Source of the DNA: Astropecten irregularis
Lineage: Eukaryota > Echinodermata > Asteroidea > Paxillosida > Astropectinidae
DNA length: 64,000 bases
NCBI GenBank assembly: GCA_963971285.1
Contig: OZ020247.1
Span: 12,606,614-12,670,613, forward strand
Direction: 5' to 3'
Shown piece by piece: positions 1 to 64,000 of the stretch; within the stretch, counting starts at the first letter, position 1; every line of letters starts with the position of its first letter. The position numbers were made by a program, and so were the translations under genes. The notes below the pieces were generated by a model. It was not told the origin of the DNA. It did not search any database and saw only the letters and a program-made list of their open reading frames with translations.

Positions 1-224
1 TTAGTTCCTGGTTCAGTAGATTTTTTCCATCATATTGTTTCGTTATTTTGCTTTATTCATGTGTAATTGTTTGTAGCTGCATTTAAGGCTATGTTCTTTG
101 TTATTGTTTTTTGTAATTGCTTTTTCGCTCTTTGTTTTGTGCGCCACGAATGTCTTTGGACAGATGTGTGCGCTTTATAAATTCATAATTATTATTATTA
201 TTATAGTGTACATGTATTATATAA

Positions 225-440
225 GGGCCTTTACGAAACCATGCTTGAGGCTTGGCTTGGGATCGACTTCTTTTGTTACCGCCTTGTTGAGGCCCACAAA
301 ATAAAACTATGGGATTGGGCCACATGACAAAGCCGAAGAAAGGCTCCAGCTTCGCCATGTATCTCAAGTAATTTAGGATACAAAATGGCGGTTGCCAAAT
401 CAATCCCAAGCCTATCCTCAAGCCTCATGTTGTAAAGGCT
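225..440. mobile_element. Palindromic MITE-like repeat, family D copy 1
   Basis: The left end GGGCCTTTACGAAACC is mirrored by the right end near 430-440 (TTGTAAAGGCT, diverged). Inside the ends is a GGCTTGAGG / CCTCAAGCC pair. Two further copies are at 1595-1761 and 33978-34198. There is no coding capacity, so this is a non-autonomous inverted-repeat element. Confidence 0.6.
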
Positions 441-1594
441 CATATACTCTTTTGTAGATTTCTGGCCTCATGGGATTTTGCATATAAACTGTTTAGTGCA
501 AAACTGTCCCACAATGTACCCGGTATTTCTCATATGCCTTCACTGCATGACTTCTGATCTATTCGTGAAAGCGTCCGGTATAGGGAATTTACGCACAGTT
601 GAAGAATTCCAGCCAAAAAATTCCATGAATACTTTTTTCCAATTTAAAAAAGATCTCATATGTACTTAGTTAGGCTCAAGAACACTTAAAGTAATGCGAT
701 GCGAACATTTCAGTATACCTAAAAATCAAGAGCTAGCGAGACCAAAAAAAGTTTAAAATCTTGGCAAAATAATGCATGCTCTTATTACAGTAACATGCAA
801 TGCGTGCCAAACAGGGTACCATTTTGCCATTAATACTACATGCTTTCAATAGTCAGTACCCATAAATTAACCATAGATCTATAAAAAAAGCTAGATGACG
901 CACCCGTGCACAAGCCAATGGGAGCTATATCTATCATGTAGGATGGTGGCCATTTTCCTAAACATTCAAGCGCTTGTTATAACGATCGCGTTAACAACGC
1001 GGTACGCGGTGCCGGCAGTTACAAGAAACAATGATGGAACGCCGCAGCTATATTCGGTGGCTTAGATTGTTTGTCGGTAATTCCATTTTAATTTGCCAAT
1101 TTCATCTTTTTATTTGCTGTGTTGTCATTCCGGTCGCCAATTCCATCATTCAGTTTGTCATTCTGTCATTCTGTTCGCAAATTCCGTCATTAAATTTGGC
1201 AAATTGAATGATGGAATTACCGAAGCAAACAATCTGAAGAAGATAGCTACGGCGCTCCATAAAAACGGATTTGAAATACTCATCTAAAATGGCGCCGCCG
1301 TTAAATACACAGCCACCAGCAGCCAATACGTCATCTAGTTTTTTTTTATATATCTATGCCCATAACTGGGAAGCCATTTTGTATCCTAATTCTGCAAGTT
1401 GTTCCTACCAGTAATGTCGACACGTCGTCAGACCTGGGGGAGGGTTGATCTTCTAGCTGGGTCGTACTTCCATATACATTTGTGCACAAAAATCATTTTT
1501 TATATATATCAAATGTGAAAACCTGTGGGGGTTGCAACCCCCTAGCCCCCCCGTGATCTACGCCCATGGTGTCGACTCTGTATTGGCTTTTTAA

Positions 1595-1761
1595 GAAATG
1601 AGGCTTAAGGCTTGAGGCTAGGCTTGAGATACGTGGCAAAGCTGGAGCCTTTCTTCGGTTTTGTTATGTGGCCCAATACATTCTTTTTGCTTTGTGGGCC
1701 TTAAATAGCGGTAGCAGAGAAAGTTCCGAGCCTAGCCTCAAGCCTGGTTTCGTAAAGGCCC
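1595..1761. mobile_element. Palindromic MITE-like repeat, family D copy 2
   Basis: Shares the GGCTTGAGGCTAGGCTTG and CCTAGCCTCAAGCC arms and the CGTAAAGGCCC right end with the copies at 225 and 33978. The left end is eroded. Confidence 0.55.
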
Positions 1762-3038
1762 AACTTGATTTCACTTGATTAAACTTTTCTGGGACAAATA
1801 CATACACAATGCTGCCAAAAAGCTTCTAAGTGCATAGGTTGTCTGTACCGTGCAAGGCACTTCCTCCCTCATTCCGCTGTTCTTTCTTTATACAGCGTGT
1901 CCCCCCCAAAAAGCGCAACACCAAAAATGCGTGATCATTGATGAGTGTAAACACTCTCGCGATCAGGATCCGATCTCGGGTTTAAGCGTGATCATGCAGC
2001 GGGGAAATTTGTGTGGAAAACATCGACATTTTAGAGCATGACAGTCACGTTGCTATAGTTAAACAAGATGGCATAAAACAGGCATTTGGAGCGATACGTG
2101 GTTGGCTGTGGACAATGAACACACAAGAGTTGTGACTGGACAAACTGGATGGCACCACTCGAAACACACCAGTGTTAACACAATCCCACAGAGTTTGGAG
2201 AAATGGGGTTTGTGAAGACTGTCTCAGAAATGTAAGACCACAGAAAAAATATGATCGGTTTGTTTTCGCGCGAAATGAATAACCTTTGAACACTTGCTTC
2301 CGTTGTCCAATGCACGAACACTGCATGATCAGGATCAAGTGTTAACATACATGGATCAGATCCCTCTAGATTAATCGCAACAGCGAGGATCAGATGCTCC
2401 GTTGCGCGATCAGGTGTAAACACGGTGCTGGAGCCTTGTGTTGGGGTACTTTGGTGGATTTGTATAGTGTGGTTTCGTATCCAGTGCAAAATGCGGTGGT
2501 TGCCATGGCACATGACACATGGTGTGCGCATTACATTACTCACAGTGTGAAATTAACTATGAATATCATGCGCAAGACGGCAAAGAATGGTGGCGCAGGA
2601 GGAACATCGAACATCAGAAATATCTTCGCACATTTTTGTGATGTCACAAATTCACAAATATCTGCGAAGTTTCGTTATGTGATGTTTGCACGTGCATTAT
2701 AATGATGTATAACAATACATCGTACAACACAAATCTGCGCACATTTTTATTTGTGCGTTTTTATAGTGGCATGATTTTTTCTGAAAATCTTTTCTTGCTT
2801 TAGTTTACGATAATTAGAAATCAAGTGAAATGTACAAAAAGAGTTATTAAAACAGCGGTCAACTGCCGCGAACAGCGCAATAACGGTATGCAGTTACGGT
2901 TGCGATTCAACTATAATGTCATGTGTCACGGCGGCCACAAAAATGCGCAAGGACACTATACCAGTCCCCCAATTCTAAACAGTCTGTGAACAAAAATACC
3001 TAAATCAATTGCTTCATCTTTTCTTCTCCAATTTATAG

Positions 3039-3138
3039 GTGGCTTTCAGCTGTTCTCCACCTCCAAGCCTGGTTCCTCAATTGACCAACCACTCCCACAG
3101 AGGAGGCAACGGCACCCTCGTGTGAGCAGTAGCGACAG
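3039..3138 (+). CDS. CUSTOS: CUSTOS coding exon (internal)
   Basis: Acceptor at 3037-3038 after a C/T-rich tract (ATTTATAG|GT). Donor CAG|GTAAGG at 3138/3139. The exon is 100 nt. It starts with two bases that finish a codon and ends with AG of a serine codon completed by the T at 3871. It encodes the GFQLFSTS conserved block and the start of the acidic serine run. Confidence 0.85.
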
Positions 3139-4351
3139 GTAAGGATTTTTCCATCCAAATTTGTCTTATTTAGGAATTGTTTGTAATTCGTCAATTTGGT
3201 GTTTGAGTATTTTTCATCTGTTTTCCTTTTTTTGTCGAGGAGAATTTCTTTTTCTTAGTTCAGTGTTCTTTAAGGTGACCATATTTTGTTGAGATGGTCC
3301 GGTGACAGTGATCCGTGTCCTGGGGGAAGGGTATAATTTTGAAATGTTTTTGAATCCAGATGGTGCTTACATGCAAAATGGTGGCATCTATGGACATCTT
3401 GTCCAGTTGACTTGAGTGGGTTACATACTTACATGTCTTAGGCGGTTGGATATTCTTCAGCACACCATTTGTGTTCAGTTTTTTTTTTAGGACAATTAGA
3501 ATTTTCGGGGGCATTTCATCGAATCTGGGACATTTTCGGGGACAATTTTTCATCGGGGACGCCACTGTCAAATCGGGGACTGTCCCCGGAAATCGGAGAC
3601 GTCTGGTCACCTTAGTGTTCTTGACATTCCAACCCTACTAACCCACCTGAGCACCAAACATGGTTTTTCTGTGGTAACTAGTATGGTATCCTGAAAACCA
3701 CAATACTGTACATGGTCTTGTATACCACAGTGTGGTTTGTGTGGTATAATGTGTATTTTATGACCCACGTAATGTGTGGTAAGCAACTCTTGTCTTGTGT
3801 AGTAGAGGGTTAGGGTTAAGTAAGAATTTGAACATTATTGATGGTTATATTATTCGTTGTAATCTTTCAGTGATTCTGAGGAAGAGAGGTCCAAGCTGGA
3901 ATCAGTTGCCGTCTCCTACGATCAAATCCTCCTGGACAGCCAGCCGTCCGCATCTCAAGACAACCAGGTGACCTCTAACCTTTCACCTACTAACACGACC
4001 CCTTCAACTTTGACCTCTGCTGACCCAGCAGCACCCAAAACGCAGAAAAAGGAATGTTCAACCGTTGGTAATGACGATACAGTTGATGAAGACCATTGCC
4101 ATGGAGACGGGAAGAGTAAAAAGAAAAAGAAGAAGAAGAAGAGGCGGATTCTGCCTCGCGACGATGAGGAAGCACTTACTGAGTCTGAGTTGCCGGCTGA
4201 GAAACTGCCAGCCGACCGTGAACGTGGAAACGCATCGTCTCCAGACTCATCAGACAAGACTCCTCGGAAGAAGAGGAAGAAGAAATTGAAAGCCTCTCGG
4301 GATCCATCACGCCCGACGAGACGGAACAGTCCAGAACCCTCCACAAAATGA
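3039..4351 (+). CDS. CUSTOS: CUSTOS (C12orf43) homologue, 3' two coding exons
   Basis: Two exons (3039-3138 and 3871-4351) join in frame to about 192 visible residues ending at TGA 4349-4351. The first exon encodes GFQLFSTSKPG, aligning with human CUSTOS GFRLFFTSVPG. It is followed by a basic PQRRQR stretch like human PQPRRKR, then a serine/acidic run SSSDSDSEEE. The second exon continues with VAVSYDQILLDS, aligning with human AAVSASDILQES, and then a lysine-rich tail with two KKKKKK-type clusters typical of nuclear signals. In vertebrates CUSTOS modulates Wnt/beta-catenin signalling and is nuclear. The human protein is about 262 residues, so N-terminal exons are missing here and probably lie left of the window. 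The gene is convergent with HNF1, as in human. The homology is from memory of the human protein; function in this species is inferred. Confidence 0.85.
3139..3870 (+). other. CUSTOS intron
   Basis: GT-AG intron of 732 bp. It contains one hAT-like MITE (3271-3614), and short GTGGTAT / ATACCAC repeats around 3665-3790. No other coding signal was seen. Confidence 0.8.
3271..3614. mobile_element. hAT-like MITE with 8-bp target duplication
   Basis: The ends are a perfect 11-bp inverted repeat, TAAGGTGACCA and TGGTCACCTTA. Both sides are flanked by the direct repeat GTGTTCTT (3263-3270 and 3615-3622). An 8-bp duplication is typical of hAT transposons. The element has no transposase, so it is non-autonomous. 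Confidence 0.75.
3871..4351 (+). CDS. CUSTOS: CUSTOS last coding exon
   Basis: Acceptor AATCTTTCAG|T at 3870/3871; the T completes a serine codon. The frame runs 159 codons to TGA at 4349-4351. It encodes DSEEERSKLESVAVSYDQ, a Ser/Thr-rich middle, a first K-rich cluster (about 4117-4145) and a second KKRKKK cluster (about 4268-4287). The basic clusters fit the nuclear localisation known for the family. Confidence 0.85.
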
Positions 4352-4733
4352 CAAGGAAACAGTCTCCTTTTATTGATTACTAGCTTGCAACAACTCGGGA
4401 CAATTAGGATAAGTCAACTCTGTTAGTTCTCTTGTCTTTGCCTCGAGCGTGACAGATGATGCCGACCTTTGAACGTTTCAGCTTGGAGTGCGCCTTGTAG
4501 CAAGTCTGCGAACTTTTCATGTATCAGCGCCGTGAAATCACTCTGAGTGACTTCTCTGAGGGAAAAAAGCCAAATTTGTCTTCAATCATGCAGAGCGTTA
4601 GATGTTTGTGTACATAAATTACGATGCATGAGGCTGTACTGTTGACGGCTAGACTGCTCTGTGGTCAAAGGATAAGAATTGCACGAAGGAACCTGGGCCC
4701 AGTTTCATGGAATCCGTTATTCAGTGGTGTATG
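4352..4733 (+). other. Probable CUSTOS 3' UTR
   Basis: Sequence after the stop with no further coding signal. The nearest AATAAA on the + strand is at 4933-4938, inside a dispersed repeat, so the true polyadenylation site is uncertain. Confidence 0.45.
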
Positions 4734-5270
4734 ACTCGCCGGCCTCGGCCTTGAGGCCAGAAATTTGTTGCCTCGGCCTCGTGGGTCTATGATTTGGCTT
4801 CGGCCTCGAAGAAATCCCCCCAATATTTGAGGTAGGGGGGTGGCATGTATTATCATTCCACCCCCCTCCAATATTTCGAGGTTGAATGTCATTTAATACC
4901 GACAAAATATCTTAAGTACCGACAAAATAATGAATAAATAACCTGCTTGGATTGTAGAAAGACAATATATTTTACCTGTCCGAACTTCTCGTTCTTATTA
5001 TACATTTATTGTCTTGATGTGCGTAGTTTGTGAGGCGTGAGAGAGAATTATGCGAGTCATGCGAGAAAGCGAAGAGATGTGTCACATTTTGAATAAGCTT
5101 GAGTGAATTTACACCAAGTTTAATTCTTCTGAATATCGTTTTTAAATGAAAAATGTGACTTTTAAAAAGGTCCCTGGTAAGGGAGGGGGTTCCCCCTCCC
5201 ACACCCTCCCCCCCGCTCCGTCCCTTTGCTTCCTCGCATAGGACACCATAGGACACCAACCTATACAATC
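4734..5270. repeat. Dispersed repeat, family K copy 1
   Basis: Shares long blocks with 37533-37965 (for example TTGTGAGGCGTGAGAGAGAA, TTTAATTCTTCTGAATAT and GTCCCTGG...GGGAGGGGG). The left part holds GGCCTCGGCC-type words also seen near 12400-12800. No coding capacity. Confidence 0.6.
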
Positions 5271-5274
5271 ATGT

Positions 5275-5640
5275 GTGACGTGCGTGACATGTGCGATTTA
5301 TGGTACATATACACGTCTTCTTTAATGTGATCATGTGATCGTTGCTTTCAGAATGCTTTTTACGGTGTAATTGTTTTTTAGATCAAGCATTTAGATCAAG
5401 TACAATGTTTCTTTTAGATCCAGTATGTGAAAAGCATATTCCAACTTGGCAAAATGGACAAAATAACTGACTGAAATTCTACAGTTTACATATTTTGGGG
5501 TTGTTGAGCATGAGCCAAACATTCGTCCCTGTTTTTTTCCTTTCAGTTTCGGCTAACGGTTTGTGGAAATTTGTATAAACCGGATACTTAAATCCGGTTC
5601 GGTTAACCTATAACCGGATAAACCGGATGTTTTTATTCTT
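5275..5640. repeat. Dispersed repeat, family L copy 1
   Basis: The reverse complement of this block is present at about 47035-47350, and a partial same-family block is at 42480-42610. The end carries repeated AACCGG / CCGGTT words. Confidence 0.6.
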
Positions 5641-6187
5641 CTAATCACATTTGACTAAAAACAGGACAAAATAAAAGCAATACCAATTCAAATTTGTTTC
5701 CCACACTTGTTTATTTTCAATTGATGTCAGAGAAATGCTCATAGCTTTCAATAAATATATTTACAAAGAAAATAACATTTGCATTTTAAATAACAATTAC
5801 AATTTTCATTTTTATATTGAATTGATTTTGTATTAATAAATTCAAGTTTATTGATTGGCACTTATTGTAAGAAATTATTAAAAAAATAATAAAAGATCTT
5901 TAATTATTGCGATTTGATCAAGAATTAATAATTACATAAATCTTTGGCAACGAGCATTAATAAACAATATTTCATGTAGTTTAATACAGATACTGGAACA
6001 TTCGATCACATATTAAAATTGAAAAATCAGGTTGCTTTTTGGATTGAATGACACATGCAACAGGGATGCAAATGAAGCAAATAAATTGCTACAAAAACAT
6101 ATGAAAACAAACAGTTACACAAAAATGTTGTTTTTTCCCCCTAAAACCGTAAAAATTATGTCCATGCACAGATTCTTTGTGCCTTTC
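5641..6187. other. AT-rich stretch, nothing recognised
   Basis: Very AT-rich, with no open frame, no repeat seen elsewhere in the window and no RNA signal I can support. Confidence 0.5.
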
Positions 6188-7311
6188 AGAAGCCATATAA
6201 TCCATTAATTTCCATACCAGTGCTCTACCATCTGAGCTATCCAGTCCTATGATGGGACCTCCCTATAGTCAACTATCTTTGCTCAGGGTGCCAGTCAGAA
6301 GCCATATAACCCATTAACTGCCATACCAGTGCTCTACCATCTGAGCTATCCAGTCCTATGATGGGGCCTCCCTATGGTCAACTATCTTTGCTCAGGGTGC
6401 CAGTCAGAAGCCATGTAACCCATTAAGTGCCATACCAGTGCTCTACCATCTGAGCTATCCAGTCCTATGATGGGACCTCCCTATAGTCAACTATCTTTGC
6501 TCAGGGTGCCAGTCAGAAGCCATATAACCCATTAACTGCCATACCAGTGCTCTACCATCTGAGCTATCCAGTCCTATGATGGGGCCTCCCTATGGTCAAC
6601 TATCTTTGCTCAGGGTGCCAGTCAGAAGCCATGTAACCCATTAACTGCCATACCAGTGCTCTACCATCTGAGATATCCAGTCCTATGATGGGGCCTCCCT
6701 ATGGTCAACTATCTTTGCTCAGGGTGCCAGTCAGAAGCCATGTAACCCATTAACTGCCATACCAGTGCTCTACCATCTGAGCTATCCTGTCCTATGTTGG
6801 GGCCTCCCTATAGTCAACTATCTTTGCTCAGGGTGCCAGTCAGAAGCCATGTAACCCATTAACTGCCATACCAGTGCTCTACCATCTGAGCTATCCTGTC
6901 CTATGTTGGGGCCTCCCTATAGTCAACTTTCTTTGCTCAGGGTGCCAGTCAGAAGCCATGTAACCCATGAACTGCCATACCAGTGCTCTACTATCTGAGC
7001 TATCCAGTCCTATGATGGGGCCTCCCTATAGTCAACCATCTTTGCTCAGGATACCAGTCAGAAGCCATATAACCCATTAACTGCTATACCAGTGCTCTAC
7101 CATCAGAGCTATCCAGCCATATGATGGGGCCTCCCTATAGTCAACTATCTTTGCTCAGGATACCAGTCAGAAGCCATATAACCCATTAGCTGCTATACCA
7201 GTGCTCTACCATCAGAGCTATCCAGCCCTATTTTTGGGCCTTCCTATAGTCAACTATCTTTGCTCAGGGTGCCAGTCAGATGCCATATAACCCATTAACT
7301 GCCATATCAGA
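6188..7311. repeat. 109-bp tandem array with tRNA-like A-box
   Basis: The word TGCTCTACCA recurs at 6221, 6330, 6439, 6548, 6657, 6766, 6875, 6984, 7093 and 7202, a spacing of exactly 109 bp each time. This gives ten units plus partial edges. On the minus strand each unit contains ATAGCTCAGATGGTAGAGCA, a good tRNA D-arm and Pol III A-box, but no B-box. The unit also shares the AAAGATAGTTGACTAT leader and GGACTGGATAGCTC start with the single tRNA-like element at 15722-15793. It is therefore an amplified partial tRNA-related repeat, not a tRNA gene cluster. Confidence 0.9.
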
Positions 7312-7405
7312 TGACTGTTACTGTATCTTCCTAGATATTTTTGCCCATGAATCTGCATTATTTTTTTTACAAAAGTATGATAGGCCCTATAACATTTAAG
7401 GTTTG
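7312..7405. mobile_element. Fragment of MITE family A at the array edge
   Basis: ATGACTGTTACTGTATCTTC and TTTGCCCATGAATCTGCATT match the terminal arm of family A (compare 53535-53585). It is truncated where it meets the 109-bp array. Confidence 0.6.
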
Positions 7406-8046
7406 ATGGAGGTATCCCTAACTTATAATTCACTATTTTTCTGGAAGGTCAAAGAAGAACGAATTAAACATGTTGTAGAATTAAATGAAAATGAATCACT
7501 TTGTAACCCGATTTGTTTCCTAATTAATTTTGGTGCATTCTGTTAAATCAGAAATGGCATTGAGTAGATGAGGCAGAAATAAGGAAGTGACAAGTCAGTT
7601 GTCTAACCGTTATTCCCCTAGAACAAATCTTTATTTGTTGATGGCCTCCCATAGAACATGTAAATGACACATATTATCTATGTTTGTACATGGTCAAAGT
7701 ATAGCTCTTATGGGTCTGGCATATCCCTGCTACAGCACGCAACTGTCATTGTACTCTCTGACCCAAATGTGGTTACCAGGCAACTGGTAACCGTGCAAGG
7801 CAAAGTGCTTTTTTTTAGAGAGGTTACACACAGACAAATGCATTGTCACGATTGCCACACATTAGATCTCAGTTTGCCAACATGGCCGCCAATTGAATTA
7901 CTATACAAGCGACCCTTTTTAAATTGTTCTCTCGAAAGCGAGAACGATTTTAGGGAATGGAAGTTGCGCAGCAATGCTGCATTGGGCTGTGGTGGTTATC
8001 ATCACACCATCTACAATGATAATGTGTTTTTGACTTTGAGTGTAAA
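7406..8046. other. Intergenic stretch, nothing recognised
   Basis: One 152-codon open frame crosses from here into the fold-back element. It shows no known domain and is probably chance. Confidence 0.5.
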
Positions 8047-8664
8047 GGAGCGTTTAGACATAGGACTCAAAGTGGTCTATCTTTGGTTTAAACCGAAAAA
8101 GGGTCTACCTACTTGTGTCTGAACAGTCTACGATAGACTGTTTTGGGTGCTAGAATTGGTCTATTTTTTAAAACTTAAACCGCCGAGGAGGGACGGTCTA
8201 GACTACTCAGGCTATATTCAGATGCAGTACTCCGGAGACCGAAAAAGCTCTACCCTTTGCGGTCACAGTGGGAGGTAAACATATCATCCCAAACCCCTTG
8301 TGTCCGTACTACATGGGGTTAAACTGAAAACAGTCTATCTCTGGTGTTTAGAGGTCACTCGTGTTGTATAACTCTGAAACCAAACTTCCCTTAAATCACA
8401 AGTAGTGACAAAAATCACCAGTGAATTATGCACTCGCTCGATGTCACTCTTAACCGGATGTGGTTGAGATAAACCTTTCAGATGTCTTAAGGCACATTTG
8501 AGGACCGGTCTGCGTAGTCTAGACCATCCCTCCTCGGCGGTCTAAGTTTTCAAAGAATACCATTTTTAGCACCAAAAAGAGTCTATCATAGACCGTTCAG
8601 ACACAAGGAGGTAGACCCTTTTCAGTTTAAACCAAAGATAGACCACTTTTGTGTCTGAACGCCC
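8047..8664. mobile_element. Fold-back element with ~160-bp inverted arms
   Basis: The left arm (8047-8205) and right arm (about 8510-8664) are inverted copies: GTGGTCTATCTTTGGTTTAA on the left matches TTAAACCAAAGATAGACCAC on the right, and CCGCCGAGGAGGGA matches TCCCTCCTCGGCGG. The central 300 bp is unique and non-coding. It resembles a long-TIR non-autonomous DNA transposon. Confidence 0.8.
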
Positions 8665-9414
8665 ACTATGAAGCAGCAATAACTGTAGTGGAATTCTCGA
8701 CAGCAGATGACCCATTAAAACATGGTTCAATGTTTGTTCTTGTCCTGCCAATCATGCACAAATCTCCATAGAATAACTGACGGCAAAACAAAAACCAAAC
8801 TGAAACGGAGAAGCCAGTTCTATGTTTGTGTTGTTGTGGAAAGCCAAACAGTACATGGTCGTTGACTAAAATGGATGTTTACACTACGAACAATTGGGGC
8901 GGGCCCCTATACAAAGATCTGCCCTGAATTGTCATGGTAACAAAATTACAGACCTTCTGCAGTCATTTATGAGACAATGTATACAAGACCGGACAAAAAC
9001 AGACTGTCGCCACGGAAATTGCTAAATATTAGCAAAATTTGATTAAAATGTTCAAATTCCAATGTCACAGCATTATTCCATTCAAAGAACTTGCTGTGTT
9101 AATTAAAAACCAAAACACAAAAAAGGAAATTTGTATCCGGAACATAATTGACATTTTGAAATATAATTGGAATAACTTTTGTTCATTATGTAATTTGTAA
9201 ACTATGAACAAACGCAAAATGACACGATTGTTTTAAGAACACACTTTTACTGAAAGATAAAATATAGAGTTACATGAAACACTGCCGATCATATTACCAT
9301 GAAACATTTATATACAGGCAAGACAAGAACACGCAAAAACTTTCACATACTGTACAAAATGGACAGAATATACCAAGAAAAGACCACAAAATGTTAAGAA
9401 TTATTATTCCCCAT

Positions 9415-9650
9415 TCCAAAATGTCATCATTTTGAGCTTCTTATAATTATTTTGTTGTTTTTTGCTAAATTAATTGTTTTTCCTTTGGCTCAAAATTTCA
9501 TCATTTTGAGCTTCTTATAAATGTTTTGTTGTTTTTGTTAAATGTATTTCTTTCCTTTGGCTCAAAATTTCATCATTTTGAGATTCTTATCAAAGTTATC
9601 ATTATTTTGTTGTTTTTGTTAATTGTTTCTCCCTTTGGCTCATTAGATTT
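9415..9650. repeat. Three-unit tandem repeat, ~80 bp
   Basis: TTTCATCATTTTGAGCTTCT, then a TTTTGTTGTTTTTGTTAA tract, then CCTTTGGCTCA recur three times with small length changes. Confidence 0.75.
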
Positions 9651-9954
9651 CACTCAAAACTATTAATTTTAGTCATGATTGATAATAAATGTATATTATT
9701 TACTTACACTGAGAGCCAGTGGACAAATATTGACACCAAAACAATAAACAAAACATTGTTTTCTAGTCTGTAATTTCAATACTTTGATCCTGCTTTGAGC
9801 ATGAGTATATTAGTTAGGGTCTGTTTTTTTGTACGCACGGGATCCCAGATCTGCGGATCCACATCCTATGCAGGATACGCTATAGTAAAATGGGATCCGG
9901 ATCAGCAAATAAATGTCAAATCTTATTTGTTGTTTTAAAAGCCATGTACGTGCA

Positions 9955-10305
9955 CAACATTGGTGACAAACCCAAACTGAAATGATCACAGATTTACGTA
10001 TAACGTACAGGGTATGAAGACGCTATTGGTAGAAACATACATGTACTGTGAAAATTTTTCTGCCTGAAATGCTGTATTTATCCAGAAAAGAGTAAAACCA
10101 AACACCAAAACATTTTGATATTGGAAAGATTAAAAATGAGACAGCTATTCCCACACAATTTGGCATAACAATTGTAATGTTTGCTATACTGTTTCCAATG
10201 ATCAATTGAGCTGAATATTTCACAGGTTTGATTTTATTCCACGACAAATCAAATTATGAGCAGCCTGCAGCTGCTCTGTCACCTTTACCAATGTTGTACA
10301 TGCCC
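9955..10305. mobile_element. Diverged MITE family B copy, inverted
   Basis: Contains the family arm CACAGATTTACGTATAACGT, GTAGAAACATAC and GTATTTATCCAGAAAAGAGT. The right end CTGTCACCTTTACCAATG is that of family B. The TTAA ends are lost. Confidence 0.6.
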
Positions 10306-12037
10306 TAGAGTGGTTAGTGCCCATCCCTGTTTAATTCAAGTTTGGTCTGCCCCTTCATAAATATTTAGATTTTAAGACAAACTGTTGAAAATTAATACAC
10401 AATGAATGGTCACTTTCCTGAGAAACACTGGAAAGACTTAGAATCTTCAACTATACCTCAAATCTGAATATTTGCCATGCATTTTTTTTTTTTTGGTTAT
10501 TGCACAACTATTCCAGTGCAAATAACCCTAATGCATCGATTCTTTTTAGTTATCCTTATGTGCTTTGATGTTTAATTAATAGCATGATTTAAATTTCATG
10601 ATTAGAATTTGGATTATATTAGCATAATTTGGTTATTCGGAATAGAAAGTTTAACTGTTTTTAGCCTTTCGAAATGAAATAAATGGATATCCCAAAACTA
10701 ATTTGAAACATGTTCATAAACTCTGATATGAGTTACATTCAGATTTTTCCCTTTTTCTTAACCGAGCCGATCATTAACCAATTTCTTTTTATATACCTGG
10801 CAACATTTAATACACAAAAACAACCCCCATAAAACAACCAACCCTACAAACACCAAAAATGTCGCTGTTTAACTTTACAGAAGAAATAAATAAAAACAGC
10901 TGTAAATTTCAGCTTTTTTTTTACATAAACAATCGGCACAGACAAATAAAAACCACAATGCGGGGTTTGAAACTTGAGCCGCAATTTACACCAAAAAAGT
11001 CAAACGTTAGTATATTCACAAACATGGCATCACTTATTTCACCAACTAATAACTACTCTGTACAGTAACTATTTTGTAATGGTGGTTTATCGCAAACCAA
11101 ATTGTATTAATTCCTGTTTGAAACGATATTAAGGAATCACGAACACCACAACTAATGAGCCTTAGATGCCGTGGATAAATTTCCAAACTTGGATGAAAAA
11201 TGATTATACTGGAGAGCAATTTTTTTTTTATTCATATTCGTGAAATTCAAAAGACAATCTTTTTTTTTAAATATTTCGAAGTTTAAATATTTTTCAAATT
11301 AAATTTTCTGATAAACTTGACGTGAATCTCTCTCGCACGTTTTGCATTAATATTTACATGTATGATATTTACACATACAGCAATAATTTGAAACTTTTTA
11401 AAAGTTGAAATTTTGCTAGCACCATCAAATTCAATCAAACTCTCAAATAATGTTCATGGTTAAATGATTATAAATTCATCTTTGGTGTGATTCAAATTTT
11501 TCTGTGATTCAAATAATACTGATAATTTGCACAAAAAGAATTTGATTAAATAAGAGTAAAAAAATAATTTGATTTTAATGAATTACTGTTAATTTGCCGC
11601 CTTGCCTTCAAGTTTCACTGATACGATAATCAAAATTATGTCTCTAGTTGGTAGTTGAAAACTTGTACTTTATATATTTCATATTCCCGATGAATTTTTA
11701 AGATCAAGCTCTTTTTATTTTCAAAAAAACTTTTAACAAAAATGTTTGATACTTGGGTCTCCTGATGAGGACTAGAGCAGACTAGTCAAATCGTTGAGAC
11801 CTAATGGCGAGAAGTGCGAACGATATAGAAGTGCGAAAGTACGCGCGATTATTACATGGTATTTCCGCAAACCGATCCACACACTTGAGTCTTTACTGAA
11901 AAAGATGATATTTTTGGGTTATCAATACATGGGTGTAACAACCATTACTAGAACAGCATATCAGCTCGGCTGATACATTTCCATGGGGGGAAACACACTT
12001 ACTGGCAATTGAATCACTGTATTTCATGGAATAGCGG

Positions 12038-12345
12038 TCAGAGACGAACATACCTTCCGCTGACTGCTCTTCCTAAGATCACCCCCGTCTTGGAATCCTC
12101 CATTTCGTCGTTCACGGGACCCGCTGCGGCCGGAACGATGGTGATGTTCCCCTCTCTCTGCTTCCCCTGGAGGCTCATGGGAAGGTCAGTCATGTCCGAG
12201 ATCTTAATTGGGCTGAGGGTGGCCAGTGTCGTCATGGTAACTCCTCCGGAGACGTTGACTGGGATAGTGACTTCTTGGTGGATGTGTGAGGGTTGGTGTT
12301 GATGTTGAGGTAGATTCAGTTGAAGCTCCTTAGGTTGGTTCATTA
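12038..12345 (-). CDS. HNF1: HNF1 exon 8 (C-terminus, probable last coding exon)
   Basis: Acceptor TTTGCACCTCAG|TA at 12345. Encodes [19 protein letters not shown], then [18 protein letters not shown], which resembles human HNF1A NLSALASLTPTKQVFTSD. The open frame ends at TGA 12040-12038. A perfect donor AAG|GTATGT sits at 12054/12053, 14 nt before that stop, so an additional exon and a different C-terminus remain possible. That donor would be phase 2, unlike the human intron at this place. Confidence 0.75.
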
Positions 12346-15300
12346 CTGAGGTGCAAAAGAGAGCATTGTTAATCAGCTTGAGGTCTTTGGAGTAGAGTCC
12401 ACAACCTCCGAGGCCAAGGCCGAGTCACGAGCATTCAAGGCCAAGGCCAAACAACTTTGTTTGTAATACATACAGTCGAGTGTGTTTGAATTTTGAGCTC
12501 AGATTCAACATGCGCATCGCACATGGCAGCACAGTGTGTATGATCTGTGCTGATCAGTGGGTATCACGTAGGGTCTGCTGTTAACGTGACCTATACAGGG
12601 TGAAGATTCATCTGCGAAAACCTAAAGTAAGTGTTGGGAAATTTTGAGTCCAAACTGGCGGCCTTGAACCGGCCTCGGCCCATTTTCCAAGGCCAGGAGG
12701 TGCTATGAGGCCAAGGCCAAGACCGAGTCATCATACATCAAGGCCGAGGCCGAGACCAAAGCCGTCTAAAACCTCGAGACCAGCCATGAGACCTCCAACA
12801 CTGTTAAGATTCCTTTGGGGCAAATTATGTTCCTATACGTACACTTTTACGTATACTGTGGTCGATTTCACAAAGATTTGCGATTCATCTTTTTATATGA
12901 GTTGTTCATGTTTCCATAGAAGCTAGTATTGTGACATCACACTTTGCTTAGCAATATAGGCCACCGCGCTTGTGACGTCATGTTCAGATGTTCGGACAAA
13001 CAAGTCGCACATTGCCCAATTAACGTTGTGAAATTTGTCCAAACATCCGGGTAACTCTAGGTACTCTATAAAGAGCTCAAGCACTGAGCCCCATTAAGAT
13101 TGATACACATTTTGCGATCTGTCATGAAATTGAGCCCTGTATTTACTGAGCATCAGCATCTTGTGTATGAATTTACCGACAACATACCTTGACTGAGCTG
13201 TTGCAGGAAGCTAGGTTCGATAAGATTCTGTAATTGTTGTATCTGTGCCATCTGTTGTTGTTGCTGCTGCTGTTGCTGCTGCTGTTGTTGTTGCTGCTGA
13301 TGTTGTTGCTGCTGTTGTTGCTGCTGCTGTCCTTGTTGCTGTTGCTGTGATCTCCGCTGTGCAGCCTGTCTTGAGGCCACTGTGTAGTGCGGAGGGTGGT
13401 GGTCCGGTTGTGTTGTTGAGTTCAGTGTCGTCAGACGATGCACGCTAACTGCCGGACTATGGGACTGGATCACAGCAGCTACACAAAAAAAATATGCGTC
13501 CATTTTACTTTGAACTGAATTTTAAAAGTGACCTATTATACAACTTTGACATGATATAACAGGCAGATCTGTAAGACAAGAAGTTCGCACTTAGGCTTTC
13601 GATATAAACAACAATGAAATAATTGATTCTCAAAAAGGAACCATCTGTACAAACCTGATTGAAGCTAGCACTAAGTGGTGACTATCATTAAGTTTTGTTC
13701 TTTAAAGTCTTACGTGATTACCATCATGTACAATGTTGGCTTCAATAATCCAGCAGTTTCAGAATCTGGCCCTACCAGTCCTGAGGGATATGCGGCCATG
13801 CAACCCCAACCCATCTCAAGCTCTAAACACCTCTTCCATTTTTACTTGCACCTCTATGTAAATACTGTAAGAACAATATGGGCATGTCAGCACAGCACAG
13901 GTCTCCATGGATTTATAAGCAGATTGCTTTTTTTGGAGTTCAAGTTTCTAGTTTCAAGTTTCTTGAAACTCTGAAAGACATATATACGTTGAGCTCAAGG
14001 CATGCAGCCAACAGAGGGCGCTATTCTGAATTAAAAGGTGTCGAAGTAGGTTTTTTTTTCCAATTGTATGCTGCATCCGAATCTGTTGTCTAGAGCTAGG
14101 TCTAGGTCTTGCTCCATTGGAAATACGCAGAGACACCTAGACAATAGACCTAGCCGTAGCTCTGAAAGCCAGTTTCGGATACGGCCTAAGTCAACTAACC
14201 TGTGTTTTGTCCTTGAGTTCCTTGTAACATCTGCACCATTTGTGATGGCTGCCTGCTATGTGGATGTACTACCTGTTGTTGTTGCTGTTGTTGCTGTTGT
14301 TGCTGGTGCTGTTGGTGCTGTGAATGACCCTGCTGCATTGTGTACACTGTGCCTTGTAGACCGATTGGTGACGCTGCTTGGTTGTAATTGGCTGCGGAGG
14401 ACAGTGAGCTGACGGGAGGCAGTTTGGTGGATGTCGGCATTGTTACCTGGGATATTAAATTGCGGAATTGAGTTTTTGTAGTTAAGCAATGGCTCTGTGT
14501 TACAAGTCAGCTACATATTGCAAGAAAGCTTCTAGTCTGCAGAAAGAAACTTTATTGTTGGAAAATATTGGCTTGAATAATCTTGGAGATGATACAGGCG
14601 ACTGCCTTGGTGCCCCTGGTCATTGCCTTGTTGCCCCTGGTCATTGCCTTACTGCTTCTGGTCAGTGCCTTGTTGCCCCTGGTCATTGCCTAGCTGCCCC
14701 TGGCCATATTGCCTTGTTGCCACTGGTCATTGCCTTGTTGCCACTGGTCATTGCCTTGTTGCCACTGGTCATTGCCTTGTTGCCACTGGTCATTGCCTTG
14801 TTGCCACTGGTCATTGCCTTGTTGCCCCTGGTCATTGCCTTGTTGCCCCTGGTCATTGCCTTGTTGCCCCTGGTCATTGCCTTGTTGCCACTGGTCATTG
14901 CCTTGTTGCCACTGGTCATTGCCTTGTTGCCTTACCAAACGCATTGTGGTAGACATTTCAGTATTTATCAAACTGCATTTTAAGGGGGGCATAGGTGGCA
15001 AGTGCATTAGGCAGTCACCTCTCACCAATGTGATAGGTCATATGTGAGTAGAGTTATGCATTGGTTCTCTCCTATGCTACAAGGGTTTTTCTCTTGGTTC
15101 TCCGGTTTTCCTCCCTCCTCAAAAATCAAACACTTTCAATCTCAGGCTGTACTCTGTGATCATATATGGGTTGAATTGTGCTGGCAGCCGAGAGCGCCCC
15201 TGTCATCTTGATCACGTTGTAGCTGCATCCTTCGCAATTCAGCACCCCAGCTGCCAGTGAGGATGATAAGCCTCCCAAATTATTATATGAAAGTATCTAA

Positions 15301-18300
15301 TTAAACAAAGTTCAATTCCTACGTTAAAAAATAAGAACCAATAGAAACATATCTAGTCACTTACCATGTGTGAGGGATGCGTAGCTGCGCTTGTCTTCAT
15401 TCTATTCTGCTGTTGAGCCATACTGTAAATGGCATGCTGTAATTGGCTGGATTCGAGTGCCGACATGGTTGTGATTGGACAGCCTCCCATGAGTCCTGGC
15501 TGACCGTTGTGTTGGATGACCGACGGCGTTCCTGACCCTGCGCTGGTGTTTGTCATGCCGATTTCTGGGCTGCTACCGTCATCGATGTTGCCTTGGAGTT
15601 GGTGGGATGAAAAAAAAAAAAATGTTTTTATGATGTTTTTATCATGGATTCTCTTTACAATTATCTCCGCTGGTTGTTTTTCCTGAGTTTCTTCTGTTTA
15701 AAAAGTGAACAAAGAAAAATTGACTGGAGCGGGGTTCCAACCGGCGACCTCCTGAATACCGCACAGGCGCTCTACCAACTGAGCCATCCAGCCCTATGTT
15801 GGTGGTGACCCCAATAGTCAATTATCTTTGTTCGTTTGGCAGTCATAAGCCATGAAACCATGCACACACCGCCATATTCCAGGGATCGTTTCAATGATAC
15901 ACGCAGCAATGCTGCAACCTGGGAACGTGGAGATAATACCAACAGTTCTTCTCAGAACCACAAACTCTCACAGAAGAGATTACATGGTGTCTACCTTCTT
16001 TTAGTACTTCCACCATGCATAGCTTCAAGTCTTATTTACTATGTACTTCATAAATCATGTTGTTTTGCTTTCCTGTCTGTACAAAGCTATTTTTTCCCCT
16101 ATGCTGCAAATTCAACAAAAAAGCGGACTTATAAACTTAGTTTGATTAAACTAGTTATCTGTTGGCAATACAGCGAGGATGGGATTCCTTAACTAGGTTT
16201 AAAGCTACTAATTAAACTAGTTATCTGTTGGCAGTCCAGTGAGGATTGGATTTCTTAAGTAGGTTTAAAGCTACTAACTTGGATAGATTAAACTAGTTAT
16301 CTGTTAATAATAATAATTAAGGCATTTATATAGCGTTCTTACACAATGGTATCACAACGCTTTACAATAACTGGAACACAATACAAATTACAGTTACAAT
16401 ACAAAGCTACTCAACAAAAGTCTGGAATAAGTGAGTTTTGAGTGAGGTTTTGAATTGGGTGAGAGTTTCAGCATGACGAATTCCATATGGAAGATCATTC
16501 CAGAGGTTTGGAGCAGCTGCATAAAAACCTTTGGCAGATGAGGATGATCGGGTTTGTGGTTTTGTTAAGATCCTGGTATCTGAACTAGAACGAAGTGGTC
16601 GATTAGGCTTATATGGAACGATGAGATCAGTGAGGTAAGATGGAGCACTTTCATTCAAACATTTATAGATAATAGTTAACAGTTTGAAATCAATGCGTTG
16701 ATGAATAGGAAGCCAGTGGAGCTGTTGAAGGAGGGGTGAGACATGATCATACTTTTTTGCCATAAAAATTAATTTAGCTGCCCTATTTTGGAGACGTTGA
16801 AGTCGGCTTTTATCTTTGCTAGATAATCCTATAAGTAGGGAGTTTCCATAATCAATACGGGATGTGACTAGAGCACGAACTGCATGGTGACATGTTACTT
16901 CATCAATTAAGCTCCTAATACGTGATAAGTTTCTTAGATGAAAATTTACAGTTTTACAAATGGAGGAAACATGATGAGACATAGTCATTGTACTATCAAA
17001 CACTACACCAAGATTTTTTATAGTTGAGGACGGTTTGATTATGGTATTGCCAATTTCAAGAGAGATATCAGGTAACATTTTAAGAGTTCTTGCCTTTCTG
17101 TTGGCAGTCCAGTGTGGATTGGATTCCTTAACTAGGTTTAAAGCTACTAACTTGGATCAGATTAAACTAGTTATCTGTTGGCAGTCCAGTGAGGATTGGA
17201 TTCCTGAACTAGGTTTAAAGCTACTATCTTGGATCGATTAAACTAGTTACCTGTTGGCAGTCCAGTGATGATTTGATTCCTTAACTATGTTTAAAGCTAC
17301 TAACTTGGATAGATTAAACTAGTATAACCTGTATCATCTTTACCTGGTATTGTGTACTGAATTCCCTGTGCATCGAGCGCTAGTTTGTTCTTGAATGCTT
17401 CTTCTTTCCGTCGGTTGGCAAACCAGTTATAAACCCTGACTTCTGTGACGAGGTTCGTACCCAAACCACTGACTTGGGTCGGTGAGACACCTCGCTGCAT
17501 GCACTCCGCCCTGTGGTGATAAACACAGATCAATCAAACATTTGACATAATCTGAAATCAATTATGAAAATTACTTTTAATATTCTATCAATCTTCGCTG
17601 AAATTGTCCATTAAGAGCCTTAAGGCGGTTTATCATTATAGTGACTTGATTTTTCTTATAAAACATAAAGAATGGTTTTAATCTTACCCCGAGATCAAAA
17701 CTGTTTTTGGTCTTTGTTAGTTGACTAATTTTCTGGATAAATACACTATTTTAGGCTGAAATATTTTAATGGTATGTTTTTACCAGCACCATCTCCATAC
17801 CCTGAAAGTTATAGGTAAACTAGTGAACATTTCTGTTTTGGGTATGTTACCAATCCTACTGTACCTTTAAACTTCATCGGATTGATTCACAATAAGTTCA
17901 ACAGTACAGCTCTTTTTTTCTTCCCCCACCCCCCCCCCCCCGCCCCCGGCCTCCTTTTTTTGCCTAAAAATTAGGGCACATGCCCCCTGTTGCCACAATG
18001 CACCACATTCCTTTTTTGTATGATTCCCAATCCATATTAATGTAATTTTCCTATTTCAGTTTATAAAAAAAATGAAATGCATGTAATGAACATGCTCTTA
18101 TGTTTTACACAGTGGGACAAAGAACGCCTGTAGTGACACATCATTCATGAATATTCATATTTTGTTTGAACTTTGAACCAGACATAGTTTGTTTGTATTG
18201 TGTGAGCTGTGCAGGATAGTAATAAGTTCATGCCAGGTTATTAGGTGCTCGGGTTCATGCTGAACACCTATTGTTATTGGGGTTTTTTCTGTGTCAGTTA

Positions 18301-20454
18301 ATTGTAGATGTGTAAACCACTGTACTGGCCATGTTGATTTTAAAGGTAATATCATACAGGTGTTTGATGAAGAAATTTGCAGATTCATGGGCAAAAACAT
18401 CAAGAAAGATACAGTAACAGTCATCTGTGAAAATTTCAGTCCCATTCGGTGCCCACTTTATGAGAAAACTGTGAAAAACAGCCACAGTATTTTTAAAAGT
18501 ATTTTCACCATTATTTTTTATCTTTAAAAGATCAAAATTGTTTTTGGTCATTTGTTTTACTCTTTTCTGGATAAATACACCATTTCAGGCAGAAAAATAT
18601 GAACAGTATGTTTCTACCATCACCATCTTCACACCCTGTACCGGTAAGTTAGAGGATATGAAGATTTCTGTCTTGTATACTACCAAAGTATGATACTACC
18701 TTTGAAGGTTGATTGGTAACATGTATACCCAAACAAAACTGTTCACAGATTTAGCTATAACTTTCAGGGAATGATGATGGTGATGGTAGAAACATACCTT
18801 TGAAATATTTTTGCCTAAAATGGTGTATTTATCCAGTCAAACACAGACCAAAATCAGTTTTGATCTCGGGGTAAGATCAAAATAATTCTTTATGTTTTAT
18901 AAGAAAAATTGAGTTTGGTTTTTGCTGTTTTTGTGTGTGACTCAGATGTCTGATTGAGCTCAAATTTGCACAGGTTTATTGTTTCATGTAGTGCTAGATC
19001 AGACAAAAGTTTGAGTGCTGTTCTGTGACCTTTACCAATCATGTATTATACCTTTAAGCACTGCTTACATAATTGGTCTAGCTTGCTACATGTATTTTAA
19101 TACATCATGTTCAAGCTGCTCACATAGACTTTAAGCCCTTCAGACCCATTTGTTATTGGGTTGGTCTAATCCCCTATGTCAATGTCCTTCATAAAGTCTA
19201 ACAAATAGATTAAGGACCAGTCTTTACACAGCACTTAAAAAAATGGCACACAGCTATGAGCCATTGACATTATATGTTTGATTTCAACAAGGGTAATTAA
19301 ACACAACACATAGTACAAGGGCGGCCATCTTTGTGTTAGTTTATACATTGGTCAATCGGTCAAACCACAGAGAAACATGATTCCATTCTGAAGCTGCTTG
19401 TTTTGTTCAATAAAAGGAGAAATCGGACAAATATGATTTTCATAGAATCATCCAACCACATCCTGCTCTGTTGTGAAGCCATTTTGCAGCAGTCTTTGTT
19501 TAAAGTTACTATCATACTTTGGTAGCATACCAACACAGAAATCTTCACAGATTTACCTATTACTTAAAGGGTATAAAGATGGTGATGGTAGAAACACACT
19601 GTTAACGTTTTTCTGTCTAAAATGCTGTATTTATCCAGAAAAGAGTAAAACCAGTGACCAAAATTATTTTTGATCTTTTAAAGATCATAAAGAAAAGACT
19701 TAAGAAATACTGTGGCCGTTTTCTCAAAATGTGGGCAACGTATGGGACTGAAATTTTCACAGATGACTGTTTACCTTTAACAGTAAAATGAAACTTCAAT
19801 TTGATTCTCCTGCCTGTTGTTTTGTTTTCGTATTATTTATACATCTAGACATTTTGATGAAAAGCAAGGCCAAAAATAATGCATCTATTCAAGGATACTT
19901 TGATGATTTTGTTACCTGTTGCAAAGTGTTACCAACTAAATGACCCTCAGCCCAATTTCCATGATTTTGTTGCCCATAGTTATTCTGTCTTTATGATCAT
20001 TGTTCTTCTCTGACATAGTTTAAAGGGTATGTACAACATTGGTAACAAACCAAAACAAAAATGTTCACAGATTTACGTATAACTTACAGGGTATGAAAAT
20101 GATGTTGGTAGAAACATACCATTAAAATGTTTCCATCTGAAATGCTGTATTTATCCAGAAATTAGTAAAACAAAGATCGAAAATAGTAATTTGATCCCCG
20201 GGAAAAAATCAAAACCATTCTTTAAAACAATTGAGTCGGGTTTATGCTATTTTCTCTTGACTCCGATGTCCGATTCAATTGGAGCTCAAATTTTCACAGG
20301 CTCATTTCAAGTATATTGTTGGATGAGACAAAGTGTGAGTGCTGTTCTGTCACCTTCACCACCTAACTACACAGGAACCTTATTCAAAGAACAAAAGAGC
20401 AAGAAATACAGAAATTTGTGCTTCAACTTTTCAGATTGTTGTTGTTGCTGCTGC

Positions 20455-20485
<31 letters not shown>

Positions 20486-23400
20486 ATTTTGGCTCTGTTT
20501 TATGGTGCAAGGCAGCCGTTATCTACATGTTTACCAAAAATAAAAAATATCTGGTTTTGAAACTTGGTTCGGTGCTTGAATCATTGTCGCGATAAAACAA
20601 TCTTTAATTTGCAGTAATATTCGCAAAGTGCACCAGTAATATAATTACTATCTCAGTGTGTTGGCTGTTGCAACACATGTTTGGCGGACAAACCAACAAA
20701 ATACACTGCACTGCTAAATGAAGTGACCCCAAAAAAAACTCTCAAGCCTTTTTTCCCTCAGCTTTTTGTTGAAGGAACGAAAATAAATCAATAAAAAGAG
20801 TTCATAGTCCACGCATATTTAAATAGATTATCTGATTCAGATAGTGCAATATAATAATGCGCTATATGCCAAATGCACGCACATTGTTAGACATTGTACA
20901 GGGGACGGTACATGTTTACAGTGAAAAGTACACACATATTCAAGTATTGGATTTTTTTTTTCAAGATAATACCAACAAATGTGAAGTTTTATAAACATAC
21001 ATTGTGAAGAAAATTATGTTATTACAATGAAATAACATGTGCACACAGAACAATGTGCAGTGCATGTTGAAAACATGATATTGGTACCATGGTACGTACC
21101 ATACACCATCACTTAAAAGGTTTTGAAGCCGTTTGAAATAACTTTTTGCTTTTGTCCAATTCAGAATTCCGGATGCAATGGCTTGCAAACAGTTCGACAG
21201 AAAATCATGACAGGAAAAGAATTTTACTTTTTACGCAGTGAGTGTATGGTTTCTGTTCTAAAATTATGTTTACAAAAATCACATTTTGTTGTCTAGCCCC
21301 CCCCCCCCCCCCCAAAAAAAGAAATGCAATTGAAAAAAAAAATTCTGGAAAATACTGGATCTTTTCAGTTTTTAAGCGCCAATTACATAAAAAAAAACGT
21401 GTTGTTTTTATACTATAAGTGCATGTTTTCCTACTCCTAATAAGACATAGCAGAAGCGAGTGTTAGAAAAAAGGTGTAGCCCCAAAAAATATTGGGTCTT
21501 CTAGCCGCCCAAAAATGTTTGCTCTAGAACCGTGCCTGGATGAAATTAAAATCAAATCCTATCAGATCAAATCTGATTCAAATCAGAATTACAATGGAAC
21601 TAAAATTTTTCATTATGGTGGTCGTTCGTTATAGTGATTTAAACAGCAATAATTGTTGTGTTTTGTACACAAAAATTGGAAACCAAGGATGATGTTTGGT
21701 ATACCAGTATAATCAAACTAATTTAATGTTTGATATACTGAAGTGGTTCTACATGGTCTTGTTCCATTTTGTGAATCCATTCTAAAATTACGGGTATCAA
21801 AATAGAGACTTTTGGCTGCGGTTCAGAAGTAGATTCCCTGGTTTGAAAAGGAAAACAGAGCTTCAGCTTCAATGAAATAACCACAACCTATATTTTCAGC
21901 ATATGGATTACAGAGACAAAGCCGGAGCCTGAGCCGGAGCCGAGCTTTGAGAAAGGCCCCTAGTCTCTCGGCAAACCATCCCAGTCAAATAGAAGTTAGT
22001 ACTACTCACGCATTGCACTGTACTACAAGGTTCTCCCTGTCTTCTTTGCTTGGGTTCCGGTTCTGTTGATAAGCATCATACAGTATCCTCTGAGATGCCG
22101 GACCCCACTTGAATCGGTTTCGTCTCATCTTCTTATTCCGCGACTCGGTTCGGTCGTCACTCATTAGGGACTTCTCTGGATGAGTAAATTCTGTCGTCAA
22201 GAAAACGGGGCATTGATGATTAGAAGGAGGCTTGGATTTGTTGTGACGTTTGTTTGTTTTGTTTGTTTGCATCTTGTTTGTTTTGTTTGTTTGCATCTTG
22301 TTTGTTTTGTTTGTTTGCATCTTGTTTGTTTTGTTTGTTTGCATCTTGTTTGCATCTTGTTTGCATCTTGTTTTTTTTGTTTGTTTGCATCTTGTTTGCA
22401 TCTTGTTTGCATCTTGTTTGTTTTGTTTGTTTGCATCTTGTTTGTTTTGTTTGTTTGCATCTTGTTTGTTTTGTTTGTTTGCATCTTGTTTGCATCTTGT
22501 TTGCATCTTGTTTGTTTTGTTTGTTTGCATCTTGTTTGCATCTTGTTTGTTTTGTTTGTTTGCATCTTGTTTGCATCTTGTTTGCATCTTGTTTGTTTTG
22601 TTTGTTTGTTTGTTTGTTTGTAATAAACTGCTGCAAATTGCTCAACAGCCAAAATAATGACCTGAAGTTTATAAGAAATGCTTGGAGTTAGGAGGGCCTG
22701 ACGCACTTTGATCCTAGCAGGATCTTTCTTGGAGGCTATTTAAGCCATGGGTTGTGTTGGGTTGGGATGGGACAAGGTTGGGTTGGGTTGGGTTGGGTTG
22801 GGTTGGGTTGGGATGGGACTGGGTTGGGTTGGGCTGGGTTGGGTTGGGTTGGGCTGGGTTGGGTAGGGTTAGGTAGGGTTGGGTTGGGTTGGGTTGGGCT
22901 GGTTTGGGCTGGGCTGTGTTAGGTTGGGCTGGGATGGGATGGGCTGGGATGGGCTGGGTTGGGTTGGGTTGGGTTGGGTTGGGTTGGGTTGGGTTGGGTT
23001 GGGTTGGGTTGGGTTGGGTTGGGTTGGGTTGGGTTGGGATGGGCTGAGTTGGGTTTGGTTTGGGCTGGATTTGGTTAATTCTTTACATCATTGTATAATT
23101 TGCATCGCCCATTATTACTCACGTCTTAATATTTCCTGTTGTTTTTTCTCATACCAGTCATACAGCTGGGCCCTCTTAATACCCTTCATGGGCGTTCCCT
23201 TGTTGAGATGCTGAGATAGATGACTTTGATTCAGACCCGTTGCATCCACAACCTCCCTCTGTGGGATGTTATGCTGCTGCATGTAATGCTTGATCATCTT
23301 GGCAACTTGCCACGAGTCTGTCCTGCATCATCATGGAGACAAAAATTAGGTAAATTTACAAAACTCTTTATTTCTATATTTTTCTGTTTTCGGAAATTTC

Positions 23401-26400
23401 TACTGGTACGCATTGATGTCGTTCTTTTGCAAACATCCATCATTTTGTTTGTACAGCGTTTTTTATATAGCCGGGTGATTTATATAAATTGACGCAATTA
23501 TAGCTATATTTAGATGTTTTTCTTTCAAAATTTGTTGTTTTGACATTAAACTTTGATTTCAACAATCAATCTTTACGACATTAATGAAAACAGAGTGGGA
23601 ATTAAAAATAGTTCCTTTCATAAATAGAAAATGTTAAGAAAGAAAAAAAAAGCAGTATTTCAATTGGATTCTTTTAGGTGGAAAAATGTTTACGGGGCGA
23701 GCATTGTTTAACTTTGTTAGGCATTTAAAATGAGAAAGCAAAGGAAAGAGAAAGGAACAGTATGCGGGTATACAACGTGACACAGGCTCGGTAAACATAC
23801 TGATATTGTATAGCTTACAGGCACTAGCATCAGTGTATACATGAGGCGCCAACATGGCGTACCACGACAAAAACCAATCTTTTTCCCTCTACCTCGTCAG
23901 TCATATACGGTATAACCCTCCCCTTTTTTACCCCTTAATCTCCCCGCCCACCAAATCAAGACAGGAAAAAACAAAAAACCCTTACTGTGAATTCACACAC
24001 ACACTTGCTACGGTCACAGTACTTTCCGCTCATTGTGAGCTATATAACTGTGTTGATTCATATCTGTTTGGCTTTTATTTCTCCAAAGTTAATAATTTTA
24101 ATCATCAACTTTTTTTAACAGATGAGCAGAGTGCTTACTACTCTGCTGGTGCCATGGAGAGATGGAAGTACAGCTAGACCTGAATTTGTACTTGATGAAC
24201 TTGCTGGGAGGCTAGACTTGTATCAGTCCGATCGGCGTCCGATTCCCATGTTAGATAACGGACTTGAGGATCAGCGAAATCAGTCGTGAGATGATGTTTT
24301 CTTATGGTTGTGCAGGCAAGTTGCCATGACATTACATTTTTAGGCACTTCATGAAAATATTTTCATTTAAAAAAGACTTCCTTTGTTTAAAGGTATAATT
24401 GGTAAAGGTCAGAAAATAGCACTCACACTTTGTCTAATCCAGCATGTACATGAAATAATAAACCTGTGAAAATTTGAGCTCAATCAGACATGTGAGTCTC
24501 GAGAAACTAGCAAAAAAATTACTCAATCTTTCTTATAAAACATAAAGAAAGTTTTTGACCTTACCCCGAGATCAAAACTGTTTTTGGTCTTTGTTTGACT
24601 AATTTCTGGATAAATACACCATTTCAGGAGGAAATATTTTACGGTAAGTTTCCTCCAGCACCATCTTCATATCCTGAAAATGTTATACATAAATCTGTGA
24701 ATATTTCTGTTTGGGTATGTAACCAATCCTGTACTATACTTTTAACTTTACCAAATTTACCTTTATAGGTAAATGATATTAAAAAAATGTACCATTTGCG
24801 AAACCAATGTGAAAATTCAAATGGCCTGTCATATCCCTACTCTCAGGAATTGAAGGTCCACAATTATTCAAATTTTTGTTTTGGTTATTCGTTTAGCAAA
24901 TTCCTAAATGATATAAGATTTTCTGTTGTTTGAAGGTGATATCGCCATTCCTGAGCAAACATATCAAGGACGATACAGTAACAGTTATCTGTGAAATTTT
25001 CAGTCCCATACAGTGCCCATTTCTTTTTAGAAAACAGTGAAAAATTTCCACAGTATTTCTTAAGTCTTTTCAGCATTCAAAACCTTTCATTCATGTAAAT
25101 CTTGAATTGTGTGAGGTCAAAGGTTTTTCCAAAAAGGAGTTAAATTAATATGAAATTTGGTTCCTTTTACTTCGGAAGGTGAACCTTGGGTTACACTTAA
25201 AAAGGTAAACATTGTTTTTGGTCATTGGTTTTACTCCTTTCTGGATGAATACAGCATTTCAGGCAGAAAAATGTTAAATGTTTGTTTCTACCATCACTAT
25301 CATTATACCCTGTAAGTGATAGGTAAATCTGTGAAGATTTCTGTATGCTACCAAAGTATGATAGACCTTTAAATATTAGCAAACATGTAAATGTCCTAGT
25401 GCTAGTATAATAGCAAAGAATTCCCTGACGTCATTAAACGTATCCGGAAACTGCCGCCTTTAAATGCAGGTTAGTAATTGAGCATGCTTGCATTAATGTT
25501 TTACCAGAACAATAGTTCTAAATTTAATTTTTAATAGTGGCAGAGATATAAGAATTTCAGTGCACTGCACTGTGTTATATTTTTAGACAATGCAGGTTAT
25601 TTTTGTAATCATCAAATAATCACAAGGTAAACTGACTGGATTAAAGGTAATATCATACTTTGGTTTTTATCAAAGAAATACAGATTCATGGGCAAAAATA
25701 TCAAGGAAGATACAGTAACAGTCATCTGTGAAAATTTCAGTCCCATACGATGCCCACTTTTGAGAAAACAGTGAAAAACAGCCACAGTATTTCTTAAGTC
25801 TTTTCTCTTTTATTTTTGATCTTTTAAAAGATCAAAAAGATTTCCGGTCGTTGTTTGACTCATTTCTGGATAGATACACAATGTCTGGTGGAAACATTTT
25901 AACGGTATGTTTAACCACCACCATCTTCATAGTTCATACCCTTTAAGTTATACGTAAATCTGTGAACATTTCTGTTTTGGTTTCTTGGCCAAAGTATGAT
26001 ACTACCTTAAATCAAGAAATTTTAGAAAAATTTACTGGAGCGAGGATAATTTTTGGTTCTTGTTCAGTTTATGTAATAAAAGAGTTTGGTGTTTTGTTCT
26101 CAAGGCGAGAAAGGGATATGCATATTACCACCCTCTTTTTCAATTCGGTCCCCGCCCTTTTTTTATTCCGCCCATACGCAAGGTGTGATCTTCTTTCATA
26201 GTGAGAAGACTTGGTAAAGTCTAATTTCTATCTGAACCTACCTTGTTTGCTTATTGGCTAGTTTGTGTGCACAAAGCTTTCTGTATGGATAGAGATGTAG
26301 TTTCATATCAGCACTAATGCTGGAGTCAAAGGAATGGTGGTATGTACCATTCACACAGAGGGGTGTTACTGCACGCTTTGAGGGTTTCAGTTGGTTCAAG

Positions 26401-29400
26401 TCAAACAATTGATTTTCAAATTCAATGAACCGTTTCTTTATACCTTCAAAATATTGGGATATATACATTTCACAAAAGTAAGTGAAAAAGAATATAAGAA
26501 AAAAATGTCAGCAAAGTCGAAGGATAATTCCTGCCGAAATTCAGTTTCAGGTAATGTGTCATGATTTTCCCGCCTTTTATGCCAGCGCCATTGTGAATTA
26601 TTCTTAATCCCGAAACTTTTAAGGATTTTGTATCACATTTTCAAAACATGCTAGAATAAATTAACATCAGGCCTAAGAGGAACACTTTTTACATTTTGAA
26701 AAAAAATTTGGTTTACATGAGCTTAAGTTCTTTGTACTTTTTACCAAAATGTCTAATTTAGATTTTTTTTTTTAAGGAAATTACACTTGCAAATACTGTA
26801 TGAAATTGTTTATACCATTGTGAATGAAATATCTTCCCTGTTTATAATAAATACATCCAAAAAATGATTTAGTTAGTCGGCAAATGTCTTTGATTATTAA
26901 TTCCTAAGAATTTCCAACCGCAATTTAACTATAAACATAATCAAAGTCAAAGTATTAAGCATGTATCTGAAAATTATAAGCCGTTTTTAATGAGGTAGTA
27001 TCATACTTTGGTAGGAAACCACAACAGAAATGTTCACAGATTTACCTATAACTTACAGGGTATTAAGATGGTGCTGATAGAAACACACCGTTAAACATTT
27101 TCCGACTGAAATGCCGTATTTATCCAGAAATTAATAAAAGTAATGATCGAAAATATTTTTTGACCTTTAAAAGATCAAAGATGACGGTGAAAAGTTCAAA
27201 GAAATTCCGTGGGCGTTTTTCACTGTTTTCTCAAAAAGTCGGCATCGTATGGGACTGGGCATTTCAAAGATGACTGTTACTGTATATCTTCCTTGATATT
27301 TTTGCACATGAATCTGCATTTCTTTGACAAAAACCAAAGTGAGAATGGAAACGTGACTGAGCTTTATGAGCTGTAAGTTGAAAGTACGACTAATTAATGA
27401 AAAGGTTGTCCCTTGGTAAACATCGGCTTGTCTTTGATGGCCTCACCATATTGCGGGCCCAGCTATACAATGTTTGCTCTGAAACAGATGGCATTTCCTT
27501 TCCTTGTGTAAAACCGTCTTTTTAGCTTAATATAATCATTCCCAGTTCATTTTGCGGAAATCGATAAATGCTTCAATTAATAATTTTGGTGTTTGAAATC
27601 GAAGTGTAATTATTTCCTATAGGGCCTAATGTCTAACATTTTCCGTGATTGTGTTCCAAATGATACCAATTTAATTGACTAACCATCCAAGGTAGGATTG
27701 GTTTGGCTGTCATTTTTTTCTTTCTGTGACAAACTTCCTCGTTTGTGTTGCTTTTACGTTTTCTTTCCAGAAAGGATGATTTTATTAATTAGACCCCGAA
27801 CTATATATACACATCGTGTCGGAGTATAGAGCGTCCTCCAATTTCTGTTATTTTGTGAAAATATTTCATATCCTGAACGTTATGCATAAATCTAAATTGA
27901 TATCGAAAAGGTTAAATTTAAGTTAATCACTTGGCGACGGAATGGTCTTAATAACATTTTAATTTTTCTTTTGTTCTGAAACGAAGGTAATAAGGCATTA
28001 TTGAAAGTGCGTTATTTTTTTCTCGTTTGCGGCATGCAGTTTTCATGGACTAAGTGTTCTTTGAGCAAAACCACAATAAGTCACATTTTTTTGCAGTCTT
28101 ATATAGACGGATTTCTGATAAATTCGAATGAAAATCGTGAATTTTCTATAATCATGGCCCTCTTATTGGCGTCCGTGCTTGGGATGCAGTATGATGTTAC
28201 GCCTGACCATACGGTAAAGACTTGTTCGTCAAGCCGCGGTGGGCTTACCTTCATTATGAGTGGGGCGATCCAGTTTACACAGTACACCCATAGCCTCCAA
28301 TTCCCCGCGCTCTCCCCAAAATGGCCTGGCTGGGCAAAGTCCAAAGCCTTCCATATTATCCAGAAAGGGCAACGAGAAAAAAAAACATCCAAGATAGATC
28401 TCATTTCTGATGGTATATATAATGGAACACGGTGAAGCAAAATGGCCGGCCGTAACATCGTAAGATTCCTGGAGGGTGCCATCGTGCCGATCCTCCCCGG
28501 TGATTCAGCGCGTATCGCCCGCTTAGGTTCGTCTGTACTATTCGGTCTTGACTCGGTCGTTCAAATGATGAACGAACGGCACGCCAACATAATGTGTTGA
28601 AGCGGTTTGAGGGTGTTAAACCATTTATACCTTGATCCCTCCACTACTGAAAAAAATACAGATAGGGCTCTAACCGGCCCCTAAAGATAAAGTTATAAAC
28701 TTTAGCAAATGATCTACCAGATTCACTGGCCCAGTCTGCAATTAAGTCATAACTTCGAGTTGATCATTTATTCCTGACCATCATAAGCCTAGTTATGAAA
28801 TAACCAGACTTTTGGCTGGGTCTAGCAAACTTCTTACCAATCAGCTACCAGGAGGAAATCAATGAAAACGGATCGCCTGGATAACGGTGGCTCTGGGGCT
28901 CCTTTGGGTTATTATGGGCGAACAAGTGGCGACATGAAAACCCACTTTTTTCATGATTTTGATTTTACTGATGACGTCAATATTTCGGTCTCAATCACAT
29001 GAAACCGTTTAGGAAATGCTTTTTGTTTTTACTATTTAATTTGAAACTATCACGCTACTGCAAATCGTGCCTGCATCTCTTTTTTTTTTTTTTTATTGTT
29101 AGCAAGATAGGAGAGAGGGGAAAAAATCTTTTTCGAAAGCCATTTCTTGTTCTTAAACTATGCAGGTATTTATAAATTCCTGTGTTGACTTTTCACTGAT
29201 GACTGGTAACACTTTTTACACCACTGGTCTCTCTTTTATTAGTGACAATATAGATTTCGAAGCAAAATTAAGCAAAATTATAATATAATTTAAGACGAAT
29301 CTTCGTAAGTTCTGTTTCCATCGTAAAGACAAATTACTTTTTACCGCCATTCTCATATGAATTAGAATATTCCTGGGCGCTTTAAATTCGTTCTGTTTTC

Positions 29401-31690
29401 GGCGGGTTTCTTTCTTCTTCTTTTATGACATTCATTCAATTCATGCAGTTTTTAAAGGTAATAATACTTTGTTTTTTGTCAAAGAAATGAAGATTCATGG
29501 GCAAAAATATCACGAAAGATACAGTGACAGTCATCTGTGAAATTCCCAGTCCCACACGGTGCCAACGTTTCGAGAAAATAGTGAAAAACTCCCACGGAAT
29601 TTTCTTTATAATTTTCACCGTTATTTCTTATTTTTTAAAGGTCAAACTATTTTCTGTCGTTGCAAGTTTACTAATTTCTTGATAAATACAGCATTTCAGG
29701 CGGAACAATTTTAACGGTTTGTTTTTACCATCACCATCTTATACCCTGTTAGTTACAGGTAAATCTGTAAACCTTTCTGTTTTGGTTTCCTACCAAAGCA
29801 TAATACTACATGTACCTCTTAAATTAAGGATCATATCACAAACCAAACCAGAGAATTTGTCATCAAATTTTGGTAAATTACGTTCTCGAGAAAACGACAT
29901 GTTCTGCAACGTTTCGTAGCATACGGGATTAGAGTCGCTTAAATTTCGATTTGCCACAATCAAAATTTACTATTTTAAAATGCATTTTATTTCTAAATGA
30001 CAGTATTTAAGAAGGAAATATTTCACGCAGATGTTAGTTTTTACTACATGCACTCTATGAGATATTAGATGGATATTTCAAAATTATGTTTTTGATCCGT
30101 CTTGCTTAAACCTCCATCATGCAGCAAGAATAAACATGTACAAATTGTATTTTGGCGATCAGGTATTACAAAATAATATCGAATGAAATAACGAATAAAA
30201 TAGAATTTAAAACAATCTATTTTAATGCGAAGAGTTTGGTTCAAAGAAATGAACTGAATTTGTTTTTATGGAACTTGCGTATTGTCTTTCCAACTTTCTG
30301 ACAAAGTTGAAGATTTTGACTGATCTTCTGATCGACAAACGTTATGACTCTTTTCATATATATTTTGCCGCACGTTTGATTTTTAAATTGTTTTTAAGCT
30401 GTATTACAATTTTCGCACGTTTCGTCTGATAATTGTTCAGTGGTATTTAAAAGTCTATTAATTGTTTTTCAAACAAGTGACACAGATACAAAAAAGGCTT
30501 TTATTCACTGGCTGAAAATGTCAGAGAACAATCAATTTCAGAAAACCTGGGTTTGTTCTAAAAGAAAATTAACTGATCGAATTTCTCAATGTTTCACTTT
30601 GAAAAAAAAATCGGCGGTTGTGAACTGTAATTAAAAACAAAATCCACAAAAAAAGATTCCTAATAAAATAAAAGTACATCCGGAATGCTCATCTTCACCA
30701 TGGATACCAATGACGCAATTCCGAACGCATAACATCGAAATAAAACAGAAAACATCTACATAAACTTGGCTATTTTGATAACAAAAAAATGCCAGAACTA
30801 TTAACTGTATCTACACGGGTACCTGTAGAAAATGTGGTGTTATTTAGTTTGCGGGTAGAAGTATTTAATTGAGAGGGTCAAGTTGGGGTACTTAATAACT
30901 TTTACAGTATAAATTCTGCGGGTTTTCATTCCTAACAGAAGTTTGAATGGTATGGTAATTATATAGGGGCCTAGCAAGAGATTGAAATGGACACATTAAT
31001 TTGATGTTATTCAAAACTTTAACGGAAATTAATATTTAATGTTTTGGAACTTCATTAAGAAGTGATGTAATATACTTTTGGGCTATTTGAGAGTTTTACG
31101 TCACATGAGGAAGTTGGTGTCATAATTATTAACTTTGTTGCTCAAAGTTCTTTGCGCCGTCTTGGTTTTTCTGCTTGAATGGGGGAAAAAATATGAATGG
31201 AAGAGTGATGGGGTTACCTTAGTAACTCATCCTTGAGCGACATGGGCCGAGATGGATCGATGGTTGTATCGTAGGTATGCTCACTTCCTTCAAACTCGTC
31301 CCCGCTCATCAGTGTACCGTTCTCGTCTCCTTGTCCGTGTTCGTCTTCGCTCATGTCCTCCCCGCTCCCATCTCGACCTCCCCCGTCATCATCATCATCT
31401 TCTTCTTCCTCTTCTTCCTCCTCGTCCGTCCTTCGTTGTTCGCGTGATATGCCGATGGCGTTGCGAATCACCGGGGATGCGTTTGTCGCGTTGACCGTCA
31501 TCGCCGCGTTCATGATGATGTTGTCCCCGCTACCCTGACCGTGGCACGGCCGCGATCCTGCGCCGTCCCCGTGACGATTTTCCACTGTGTAAGCCAGAGA
31601 TATCTCCCGCATCAAGTCCGATTTCTCCAACCCCGAGTGAACAAGAGCTAGCACAAGCTGCCGTTGCAGCTCTGTAACGCCGCTGGACAT
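12038..31690 (-). CDS. HNF1: HNF1 homeobox transcription factor (POU-homeodomain), complete coding model
   Basis: Eight exons (31218-31690, 23123-23322, 22010-22190, 17344-17510, 15365-15591, 14200-14446, 13188-13478, 12038-12345) join in frame to about 697 codons with consistent phases. Residues 1-32 are the dimerisation helix region ([20 protein letters not shown]). An acidic E/D run lies near residues 88-103. Residues about 159-224 are the POU-specific domain ([20 protein letters not shown]). Residues 244-328 are the atypical homeodomain, with the longer loop between helices 2 and 3 and recognition helix [14 protein letters not shown] (W314, N317). The C-terminal half is Q/S/T/P-rich with polyglutamine. 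The family binds GTTAAT-type palindromes as a dimer and controls liver, kidney, pancreas and gut genes in vertebrates; the role here is inferred. It is the single-copy counterpart of vertebrate HNF1A/HNF1B, convergent with CUSTOS and divergent from SPPL3. The last exon is the least certain part. Confidence 0.93.
12395..12800. repeat. GGCCAAGGCC-rich repeat in HNF1 intron 7
   Basis: Repeated words GAGGCCAAGGCCGAG and inverted CGGCCTCGGCC flank a central unique part. The same words occur at 4738-4810. Confidence 0.55.
13188..13478 (-). CDS. HNF1: HNF1 exon 7 (polyglutamine)
   Basis: Acceptor after a T8 tract, TTGTGTAG|CT at 13478; donor CAAG|GTATGT at 13188/13187. Encodes [18 protein letters not shown], then runs of 5, 9 and about 16 Gln separated by Gly and His (residues about 543-574). 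291 nt, phase 1. Confidence 0.87.
13250..13350 (-). repeat. CAG/CAA repeat coding polyglutamine
   Basis: TTG/CTG-mixed triplets on the + strand read as CAA/CAG on the HNF1 coding strand. Interruptions by CAT and GGA codons break the run into three Gln blocks. Confidence 0.9.
14200..14446 (-). CDS. HNF1: HNF1 exon 6 (Gln-rich)
   Basis: Acceptor ATCCCAG|GTAACAATG at 14446; donor ACAG|GTTAGT at 14200/14199. Encodes [14 protein letters not shown], then a QHQQHQ/polyQ tract (about 11 Q) and [13 protein letters not shown]. 247 nt, phase 1. Confidence 0.87.
14602..14934. repeat. 21-bp minisatellite in HNF1 intron 5
   Basis: About 16 units of CTTGTTGCC(A/C)CTGGTCATTG plus one base. The first units are diverged and the later ones nearly identical. 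Because 21 is a multiple of 3, several frames stay open on both strands; the minus strand reads heptads such as QGNDQWQ. It lies between exons 5 and 6, and the flanks do not give an in-frame exon. Confidence 0.9.
15365..15591 (-). CDS. HNF1: HNF1 exon 5
   Basis: Acceptor after a T12 tract, CTCCAAG|GC at 15591; the GC completes Gly to read [20 protein letters not shown]. Donor ATG|GTAAGT at 15365/15364. 227 nt, phase 0. Ser/Thr/Gln-rich transactivation region. Confidence 0.88.
15722..15793 (-). ncRNA. tRNA-like element with Pol III boxes (tRNA pseudogene or SINE head)
   Basis: On the minus strand the 7-bp acceptor stem GGCTGGA/TCCAGTC pairs fully. The D-arm GCTCAGTTGGTAGAGC is perfect and contains an A-box. 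The T-arm contains GGTTGGAACCC, a slightly altered B-box. A TTTTT run (15719-15715) follows 2 nt downstream. The anticodon loop has C instead of T at position 33 and the stem has one mismatch, which argues against a working tRNA. The upstream leader matches the 109-bp array at 6188-7311. Confidence 0.6.
16141..16305. repeat. ~75-bp minisatellite, left block
   Basis: Units of TTAAACTAGTTATCTGTTGG, CAGTCCAGTGAGGATTGGAT and AGGTTTAAAGCTACTAACTT. It continues at 17097 after a LINE insertion. Confidence 0.8.
16306..17096 (-). mobile_element. 5'-truncated non-LTR retrotransposon (CR1/L2-like), 3' end of the RT ORF
   Basis: The minus-strand frame 17078-16407 (223 residues) is the conserved C-terminal part of a LINE reverse transcriptase ORF. 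It carries [57 protein letters not shown] and [10 protein letters not shown]. It is followed by the typical tail: GTAAAGCGTTGTG, CGCTATATAAATGCC and an ATT-repeat end (16306-16316). The reverse transcriptase core and endonuclease are missing, so the copy is dead. It inserted into the minisatellite, and TCTGTT flanks both sides. Confidence 0.88.
17097..17326. repeat. ~75-bp minisatellite, right block
   Basis: Three more units of the array split by the LINE. The last unit ends less than 20 nt from the HNF1 exon 4 donor. Confidence 0.85.
17344..17510 (-). CDS. HNF1: HNF1 exon 4 (homeodomain recognition helix)
   Basis: Acceptor CACCACAG|G at 17510; donor CCAG|GTAAAG at 17344/17343. Encodes [10 protein letters not shown], then [19 protein letters not shown], nearly identical to vertebrate HNF1. 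167 nt, phase 1. A minisatellite ends within about 20 nt of this donor. Confidence 0.95.
17641..17870. mobile_element. MITE family B, left end missing
   Basis: CTTATAAAACATAAAGAATG, ACCCCGAGATCAAAACTG and the right end TACTGTACCTTTAA are those of family B. Confidence 0.7.
18340..18703. mobile_element. MITE family A copy
   Basis: Starts TTAAAGGTAATATCATAC and ends CAAAGTATGATACTACCTTT. Internal landmarks are AGATTCATGGGCAAAAA and GATAAATACACCATTTCAGG. Confidence 0.8.
18704..19057. mobile_element. MITE family B copy, inverted, abutting family A
   Basis: Starts GAAGGTTGATTGGTAAC and ends CCAATCATGTATTATACCTT followed by TAA. It directly abuts the A copy at 18340-18703. Confidence 0.75.
19500..19787. 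mobile_element. MITE family A, right end truncated
   Basis: Starts TTAAAGTTACTATCATACTT. The arm CACAGATGACTG ends abruptly in TTTACCTTTAA. Confidence 0.7.
20020..20360. mobile_element. MITE family B, inverted
   Basis: Begins TTAAAGGGTATGTACAACAT. The far end TGAGTGCTGTTCTGTCACCT lacks the last part of the terminal repeat. Confidence 0.7.
20438..20486. repeat. TTG/CTG triplet microsatellite (intronic)
   Basis: About 16 TTG/CTG triplets inside HNF1 intron 3; not part of an exon model. Confidence 0.85.
21288..21540. mobile_element. Family M repeat, partial copy
   Basis: Matches 50090-50565 through TACTGGATCTTTTCAGTT, GCGCCAATTACAT and TTGCTCTAGAACCGTGCCTG. The left end is missing; it starts at a C16 run. 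Confidence 0.65.
21770..21962. mobile_element. Family E repeat, diverged copy
   Basis: In the opposite orientation to 35810-36051: TTTTGGCTGCGGTTC, ACCACAACCTATATTTTCAG and GGAGCCTGAGCCGGAGCC are shared. Confidence 0.65.
22010..22190 (-). CDS. HNF1: HNF1 exon 3 (homeodomain N-terminal part)
   Basis: Acceptor GACGACAG|AA at 22190; the AA completes a Gln codon to give QFTHPEKS, close to human QFTHAGQG. Encodes [20 protein letters not shown] (helices 1 and 2). Donor GC|GTGAGT at 22010/22009. 181 nt, phase 2, splitting the homeodomain inside the HNF1-specific loop as in vertebrates. Confidence 0.95.
22249..22622. repeat. GTTT / GTTTGCATCTT low-complexity array
   Basis: Alternating TTTGTTTTGTTTGTTT and GCATCTTGTTT modules for about 370 bp, starting about 58 nt upstream of the HNF1 exon 3 acceptor. 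It produces long but meaningless open frames on both strands. Confidence 0.92.
22623..22738. repeat. Dispersed repeat copy 1 (GGATCTT type)
   Basis: AACTGCTGCAAATTGCTCA, AATGACCTGAA and GATCCTAGCAGGATCTTT are shared with 32598-32703. The last word recurs diverged near 59705. Confidence 0.6.
22745..23075. repeat. TTGGG pentanucleotide array, G-quadruplex-prone
   Basis: About 60 units of GGGTT with GGGCT and GGGAT variants on the + strand, ending about 47 nt past the HNF1 exon 2 donor. Runs of three G every two bases can fold into G-quadruplexes on the non-coding strand of HNF1. Confidence 0.93.
23123..23322 (-). CDS. HNF1: HNF1 exon 2 (POU-specific domain)
   Basis: Acceptor GATGCAG|G at 23322; donor C|GTGAGT at 23123/23122. 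Encodes [20 protein letters not shown] and the rest of the POU-specific domain to [11 protein letters not shown]. The exon is 200 nt, the same length as I recall for human HNF1A exon 2, and ends in phase 1. Confidence 0.95.
24387..24745. mobile_element. MITE family B copy
   Basis: Starts TTAAAGGTATAATTGGTAAA and ends CCAATCCTGTACTATACTTT followed by TAA. Confidence 0.75.
24930..25373. mobile_element. MITE family A with a ~120-bp internal insertion
   Basis: The left arm runs to CAGTATTTCTTAAGTCTTTT (about 25075). It resumes near 25205 with ATTGTTTTTGGTCATTGG and ends CAAAGTATGATAGACCTTTA. The intervening 25080-25200 is foreign to the family. Confidence 0.65.
25641..26010. mobile_element. MITE family A, full-length
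   Basis: TTAA, then AGGTAATATCATACTTTGGT at the left and CCAAAGTATGATACTACCTT at the right, ending TTAA (right end one T short). 370 bp. Confidence 0.85.
26992..27345. mobile_element. MITE family A, inverted
   Basis: Begins GAGGTAGTATCATACTTTGG and ends TTTGACAAAAACCAAAGTGA. The central GACCTTTAAAAGATC palindrome is present. Confidence 0.75.
28160..28600 (+). other. GC-richer island with a 52-codon open frame
   Basis: A stretch inside HNF1 intron 1 visibly richer in G, C and CpG than its surroundings. It contains ATG at 28442 to TGA at 28600 (52 codons, beginning [20 protein letters not shown]) with third-position choice that looks gene-like. I recognise no homologue. It could be an unannotated small exon, a regulatory element or an old repeat. 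Confidence 0.3.
29452..29821. mobile_element. MITE family A, full-length
   Basis: TTAAAGGTAATAATACTTTG at the left and ACTACATGTACCTCTTAA at the right. 370 bp with TTAA ends. Confidence 0.8.
31218..31690 (-). CDS. HNF1: HNF1 exon 1 (dimerisation domain)
   Basis: ATG at 31690-31688, in an A-rich context with A at -3. Encodes [20 protein letters not shown], matching the HNF1 dimerisation domain, then a Gly/Asn-rich linker and an acidic E/D run. Donor AAG|GTAACC at 31218/31217. 473 nt, phase 2. Confidence 0.92.
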
Positions 31691-33167
31691 TTTTTTTATT
31701 CCTTAAAAAAAAAACTCACCTCCAAAATATAGTAATTTCGAATTTGAAAATTTAACTTTCAGCGGGATACATCGTGCGAGTTGCTAAACATTGTTTTGAA
31801 CAAGCAGCGTGTGTCGGTGAGGTTCTTGGCGGTGAAATCCTTTGTAGCAGGCCGTATAGTGTGACGTCTCATTTACACCTGTTCAGAGCGCCGATGCCCC
31901 GGACAAATACTGCCCTTCACTTAATGCACACAACCCATGTATACGTTTATTTCTAGTCTCTCTCTTTGCCCTGTTTGTTTTGTGGTACCATTATTGGAGG
32001 GGTCGTTGCTAAAGTCCAACCCCTGAACTCCATCCAAAGACACGCCCATCTATTGCATAATTCATAGAATTATTTGCATAGAACTGATAAACCTTTTTCT
32101 GATAGGTATGGTAATTAAGTACGCGGTTTCGACTGATCGTGTTTGAAGCACTGATTATTATTAAGAGGGTTTAGAGGTAATACTTTGTTTAATGATTTGC
32201 TAAAGTTTACCGTAACTTAAACGACCGGAGGGGAAAATGACATCCCTCTTGGGTGAATGGATTGGTTGGTGCGTCAGAATGTCGTCATAAACTTAGAAAG
32301 TTGTAGATTTGTAACAGATTGATCATTGACATCATGTGCTACTTCTGTTCTGATACAAACACGTTTCATAATAGATAATCTTTTAAATTGCTGGACTTTC
32401 TTTGCCAGAATAGCACACTTTATAGTTTCGAAATAATATTGTAGGAAATGTATACCACAGCTGGTTTATGGTATTTTAATCACATTTGTTTCAGAAATCC
32501 AACTGGTCTTTCAAGTATGAAAGAGCCATTTGTTAGGCCTAAGTCGAGTTTTTAGGCATAAACTTGCATAACGTTTTTTAAAATATATAAGTAATTAACT
32601 GCTGCAAACTGCTCATCAGCCAAAACTAATGACCTGAAATGTGTAAAAACAATTTGCTTGGAGTTAGGAGGGCCTGGCGCGTTTCGATCCTAGCAGGATC
32701 TTTACGCGTCGGCCTATACTTTTAGTTTTCAACTATAGTGTTTTCGAAGGTGTATTTTTACCCGTGAATGCAATTTACAAGACTAAACGCCCCATTTCAA
32801 CCACGACACGCCCCCCGTTACTCCCAAGTGTCCCTTGCAAAAAAAGAAAGGAGAAAATATGCACAAAAACACCCTAGTATAATTAGGACTTTGCACTGAA
32901 ACTTTGGTACAGCTCTGTTCAGTTTCTTGCATGCGGCTTTTTATAGAATACTATACATATACATGTACATACGAATTATAATAATCTATCTTTCACGCCC
33001 CTGTGATATATTATAGACCACGCCCCTTGATATACACCCGAGTGTCCCTTATAAACAAAAACAAAATCCACAAGAAAACTAAACAGTGTGGCTCGGAATG
33101 TTTTAAAAATGATGAATTTGTAAGAATTTTTTAATTATGATTATTATCTTCTGACGAAGACGACGAT
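31691..33167. other. Region upstream of HNF1 start; promoter probably here
   Basis: Non-coding DNA 5' of the HNF1 ATG. I see no clear TATA box in a convincing place. Repeat material starts at 32598 (copy 2 of the GGATCTT-type repeat). Confidence 0.4.
32598..32703. repeat. Dispersed repeat copy 2 (GGATCTT type)
   Basis: Copy of the repeat at 22623-22738: AACTGCTGCAAACTGCTCAT, CTTGGAGTTAGGAGGGCCTG and GATCCTAGCAGGATCTTT. Confidence 0.6.
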
Positions 33168-33977
33168 CTTTAAAAGATCAACATTGTTTTTGGTCACTGG
33201 TTTTACTCATTTCTGGATAAATACAGCATTTCAGGCAGAAACATTTTAAAGGCATTGCATACGTTTGGTAATGACTCTGAAAATGTATGGCAATAAAAAC
33301 TTACTTGGTGAGAAGTACAGCTGCTTTGGATAGTATAATGCATATTGAGAAACGTTCAATTCGAAGTACCGCGGTTATGGAAAAATATGTCACTTTTTAT
33401 CTCCAAAAATTATGAATCTGAGAAGCGTTATGGCCGTAACGCTTCTCAGCTATTGACTAACTGTTCTCTGGCGTGAAATAACCGCTCTAGTTTGTCGCCA
33501 AAATCTCAAAAACGCTACCACCTTTTAATCTGAAACTTTCGCAGGTTAGTTTTATGGTATATATATACAGTGATATTGGTTTGAAACAAACAGTAGGCTC
33601 AAATTACCAAACGTATGCAATCCCTTTAACGGTATGCATCTACCTTCACCTTTTTTTTTATATACATAACCCAAACCCACTGGATACTGTCAGACATGAC
33701 ACTAAAACGCCAGTGGGGTATCAAAACTAAACTCTCATAAATACAACAGATCAGTGGTAGCAACAAAAATCAGACTTAAAAAAAAAGCCTAAAAAATGTG
33801 CTTGGGCTAAAAAAAACTCTGCTACAATACATGAGGCCGCGGACTAGGGCTGGCCTAAAAAAAATTATTTGCTGCCTCCTTGAATCGCTGAGCCCCTTTA
33901 TACCTCCCCCATCTTTATACCCTATACGTTATAGGTAAATCTGTGAAGATTTCTGTTTCGGTATGCTACCAAAGTAT
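33168..33977. mobile_element. MITE family A fragment broken by nested insertions
   Basis: Family A sequence at 33168-33249, 33626-33660 and 33905-33977 (…TATGCTACCAAAGTATG). It is interrupted by family C (33250-33625) and by an unrelated insert around 33660-33905, and truncated by family D at 33978. Confidence 0.75.
33250..33625. mobile_element. MITE family C, nested in family A, TTAA target duplication
   Basis: Terminal repeats AGGCATTGCATACGTTTGGT and ACCAAACGTATGCAATCCCT. TTAA lies on both sides (33246-33249 and 33626-33629). Sister family A copies read ATTTTAACGGTATG at this point, which is the empty site. TTAA targeting is known for piggyBac-like and Kolobok-like transposons. Confidence 0.88.
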
Positions 33978-34198
33978 GGGCCTTTACGAAACCTGGCTTG
34001 AGGCTAGGCTTGGTACTTATTTCGCTACCGCCATTTGAGGCTCACAAAACTAAAGTAAGGGATTGGGCCACATGATGAAGCCGAAGAAAGGCTCCAGCTT
34101 CGCCATGTATCTCAAGCCCTTCGTTTCATTTAGGACACAAAATGGCAGTAGAAAAACAAATGCCAAGCCTAGCCTCAAGCCTCATTTCGTAAAGGCCC
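33978..34198. mobile_element. Palindromic MITE-like repeat, family D copy 3 (best copy)
   Basis: GGGCCTTTACGAAACCTGGC at the left and CATTTCGTAAAGGCCC at the right. Inside are GCTTGAGGCTAGGCTTGG and CCAAGCCTAGCCTCAAGC. Confidence 0.8.
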
Positions 34199-34686
34199 TA
34201 TGGGTGCACCCAAGTAAATAGGGCCAAAATCCGTCCGCCGAGCTCATTAATAAAAGTTAAGCACTCAATATATTTTAAATAAGAGAGTTGTGAGAGCTAT
34301 GAAAATGAGGGATTGAAGAAATATGGCACTGGACCTCCTGCCTGGACTCTGGGCTTCCATTTGTGACCATTTTTGATGCAATTGGGTGAGAAAGTGGGTC
34401 TATTTCAGCCGCTTTGCAGAGGGATGTTTTTTTGAAAATGGCTTCTTTGACTGGAGTGATCCATACCTTGTTTTAGGGGTGTTCAGCTGAGAATGAGTAT
34501 ATCTCAAAAATTCAATGGTCACCCTACCATAAATTGAAAAGAAAATGAAAGGTGACATGTTGGTCATCATTTTTCTGTGTAACTTGAACAGCTGTGAGAG
34601 TTCTGTATATTTTTAAATGATTTTTGAAGTTTGATGATTTATCACTGTTGTCTATGGGAGTTTATTTACTTGGGTGCAACCCTATG
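34199..34686. mobile_element. Inverted-repeat element, family T
   Basis: TATGGGTGCACCCAAGTAAA at the left and TTTACTTGGGTGCAACCCTA at the right form ~24-bp inverted ends. No coding capacity. It directly abuts family D. A fragment may lie at 35370-35430. Confidence 0.7.
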
Positions 34687-34955
34687 ATCAGAAAATGTAT
34701 AACAACCTCGCCTTATACCGCCCTCTTTCGTCAGTGCATGTACTGGGGGATGGGTGTTTGAAGTGGTAATGGGAATCGAGGTGAACGTTGCAATACATCC
34801 CGATATTTTAGTGCATTTTTTAATGAAATGAGTTTGAAGTTTTATTTTTGTTTAACAATTTCTGACCCTTTCTTCTCAATGTTTAAATCAGGTTTAGTAC
34901 ACAGGTTCACCAAATAATGATAGTTGATTGAACGATAGAGTATAGTTCACATGTC

Positions 34956-35303
34956 TTAAAGGTCTTTGGGTTTTGTCTAAGAAATACAGATTCATGGGCA
35001 AAATGATCCAGGAAGATACAGCATCGGTCGTCTGTGAAAATTTCCGAATCCCATACGTTGCCCATGTTTTGTGAAAAACGGCCACAGTATATCTGAAGTC
35101 TTTTCTCTTTTATTTTTGATCTTTTAAAAGATCAAAAAGATTGTCGGTCGTTGTTTTACTAATTTCTGGATAAATACAGCATTTCAGGCGGAAAATGTTA
35201 ACGGTATGATTATACCACCACCATCTTCATACCCTGTAAGTTATACGTAAATCTGTGTACATTTCTGTTTTGGTTTCTTACCAAAGTATGATACTACCTT
35301 TAA
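34956..35303. mobile_element. MITE family A
   Basis: TTAAAGGTCTTTGGGTTTTG at the left (eroded) and CAAAGTATGATACTACCTTT at the right, with TTAA ends. Confidence 0.8.
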
Positions 35304-35809
35304 TAAATCGACCAATGGCCACGCCCCCTAAAAAGTTTGAACAGCTTACAGAGGGCGCTGTTCTTATTTTGATGGGTGCACCACACAAGCACTAAAATAA
35401 ACTCCCATTGACAATGACAATAGTGTAAAATCCCTCACCTTTACAGTTAAAAAAAACCTCATCCAGGAGTCTCTCAGTTTTTGGTTCAATACTGTAAATA
35501 TTGTAGTTTGAACCCTCATCTACCCGATTCTTTTCAATGTCTTTTGTTTGTTAGCCAATTCGATTTTTTGCTAATTGCCCCAAGAATAAGAACAACAAAA
35601 ATGGCCCTTTTCTCGCGACTTTCTGCCAATTTTCATGAAGCAACCCTCCACGTTCAAAACAATATAGTGTCAGATTTTAAGCCAACTTTTCTCAAGTCTC
35701 CACAACAGGCTGAAACACTGAACCCCCAGGTTGTGATAACCCGTCATAATTACACAATAATTACATGACCCCAAAAACGCATAATTTTAAAAACATTAAA
35801 GGGTACATA
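35304..35809. other. Intergenic stretch, nothing recognised
   Basis: A 95-codon open frame at 35481-35768 has no recognisable domain. The rest is AT-rich. Confidence 0.45.
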
Positions 35810-36051
35810 GGGCGTTTTCGAAACGGAGGCTTAGGCTCAGGCTCAGGCTCCAACTCTGACATCCATATGCTGAAAATATAGGTTGTGGTTTTTCATTGAA
35901 GCTGAAACTCTGTTTCCCCTTTCAAACCAGAGAATCTACTACAGAACCGCAGCCAAATGTCTCTATTTTAATGCCCGTTGTTTTGGAATGGATTCACGAA
36001 ATGGAGCCGGAGCCTGAAACGGAGCCCGAGCCTCCGTTTCGAAAACGCCCA
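35810..36051. mobile_element. Inverted-repeat element, family E
   Basis: Ends GGGCGTTTTCGAAACGGAGG and CCTCCGTTTCGAAAACGCCC are perfect inverted repeats of about 21 bp. CATAG-like sequence occurs on both flanks. A diverged copy is at 21770; fragments are at about 37965 and 63610. Confidence 0.82.
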
Positions 36052-36485
36052 TAGAATGTCTGAATGTGATAATCAGCTTTACGCATTCACTTTTGCGCTA
36101 TTTAGTGTGGTACACCCTTGAAAATTTGACCACATCTCACTAAAATCAGTCATGCAATAAAATGTATCGTGTTGTTATGATAAGTTATCACAAGATAGGG
36201 TCATGCGCTTCAACTTTTGAAGGACTATTGTACATTTTTCTTTGCTCATAAAGTTGAATCTTCAAAGGCGGAGGGATGCTTCCAGAAAACTGGAGGTTAG
36301 TCGGTTAGGGTGAAAGCACATTTTCTGGTATTTTTTTTAGGGAAATTACCACAAGTTCTTAAAGCAAACCAACTGAAATTTGCAAAAAAGAATTTTAGAG
36401 ATTAAGATTCAAAAACAATATTTTCAGTATTGTTGCAAGACCTAAGAGACTCTTGGATGGGGCAGTTCCACTGTTTGGGTTGTGG

Positions 36486-36750
36486 AGTGGAGTGATGTGT
36501 CCTAGTGGTCTGGCGAGTTGAGCTTAAAGTCTTGTGGTCATTCTACAGATTGTGGATTCGAATCCAGGCATGGGCTAGTGGTGCTTGCGTCCATTTGGGC
36601 AAGACTGACGCTTTGTTGAACACTGCTTCTCTTCAACCAGGTGTAAATGGGTACATGCGACTGCGAGGGTAGAGATGGCTTTAACTGAGACAACTGGGTG
36701 GGGCAGTTACACTGTTTAGGGTTTTTTGCGGTGCGGTGTGGCACCCATCA
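36486..36750 (+). mobile_element. tRNA-derived SINE-like element
   Basis: GTGTCCTAGTGGTCTGG resembles a Pol III A-box region. 55 nt later GGATTCGAATCC is an excellent B-box. The following sequence is not tRNA-like, as expected of a SINE body. Confidence 0.6.
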
Positions 36751-37034
36751 CGGTCTGAGTGACTGTGGCGCAACTAGGGTGGGGCAACATGCAGGGGCAC
36801 GTGCCCTGGGCGCCACTTGGAGGGGGCGCAAAAAAAGATAAACCCGCAAAGGCAAAAATAAAAAGGGAGCTGTTCTGTTCAAGTTATTGGAAATCTAACC
36901 CGAAGAAGTTTGAACAAAAAAAGAAGAAAAATGTCAGTTTCAAATTGTTTGATTGTTTTTTGTCATTGACATCAGAACTTGGAATTAGGGGCGCAATTTT
37001 AGCCCCTTGCTCTGTGCGCCGATTTTCCTATAGT

Positions 37035-37404
37035 TTAAAGGTAATATCATGTTTATCACATGCATGCATGTTCATTCATGCATGGACAAAATATCAAGAC
37101 AGATACAGTTACAGTCATCTGTGAAAATTTCAGTCCCATACGGTGCCAACTTTTTGAGAAAACAGTGAAAAACGGCCACAGTTTTTTCTGAAGTCTTCTC
37201 TCGTTTATTTTTTTATCTTTTAAAAGATCAAACAGATTTTCGGTCGTTGTTTTACTAATTTCTGGATAAATACACCATTTCAGGCGAAAAAAAATTACGT
37301 TATGTTTCTACCACCACCATCTTCATACCCTGTAAGTTATACGTAAATCTGTGAACATTTCTGTTTTGGTTTCCAGTTACCAAAGTATGATATACTACCT
37401 TTAA
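37035..37404. mobile_element. MITE family A
   Basis: TTAAAGGTAATATCATG at the left and GTATGATATACTACCTTTAA at the right. A short CATGCATG expansion lies near the left end. Confidence 0.8.
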
Positions 37405-37532
37405 TATGCCACTGCTGGATGATCCATCGTCGCAGGACCGTCGCTGGCCGGTGAGGGCAGTGTCGTTTGCCGCGGTAACTTTGCTGTAATCGGTCCATCA
37501 CTCATTGGGAAAATGGAAAAATGAAACTAACC

Positions 37533-37965
37533 TAGGGCCATGGGTGTCGATCCCCCCAATATTTGAGGTGGGGATGGCGTGTATTATCATCCCCCAATAT
37601 TTTGAGGTTGAATGTCATTAATACCGACAAAATATCAGCAAATGAATGAAAATGTAGCATGCTTGGAATGTAGAAAGACACAATAGATTTGACTTTTTCT
37701 CACTTCTCGTTCTTTATACCATGGAGAAATAAGACATGTGTCTTATTTCTCCATGTTTATACATTGATTATCTTGATGTGGGTATTTTGTGAGGCGTGAG
37801 AGAGAATTATGCGAGAAAGCGATTAGATGTGCCACATTTTTAATAAGCATTAGTGACTTTATAATATATTTAATTCTTCTGAATATTATTTTTAAATGCT
37901 CTAAAATGCGACTTTTGGACTATTTTTTTTAAGTCCCTGGTGGGGAGGGGGTATCCTTCCAAACT
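37533..37965. repeat. Dispersed repeat, family K copy 2 with a palindromic insert
   Basis: Copy of 4734-5270. At 37720-37755 it carries a hairpin of 17-bp perfect arms (CATGGAGAAATAAGACA and its complement) that copy 1 lacks. Confidence 0.7.
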
Positions 37966-38385
37966 AGCGAATCTACTTCCGAACCGCAGCCAAAAGCCTC
38001 TTTTTGCAAACTTTATGCAAGTCATGATTTTGGGGTATTATTTTCTTTGAGGCATTTGACTTCCTTCTGTAGCATTTATTAGTGGATAGCTCCCCTTTGC
38101 AGTTCCAAATTGGAATGGTTGCTGTTTTTTTCTACCAATTTACTGGCAGATGAGCCTATCCCGAATTTTCCTGACTATGCACGTTAACATGTCATGCGTG
38201 CTACCGATGTTTCTAGTTACAAAGATGGCCTTTATCTTTCCTTGTTAGATAACGTATTTTGTAATTAGATTGTCTGCGTAATAATGATAATAATAGAAAG
38301 AGTGAGATGATAATTTTATCCTCGTCTGATTACAGAATTCTTCTTTAAAAAAATAATAAATATGATTCACTTACGATGCACCATT

Positions 38386-38685
38386 TTAAAGGTAATATAC
38401 TTTGTTGTTTGGTCAAAGGAATGCAGATTCATTATGATCATGGGCACAAATATCAAGGAAGATGCAGTAACAGTCATAATGTGAACATTTGTTATCTTTA
38501 AAAGATCCAAAAAAATTTTGGTCACTGGTTTTACTCTTCTCTTGATAAATACAGCATTTCAGTCAGAAGAATTTTAACGGTATGTTTCTACCATCACCAT
38601 TTTTATACCATGTAAGTTATAGGTAAATCTGTGAAAAATTCTGTTTCGGTATCCTACCAAAGTATGATACATGTACTACTTTTAA
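38386..38685. mobile_element. MITE family A, internally deleted
   Basis: TTAAAGGTAATATACTTTGT at the left and ACTACTTTTAA at the right. About 70 bp of the middle is missing. Confidence 0.75.
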
Positions 38686-39582
38686 TTCAGTTTCCAGATT
38701 CCAAGTTTCTTATTGTGAAATAAAATCAAACCCAACATTTTCCCTCTACTTTTGACTGAATAATCAAATAAATAATAAGTTTGGAAAAGAAAATTATTGG
38801 CAGTAAAAAAATAATAATTGATTGTAAATACTGAAAACTAGAGTCCCTCTGAAAACCAAAGAGGGCAAGTGCGCCCTCTCGTGATATTTTGTTTCCCTTT
38901 AATAAAATTGACTGGCCCTCGGACAAAGACATCCTTGCATTGGCGCAGAATTCGGCCGGGTACCAGCAATATAAAAAGAAACAACAACATTGATCCAACT
39001 GGTTCCCTCAAAATGCCACGCTTTATTATGGCATCTGGAAGTGGGACCAGCGTAGGTATGACCCTGCGAAAGATTATGTACATTGTATATTGTATGTATG
39101 TAGAATTAAATGAGTGAATTGTACACAAGCTAGTTTGATTGTCGGGAATGGTCAATAAAAACAAACATTTTTACCCCAGTATTACGCATCGAAACTCTTC
39201 AACATTGCCATGAATATACTGCACGGTTTCTCTTTGGACTTCCAGGGATCATTTGGAACGTAAATGAGGACGATGTACGCCATGGATTGTGGAATTTGAG
39301 GTGATTTCTGCAGCCAGGTTTTTTTGTCCGGGCCCCAGAGTCTGGTGCAAACTGAACACCTGACCTCTGTGTTTGAGCCAAACAGTGTAGACCTACTGCC
39401 AGACTGCCCAGTTGTTGGACATTTTTTGTCTCGGATCACGGAGTTTTGTTTGTGTCCTGCTGAAATGAGGTGATGACCATTTAATCATGCGTTTGCTGAG
39501 TCGTTTATGAGCAAGGACTCGAAGGAGTACATATTTATTTAGTGGAAATTGTGGAGTCTTGAGAGGCGTCTTTTTGTTCAGG
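38686..39582 (+). promoter_or_regulatory. Probable SPPL3 5' flank / 5' UTR
   Basis: The 900 bp before the SPPL3 start is non-repetitive and somewhat less AT-rich near 38870-39060. No TATA box is clear. TTTTTGTTCAG directly before the ATG could be a splice acceptor, so a non-coding first exon upstream is possible. Confidence 0.35.
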
Positions 39583-39605
39583 ATGGCGTCGGAGTCCTAT
39601 GATTG
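39583..39605 (+). CDS. SPPL3: SPPL3 exon 1 (coding part, 23 nt)
   Basis: ATG at 39583 with A at -3 and G at +4. Encodes MASESYD plus TG of a Trp codon, then donor GTAAGT. Human SPPL3 begins MAEQTYSW with the Trp at the same place. The phase matches exon 2. Confidence 0.85.
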
Positions 39606-42600
39606 GTAAGTATGATCACTTGGAAGGGTACACTGTGACTGAGCTACAACAAGTTCTAGCCCTATGACTTATGGGGCGATTATATAGTTTGGTACCCCAG
39701 TGACTTGTTATCATATGCACAGCATGCGCAATGGAATGTATTCAAGGTCGTTCCAGTGAAACATTGAATTTGAAATGTGTGATAAAGACGATTGTAAAGT
39801 TTGGGACCCTCCTTCCCTCTTGTGTTTTTATCACACGTACGCCGGACCGGCCAAGAATCCATTGCGCATGAAGCATGGTATCTAGTAGCTGCAGTAACTG
39901 TAGCCCTATATTACTCCTTGTTTACAATTCTGACGTTGTCGTCGTATATAGGGCTACAGGTCATTGTACTTGAAAATCTCGCGTCGAAAATTCCCCACCT
40001 CTAAAATGACTGTTAATCGGCGATCTGTGGCATAATGACTCGCCCTGGTGTTCCTGTTGTCGTGAAGCACAGTGAAAAATTCCCCATATGTACTGTAACA
40101 CGGATGAAACAGTGCTGTGTGTGACAAGCGCCGTGCTGATTGGTCGGCGAGCAAGGGAGTGCTCGTGACATCACAGAAACTATGTGCTGGCCCAACTCAT
40201 TACGCACACGCAGGGCCGTTGCAAGCACGTACGGAGCACGTATCACGCGATGTGCCTATGCAAACACACACAGTGTACAACTACGCAACGATAAACGGTC
40301 AGCCGTACGACAACTCCGGCAACCATGCAATTCTATGCATATTCATGTGGCGCTCTCAGCATACACAAACCAACAGACCAAACACACGTTATATGAATAT
40401 TCAACGACCAAACAATCACACTCAGACGGTGGTGCGGTTTCGCGGTAAAATGGCAAGAAAAATACAGCTGACCAAAGTTCAAATAAGACTGCGGAGTCCG
40501 TGAGTTCTCAAACGTCGGGTGGCTCCACAAAAAATGGTCAAAAGGTCAAAGAAATGTACAAATTTCTACGTTTTGGGTACCATTCGAAAGATCGTGGCGA
40601 GTTCTGTCAAAGTGTCAATGATTCTAGTGGGCGTTACATTGAATTTGAAATGTGTGATGGGCCTAAAGGCGATTTTAAAGTTTGGGACCCTGCTTCCCTC
40701 TTGTGTTTTTATCACACGTACACCGGACTGGCCAAGAATCCATTGCGCATGCAGCATGGTGTCTAGCTGCAGTAACTGTAGCCCTACATTGTATATTACT
40801 CCTGTCGTTGTTGTCGTATATAGGGCTACAGGACGTTTAATTTGAAAAATATGAGAACATGATTCCCCACCCCTAAAATTACTGTTAATAGGCGATCTGT
40901 GGCATAATGACTCGCCTTGGTGTTCCCTGGTGTCGTGAAGGTGCATTCAGAAGATAAAATTAAAATTTTGGATGTCAACAAAAACGAGCAATTTTGAGTC
41001 GTACGTAAGAAAACATCACGGTTGCCGTGACTTTTCCCATGGGGCTTTGCGAAATAAAAAAACATTTAGAACTTAGAAACTCCTTCAGAAGTAGTAATTA
41101 TTGGGACCACTAAGTACATGTAGGAACCACCTGTACGTAATTATTTGAAGGCAAGTATAACATTTACAACTAATCCTACGGTAGATTCCCATGCCCGTAA
41201 TGATAAAAAGTCAGAGCTGAGCCAAAAAACAGTATTTTGAGTGTCTTGGGAAGAAATAAGTGATTATCGATTATTGGTATTTCTATGATTAAAAGAGCCA
41301 CTGAACAATTTGTTTAACTTCAACCCTGGCCTAATGTTCATTTTTGGCAAATCTTAGTGTGGTGTTTCAGTGTTACTGACTTACTGTCTCTCAATATATT
41401 GGCAGACATTGCTGTGTTTACATACAAATGGAGAGTGACCTCACTTCTGGTACGACTGGCCTTGGCAGGAAGTGACAGTTGCTGCTGAATTAGACAGTGA
41501 GAATGCCGAGCTATAGGCGCTATCAATTTAAAGGGAAAGCCCTGGGCACTAAATTTTCAATTTCATCACTACAACTTTTTTACGTTGTCCCTTAAGAAAT
41601 TAACCCTAACCCCCTAGACATTTGCAGGGGTCGAAATTAAAGTACATTGCTTACTTGCCGGCAGGGACAGCAGAAAAAAAAAGTTACTGGCCCGCCAGAA
41701 AATTTGGTGGCCCGACACCATTTTGTATTTAATCAGCAGCATTAGGGGGATACCTGTCATTTCTTCTCCATCTGTCTGTTTATATATTTTACCATATTTT
41801 ATTTTCAAATTCTACTACTACTAAGGCTTTTGGGGGAATCGGGTACCCAAATAAAATATAACATTGTATAATCATCGGGTCACCGAAACTTAATGTAAAG
41901 TATTAGAAAACAAGAATGTGAAAGTACTGAGGTTTCATTGGCATATTGTTAATGGCGTGCTTTTATATTTTGAATTGACCAGACCCTCCCAAGTCCCAAG
42001 GCTCCCCGACTTTAGCATTTCCGCTTTTTATGAGTATGCCAAATTTTAATTTCTGGTGTTTCTACCGACGTGACAGTCCAAACAAAACTTAGCGCGATCT
42101 TGTTTGTTTTTCCGACATCGAACACCAACCACGGAGGAAGAAATATTTCTCCTCCATCCACCAAAATAGACATCATGATCATCACATGCCTGCACGTATC
42201 GGACGTAGGCCTATCCTGCATGTGTACATTTGAACTTGAGATTGTTCGATATCCAGTTCTGGGCATATCAAAACATCGTTAAGAAAATATATAAATTCAA
42301 CATTATCTTGAAACCTTGGGCGTCATATTTTTAAAAAATGTTTACTAGTTAACTAGACCTATTATTAATTATTATAACACGGAGATCGATGTTGCATTTG
42401 TAAACGTTAGATTTATCGTTGACAGATCGCTGTGAAAATTTTTCTGACCGTCCTTCCGAAGTATGCCTACCATAAATTGCATTTTCCTGATCATCTAAAT
42501 CTTACTTGAATTTCAGCCAGTTATTTTGTCCATTTAGCCAAGTAGAAACACACTTTTCACAAACTTGATCGAAAAAATATTGTAAAAGGCCTTCCGAAAA

Positions 42601-45600
42601 CAACGATCGCACTCTTGAATTTGAAAAAGACGTAAACATCATCATTGCACACCACGTGCAGTCATATACATTGCATGCACAGTGAAGTCACAGCACGGCC
42701 AGCTGAAATTTCCCCAACTGGTATCCGCGCGCGCGTAATAGCCACAATTTCCGTCAATGCAATCGCACACCAGCGAAATAACCCAATCACGTGTACAGTG
42801 TATAGTAGGCCGGAACATGGACAGTGCTATGCTACTGCTTCTACAGTGCTAGTGTACAATGTGGTAACGTATCGTGTATGTGATGGTGTACATACAATCG
42901 AGAAATGCTCGGATATACCGTGGCTCGTCCCGTTCGGCTTTGGTACACATATTTTACGAAAAGACATCGCAAAAAGCTACAAATTTCGCAGGCCAGCAAG
43001 GTAAATTATATGAAAAAGGGCCTGGTTTTCCCAATGGAAAATACGGTGATATTTTTAGGAATATATTTCCACTGTCCCACCGGGCTATCATTTTTGGTGT
43101 AATCGGTGGCCCGGACGTATTTTCACTGGTCTCGGGCCAGCGGGCCACCGTTAATTTCGACCCCTGCATTTGTACTCAATACCTTTCTCAGCCTAACACA
43201 ATCCAACAGCCTGGAGTGTCAGGTAATGTCCACTGTACATACTCAACCTGTTATACTCCAACAGATTACTCCATAACAACGGTACACAGCTCATCAAGTT
43301 CCAACAGTTGCTTACTGTTGGAATTTGGCAGACTGTGTACATAAGGCCCTATGCAAAAATAAACATCATTTTCACATGGTATCAATCTTAGCAAATTCCA
43401 ACAACTGTACCCTCCTCAGCCTAACAGATCCCAACAAAACATAATGTTGGAGTTTAAAGGGCCTGGGGGCGTTAGGGTTTTAAGCCAGGTAATAAACGGA
43501 GGCCACAGAGTCCTTGGCCTTGGTGCCCCTTCAAATGTTTCCATAGACATTAATATGATTTTCCAATGGAAGTGCCCCTTGCAATGGAAAAAATTGACCT
43601 TGCCCTCACCAAACCTTATTTCCAGCCCTGTAAAATACAAGGATTTATTCCAAGGAATTGGCCGTTTCTTGTTTCAGGATTTTTTCATGAGTTTTCGTTT
43701 GAGGGATTGACATTTTCAGGATTGTATTGAATAAAACTGTCTTTTGGGATTTCCGTTTATTTAGGGTAGCTGGAATTTAGATCGGCCGGGATGAAGTTTC
43801 TTTTTTCCAGGGATACGGTTTTCAGGGGATTGGTATTTTTGAGGGGAATCCTTAAAATTCAGAGAAAAGTCTTTGGAAAAGGTGTACAAGTTGGTCGGCA
43901 TACGAGATAGTTTGTGTACGTGTTGGTCAATGTGTTTGGTTGTTTTGGATAGCGTACTAAGCTGGGTCAGCGTATGAGTTGACCAGGATTCATTTTTTTT
44001 TTTTCTACTTTTTTTTTAACTAAACAAATATAAATTGGTTAAAGGGTCTAGCCACTGTTGTGGACACCTTGTTCGAGAATTTAATTTATCCGTGAAGAAT
44101 ACATGAGATTTAAACCCTAGTATTGTGGAGAACTTTTTAGTCCCATTTCTCATATACCTTTACTGCACCCCTCTGGCCTGTCCCCCGAAAGGCCCCATGA
44201 TGTATCGAAAACTTCTGCATTGTCACAAATTTTCCCTTTGTTACAGAAAATTGAATCATCAATGGTTAGCAGCTGCATTATTCTCAAACGCCATGGATAC
44301 CGTATATAATACGTACAAAAAAGTCCTAAACTATCTGGGTCCCCTACTGCATGAGTTGAATTTCAATGGTGGTGGGTCTGGGTTTTTTCGTAACAAAGAA
44401 TTGTTCCACTTGCAGCTGGGGTTGATTCGTGGCGCATTCATAATTTTTATTAATGATGTACACGTGTATCATGTTCAGTGTATTGAGAATCCCTGTGTAT
44501 AAAGCCGCAAGTTTGCCATGCGTGACTGTCACCAGTGAACCACGATGCCCTTGAAAAGACAGATTTCTCTGTCCACTTTGTGCAGAAACTGAATTCTAAA
44601 GATCCTGTTCACATATTCCTGATAAAAAAGTTCAGCGTTTTGATCCATGAATTGTATGTACAGCGGAACGCTGCTATAAGAATATATGGTGGGATATATG
44701 ATGGCACAGATAGCAATTTTAGAAAACCATATTGGGTATGTTATATACCGGTATTGTACACACAAATTGGGAGCCAAGGATGATGTTCCGTATAGGCAAA
44801 TATTCAGCATAGCGGTGTTCATTATAGTGGCGTTCCACTGTATCATTAATATTATCATTAATTAATTATAAATAATTTGACCAATCAATATCTGTTTGGC
44901 ATCTGTTCATTTGATTTAACCTGTAGCATGATGTACACGTACATGTACATAGGCCTACATGTCCATGTGTGTGTATTTTACTATGTTACAGACCATGGAG
45001 GTACATGTACATAGTAACTATTGTATATGTAGTACATGTAGAAATGACCTAGGTCAATAACTGAAAAATGAAATTTTGGAACAAAGAGTCGGTACTGATC
45101 TTTTATTTGATGTTCTGTTGAATAATTTTGTGTTTAAATAAATGTTAGTCTCATAAAAATCTTGACAACTTTTGCACACAAACAATTGGGTATAGTGGAC
45201 AGAAATTGCCTTAGAATGCACCATGTAGAATTCAAATTTTCCGCGCTCAGCACCACCCTTTAATTTTCAAAGTTGGAGAACACTGTGCATGAACAGTACC
45301 TCCATACTAATCACGTGTCAAATTGAAATGATTCTTTTTCTTTGTGTACATGATCCAGCATTAATTACAGTCCTCAGCAAATAAGTGATTTAGACCTACA
45401 TGTACTAACAAAAAAAATTCCAAACCAACCAGTTGAAATTTTCTTTGAAGCCTTGTTAGGCCCTATAGACTGATCTGATGACACGATATAATGTCCGGCG
45501 TTACTGCAGTGTCCCCGCCTGCCTTTTTTTCCGCTAACAAAAGAATTGACAATCCGCCGCACTCTATAATTGCAGGGTGTACATCCCATGATTAGTGGAC

Positions 45601-48600
45601 GGTACGTACATTCTGCAGTATAGAGTGTAGCGGATGTCAGTTATTTTGTTGCCGGACAAAGTACGGGCGGGGACACACCAGTAATGGCGGGTGTTTCCTA
45701 CATGTACATACCTCCATGGTTGCGCCGTTTTATCAGCATACATGTACATGTACACGTATACATGTATATTTTCTTATATCTTTTTTAAATTTTTTTTTAA
45801 AGTAAAAGAAAAAAGCCTGACCAGTTGATTTGAATTAATCAATGAAAGCAATTAAGAAACATTAATAGTAATTGTGAATTTCAAGCTTTGCTGCAAACTT
45901 TTTTTTTTTAATAAATATTATTCAAACCATAATAGACTTTAATTAATTGTAAACTGTACCAACGATTGATTAAACAAATTAGAGAACAAAATACAGTAGG
46001 CCAAGAAGGCCTACTTGTTGGGCTGTGCATGTTCTCATTGAAGGATGTAAAATGTACATTTTTGTCATTTTTAATTTGATTTAAAACCCAACATGTTTCA
46101 GAAAAACAGTTTTTAACTAAAGACTTATGTATCCAGTAGGCCTTATACATGTAGTATTGGCTCAAAACAATTTGGATTTTCTGTACATTTTTGTCAAAAT
46201 GGTTTGTTCCTAAGGGTGGCAAGAATTGATTTTCGGGCATGCTGTAGCCCAGATAAAGAATTAACCACATGACATTCGGGAAAATTGCCAACCTTTCTTT
46301 TGCAACGTCACAGCCCAAGTTTTTGCCAACCAACATGGGGGAAACTATGGCGAGCTGTCAAAGGCAGGCATAACAAATAACCACAATTTAAACACAACGT
46401 TTCATAAACATTGAAAGATTGCTGAATGTAATGGAAACAACACAAGCAATGATGGTTTGTATTTTGTACAGCTATGGAAAGTTTGTAAAAATGTTGAATT
46501 TGGTCACGCAGTCTATCAAGAAAATGAAATGATTTGCAACATTTGGACACCCATACGGTACCATGGAGTATAAAGGAAAATTGCCAACCAGCATATCAGT
46601 GTTTGTAAACAAAAGAAAGGTCTATATGTTTGCTGTGGCACAAGTTTTCAAGGATTGTATTTCGCTAATTGCTTGAACACCTGTTATGGAATTATAATGA
46701 GTCACACACAAATATACACATGTGTGTGTACCAGTGGACAACTGTGGGTTGGTATTGATTTTTCTTAAATAATATTTTTTGGAGCTGAATAGAAAAATTA
46801 ATCATGCAGTTGTTATTGCCATGTGTGGAATATTGATTTGGGTTTAATAGAAATTGGGGAAGATTTCACAGGGATAAAATCTTTCCCTTTTGTTCATGTA
46901 GGATATATCCACATCTTTGCACACTGTGACAACAAGTGCTGAGTTTTAGACAAACAAAAACAGATTATCTTTAAAAGTCATACTACATGTACCATACTTT
47001 GGTACAAAATAGTGCTGCGATTTTTATCCTGTTTAAAGGTTAACCGACCCGGAATTAATTATCCGGTTACAAATATTCACTAACCGTTAACCGAAAGTGA
47101 AATGAAAAAAAAAAGAAGGGACGAACCTTTGGCTCATGCTCAACAATCCAAAAAATGTAAAATATAGAATTACAGTCAGTTATGTTGTCCATTTTGCCAA
47201 GTAGAAACATTCTTTTCACATACTGGATCTAAAAGAAACATTGTGTACTTGATCTACATGTTAATGCTTGATCTAAAGAAATAACTTAAAAGCATTCTGA
47301 CGATCACATTGAAGTAGATGTACATACCATAAATTGCACGCTTTGCACGTGATTACATAGGATAACTGTTTATCTGGGTTTTTTTTTTGGGGGGGGGGGC
47401 GGGGGTGGCAATCAGTAACTGGATATGAAATTACTCGATTTTGCCCAGCACTAGTATGAAACCAAAACAGAAATGTCCACAGATTTTTTACAGGATATAG
47501 CCTAAAGATAGACCAGGTACAAACATACCGCTGTATTCGAGAGTACAGGTAAAACAAAAGACCGAAAACAGTTTTGATCTCCGAGAAATCCTCACAACAA
47601 TTACCAAGTACAATTTCGCTTAAAACAATTGCAACAGTTTTTTTATCAATTGAGCTGAAAAGGGTTTGTTTTTATTGCATTCATGATAAATAAAATTATT
47701 AACAGACCGCAGCTGTTGTATTCAATTTTACCAAAGTACTAATCTAAAGAATGTTGATATAGATTTAGTTATAATCTTCTAACTTTCTCTCCCAGGTATC
47801 AACAAGTTTTTGTTCATCCTAATTGTGAATCACCCGTATTTTATATCATAAAGGCTTATAATTATGCACTTTCGACCTCGTCAATTGACATGTTCAGTTA
47901 CTGGACAATTTTTCAAATAAACAATGTGATGATTTATTTTATAAATAATCTGTGTGTCAGTTGAACAATTCCAAAAATTCAGGCATTGCTAATGCTTTGA
48001 CTGTTGTGGCTCCCTAGCATTGAATGTTTACACATACTATACTGTTCATTGTTATAAATGTAGCCTATGTACTGTATGCACAATACATTTGTACATGTCA
48101 TACGTGTATTGAACATGTGTTTTGCCCGAGTGCTGCTTATAAAATAATTTTAGGGCCTAATAATTCCAATTTAATTTAATGTACATGGGGAAAATTACAG
48201 AAGGAATTTAAACAGCCCTAATGCATGCACTGTGCTGTAATTTGATATCCTCACACAATATGTTAAGTACATACATTGTAAATTGTACTGGGGTCGATTT
48301 CACGAAGCCCTACGATCGATCGATCGCAACTCTAGATACGAAGGATAACCCATCATATCCTTTGACTTCTACGTGGGGCCACAACACATTGTAAGTGCTA
48401 CGATTGATAGTAAGTTACGATGAGTTTGGTGAAATCGACCCCTGTACAGGAAATACTCAATGGCTATTTAAACCTATATATATTTCACACTACATATCCC
48501 CTTATAGATCCTTGTTGAAACCGGATCTGCCCCGGTGCAGACCAGCAAGTTTTTTAACCGGATCGAAGAGACGCAACATTCAGTATAGTATAACTGTCTG

Positions 48601-51600
48601 GTAAACCGGCTCATACAACACAGATCACGGTGAATTGAATGCAGCTGCCGGGTTGAGATTTTCAACCCTGGCCCCTACCAGGGTTGATTGTGATCCGGTA
48701 AGGCCATCCGACCCGGGTTCGCTCGGGGTTGAAACTTTTCAAGTGTGAAAATAAAAAAGGTTGAACAAATCTTGGGGTTTGATCCGGTTCCAATCCCGAG
48801 ATTTTGGATAGGGTGAAAATATGCTACATGTAGGCCTACATGTGCAGGGTAAATTATGTGCACAATTTTGTGCAGGTATAAAATATGTATATGTAGAGCT
48901 TCATGTACTGTACATGTACACTGTACATTGTACATTGTGTACTGTACATGTACATTGTACTCTTTCAAACCACAAACCTTACCCCCCCCCCCACCTTTTT
49001 GCACACAACTGTCAATGTTTATATAGTCAACTGTCACCAGTGAAATTGTGGTCACCAATATGCATGGTACACAATACATGGTGTACAGTACATGTTGATG
49101 CACACTGTACTGTATATATACATGTCTGTACAAATGTACACTGTACGTATAGTATGTGGTGAGAGTAGTGGTGAACTTTAGTATAACATTGAACAGGATG
49201 TGGTTTGAGATGGGTTTATGGTTCGTTCTGCCCAAGTACTATGCACATGTAGGCCTACTCGTATACATAGTGCTGTTAGTCATGGGATCATCCTTCTGTA
49301 GATTGACATGTCATGCTGCACGTTTCTATCTCAACCATAAAGGAAGGAACAGCACCAATTTTATGGCGTCACTTGAGTAAGATCCTGCGAGTAGGATCAA
49401 AATGTCAAGCCCTCCACACTCTAAGCATTGAATCAAATCAAGATACTACTCACCAGGGTCCAATTTCATGGCCCTGCTTAGCACCAAAATTTGCTAACCA
49501 TGAAATTTCCGTCTTAATAAAAAACAGAATTAACGACCACATTTTCTTGTAACGTGTTGTGTATCACTTGTGATTGTTTTTTGGCTGTTCGCTGACCATG
49601 AATATCAAATGGAATCTTTTAATGGTGGTTTGTTTTATTGAGCGAGACATTTTGTGCTAAGCAATTTAATTTGTGCTTAACAGCTCCATGAAGCTGGCCC
49701 CTGATCCCAGCGTGAACACAACATTGAATTTTAAAATGAAAAAGTTCAAAGCAATACATTTCACATAAAGCTTTGATTGGTAATCCTGTATTTAGAAATG
49801 GAGGGATTTTATTTTAGCTGAGCCAATCTTAAGCATTCCAAATGGGTCTGTTCTTTTATTACCTTGGTGGTTCTATTGCTACACACTTGAATTATTTACA
49901 CACATCCTTGCAGTGTTAGGTCAATAGCTGAAGACACTATTACACAATTTGCAGAGAGTTAATAATTGAGTAGCTGACTGGTATTAATATTTATCATACA
50001 TCAACTTGAACCAGTGCATCTCATTTACATGTACGTTGATGGGGCGTACTTTGATAATTTCTGTATTTTTGCACTGATTCAATTTGTCTCAGTGGCGGTT
50101 CTAGGGGGCTAGGAGGGGCTTGAGACCCCCAAAATTGTGTCTAGCCCCCCCCCCCCTCCCCAAATGCAACTGAAAAAAAAAGCTGAATAATACTGGATCT
50201 TTTCAGTTATTACGCGCCAATTACATGAACAACGTGTTGTGTAGGTTACAATGCATGCTTTTCTACTCCTAATACAGGCCTGCAACTTTTCCTCGGATCA
50301 GCTGATTTCCTCTTTTTTTTCACTTCACTTTCACTTCATTGAAAATTAAAAAAACCCACTGTACTAAAGTATGGTAAAGATTGAAATGTCCTCATTTTTT
50401 TGATAAGTCCAAGTTGCATGCCTGCTAAATAAGACATAACGGAAGTGAATGTTCGAAGAAGGGTCTAGTCTAGCCCACCACGGAGGCTCTTCTTGCCCCC
50501 CCCCCAAAAAAAAAAATCATGGCTCTTTTAGCCTCCCACAAATATTGGCTCTAGAACCGCGGCTGATTTGTTGTGTTTTTATTTGTTTGTTGTGCAGGGC
50601 TTACTCCATGGTAGATTCGTCCAGGGTGTCCACGTTTGTCATCTCCATCCTTCTCATTGTCTATGGCAGCTTCAGGTAAGAACTCAGGGGGGATGAGGGC
50701 CACGGGAATGGGAGACTTTGGAGAACTGGTCTTGAAGTCAACAGCACGCAATAGTGAGCAATGCGCGCGTTGTTTTGCGTACGCGTGCGTGCGCTGTTGA
50801 ATTGAAGACAGGTTCTCCAAAGTCTCCCATACTGTAGACCTTTCTTTTGTTTACAAACATTGACTGGTGGTTGGTAATTAAACTTGGCATGGGCGGCCAA
50901 ATAGTGTAAATCATTTCGTCTTCTCGAAAGACAGCGTGACCAAATTCAATTTTTTTTAATAAACTTCCCATAGCTGAAGAAAATGCATACCATCATTGCT
51001 TGTGTTGTTTCCATTACATTCAGTAAGTTTTTGAACCGGATTGAAGAGACGCAACATTTTACACTACATATGGTGAACTGGTTCATACAATACAGATCAC
51101 GCGTCACACAGCTCCAAATGCAGTTTGGAACCGGGTTGAGATTTTCAACCCTGCTCCCTACCAGGGTTGATTTCGATCCGGCTAGGCCGTCCTACCCGGA
51201 TTGGCTCGGAGTTGAACATTTTCAAGTGTGAAAAGAGTTGAAAAAAATCTCAAGGTTTGATCCGGTTCCAGCCCCGAGATTTTGGATAGTGTGAAAAGAC
51301 CTCTGCACGGGACGTGGATCTGCAAGATCATTGATCGTCTGTTGAAACAAACGGCCCTATGTAGACACTTCCTTTTTTTATCCTGAGAGAGAACTGTGGT
51401 GGGAGTGTAGTCAGATGATCGACTGTCCAAAAAAGAAAGTTGATTTCAGATTTACTCTGAGGCACAACATTTGTTTGCTTCCTATCAGTTTGCCGTTTAC
51501 AGATCACGATTTTGAAAGTGTAACGTCGATATTTCGCGTAAGATCCTGGATATGATGAAGATCGACTGTCCAAAAAAGAAGGTTGATTTCAGATTTACTC

Positions 51601-54600
51601 TGAGGAACAACATTTGTTTGCTTCCTATTAGTTTGCCGTTTACAGATCACGATTTTGAAAGTGAAACGTCGATATTTCCTGTAAGATCCTGTACGTGATG
51701 CTTTTTATGAAGAAAGTAGAGGCATGATTCTCTATAGTTGAACCCCATACTGCCTGGATAGAGAGAGAGGTTCATGCCATCTCACGCGCATCGACAACAC
51801 GCTATCTCTCTACTTATGCATGTGTACTCCCCACCACTACATGTACTCTGGACAAGAGTATTATACAGAGCTATGTAATGCATGGACCAGGTGCCCTGGC
51901 CCTCAGTCTGCCGCATGAAAAATCCATAATTGCATCAATGCCCAGCCACGCGCTGTAGTCTAGATGATAATGATTTGGGCGTCTGTGTTGTCGACATGAG
52001 CGGCAGCGTGCTCGCTCGGTTGCGAAAGGACATTTCAGGGTTGTTTTGTTTTTTTGATTGCAGGGGGTGCGCTGTACTTCTCTTGTTTTTTTGTCTTTTT
52101 ATTGATAGTCGAATTTAATATTTGATAAAAGGTCTATTCGGAGACAATGCAGCACTGAAAACAATTGGCTATTGTTTTGTAAGCAGGAAGTAATGTACAG
52201 TACATGTCTAGGTGTACATGGTGTAGGTTCATCTTAAAATATAGTTTTATCTGCTTGGTTTTCAAAATGAAACTGCATGATAACTTATATCTTCTTACTC
52301 ACGTGTATATTCTTACATAAATTTGTATGGTTTTGTAAGTTGCTTTTTTAAATGTCTGTTTTGAAAACTTGTTCTTTGTTTTTATAAAATGTGGAATTAT
52401 GTACAATACATCAATTCTGACTAGTAATAAAACCCAGTTGTTGTTTTTTTCGCTCAGCAAACAAACCTTTTCCGATGTTAAAGGTAATCATACTTTGGTT
52501 TTTGTCAAAGAAATAAAAATTTATGGGCAAAATTATCAAGACAGATACAGTAACAGTCATCTGTGAAAATTTCAGTCCCATACGAAGCCCACTTTTTGAG
52601 AAAAGAGTGAAAAACCGCCTCAGTATTTCTTTAGTCTTTTCTCTTTTATTTTTGATTTTTTAAAAGATCAAAAAGATTTTCGGTCGTTGTATTACTAATT
52701 TCCGGATAAATACACCATCTCAGGCGTAAAAAGTTTTTAAACGGTATGTTTCTACCACCACCATCTTCATACCCTGTAAGTTATATGTACATAATTCTGT
52801 GAAGATTTCTGTTTTGGTTTCCTACCAAAGTATGATACTACCTTTAAACAAATCTATCCGTGTAAACTTGACTAGAATTTGGTCTCAGGCATGATGCGGG
52901 CTATGCACATGTATATTTAGAGCCATGCAGTATTAATGAACAAAACTGCATTTAGGTTACTGGTACATGTACATGTGATTCTTATAAGGCCAGTGGATAA
53001 AGCAAAGTTAATCCCACTTTATAATACTTCCTGCAAATTGTGATGCCAAGTGCATTTTGTTGACCAAACAATCGATGCGTGCTCTGTTGGGACACGAGAA
53101 CATTTGCTTGGATTCCCAATTCGGCATGTTTGAACCGGGATCTTAACGTGGACCTGTTACAAGTCCTGGTTGTCACGACTTGATTTGCTTTTGGACAGCA
53201 AAATACAAACACAAGAGAAGCCACCTCTACAGTTTCATGATTTGCTTGTTAAAGGTATCATACTTTGGTAAGAAACCAAAACAGAAATGTTCACAGATTT
53301 ACGTAAAACTTACAGGGTATGAAGATGGTGGTGGTTAGAAACATACCGTTAAAATGTGTGCACCTGAAATGGTGTAGGCCCTATTTATCCAGAATTTTGT
53401 AAAACAATGACCGAAAATCTTTTTGATCTTTTAAAAGGTCAAAATAAAAGAGAAAAGACGTAAAGAAATACTGTGGCTGTTTTTCACTGTTTTCTCAAAA
53501 AGTGGGCACAGTATGGGACTGGAATTTTCACAGATGACTGTTACTGTATCTTCCTTGATATTTTTGCCCATGAATCTGTATTTCTTTGATAAAAACCAAA
53601 GTATGATATTACCTTTAATGCTGTGTTTCGTCAGGAGGGTTTGTTTTGTATCGGTTATGTGACGTCAGGAGGTTGGGAATCGTAAGATCTCTTCCGAATT
53701 ACATCACGCTGACAGATATTTGAGAAACATGTATCAAGAGTTCATACTGAGTGAAGTCTTAGTATGGTTTAGCCTGTCCCTGGTTCCCTGCTGCAATGTT
53801 GAAAATGATTCAGGTGAGAAGTGAACGGCAAATACCCGGGGACTCCGGTTGCAATGTTTGTTCACGAAGAGTGTGAATGACACCATTCCTGTAGCAGTTT
53901 GGTTCCCTTACCTTCAAATGGAAGTAGACAGATATACGTGATGATGTACGTGGTAGGCTTAGGTGTGAATCGATTCCAAATTTTTAGGAATCGGTCCTGT
54001 GAATTGGCGATTTTGTATTTTGAGTTTTGATTCCAAAATGAATACATGGTACATCTGATTTTCTCAATTGCACGACTACAGCTTAGGTGCCGTCTCGAAA
54101 TTGACTGTCCGTCGGCGCCGCATTCTTTCTGCAGGATCCTGCAGACTTTTTAGACAACTTTTTAACGACTTTTTTCACTTCACTCTCATGGCATCGCAAA
54201 TTGGAAAAAAACGGACAAAGTATGGTATAAAATGGAATTTCATCGTTTTTTGTTCAAGTCCAATTTGCATGCCTGATGTCTGGAACGCTTGAACATTAAA
54301 ATAACAAAAGGTTATAAATATGCGAGATCTTCCGCGGACCAACCCGGGCCATTATGCGGGCTGACAAGCTCATTTACATATGAATAGTTCGTTCAAGCTC
54401 GCCTGTTTGCAAAGCTTCTAAAATAGCATCATCACAATAATTTTGCAGCATTTTTTATTCTTCAAATTTTGAAACAAGTTAAACTCAAATAACTAAATAA
54501 GCACTGTTGAAGAGAGATGAATATTATGTACTGTAGGACTCAATGCCTTTGTCTTGTTGAATTCTTATGAACTCCGCACGTCACCTCCAGAAGTTTGCCT

Positions 54601-57600
54601 TTATTTTAATGCTATTTTTGTCACGATTGCCCACACACAGTGTTGCGCTTTCTCAACCACTGAAAGCACCTCTCTCTGTTGGACTTTGGTTTTGCAAAAG
54701 GCCCAAAATGTACATTTCCTCTCAGCCAGGACATCAAGAGTAAGAATTACAATGAAAATATAAACACTGCATGACCATGATTAAGAATAAAACTAGGATT
54801 TGAATAAGAATTGCCTTGTAGTTGTACATTGTATACGAAACAAAAGCAAACTTAACGAAAAGTGTGTAGTAAACAATACAAAATTTAAAACATTATGTTG
54901 GATAAAATGGTGGCAATTTGTCGGACCTTAAATAATGCATCGTGATTGGTCAACTTGTCAAGGGGCGTGGCCTACTGGAACAGTGTATTGCTGGACGGGC
55001 TTGTGATGAGAACGCATACGGCCGACTTTCCTGCTCATTCATTGCCAAGAGTCGCCGCGCGGCGATGATTTGAAGCTCAACAGAGCAAACCATAACCCGT
55101 CAGCGCAAAACAACCCTGTCATGAATTCAATCATAATTGCGTGGACTTGTTCAATGCTGTACCCAGGTACGCGCATACATATGTACATGTACCTGTGTGT
55201 ACACGTAATACATACCTACATCATGCAAGCCCGGTACCCTGAAGAAACGGTTAGCAGCACACTGTTTGTTAATCACATTAGCCATGTCATATTCTCCGCC
55301 TGGACGGCCTAGCTGCATGCCTCGGGCTAGTTTCACACTCTACAGACTCTTATCCATCACGTTCCCTGCTTCAAATCCTGTGCTAAGGTACCACAGCCTC
55401 TCCGCCATTCCCTCTTGAATGTCGAAGATTAATTTGTGCCCATCTCTCTCCACTGAAAAGATTCTGAATCTGATATCAATTGTGCCCTATGCTACCCGAT
55501 TGAGTGATTATTACTATCAGATTAAAAAAATATCAATATGGTTTTCCATTTTTCCTGAGAACTTATTGTATATGTTTTTTTTGGGGGGTGGCTTAAAGGT
55601 ATTAAGCCATACTTTGGTTTTTGTCAAAGAAATGCAGATTAGGAAAAATATCAAGACAGATATAGTAAAATTTATCTGTGAAATTCCTAGTCCCATTTGG
55701 GGCCGACTTTTTGAGAAAACTGTAAAAAACGCCCATGGAATTTCCTTAATTTTTCTGGATATCTGGATAGCAGAAATACGGCAAAAAAAATCTTACCCCC
55801 TCCGAATCCTTCACTGTTACACCACGCTTTCAAAATGCTACTAAATCGTTCAGACGAACGATCTTGTTAAAAGACACTAAATCTTGATTTCCTTGAAAAA
55901 CCCAGCATCTGATGAAGCAAGATTTTCCATGGTGACTGTTTGCACTGTTACAAACTATTGTGTCCAATTTTTGTCTCAAATTCAATAATTTTTTTTGGGG
56001 GGGACTTGCATATCCTGTATGCTGCCTTAAAAAGTAGTCCCTTCACCCCATACAAACCTCAAATCAATAAAAATTATTTTTGTAGTTATTAATAATGTTC
56101 TTACTTCTCTGAAGGTTTTGACAGCAAGGCCCCTTATAGCTCTGAATGGAATATTAAAACCCTGTCCAGGCCTTCATTTTAATAAAAATGAGGACAGCTG
56201 CAATTCGCTCTACTTAAATCAACGTAGAGAATTAAGGAGAGTGATTTGCTCTCACTAACAAAAATCACGTAAAGTTTTGCTTGTCTTCTTGAAATTTCCG
56301 TATTTTCTGTCAAGGGTAAATGTTAGCTATAAAAATTCATGTGATGTTTGAAAAAAAGACAGCTCTTTTTTCGCTCTTCTTGGAAAACATTAAGGAGAGC
56401 GGAGGAGAATGATCACTCTCACTCTCCTTAAAGGTACAATACATGATTGGTAAAGGTCACAGGACAACACTCTTACTTTGTCTAACCAAACATGTACATG
56501 AAATAATAAACCTGTGAAAATTTGAGCTCAATAAGACATCTGAGTCACGAGAAAATAGCGAAAAACCTGACTTGATTTTTCTTATAAAACATGAAGAATA
56601 GTTTACTTTATGTTTGTTCCAAAAATCGTTCAGACGAACAATCTTTGGAAAAGACACTAAGTCTTGATTTCCATCTGATGAACCAGGATTTCCCATGGTG
56701 ACTGTTTGCACTGTTTATGATCTGTTGAGTCCATTTTCTGTCTCAAACTCAATAATTTGTTTTTGGAGGCCTTGCAAATCCTATATGCTCCCTTTAAAAA
56801 TCAAGGTCTGCCTGTCAATACTGTGGAAAATAGGAAGAGCCCACAGCTAGCTTGGAGCTATTGTCTAAGAATTTTTTGGAGATTGTAGTTTCTGGAGCCA
56901 GGAGGACGATAACATGTCACCTGCAGGTGACATCCTTGCAAAGTGACTACTCTGGCTAATGGAAATACATGTAGTTAAAGCCAAGGGCAGACACATTAGT
57001 GGTATTAAATTAATGGCTGGTTTTTATGGGATCGAAATATTGCAGCCTGTAGGCGGTAGAAAAAAAAAGGAGGGAAAAATTGTTGAGAAGAAGACGTACT
57101 GAAGCGAACCTGTAAGACATAGGCCTAATCTTACCGATGATTATTTTGTATAGAATTCAGACCGCAGCTTGTGCTGTACGCCTCGGCCCTGAAATATTCA
57201 GGTGAATTTTCACATGTATTTTTCAATAGGATCAAATGCTTTATAAGTAAAGGCCTAAATGGGGCAGAATGACAATTCATAATTAATGGTTTGTTAATTG
57301 ATGTGTGAAATTGGTTGGGAGGATCAAAATCCTTTATTTATGTATTTTGTTTTAAGTTTAAAGGTATAATACATGATTGGTGGTGCATGGTCACAGAACA
57401 GCACTCACACTTTACATGAAATGATAAACCTGTGAAAATTTGAGCTCAATCGAACATCTTAGTTACGAGAAACTAGCAAAAACATTTTTCTCGTAAAAAA
57501 TAAAGAATGGGTTTGATCTTACCCCGAGATCAAAAACATTTCTCTTTGGGTATGTTACCAATCTTGTACTGTACCTTTCAGTTCAGTTTAAATAATAATA

Positions 57601-60600
57601 TTTTCATGAACCCTGTACATAGTCATACTCTCTGTGTGTCAACTGTTTAAAGTGATGCACTCTGTACACAATGACATATTAGAAGACTAGTACAAGTGCT
57701 TTGTCCTATACATGTACACGTACAGTATGCATTTTTTAAAGTGTTTGCTTTACATGCAGGCCTAATGGGCAATTTTAACTGACTTTAACCTATTCCTTGA
57801 TCAATAATTCTTGAAAGACTCCAATTTAAAAACATCTTATTGGAATGAGCAAGTATACCACTTATGGTTCTCAAAATGCATGCAAAAATGCAAAAATTTA
57901 CGTATAACTTTCAGGGTATGAAGGTGGTGCTGGTAGAAACATACCGTTAAGAAATATTTCCACCTAAAATTGTGTATTTATCCAGAAATTAGTCAAACAA
58001 AGACCAAAAACAGTTTTGATCTCGGGGCAAGATCAAAACCATTCTTTATGTTTTATAAGAAAAATTTAGTTCTTTTTTTTTTTCTATTTTCTTGCGACTC
58101 AGATGTCCGATTGAGCTTAAATTTTCACAGGTGTGTTATTTTATTTACATGTTGGATGGCACAAAGTGTGAGTGCAGTTCTGTGACCTTTACCAATCATG
58201 TATTACCGGTTTACCTTTAAAGCTGTCATGCCTTAGACGGTCTTAAAGGGCTTGGACCTAGATGGTCTATAAGTTAGACCATTGCTATGAAGCAGTCTTT
58301 ATACTGCTTAGCCATTCTTTTAATAGTTAGCCTGCTTGTTAAAGCTGTCTTTGTTTGGAATTTCCCTTTAATACTTGATTGTATCATGTACAATAATAAT
58401 TTCTGTTGGTCAAATGGCGTTGGAATTATTGAATTGTCGAAGATTTAAACAGAAAAGCCTTGTGCCGACAGTGGTATCTGGGGAACACACTGAATCCTGT
58501 GGTTGATATACTGACAAGAGGTGTGCACATTGTTCATATGGTGCATGTTGTGCCCATCACAGAGTGGAAATGTTTTTCGAGCCCTATTTTCAGTTAAAAA
58601 AGTATTAATTTTATTGTCTTTTAATTGTCTTTTTATTGTCTTTTAATTAATTTCTTTTAGATCCTTAAATATGGACCAGGAGGAAAAGGAGAAGAATTTA
58701 CGAGAAGACAAAGATGCCTCGGCACAGAGCCCCAACCCTAACGCACCAGTCACCAGTGAAAATGGTAAGACCAAAAAACTTGACACTTACGCACTTGTAC
58801 GTCCAGGGTTGATTTTGAACAAAAGATGTCTATTTAAAAATGTGTTCACACCCACCAAAAAGCGTGATTATTTGCGTTGCAATTCAAATTGCGATTATTT
58901 TTCCTGTCCACACAGTTAGAAAAAGCGCGAACCAAATTGCACCGGTACGATTTCTTAATCAAACTGCGCATGCCTGATTCTAATGTGTAACGCATGATCG
59001 ATGATGATCGCCTTGCATGATGGGATATAAAAAAAACCCACTTTTTTGAGTGGCGCACAGTTCACACAGCTAATAATTGCGACTATTTGCAAAAAGATGC
59101 ACTATAAGTGCGATATGAATCTCGATTTGAATCGCAATTCAAAGATTCAAATAGATTATTTGCGTCCACACACAAATAAGCGTGATTATTTGCGCTGCGA
59201 TTTAAATCGCGACCCAAATAATCACACCTATAGTACACAACTACACGTATACAGTGTACGTGTATTTTCTTGACAATGAGAAGTTTGAACAAGAAAACGA
59301 TCACCTGCATACATGTTGGCATGACTTGTGTGCATACATACATACTACATGTGTGCATACAACAGTATGTGATTGTATGCAGCCTGCAAAAATGAACAGA
59401 CTGTGGATTTGTATTACAGTGAAATGCATAATATTTGCCATTTAAACAAAATCAATCTCAATATACTGTAATTCAGAACTCTAAAAATAACAAGCGTGAT
59501 ATCATGATTCACTCTGGCCCAAACATCTGTGTCGTATTTTACCGAGCCTGGGGTTTCCCTTTGTTTGCTGTTCCATGTACATAAGTACAAAAGATTGCTA
59601 CACTGATGTGAAAAATTCCCCTGTAGCATTTTTATAAAGGAAAACCGACATGTAGCATATGCATTGTTATTATTTGTATTAATTATGGGTGGATGTATGG
59701 TAGAAGGGCCTGACGTTTCGATACAAGCAGGATCATTTTCAATGGCTGAACAAAAAAAAAAACCAACAACAACAACAAAGAATTGAAACATCTGGCACTC
59801 CCAACTCCATATGGCTGTATTGCATTAATTTAGCATTACAAATCAGTCGTTCAATTTGATGTATTCAAAAACAATGAAATATATGTTAAAAACATTGTAT
59901 CAATTAAACATAAAAATAAAAACCCTGACATTACAAGCAACATAAGAAAGGAACAGTGTTGTAGTCGAGTACCAAAATTCGAGCACCGAGTAAATTAGAA
60001 AGCTGACTATTGAAAGAACAATGACTCAAGAGATCTAAGCTGGAAGGTGGCGCTTTTCATAGTTACACACAGTGCCGAGTATGGGCCGAGTCCGAGTACA
60101 AAAACATTGAGTGCATCCCAAGTATTTTTGAACTAGAACATAGCGCCATGCGCCCATTAGAGAATGTGATGCATTTGTGTATATGATGTGCACAACCTCT
60201 CCCCCACATACGATCTTTCCTTACCTTGTTAGTTAGAAAATGCCGCATGTGATGAACGCGGTCCATAAAAAGAAGGTTGCAATATTTTTTGTTTGTAGGA
60301 CAATATTCAAATTCGAGTACAAGTACTCCAACACTGGAAAGGAAAACACATTTAACCCTCTCATGAACATGTAGGCCTTAAGAATAGTACAAATATATTT
60401 TTTATTTCATCAGCGTTTTCACGAAGAGCCACTTTGCCCACCTGGGCGCTGAAACAAAGTTTTGAGAAAATCGGCTTTTAAGTATGTTCCTTTTTAAATT
60501 GAATATTTCGCCCATTTTTAGAGGACATGTTGATTAATTGTTCATACCGGTTTCAAGCTGAAGACTTTCACTTAATACACGATGTACTAATTAAGAGTTG

Positions 60601-63473
60601 ATAGACCTTTTGATTGGGGAGTGATTTATGTTCAAAGACTTTTTTTCATTGTTCGGAGGAAAAACGTTGACCTTTAAAAGCAGGATTTTAACTGTGGGTA
60701 ATTTGGCATATAGAAGTACTTGAATGAATTTATGTTAGCACAAAAGCCTATTTTTCTGTACATTGATTTGATACATTGTAGAGTGCAGGGTATGGACTTT
60801 TCATTCTTCGGTAAACATTTGGTATTTAATGAAAACATGGAAACTTATAGCCTAGTACACATGAATGCACAGTGTATTTGGCTATTTGCTACAGTACAGT
60901 GCAACATTTGGTAAAATGCAAACTTCATACAGCATGGATGACATTGTGTGCTGCAAAATGGAAATGTAAGCCTTTCCCAGGTCTAGCACTGTATAAAACC
61001 GTGAATAAAATACATAAAATGAAACGGCTGGCATTACTAATAAGCCCAGCACACAGGTGTGCAATGTACACAGTGGGTTGACTCACACAAATTGTTTCAG
61101 AGCAAATGTGCATACAGTACATGTGCATAGGCCCATGAGGTGACCATATATCATGTGTCCAGTTTTTTCTATAATATAATCTAGAATGCAAACAAAACAC
61201 ACTTGGAACTGAATTTGGGCTGTGAAAATATAATGTCCCGCGCATTTTTATACATGTGTGCATGCAGTGAAAATCACCCGATGATTTTTTATCGGGATTC
61301 AACATCATTCTAGGTCGCACACACTTGTACACTCCATGTTCTGGCCTCGATGCATTTTAAAGGTACAAAAAACAATACATGATTGGTAAAGGTCACAGGA
61401 CATACGTTTGATCATACTTCGTCTGATCAAACGTGTACATGAAATAATACAAGTTCTGTGAAAATTTGAGCTCTATCGGACATCTGAGTCACAAGAAAAT
61501 AGCGAAAACCTGACTCAATTTTTCTTATAAAACATGAAGAATGGTTTTGATCTTACCCTGAGATCAAAACTGTTTTCGGTCTTTGTTTTACTAACTTCTT
61601 GAAATATTTTAACAGTATGTTTCTACCAGCACCATCTTCATACCTTGAGTGAAAGGGGATAACTCAAGTGAGGGTGTCCTTTATGTTTGTTCCAAAAATC
61701 GTTTGGACGAACGATCTTTGGAAAAGACACTGAATCTTGATTTCCTTGAAAAACCCAGCATCTGATGAACCAAGATTTCCCATGGTGACTGTTTACAAAC
61801 TGTTGAGTCCATTTTCTGTCTCAAACTCAAAAATATATTTTTTGGAGGCCTTGCAAATCCTGTATGCTCCCTTTAAGTTAACACTCATGTGAGAAGCCGG
61901 ATCTTTATGGGAATTTGGTTACCATGCCAACATATTGTTTTCGATCAACTAGTCTGAAGCATAATTACTTACTTGTCTGCAAACCTGTGGCACATCATTT
62001 CTGTTTTCACAACCTGTATGTATGGAGCTGTTAAGCACAAATAAATGCTTAGCACATAATGTCTCGTTCAATAAAACACCACCATTAAACATTTTCATTT
62101 GATATTCATGTTCAGCGAACAAGAGCCAACTTTAGAACAATCACAAGTGGTACACAACACATGGAAATTTGGTTGTTAATCCTGTTTTCATTAAAGCAGA
62201 AATGTCATCGTTAGCAAATTTGTTTGTGCTTAGCAGGGCTGTGAAATTGGCCCCTTCTGTCAGTGCATAGGATATTCTTTTTTAGATTTCTAAGAGTATG
62301 TTCACACGAGGCTGCTATTCACTGCTAGTGCTAACTTCACTGCTACATTTAACTTAGCAGTGACAATTTGTGGCTGTTGGAACATAATTTTAAGTAACTT
62401 CAACGTCAACTTTGCTGCTAACTTTGCTGGCTAAGTCCAAAAGTTCACAGAAAAATCAGTCTCTTTTCAACTTAAACATTATTTTTGGGAATATAGTAAG
62501 CTTACTGCTAGAATTTTTTTTTTTATTGCACTACCGAGGTTTAGCTTTTTTAATGCATTTCACTTGGTTGTCCCTAAAGTCCTTTTCACACGATGCCAAA
62601 AAACCTCTCAACCATTGAGAAATTCTCTCATGGGTCTGGACCTTGGTCAAAATCTCTCAAGGATTCACCAGGGACGTCGGTCACTCTCAAGCATTGGTGT
62701 CCTTTCACATGATGACACTTTTGTACGATTTCGCAACCATGAGAGAATTTCTCAATGGTTGAAAGTTGTTTTAGCATCGTGTGAAAAGGCCTTTTGCCTT
62801 TAAAGGTAGTATCATACTTTGGTAAGAAACCAAAACAGAAATGTTCACAGATTTACGTGTCAATATACAGGGTATGAAGATGGTGGGGATAGAAACATAC
62901 CCTTAAAATGTTTTCACCTGAAATTGTGTATTTATCCAGAAATTACTAAAACAACGACCGAAAATCTTTTTAATCTTTTAAAAGATCAAAAATAAAAGAG
63001 AAAAGACTTAAGAAATACTGTGGCCGTTTTTCACTGTTTTTTCAAAATGTGGGGACTCAAATTTTCACAGATTACTTTTACTGTATCTTCCTTGATATTT
63101 TTGCCCATGAATCTTTATTTCTTTGACAAAAACCAAAGTATGATATTACCTTTAAATGTTGTTTTTTTTTAATACCATGTACTGTACATGTATTTGTTGT
63201 GAGTTTATTTTTGTTTCATACTATGTACAAGGCAATTCTTTTTATGCAAACCCGTGTTTTATTTTTAACCACTGGATCGGTGTATTATCGAGCACGTTGA
63301 TGCTGATATTGTGTTATAATTGATGTATTTTTGTGTTCTGTTTTTTTTGGTTACAGTTCACAGTATAGACACAACTCAAGCCATGTTCCTCCCTGTGGGT
63401 GCTTCCATATCTCTGCTCGTTATGTTTTTCTTCTTCGACTCCATGCAAATGGTGTTTGCTGTCTGTACAGCAG
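39583..63473 (+). CDS. SPPL3: SPPL3, signal peptide peptidase-like 3 (first four coding exons)
   Basis: Exons 39583-39605, 50598-50675, 58661-58764 and 63357-63473 join in frame to 107 residues. They begin [20 protein letters not shown] and continue [19 protein letters not shown], a variable acidic/Ser/Asn segment, then [20 protein letters not shown] and [16 protein letters not shown]. This matches the human SPPL3 N-terminus almost residue for residue except in the loop. SPPL3 is a multipass Golgi intramembrane aspartyl protease of the presenilin/SPP family that trims glycosyltransferases (family knowledge). Two membrane segments are visible (residues about 17-33 and 78-98). The catalytic YD and GxGD motifs would be in exons right of the window. 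It is divergent from HNF1 as in human. The human protein is about 385 residues. Confidence 0.93.
39757..40069. repeat. Duplicated hairpin module, copy 1
   Basis: About 310 bp repeated at 40632-40939: AAAGTTTGGGACCCT, CTTGTGTTTTTATCACACGT, CCAAGAATCCATTGCGCATG and CGATCTGTGGCATAATGACT. It carries an inverted pair TGTAGCCCTATAT / ATATAGGGCTACA. Confidence 0.85.
40632..40939. repeat. Duplicated hairpin module, copy 2
   Basis: Second copy, offset 875 bp, same orientation. The inverted pair TGTAGCCCTA / TAGGGCTACA is kept although the loop differs. Confidence 0.85.
41625..43166. mobile_element. 1.5-kb hAT-like non-autonomous transposon
   Basis: Ends CAGGGGTCGAAATTAA and TTAATTTCGACCCCTG are perfect 16-bp inverted repeats. 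The direct repeat CATTTG is found on both flanks. GGCCCG-rich subterminal words are inverted relative to each other. Open frames inside (up to about 119 codons) show no transposase motif. Confidence 0.8.
42480..42610. repeat. Family L fragment inside the hAT-like element
   Basis: CAGCCAGTTATTTTGTCCAT and GCCAAGTAGAAACACACTTT match 47175-47220 and, inverted, the block at 5275-5640. Confidence 0.55.
44649..44841. mobile_element. Inverted-repeat element, family F
   Basis: CAGCGGAACGCTGCTATAA at the left faces TTATAGTGGCGTTCCACTG at the right. Related sequence lies near 21590-21720 (ATTGGAAACCAAGGATGATG). Confidence 0.6.
45490..45705. mobile_element. Fold-back repeat, ~100-bp arms
   Basis: GTGTCCCCGCC…CCGCTAACAAAA…ACTCTATAATTGCAG on the left is mirrored by CTGCAGTATAGAGTGT…TTTTGTTGCCGG…GGCGGGGACAC on the right. 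Confidence 0.65.
46315..46640. repeat. Dispersed repeat, family O copy 1
   Basis: Present inverted at about 50835-51010: TGTAATGGAAACAACACAAG versus CTTGTGTTGTTTCCATTACA, and GTTTGTAAACAAAAGAAAGG versus CCTTTCTTTTGTTTACAAAC. Confidence 0.65.
47035..47350. repeat. Family L copy 2, inverted
   Basis: Reverse complement of 5275-5640. AACCGTTAACCGAAA and GGCTCATGCTCAACAA are the landmarks. Confidence 0.65.
47455..47755. mobile_element. Diverged MITE family B
   Basis: AAACCAAAACAGAAATGTCC and ACCGAAAACAGTTTTGATCT are family landmarks. Both ends are eroded. Confidence 0.55.
48290..48442. mobile_element. Short palindromic MITE (GGGGTCGATTTCAC)
   Basis: GGGGTCGATTTCAC at the left and GTGAAATCGACCCC at the right are perfect inverted ends of a 153-bp element. 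Confidence 0.75.
48510..48810. repeat. Dispersed repeat, family J copy 1
   Basis: Matches 51022-51299: GAAGAGACGCAACATT, GGTTGAGATTTTCAACCCTG and CCCGAGATTTTGGATAG. Confidence 0.75.
49453..49703. mobile_element. Inverted-repeat element, family P copy 1
   Basis: GTCCAATTTCATGGCCCTGC at the left versus GCTCCATGAAGCTGGCCCCT at the right. An inverted second copy is at 62029-62255. Confidence 0.6.
50090..50565. mobile_element. Family M repeat, ends 32 nt before SPPL3 exon 2
   Basis: CAGTGGCGGTTCTAG at the left and CTAGAACCGCGGCTG at the right are inverted ends. It contains a C13 run and an internal insert at about 50281-50410 absent from the copy at 21288. Confidence 0.7.
50598..50675 (+). CDS. 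SPPL3: SPPL3 exon 2
   Basis: Acceptor TTGTTGTGCAG|G; donor TTCAG|GTAAG. Encodes [12 protein letters not shown] and the first membrane segment [13 protein letters not shown]. 78 nt; human differs by only a few conservative residues. Confidence 0.95.
50707..50830. mobile_element. Fold-back element N, copy 1, 31 nt after the exon 2 donor
   Basis: ATGGGAGACTTTGGAGAAC at the left, GTTCTCCAAAGTCTCCCAT at the right. The centre is CpG-rich. Second copy at 63801-63934. Confidence 0.8.
50835..51010. repeat. Family O copy 2, inverted
   Basis: See 46315-46640. A third diverged piece is at about 63655-63760. Confidence 0.6.
51022..51299. repeat. Dispersed repeat, family J copy 2
   Basis: Direct copy of 48510-48810, about 2.5 kb downstream, with roughly one in eight bases changed by eye. 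Confidence 0.75.
51411..51697. repeat. 143-bp tandem duplication
   Basis: GATCGACTGTCCAAAAAAGA occurs at 51417 and 51560. The two units differ at only a few bases, so the duplication is young. Confidence 0.9.
52478..52847. mobile_element. MITE family A, full-length
   Basis: TTAAAGGTAATCATACTTTG at the left and CAAAGTATGATACTACCTTT at the right. 370 bp including TTAA sites. Confidence 0.85.
53249..53618. mobile_element. MITE family A, full-length, inverted
   Basis: TTAAAGGTATCATACTTTGG and CCAAAGTATGATATTACCTT with TTAA on both sides. 370 bp. Confidence 0.85.
55593..55778. mobile_element. MITE family A, right half missing
   Basis: TTAAAGGTATTAAGCCATAC and the arm to CCCATGGAATTTCCTTAA. The rest is lost. 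Confidence 0.7.
55851..56033. repeat. Repeat Q copy 1
   Basis: TCTTGATTTCCTTGAAAAAC, CCATGGTGACTGTTTGCACT and TGTATGCTGCCTTAA. Further copies at 56605 and 61678. Confidence 0.65.
56428..56604. mobile_element. MITE family B, truncated at repeat Q
   Basis: TTAAAGGTACAATACATGAT to CTTATAAAACATGAAGAATA. The remainder is replaced by repeat Q copy 2. Confidence 0.7.
56605..56797. repeat. Repeat Q copy 2
   Basis: CTTTATGTTTGTTCCAAAAA at the left and ATGCTCCCTTTAA at the right. It replaces the second half of a family B element. Confidence 0.65.
57358..57579. mobile_element. MITE family B, internal deletion
   Basis: TTAAAGGTATAATACATGAT at the left and CAATCTTGTACTGTACCTTT at the right. It jumps from CCGAGATCAAAA to the right end. 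Confidence 0.75.
57893..58220. mobile_element. MITE family B, inverted, left end missing
   Basis: AAAATTTACGTATAACTTTC to CCAATCATGTATTACCGG, then TTTACCTTTAA. Confidence 0.75.
58661..58764 (+). CDS. SPPL3: SPPL3 exon 3 (variable loop)
   Basis: Acceptor AATTTCTTTTAG|A; donor AATG|GTAAGA. Encodes [18 protein letters not shown] and a Ser/Asn/Pro segment. The start SLNMD is conserved with human; the rest is the variable acidic loop. 104 nt. Confidence 0.92.
58840..59224. mobile_element. Fold-back repeat with AATCGCAATT words
   Basis: GCGTGATTATTTGCGTTGCA on the left and several GCGATT/AATCGC inverted words to 59224. GTGATTATTTGCG recurs on both sides of the centre. Confidence 0.6.
61357..61655. 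mobile_element. MITE family B, right end replaced
   Basis: TTAAAGGTACAAAAAACAAT at the left through ACCATCTTCATACCTTGA. Repeat Q copy 3 follows. Confidence 0.7.
61678..61876. repeat. Repeat Q copy 3
   Basis: CTTTATGTTTGTTCCAAAAA to TGTATGCTCCCTTTAA, again attached to a family B fragment. Confidence 0.65.
62029..62255. mobile_element. Inverted-repeat element, family P copy 2
   Basis: GGAGCTGTTAAGCACAAATA and GCTTAGCAGGGCTGTGAAAT are the inverse of the ends at 49453-49703. Confidence 0.6.
62577..62797. mobile_element. Palindromic element H
   Basis: TTTTCACACGATGC and CAACCATTGAGAAATTCTCT at the left are mirrored by AGAGAATTTCTCAATGGTTG and GCATCGTGTGAAAA at the right. Confidence 0.8.
62800..63155. 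mobile_element. MITE family A, full-length, inverted
   Basis: TTAAAGGTAGTATCATACTT and CAAAGTATGATATTACCTTT with TTAA on both sides. It ends about 200 bp before SPPL3 exon 4. Confidence 0.85.
63357..63473 (+). CDS. SPPL3: SPPL3 exon 4 (second membrane segment)
   Basis: Acceptor TTTTTTGGTTACAG|TT; donor GCAG|GTAATT. Encodes [20 protein letters not shown] and [18 protein letters not shown], nearly identical to human. 117 nt. The gene runs on past the right edge. Confidence 0.95.
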
Positions 63474-64000
63474 GTAATTAAGAAGCCGATTGGCCCATAT
63501 TTTTATTCAAACTGCGACGGTAATTGTAGGGTAGGATCTCCCAAATAGGCCTTATTCAATATTCATGGTACATCCATCCTGCATTCGAAGCAGTGCAATC
63601 AAACCGAGGCTTGGGGCCCTTCTCAAAGCTCGGCTCCGGCTCAGGCTGTTGAATTCGGTCGCATATTCTGTCAAGAAAACTATTTTGTAACACTTGGCTA
63701 CCCATGCCAACCACCAGCAGTTGTTTGCAATTCTTTCTTAAAAGAAATGTCTACACAGTAAATATGGATTCAAGAAAGATTTGAGGCTTTGCATGGTGAC
63801 AATGGGAGACTTTTGGGAATCGGTCTTCATGTCAACAGCGCACGTGCACGCTTAACAGCGTAGTCGCAAAACAATGCGCACATGCTCACAATTGCACTGT
63901 TTACTTGAAGACCGATTCTCAAAAGTTTCCCATTGGTACGTGGATCGGTTTGCAGAAACACCATGTAAGAATCGTTCGTACTTAAGCACTTCTCACAATT
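63474..64000 (+). other. Start of SPPL3 intron 4
   Basis: Holds a family E fragment near 63610, a piece of repeat O and the second fold-back N (63801-63934). No exon seen. Confidence 0.7.
63801..63934. mobile_element. Fold-back element N, copy 2
   Basis: AATGGGAGACTTTTGGGAAT at the left, ATTCTCAAAAGTTTCCCATT at the right. Same family as 50707-50830. Confidence 0.78.

Follow-up and report, generated by a model that had tools for sequence, protein, structure and literature searches.

Three genes, CUSTOS, HNF1 and SPPL3, lie side by side in the window (the whole stretch of 64,000 nucleotides analysed here), as their counterparts do at the human HNF1A locus. This raises two questions: how old the neighbourhood is, and what has kept the three genes together. 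The gene models were rebuilt from the sequence and its splice sites rather than from transcripts, and they give the order CUSTOS (+), HNF1 (-), SPPL3 (+), with each of the three genes passing its Pfam cut-off. HNF1 and SPPL3 are arranged head to head, with 7,893 bp between their start codons, and CUSTOS and HNF1 tail to tail, with 7,687 bp between their stop codons; from the other strand, the block reads SPPL3(-) HNF1(+) CUSTOS(-). The original prediction had claimed exactly this order, convergent on one side and head to head on the other, and the exon models and Pfam matches confirm it. The block includes the following features:

3039..3138, plus strand: CUSTOS penultimate exon (GGFQLFSTSKPG...; 33 aa aligned to a human CUSTOS probe with 54.5% identity, E 2e-4)
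3871..4351, plus strand: CUSTOS last exon, with the stop codon (joined exons match PF23999)
4352..12037, no strand: tail-to-tail spacer between CUSTOS and HNF1 (contains the 109-bp tandem array at 6179-7310)
12038..12345, minus strand: HNF1 exon 8, with the stop codon TGA (splice model; more 3' exons possible)
13188..13478, minus strand: HNF1 exon 7, long poly-Q tract (splice model)
14200..14446, minus strand: HNF1 exon 6, poly-Q tract (splice model)
15365..15591, minus strand: HNF1 exon 5 (splice model)
17344..17510, minus strand: HNF1 exon 4, second half of the homeodomain (splice model, structure match)
22010..22190, minus strand: HNF1 exon 3, first half of the homeodomain (splice model, structure match)
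23123..23322, minus strand: HNF1 exon 2, POU-like domain (PF04814, E 6e-32)
31218..31690, minus strand: HNF1 exon 1, start codon and N-terminal part (splice model, Pfam)
31691..39582, no strand: head-to-head spacer between HNF1 and SPPL3 (contains 5 of the 22 kept mobile-element pieces)
39583..39605, plus strand: SPPL3 exon 1, MASESYDW, last codon split after two bases (GTAAGT donor)
50598..50675, plus strand: SPPL3 exon 2, 26 protein letters (88% identical to a human SPPL3 probe, E 1e-8)
58661..58764, plus strand: SPPL3 exon 3 (probe match, E 0.007)
63357..63473, plus strand: SPPL3 exon 4 (70% identical to a human SPPL3 probe, E 6e-15)

In the HNF1 model, 8 exons on the minus strand, from 31690 to 12038, encode 697 aa, with GT/AG borders at 7 of 7 introns. 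Its product matches Pfam HNF-1_N with 118.9 bits (cut-off 29.7), and among solved structures it matches HNF1-alpha (E 5e-79) and HNF1-beta (E 8e-76) best, whereas the match to homeobox-containing protein 1 (4j19; E 3e-7) is far weaker than that to the HNF1-alpha chain. As judged from the protein sequence, the gene is nearer to HNF1A/HNF1B than to HMBOX1. Proteins of the HNF class carry a POU-like domain and, after it, an atypical homeodomain in which helices 2 and 3 are separated by an insert of 21 residues (PMC2211742). The homeodomain encoded here (82 residues) aligns without gaps to those of HNF1A and HNF1B, and therefore carries the same 21-residue insert. A probe search for extra 3' exons revealed none that were convincing, and the C-terminus scored 36 against the human C-terminus, with a shuffle mean of 41.

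For CUSTOS, the part in the window is the C-terminal one and comprises the two final exons only. The joined exons reach 29.4 bits against PF23999, slightly above the cut-off of 27.4, and cover profile positions 121-245 of 264; probes for upstream exons gave nothing convincing in the first 3 kb of the window. The same C-terminal part (3039-4351) also resembles PF09428, a fungal family of unknown function, at E 1e-5 and 26.0 bits (cut-off 29.4), which hints that CUSTOS and this fungal family are perhaps related.

SPPL3 is represented by its first four exons only (39583-63473, plus strand), the remainder lying past the window end together with the exons for the catalytic YD and GxGD motifs. Exon 1 is new relative to the gene description in the original prediction. 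Between 31.7 and 50.6 kb, three candidates for a short first exon closing on a split Trp codon were seen, and this is the sole one with 6 of 6 donor consensus bases. Human SPPL3 has MAEQTYSW where the window has MASESYDW. The predicted protein matches Pfam Peptidase_A22B with 26.3 bits (cut-off 23.3; profile 3-44 of 286). Its 107 aa score 348 against human SPPL3, with a maximum of 44 in 200 shuffles. SPPL3 was the only family member compared, as against SPP and SPPL2, and the gene owes its name to this alignment. Searches of the SPPL3 part against PDB chains and NCBIfam gave no match.

The two spacers were also scanned for a hidden gene. None of 8 scanned ORFs of at least 70 aa in the CUSTOS/HNF1 spacer and none of 12 such ORFs in the HNF1/SPPL3 spacer reaches a Pfam cut-off, and a gene hidden between the three was rejected on these 20 ORFs, a scan that genes made of short exons only could escape. 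It left out the minus-strand ORF at 3955-4413, which lies mostly opposite the last CUSTOS exon. A further four ORFs, a pair in the first intron of HNF1 and a pair in that of SPPL3, likewise fall short of any Pfam cut-off; most of the others among the 169 ORFs listed for the window stood outside the Pfam scan. No Rfam family was found in the window at gathering score.

The original prediction had likened this layout to human 12q24.31. For the relative strands the likeness holds with the human ones (SPPL3 minus, HNF1A plus, C12orf43 minus). For the gene order it is borne out by published coordinates, which place the same three genes on human chromosome 12 as SPPL3 (121190313-121352174), HNF1A (121406346-121450315) and C12orf43 (121430225-121464305), followed by OASL (PMC10343069), and by a human interval given as HNF1alpha-C12orf43-OASL (PMC3009678). 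An SPPL3 SNP at 120,798,455 with HNF1A SNPs beyond it, rising from 120,978,819 to 121,001,630, is in line with this order (PMC6797125). Outside human, our comparison covers pig and chicken records: the pig list, not strictly map-ordered, reads ACADS, SPPL3, HNF1A, C12orf43, OASL (PMC10734178), and chicken chr15:9-10 Mb holds HNF1A, SPPL3 and C15H12orf43 in one 1-Mb bin, likewise not map-ordered (PMC7402339). The spacing differs between human and the window. The listed human intervals, which may include flanks, leave a gap of 54 kb between SPPL3 and HNF1A and overlap for HNF1A and C12orf43 (PMC10343069), whereas the corresponding start and stop codons in the window are 7.9 kb and 7.7 kb apart.

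By simple arithmetic, the chance of the exact order and orientation is about 6e-10 for 20,000 genes in random order, and about 5e-7 within one linkage group of 700 genes. Coincidence as the source of the arrangement is very unlikely under these random-order assumptions; the figure points to common descent and carries no weight on selection. At 17q12, HNF1B is not known to have SPPL3 or CUSTOS as a neighbour. It has been placed between LHX1 and HOXB (PMC2211742).

To which side of the HNF1A/HNF1B split the window gene belongs was assessed over 150 aligned residues, comprising the POU-like domain and the homeodomain, with the HNF1A and HNF1B chains taken as human. HNF1A and HNF1B share 133 of these residues with each other, whereas the window gene shares 115 with HNF1A and 118 with HNF1B. 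All three sequences agree at 111 positions and all differ at 6; 22 residues are shared by HNF1A and HNF1B only, 7 by HNF1B and the window gene only, and 4 by HNF1A and the window gene only. A clear assignment as an ortholog of either human gene was rejected, the single HNF1 of the window being about equally far from both. The comparison, which is of three sequences with no outgroup and is unrootable, fits a gene older than the HNF1A/HNF1B split. At 7 of 7 introns, the phase in the window gene (2,1,2,1,0,1,1) is the one found in human HNF1A. HNF1A and HNF1B are described as descendants of one invertebrate gene, situated in regions duplicated in early vertebrates (PMC2211742), and sea urchin has a single Hnf1 (PMC4880809).

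From the shared order and these residue counts we infer that the three-gene block is probably ancestral, inherited from before the vertebrate HNF1 duplication and surviving at the HNF1A locus. The block would already have been in place when a duplication at the origin of vertebrates gave rise to HNF1A and HNF1B, and the SPPL3 and CUSTOS copies beside HNF1B would have been lost or moved. The claim of the original prediction that HNF1A, not HNF1B, keeps the ancestral context is most likely correct, because the order is that of human HNF1A and the window gene is about equidistant from HNF1A and HNF1B, which are closer to each other. If so, the block explains simply which of the two vertebrate copies stayed at the ancestral address. 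It is quite improbable that the window is instead an HNF1A locus of a vertebrate, jawless or other. The window order is indeed the vertebrate order, and a fast-evolving vertebrate HNF1A would look alike in a three-sequence comparison that has no outgroup; against this, the window gene is no closer to HNF1A than to HNF1B, and it encodes two long poly-Q tracts, which are not known from human HNF1A. The source of the window is likely an invertebrate and may be a deuterostome. Searches of GTDB genomes and IMG/VR with a repeated element, HNF1 and a retroelement-like ORF of the window gave 0 relatives.

Why the block stayed together is a separate matter. The likeliest of the mechanisms proposed here, to which we give somewhat less than an even chance, is retention by HNF1 control DNA; the original prediction, too, had suggested shared regulatory DNA. 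Part of this DNA would lie outside the gene's own promoter, in the 7.9-kb spacer and the 11-kb SPPL3 intron 1, so that HNF1 expression would suffer if HNF1 and SPPL3 were separated. The hold on CUSTOS, on the 3' side, would be weak or a matter of chance. Regulatory blocks of a transcription factor and bystander genes are an established kind (PMC8851819). Those of the wnt7-atxn10 type likewise set a developmental transcription factor beside unrelated genes in an order kept over deep time (PMC8851819), whereas the block in the window is putative as a regulatory unit. The deuterostome pharyngeal gene cluster also sets endoderm transcription factors beside genes of other kinds, but it contains several transcription factors and was sampled widely, compared with one factor here and a single genome set against vertebrates (PMC11175523). 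In rat Hi-C data, the bin at 12:47.42 Mb contacts two Hnf1a bins in both conditions and, in one row and one of the two conditions, the Sppl3 bin at 47.31 Mb, 110 kb away (PMC8787344, Table 3). The Hi-C table speaks weakly in favour of retention by control DNA. The SNP rs2464195 belongs to the HNF1A region. In the same Table 3, the SNP labels of the Hnf1a/Sppl3 and Phf1/Cuta rows look exchanged, the figure legend giving a chr6 SNP for Phf1 (PMC8787344).

The alternative of passive survival, in which few breaks fell between the three genes in slowly rearranging lineages and their order was never selected, is a real possibility, though we would not put it at one half. It agrees with the lack of any sign of constraint. 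HNF1 consensus sites number 6 in the window against 7.8 expected and are not enriched, and mobile elements extend across much of the block. One such element gave 30 matches, of which 7 short ones were dropped and two rows merged, leaving 22 pieces; 5 of the 22 lie in the HNF1-SPPL3 spacer, which is open to insertions. The longest gap between the pieces spans about 14 kb, from SPPL3 exon 1 through intron 1 to exon 2. As a candidate for a protected, element-free stretch it does not stand out (P 0.095), and it holds one dropped 33-bp match to the element as well as other repeats. These site and element counts also speak against retention by control DNA. The width of the spacers does not suit a shared promoter or an overlap of gene ends. 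Both of these causes were rejected for the window, a shared bidirectional promoter on the 7.9 kb between start codons and overlapping 3' ends on the 7.7 kb between stop codons, both distances being measured between codons. Low recombination without regulatory function has been named as an alternative for such blocks (PMC8851819). What speaks against passive survival is that both neighbours and both orientations have been kept, which goes beyond mere linkage.

We consider it unlikely that the genes are held by co-regulation, with HNF1 and SPPL3 co-expressed in secretory cells of the gut or liver-like kind and jointly tuning N-glycan fucosylation; SPPL3 is expressed widely in mammals, which does not favour such a link. 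Several published links nevertheless agree with it: fucosyltransferase and GDP-fucose genes are under HNF1A control (PMC3009678), HNF1A is called a negative regulator of FUT8 (PMC4919920), Golgi glycosyltransferases including FUT8 and GnT-V are cleaved by SPPL3 (PMC12927314, PMC4919920), and in the upper stomach of sea urchin, Hnf1 and genes for digestive enzymes are expressed together (PMC4880809). The original prediction had regarded the three functions as unrelated, and for HNF1A and SPPL3 this does not hold, both acting on N-glycan fucosylation (PMC3009678, PMC12927314, PMC4919920); CUSTOS, with a described role in beta-catenin nuclear entry (PMC5464927), does not fit the co-regulation. 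A further step, that the HNF1-SPPL3 pair is an old glycosylation unit whose members have been neighbours through shared control DNA since before vertebrates, is very doubtful. HNF1 would then set which fucosyltransferases are made, and SPPL3 would set their stay in the Golgi. If such a unit is real, the human glycan and CRP association signals at 12q24.31 that are assigned to HNF1A would partly act through SPPL3.

HNF1A underlies MODY3 diabetes. Plasma N-glycans, CRP and cardiometabolic traits all show association signals at its locus (PMC3009678, PMC6797125, PMC10343069). If the neighbourhood is older than vertebrates, (i) non-coding variants in SPPL3 or C12orf43 may act on HNF1A, and (ii) the SPPL3 introns of sea urchin and amphioxus are a place to seek old HNF1 enhancers. 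A literature search for SPPL3 and microsynteny, covering the main text of openly available articles, found no paper, and the only synteny paper found that names the genes has two of them in a mammalian SNP table (PMC11321361). The block may already stand in a genome-wide microsynteny list. The gene block itself is real, and its ancestry is probable.

Long pieces of the mobile element counted above measure about 330-390 bp. Its pieces resemble the copy at about 63 kb by 74-88% and occur in both orientations between 9957 and 63156 (for example, at 25641-26011, 52478-52848 and 62797-63156). The element recurs about once per 3 kb across the HNF1 introns, the HNF1-SPPL3 spacer and the SPPL3 introns, and looks like a non-autonomous DNA transposon with ends undefined. 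The tandem array at 6179-7310 consists of 10.4 copies of a 109-bp unit with 95% matches. In reverse complement, the unit shows by eye a stretch like a tRNA box A, as if a tRNA-derived short element had turned into a satellite. HNF1 intron 4 contains a tRNA-Thr-like gene with a GGT anticodon (15721-15793, minus strand), without an Rfam match at gathering score and perhaps a tRNA-derived element. The same intron contains an ORF of 249 aa (16407-17156) that has no Pfam match and resembles the C-terminal region of non-LTR reverse transcriptases. Two short arrays built on a related 66/76-bp unit flank this ORF, which overlaps them slightly, as if it had been inserted into one array. Further arrays in HNF1 introns, at 22250-23076 and 14603-14931, are built of a 24/46/140-bp unit, 65 copies of the 5-bp TGGGT and 15.6 copies of a 21-bp unit.
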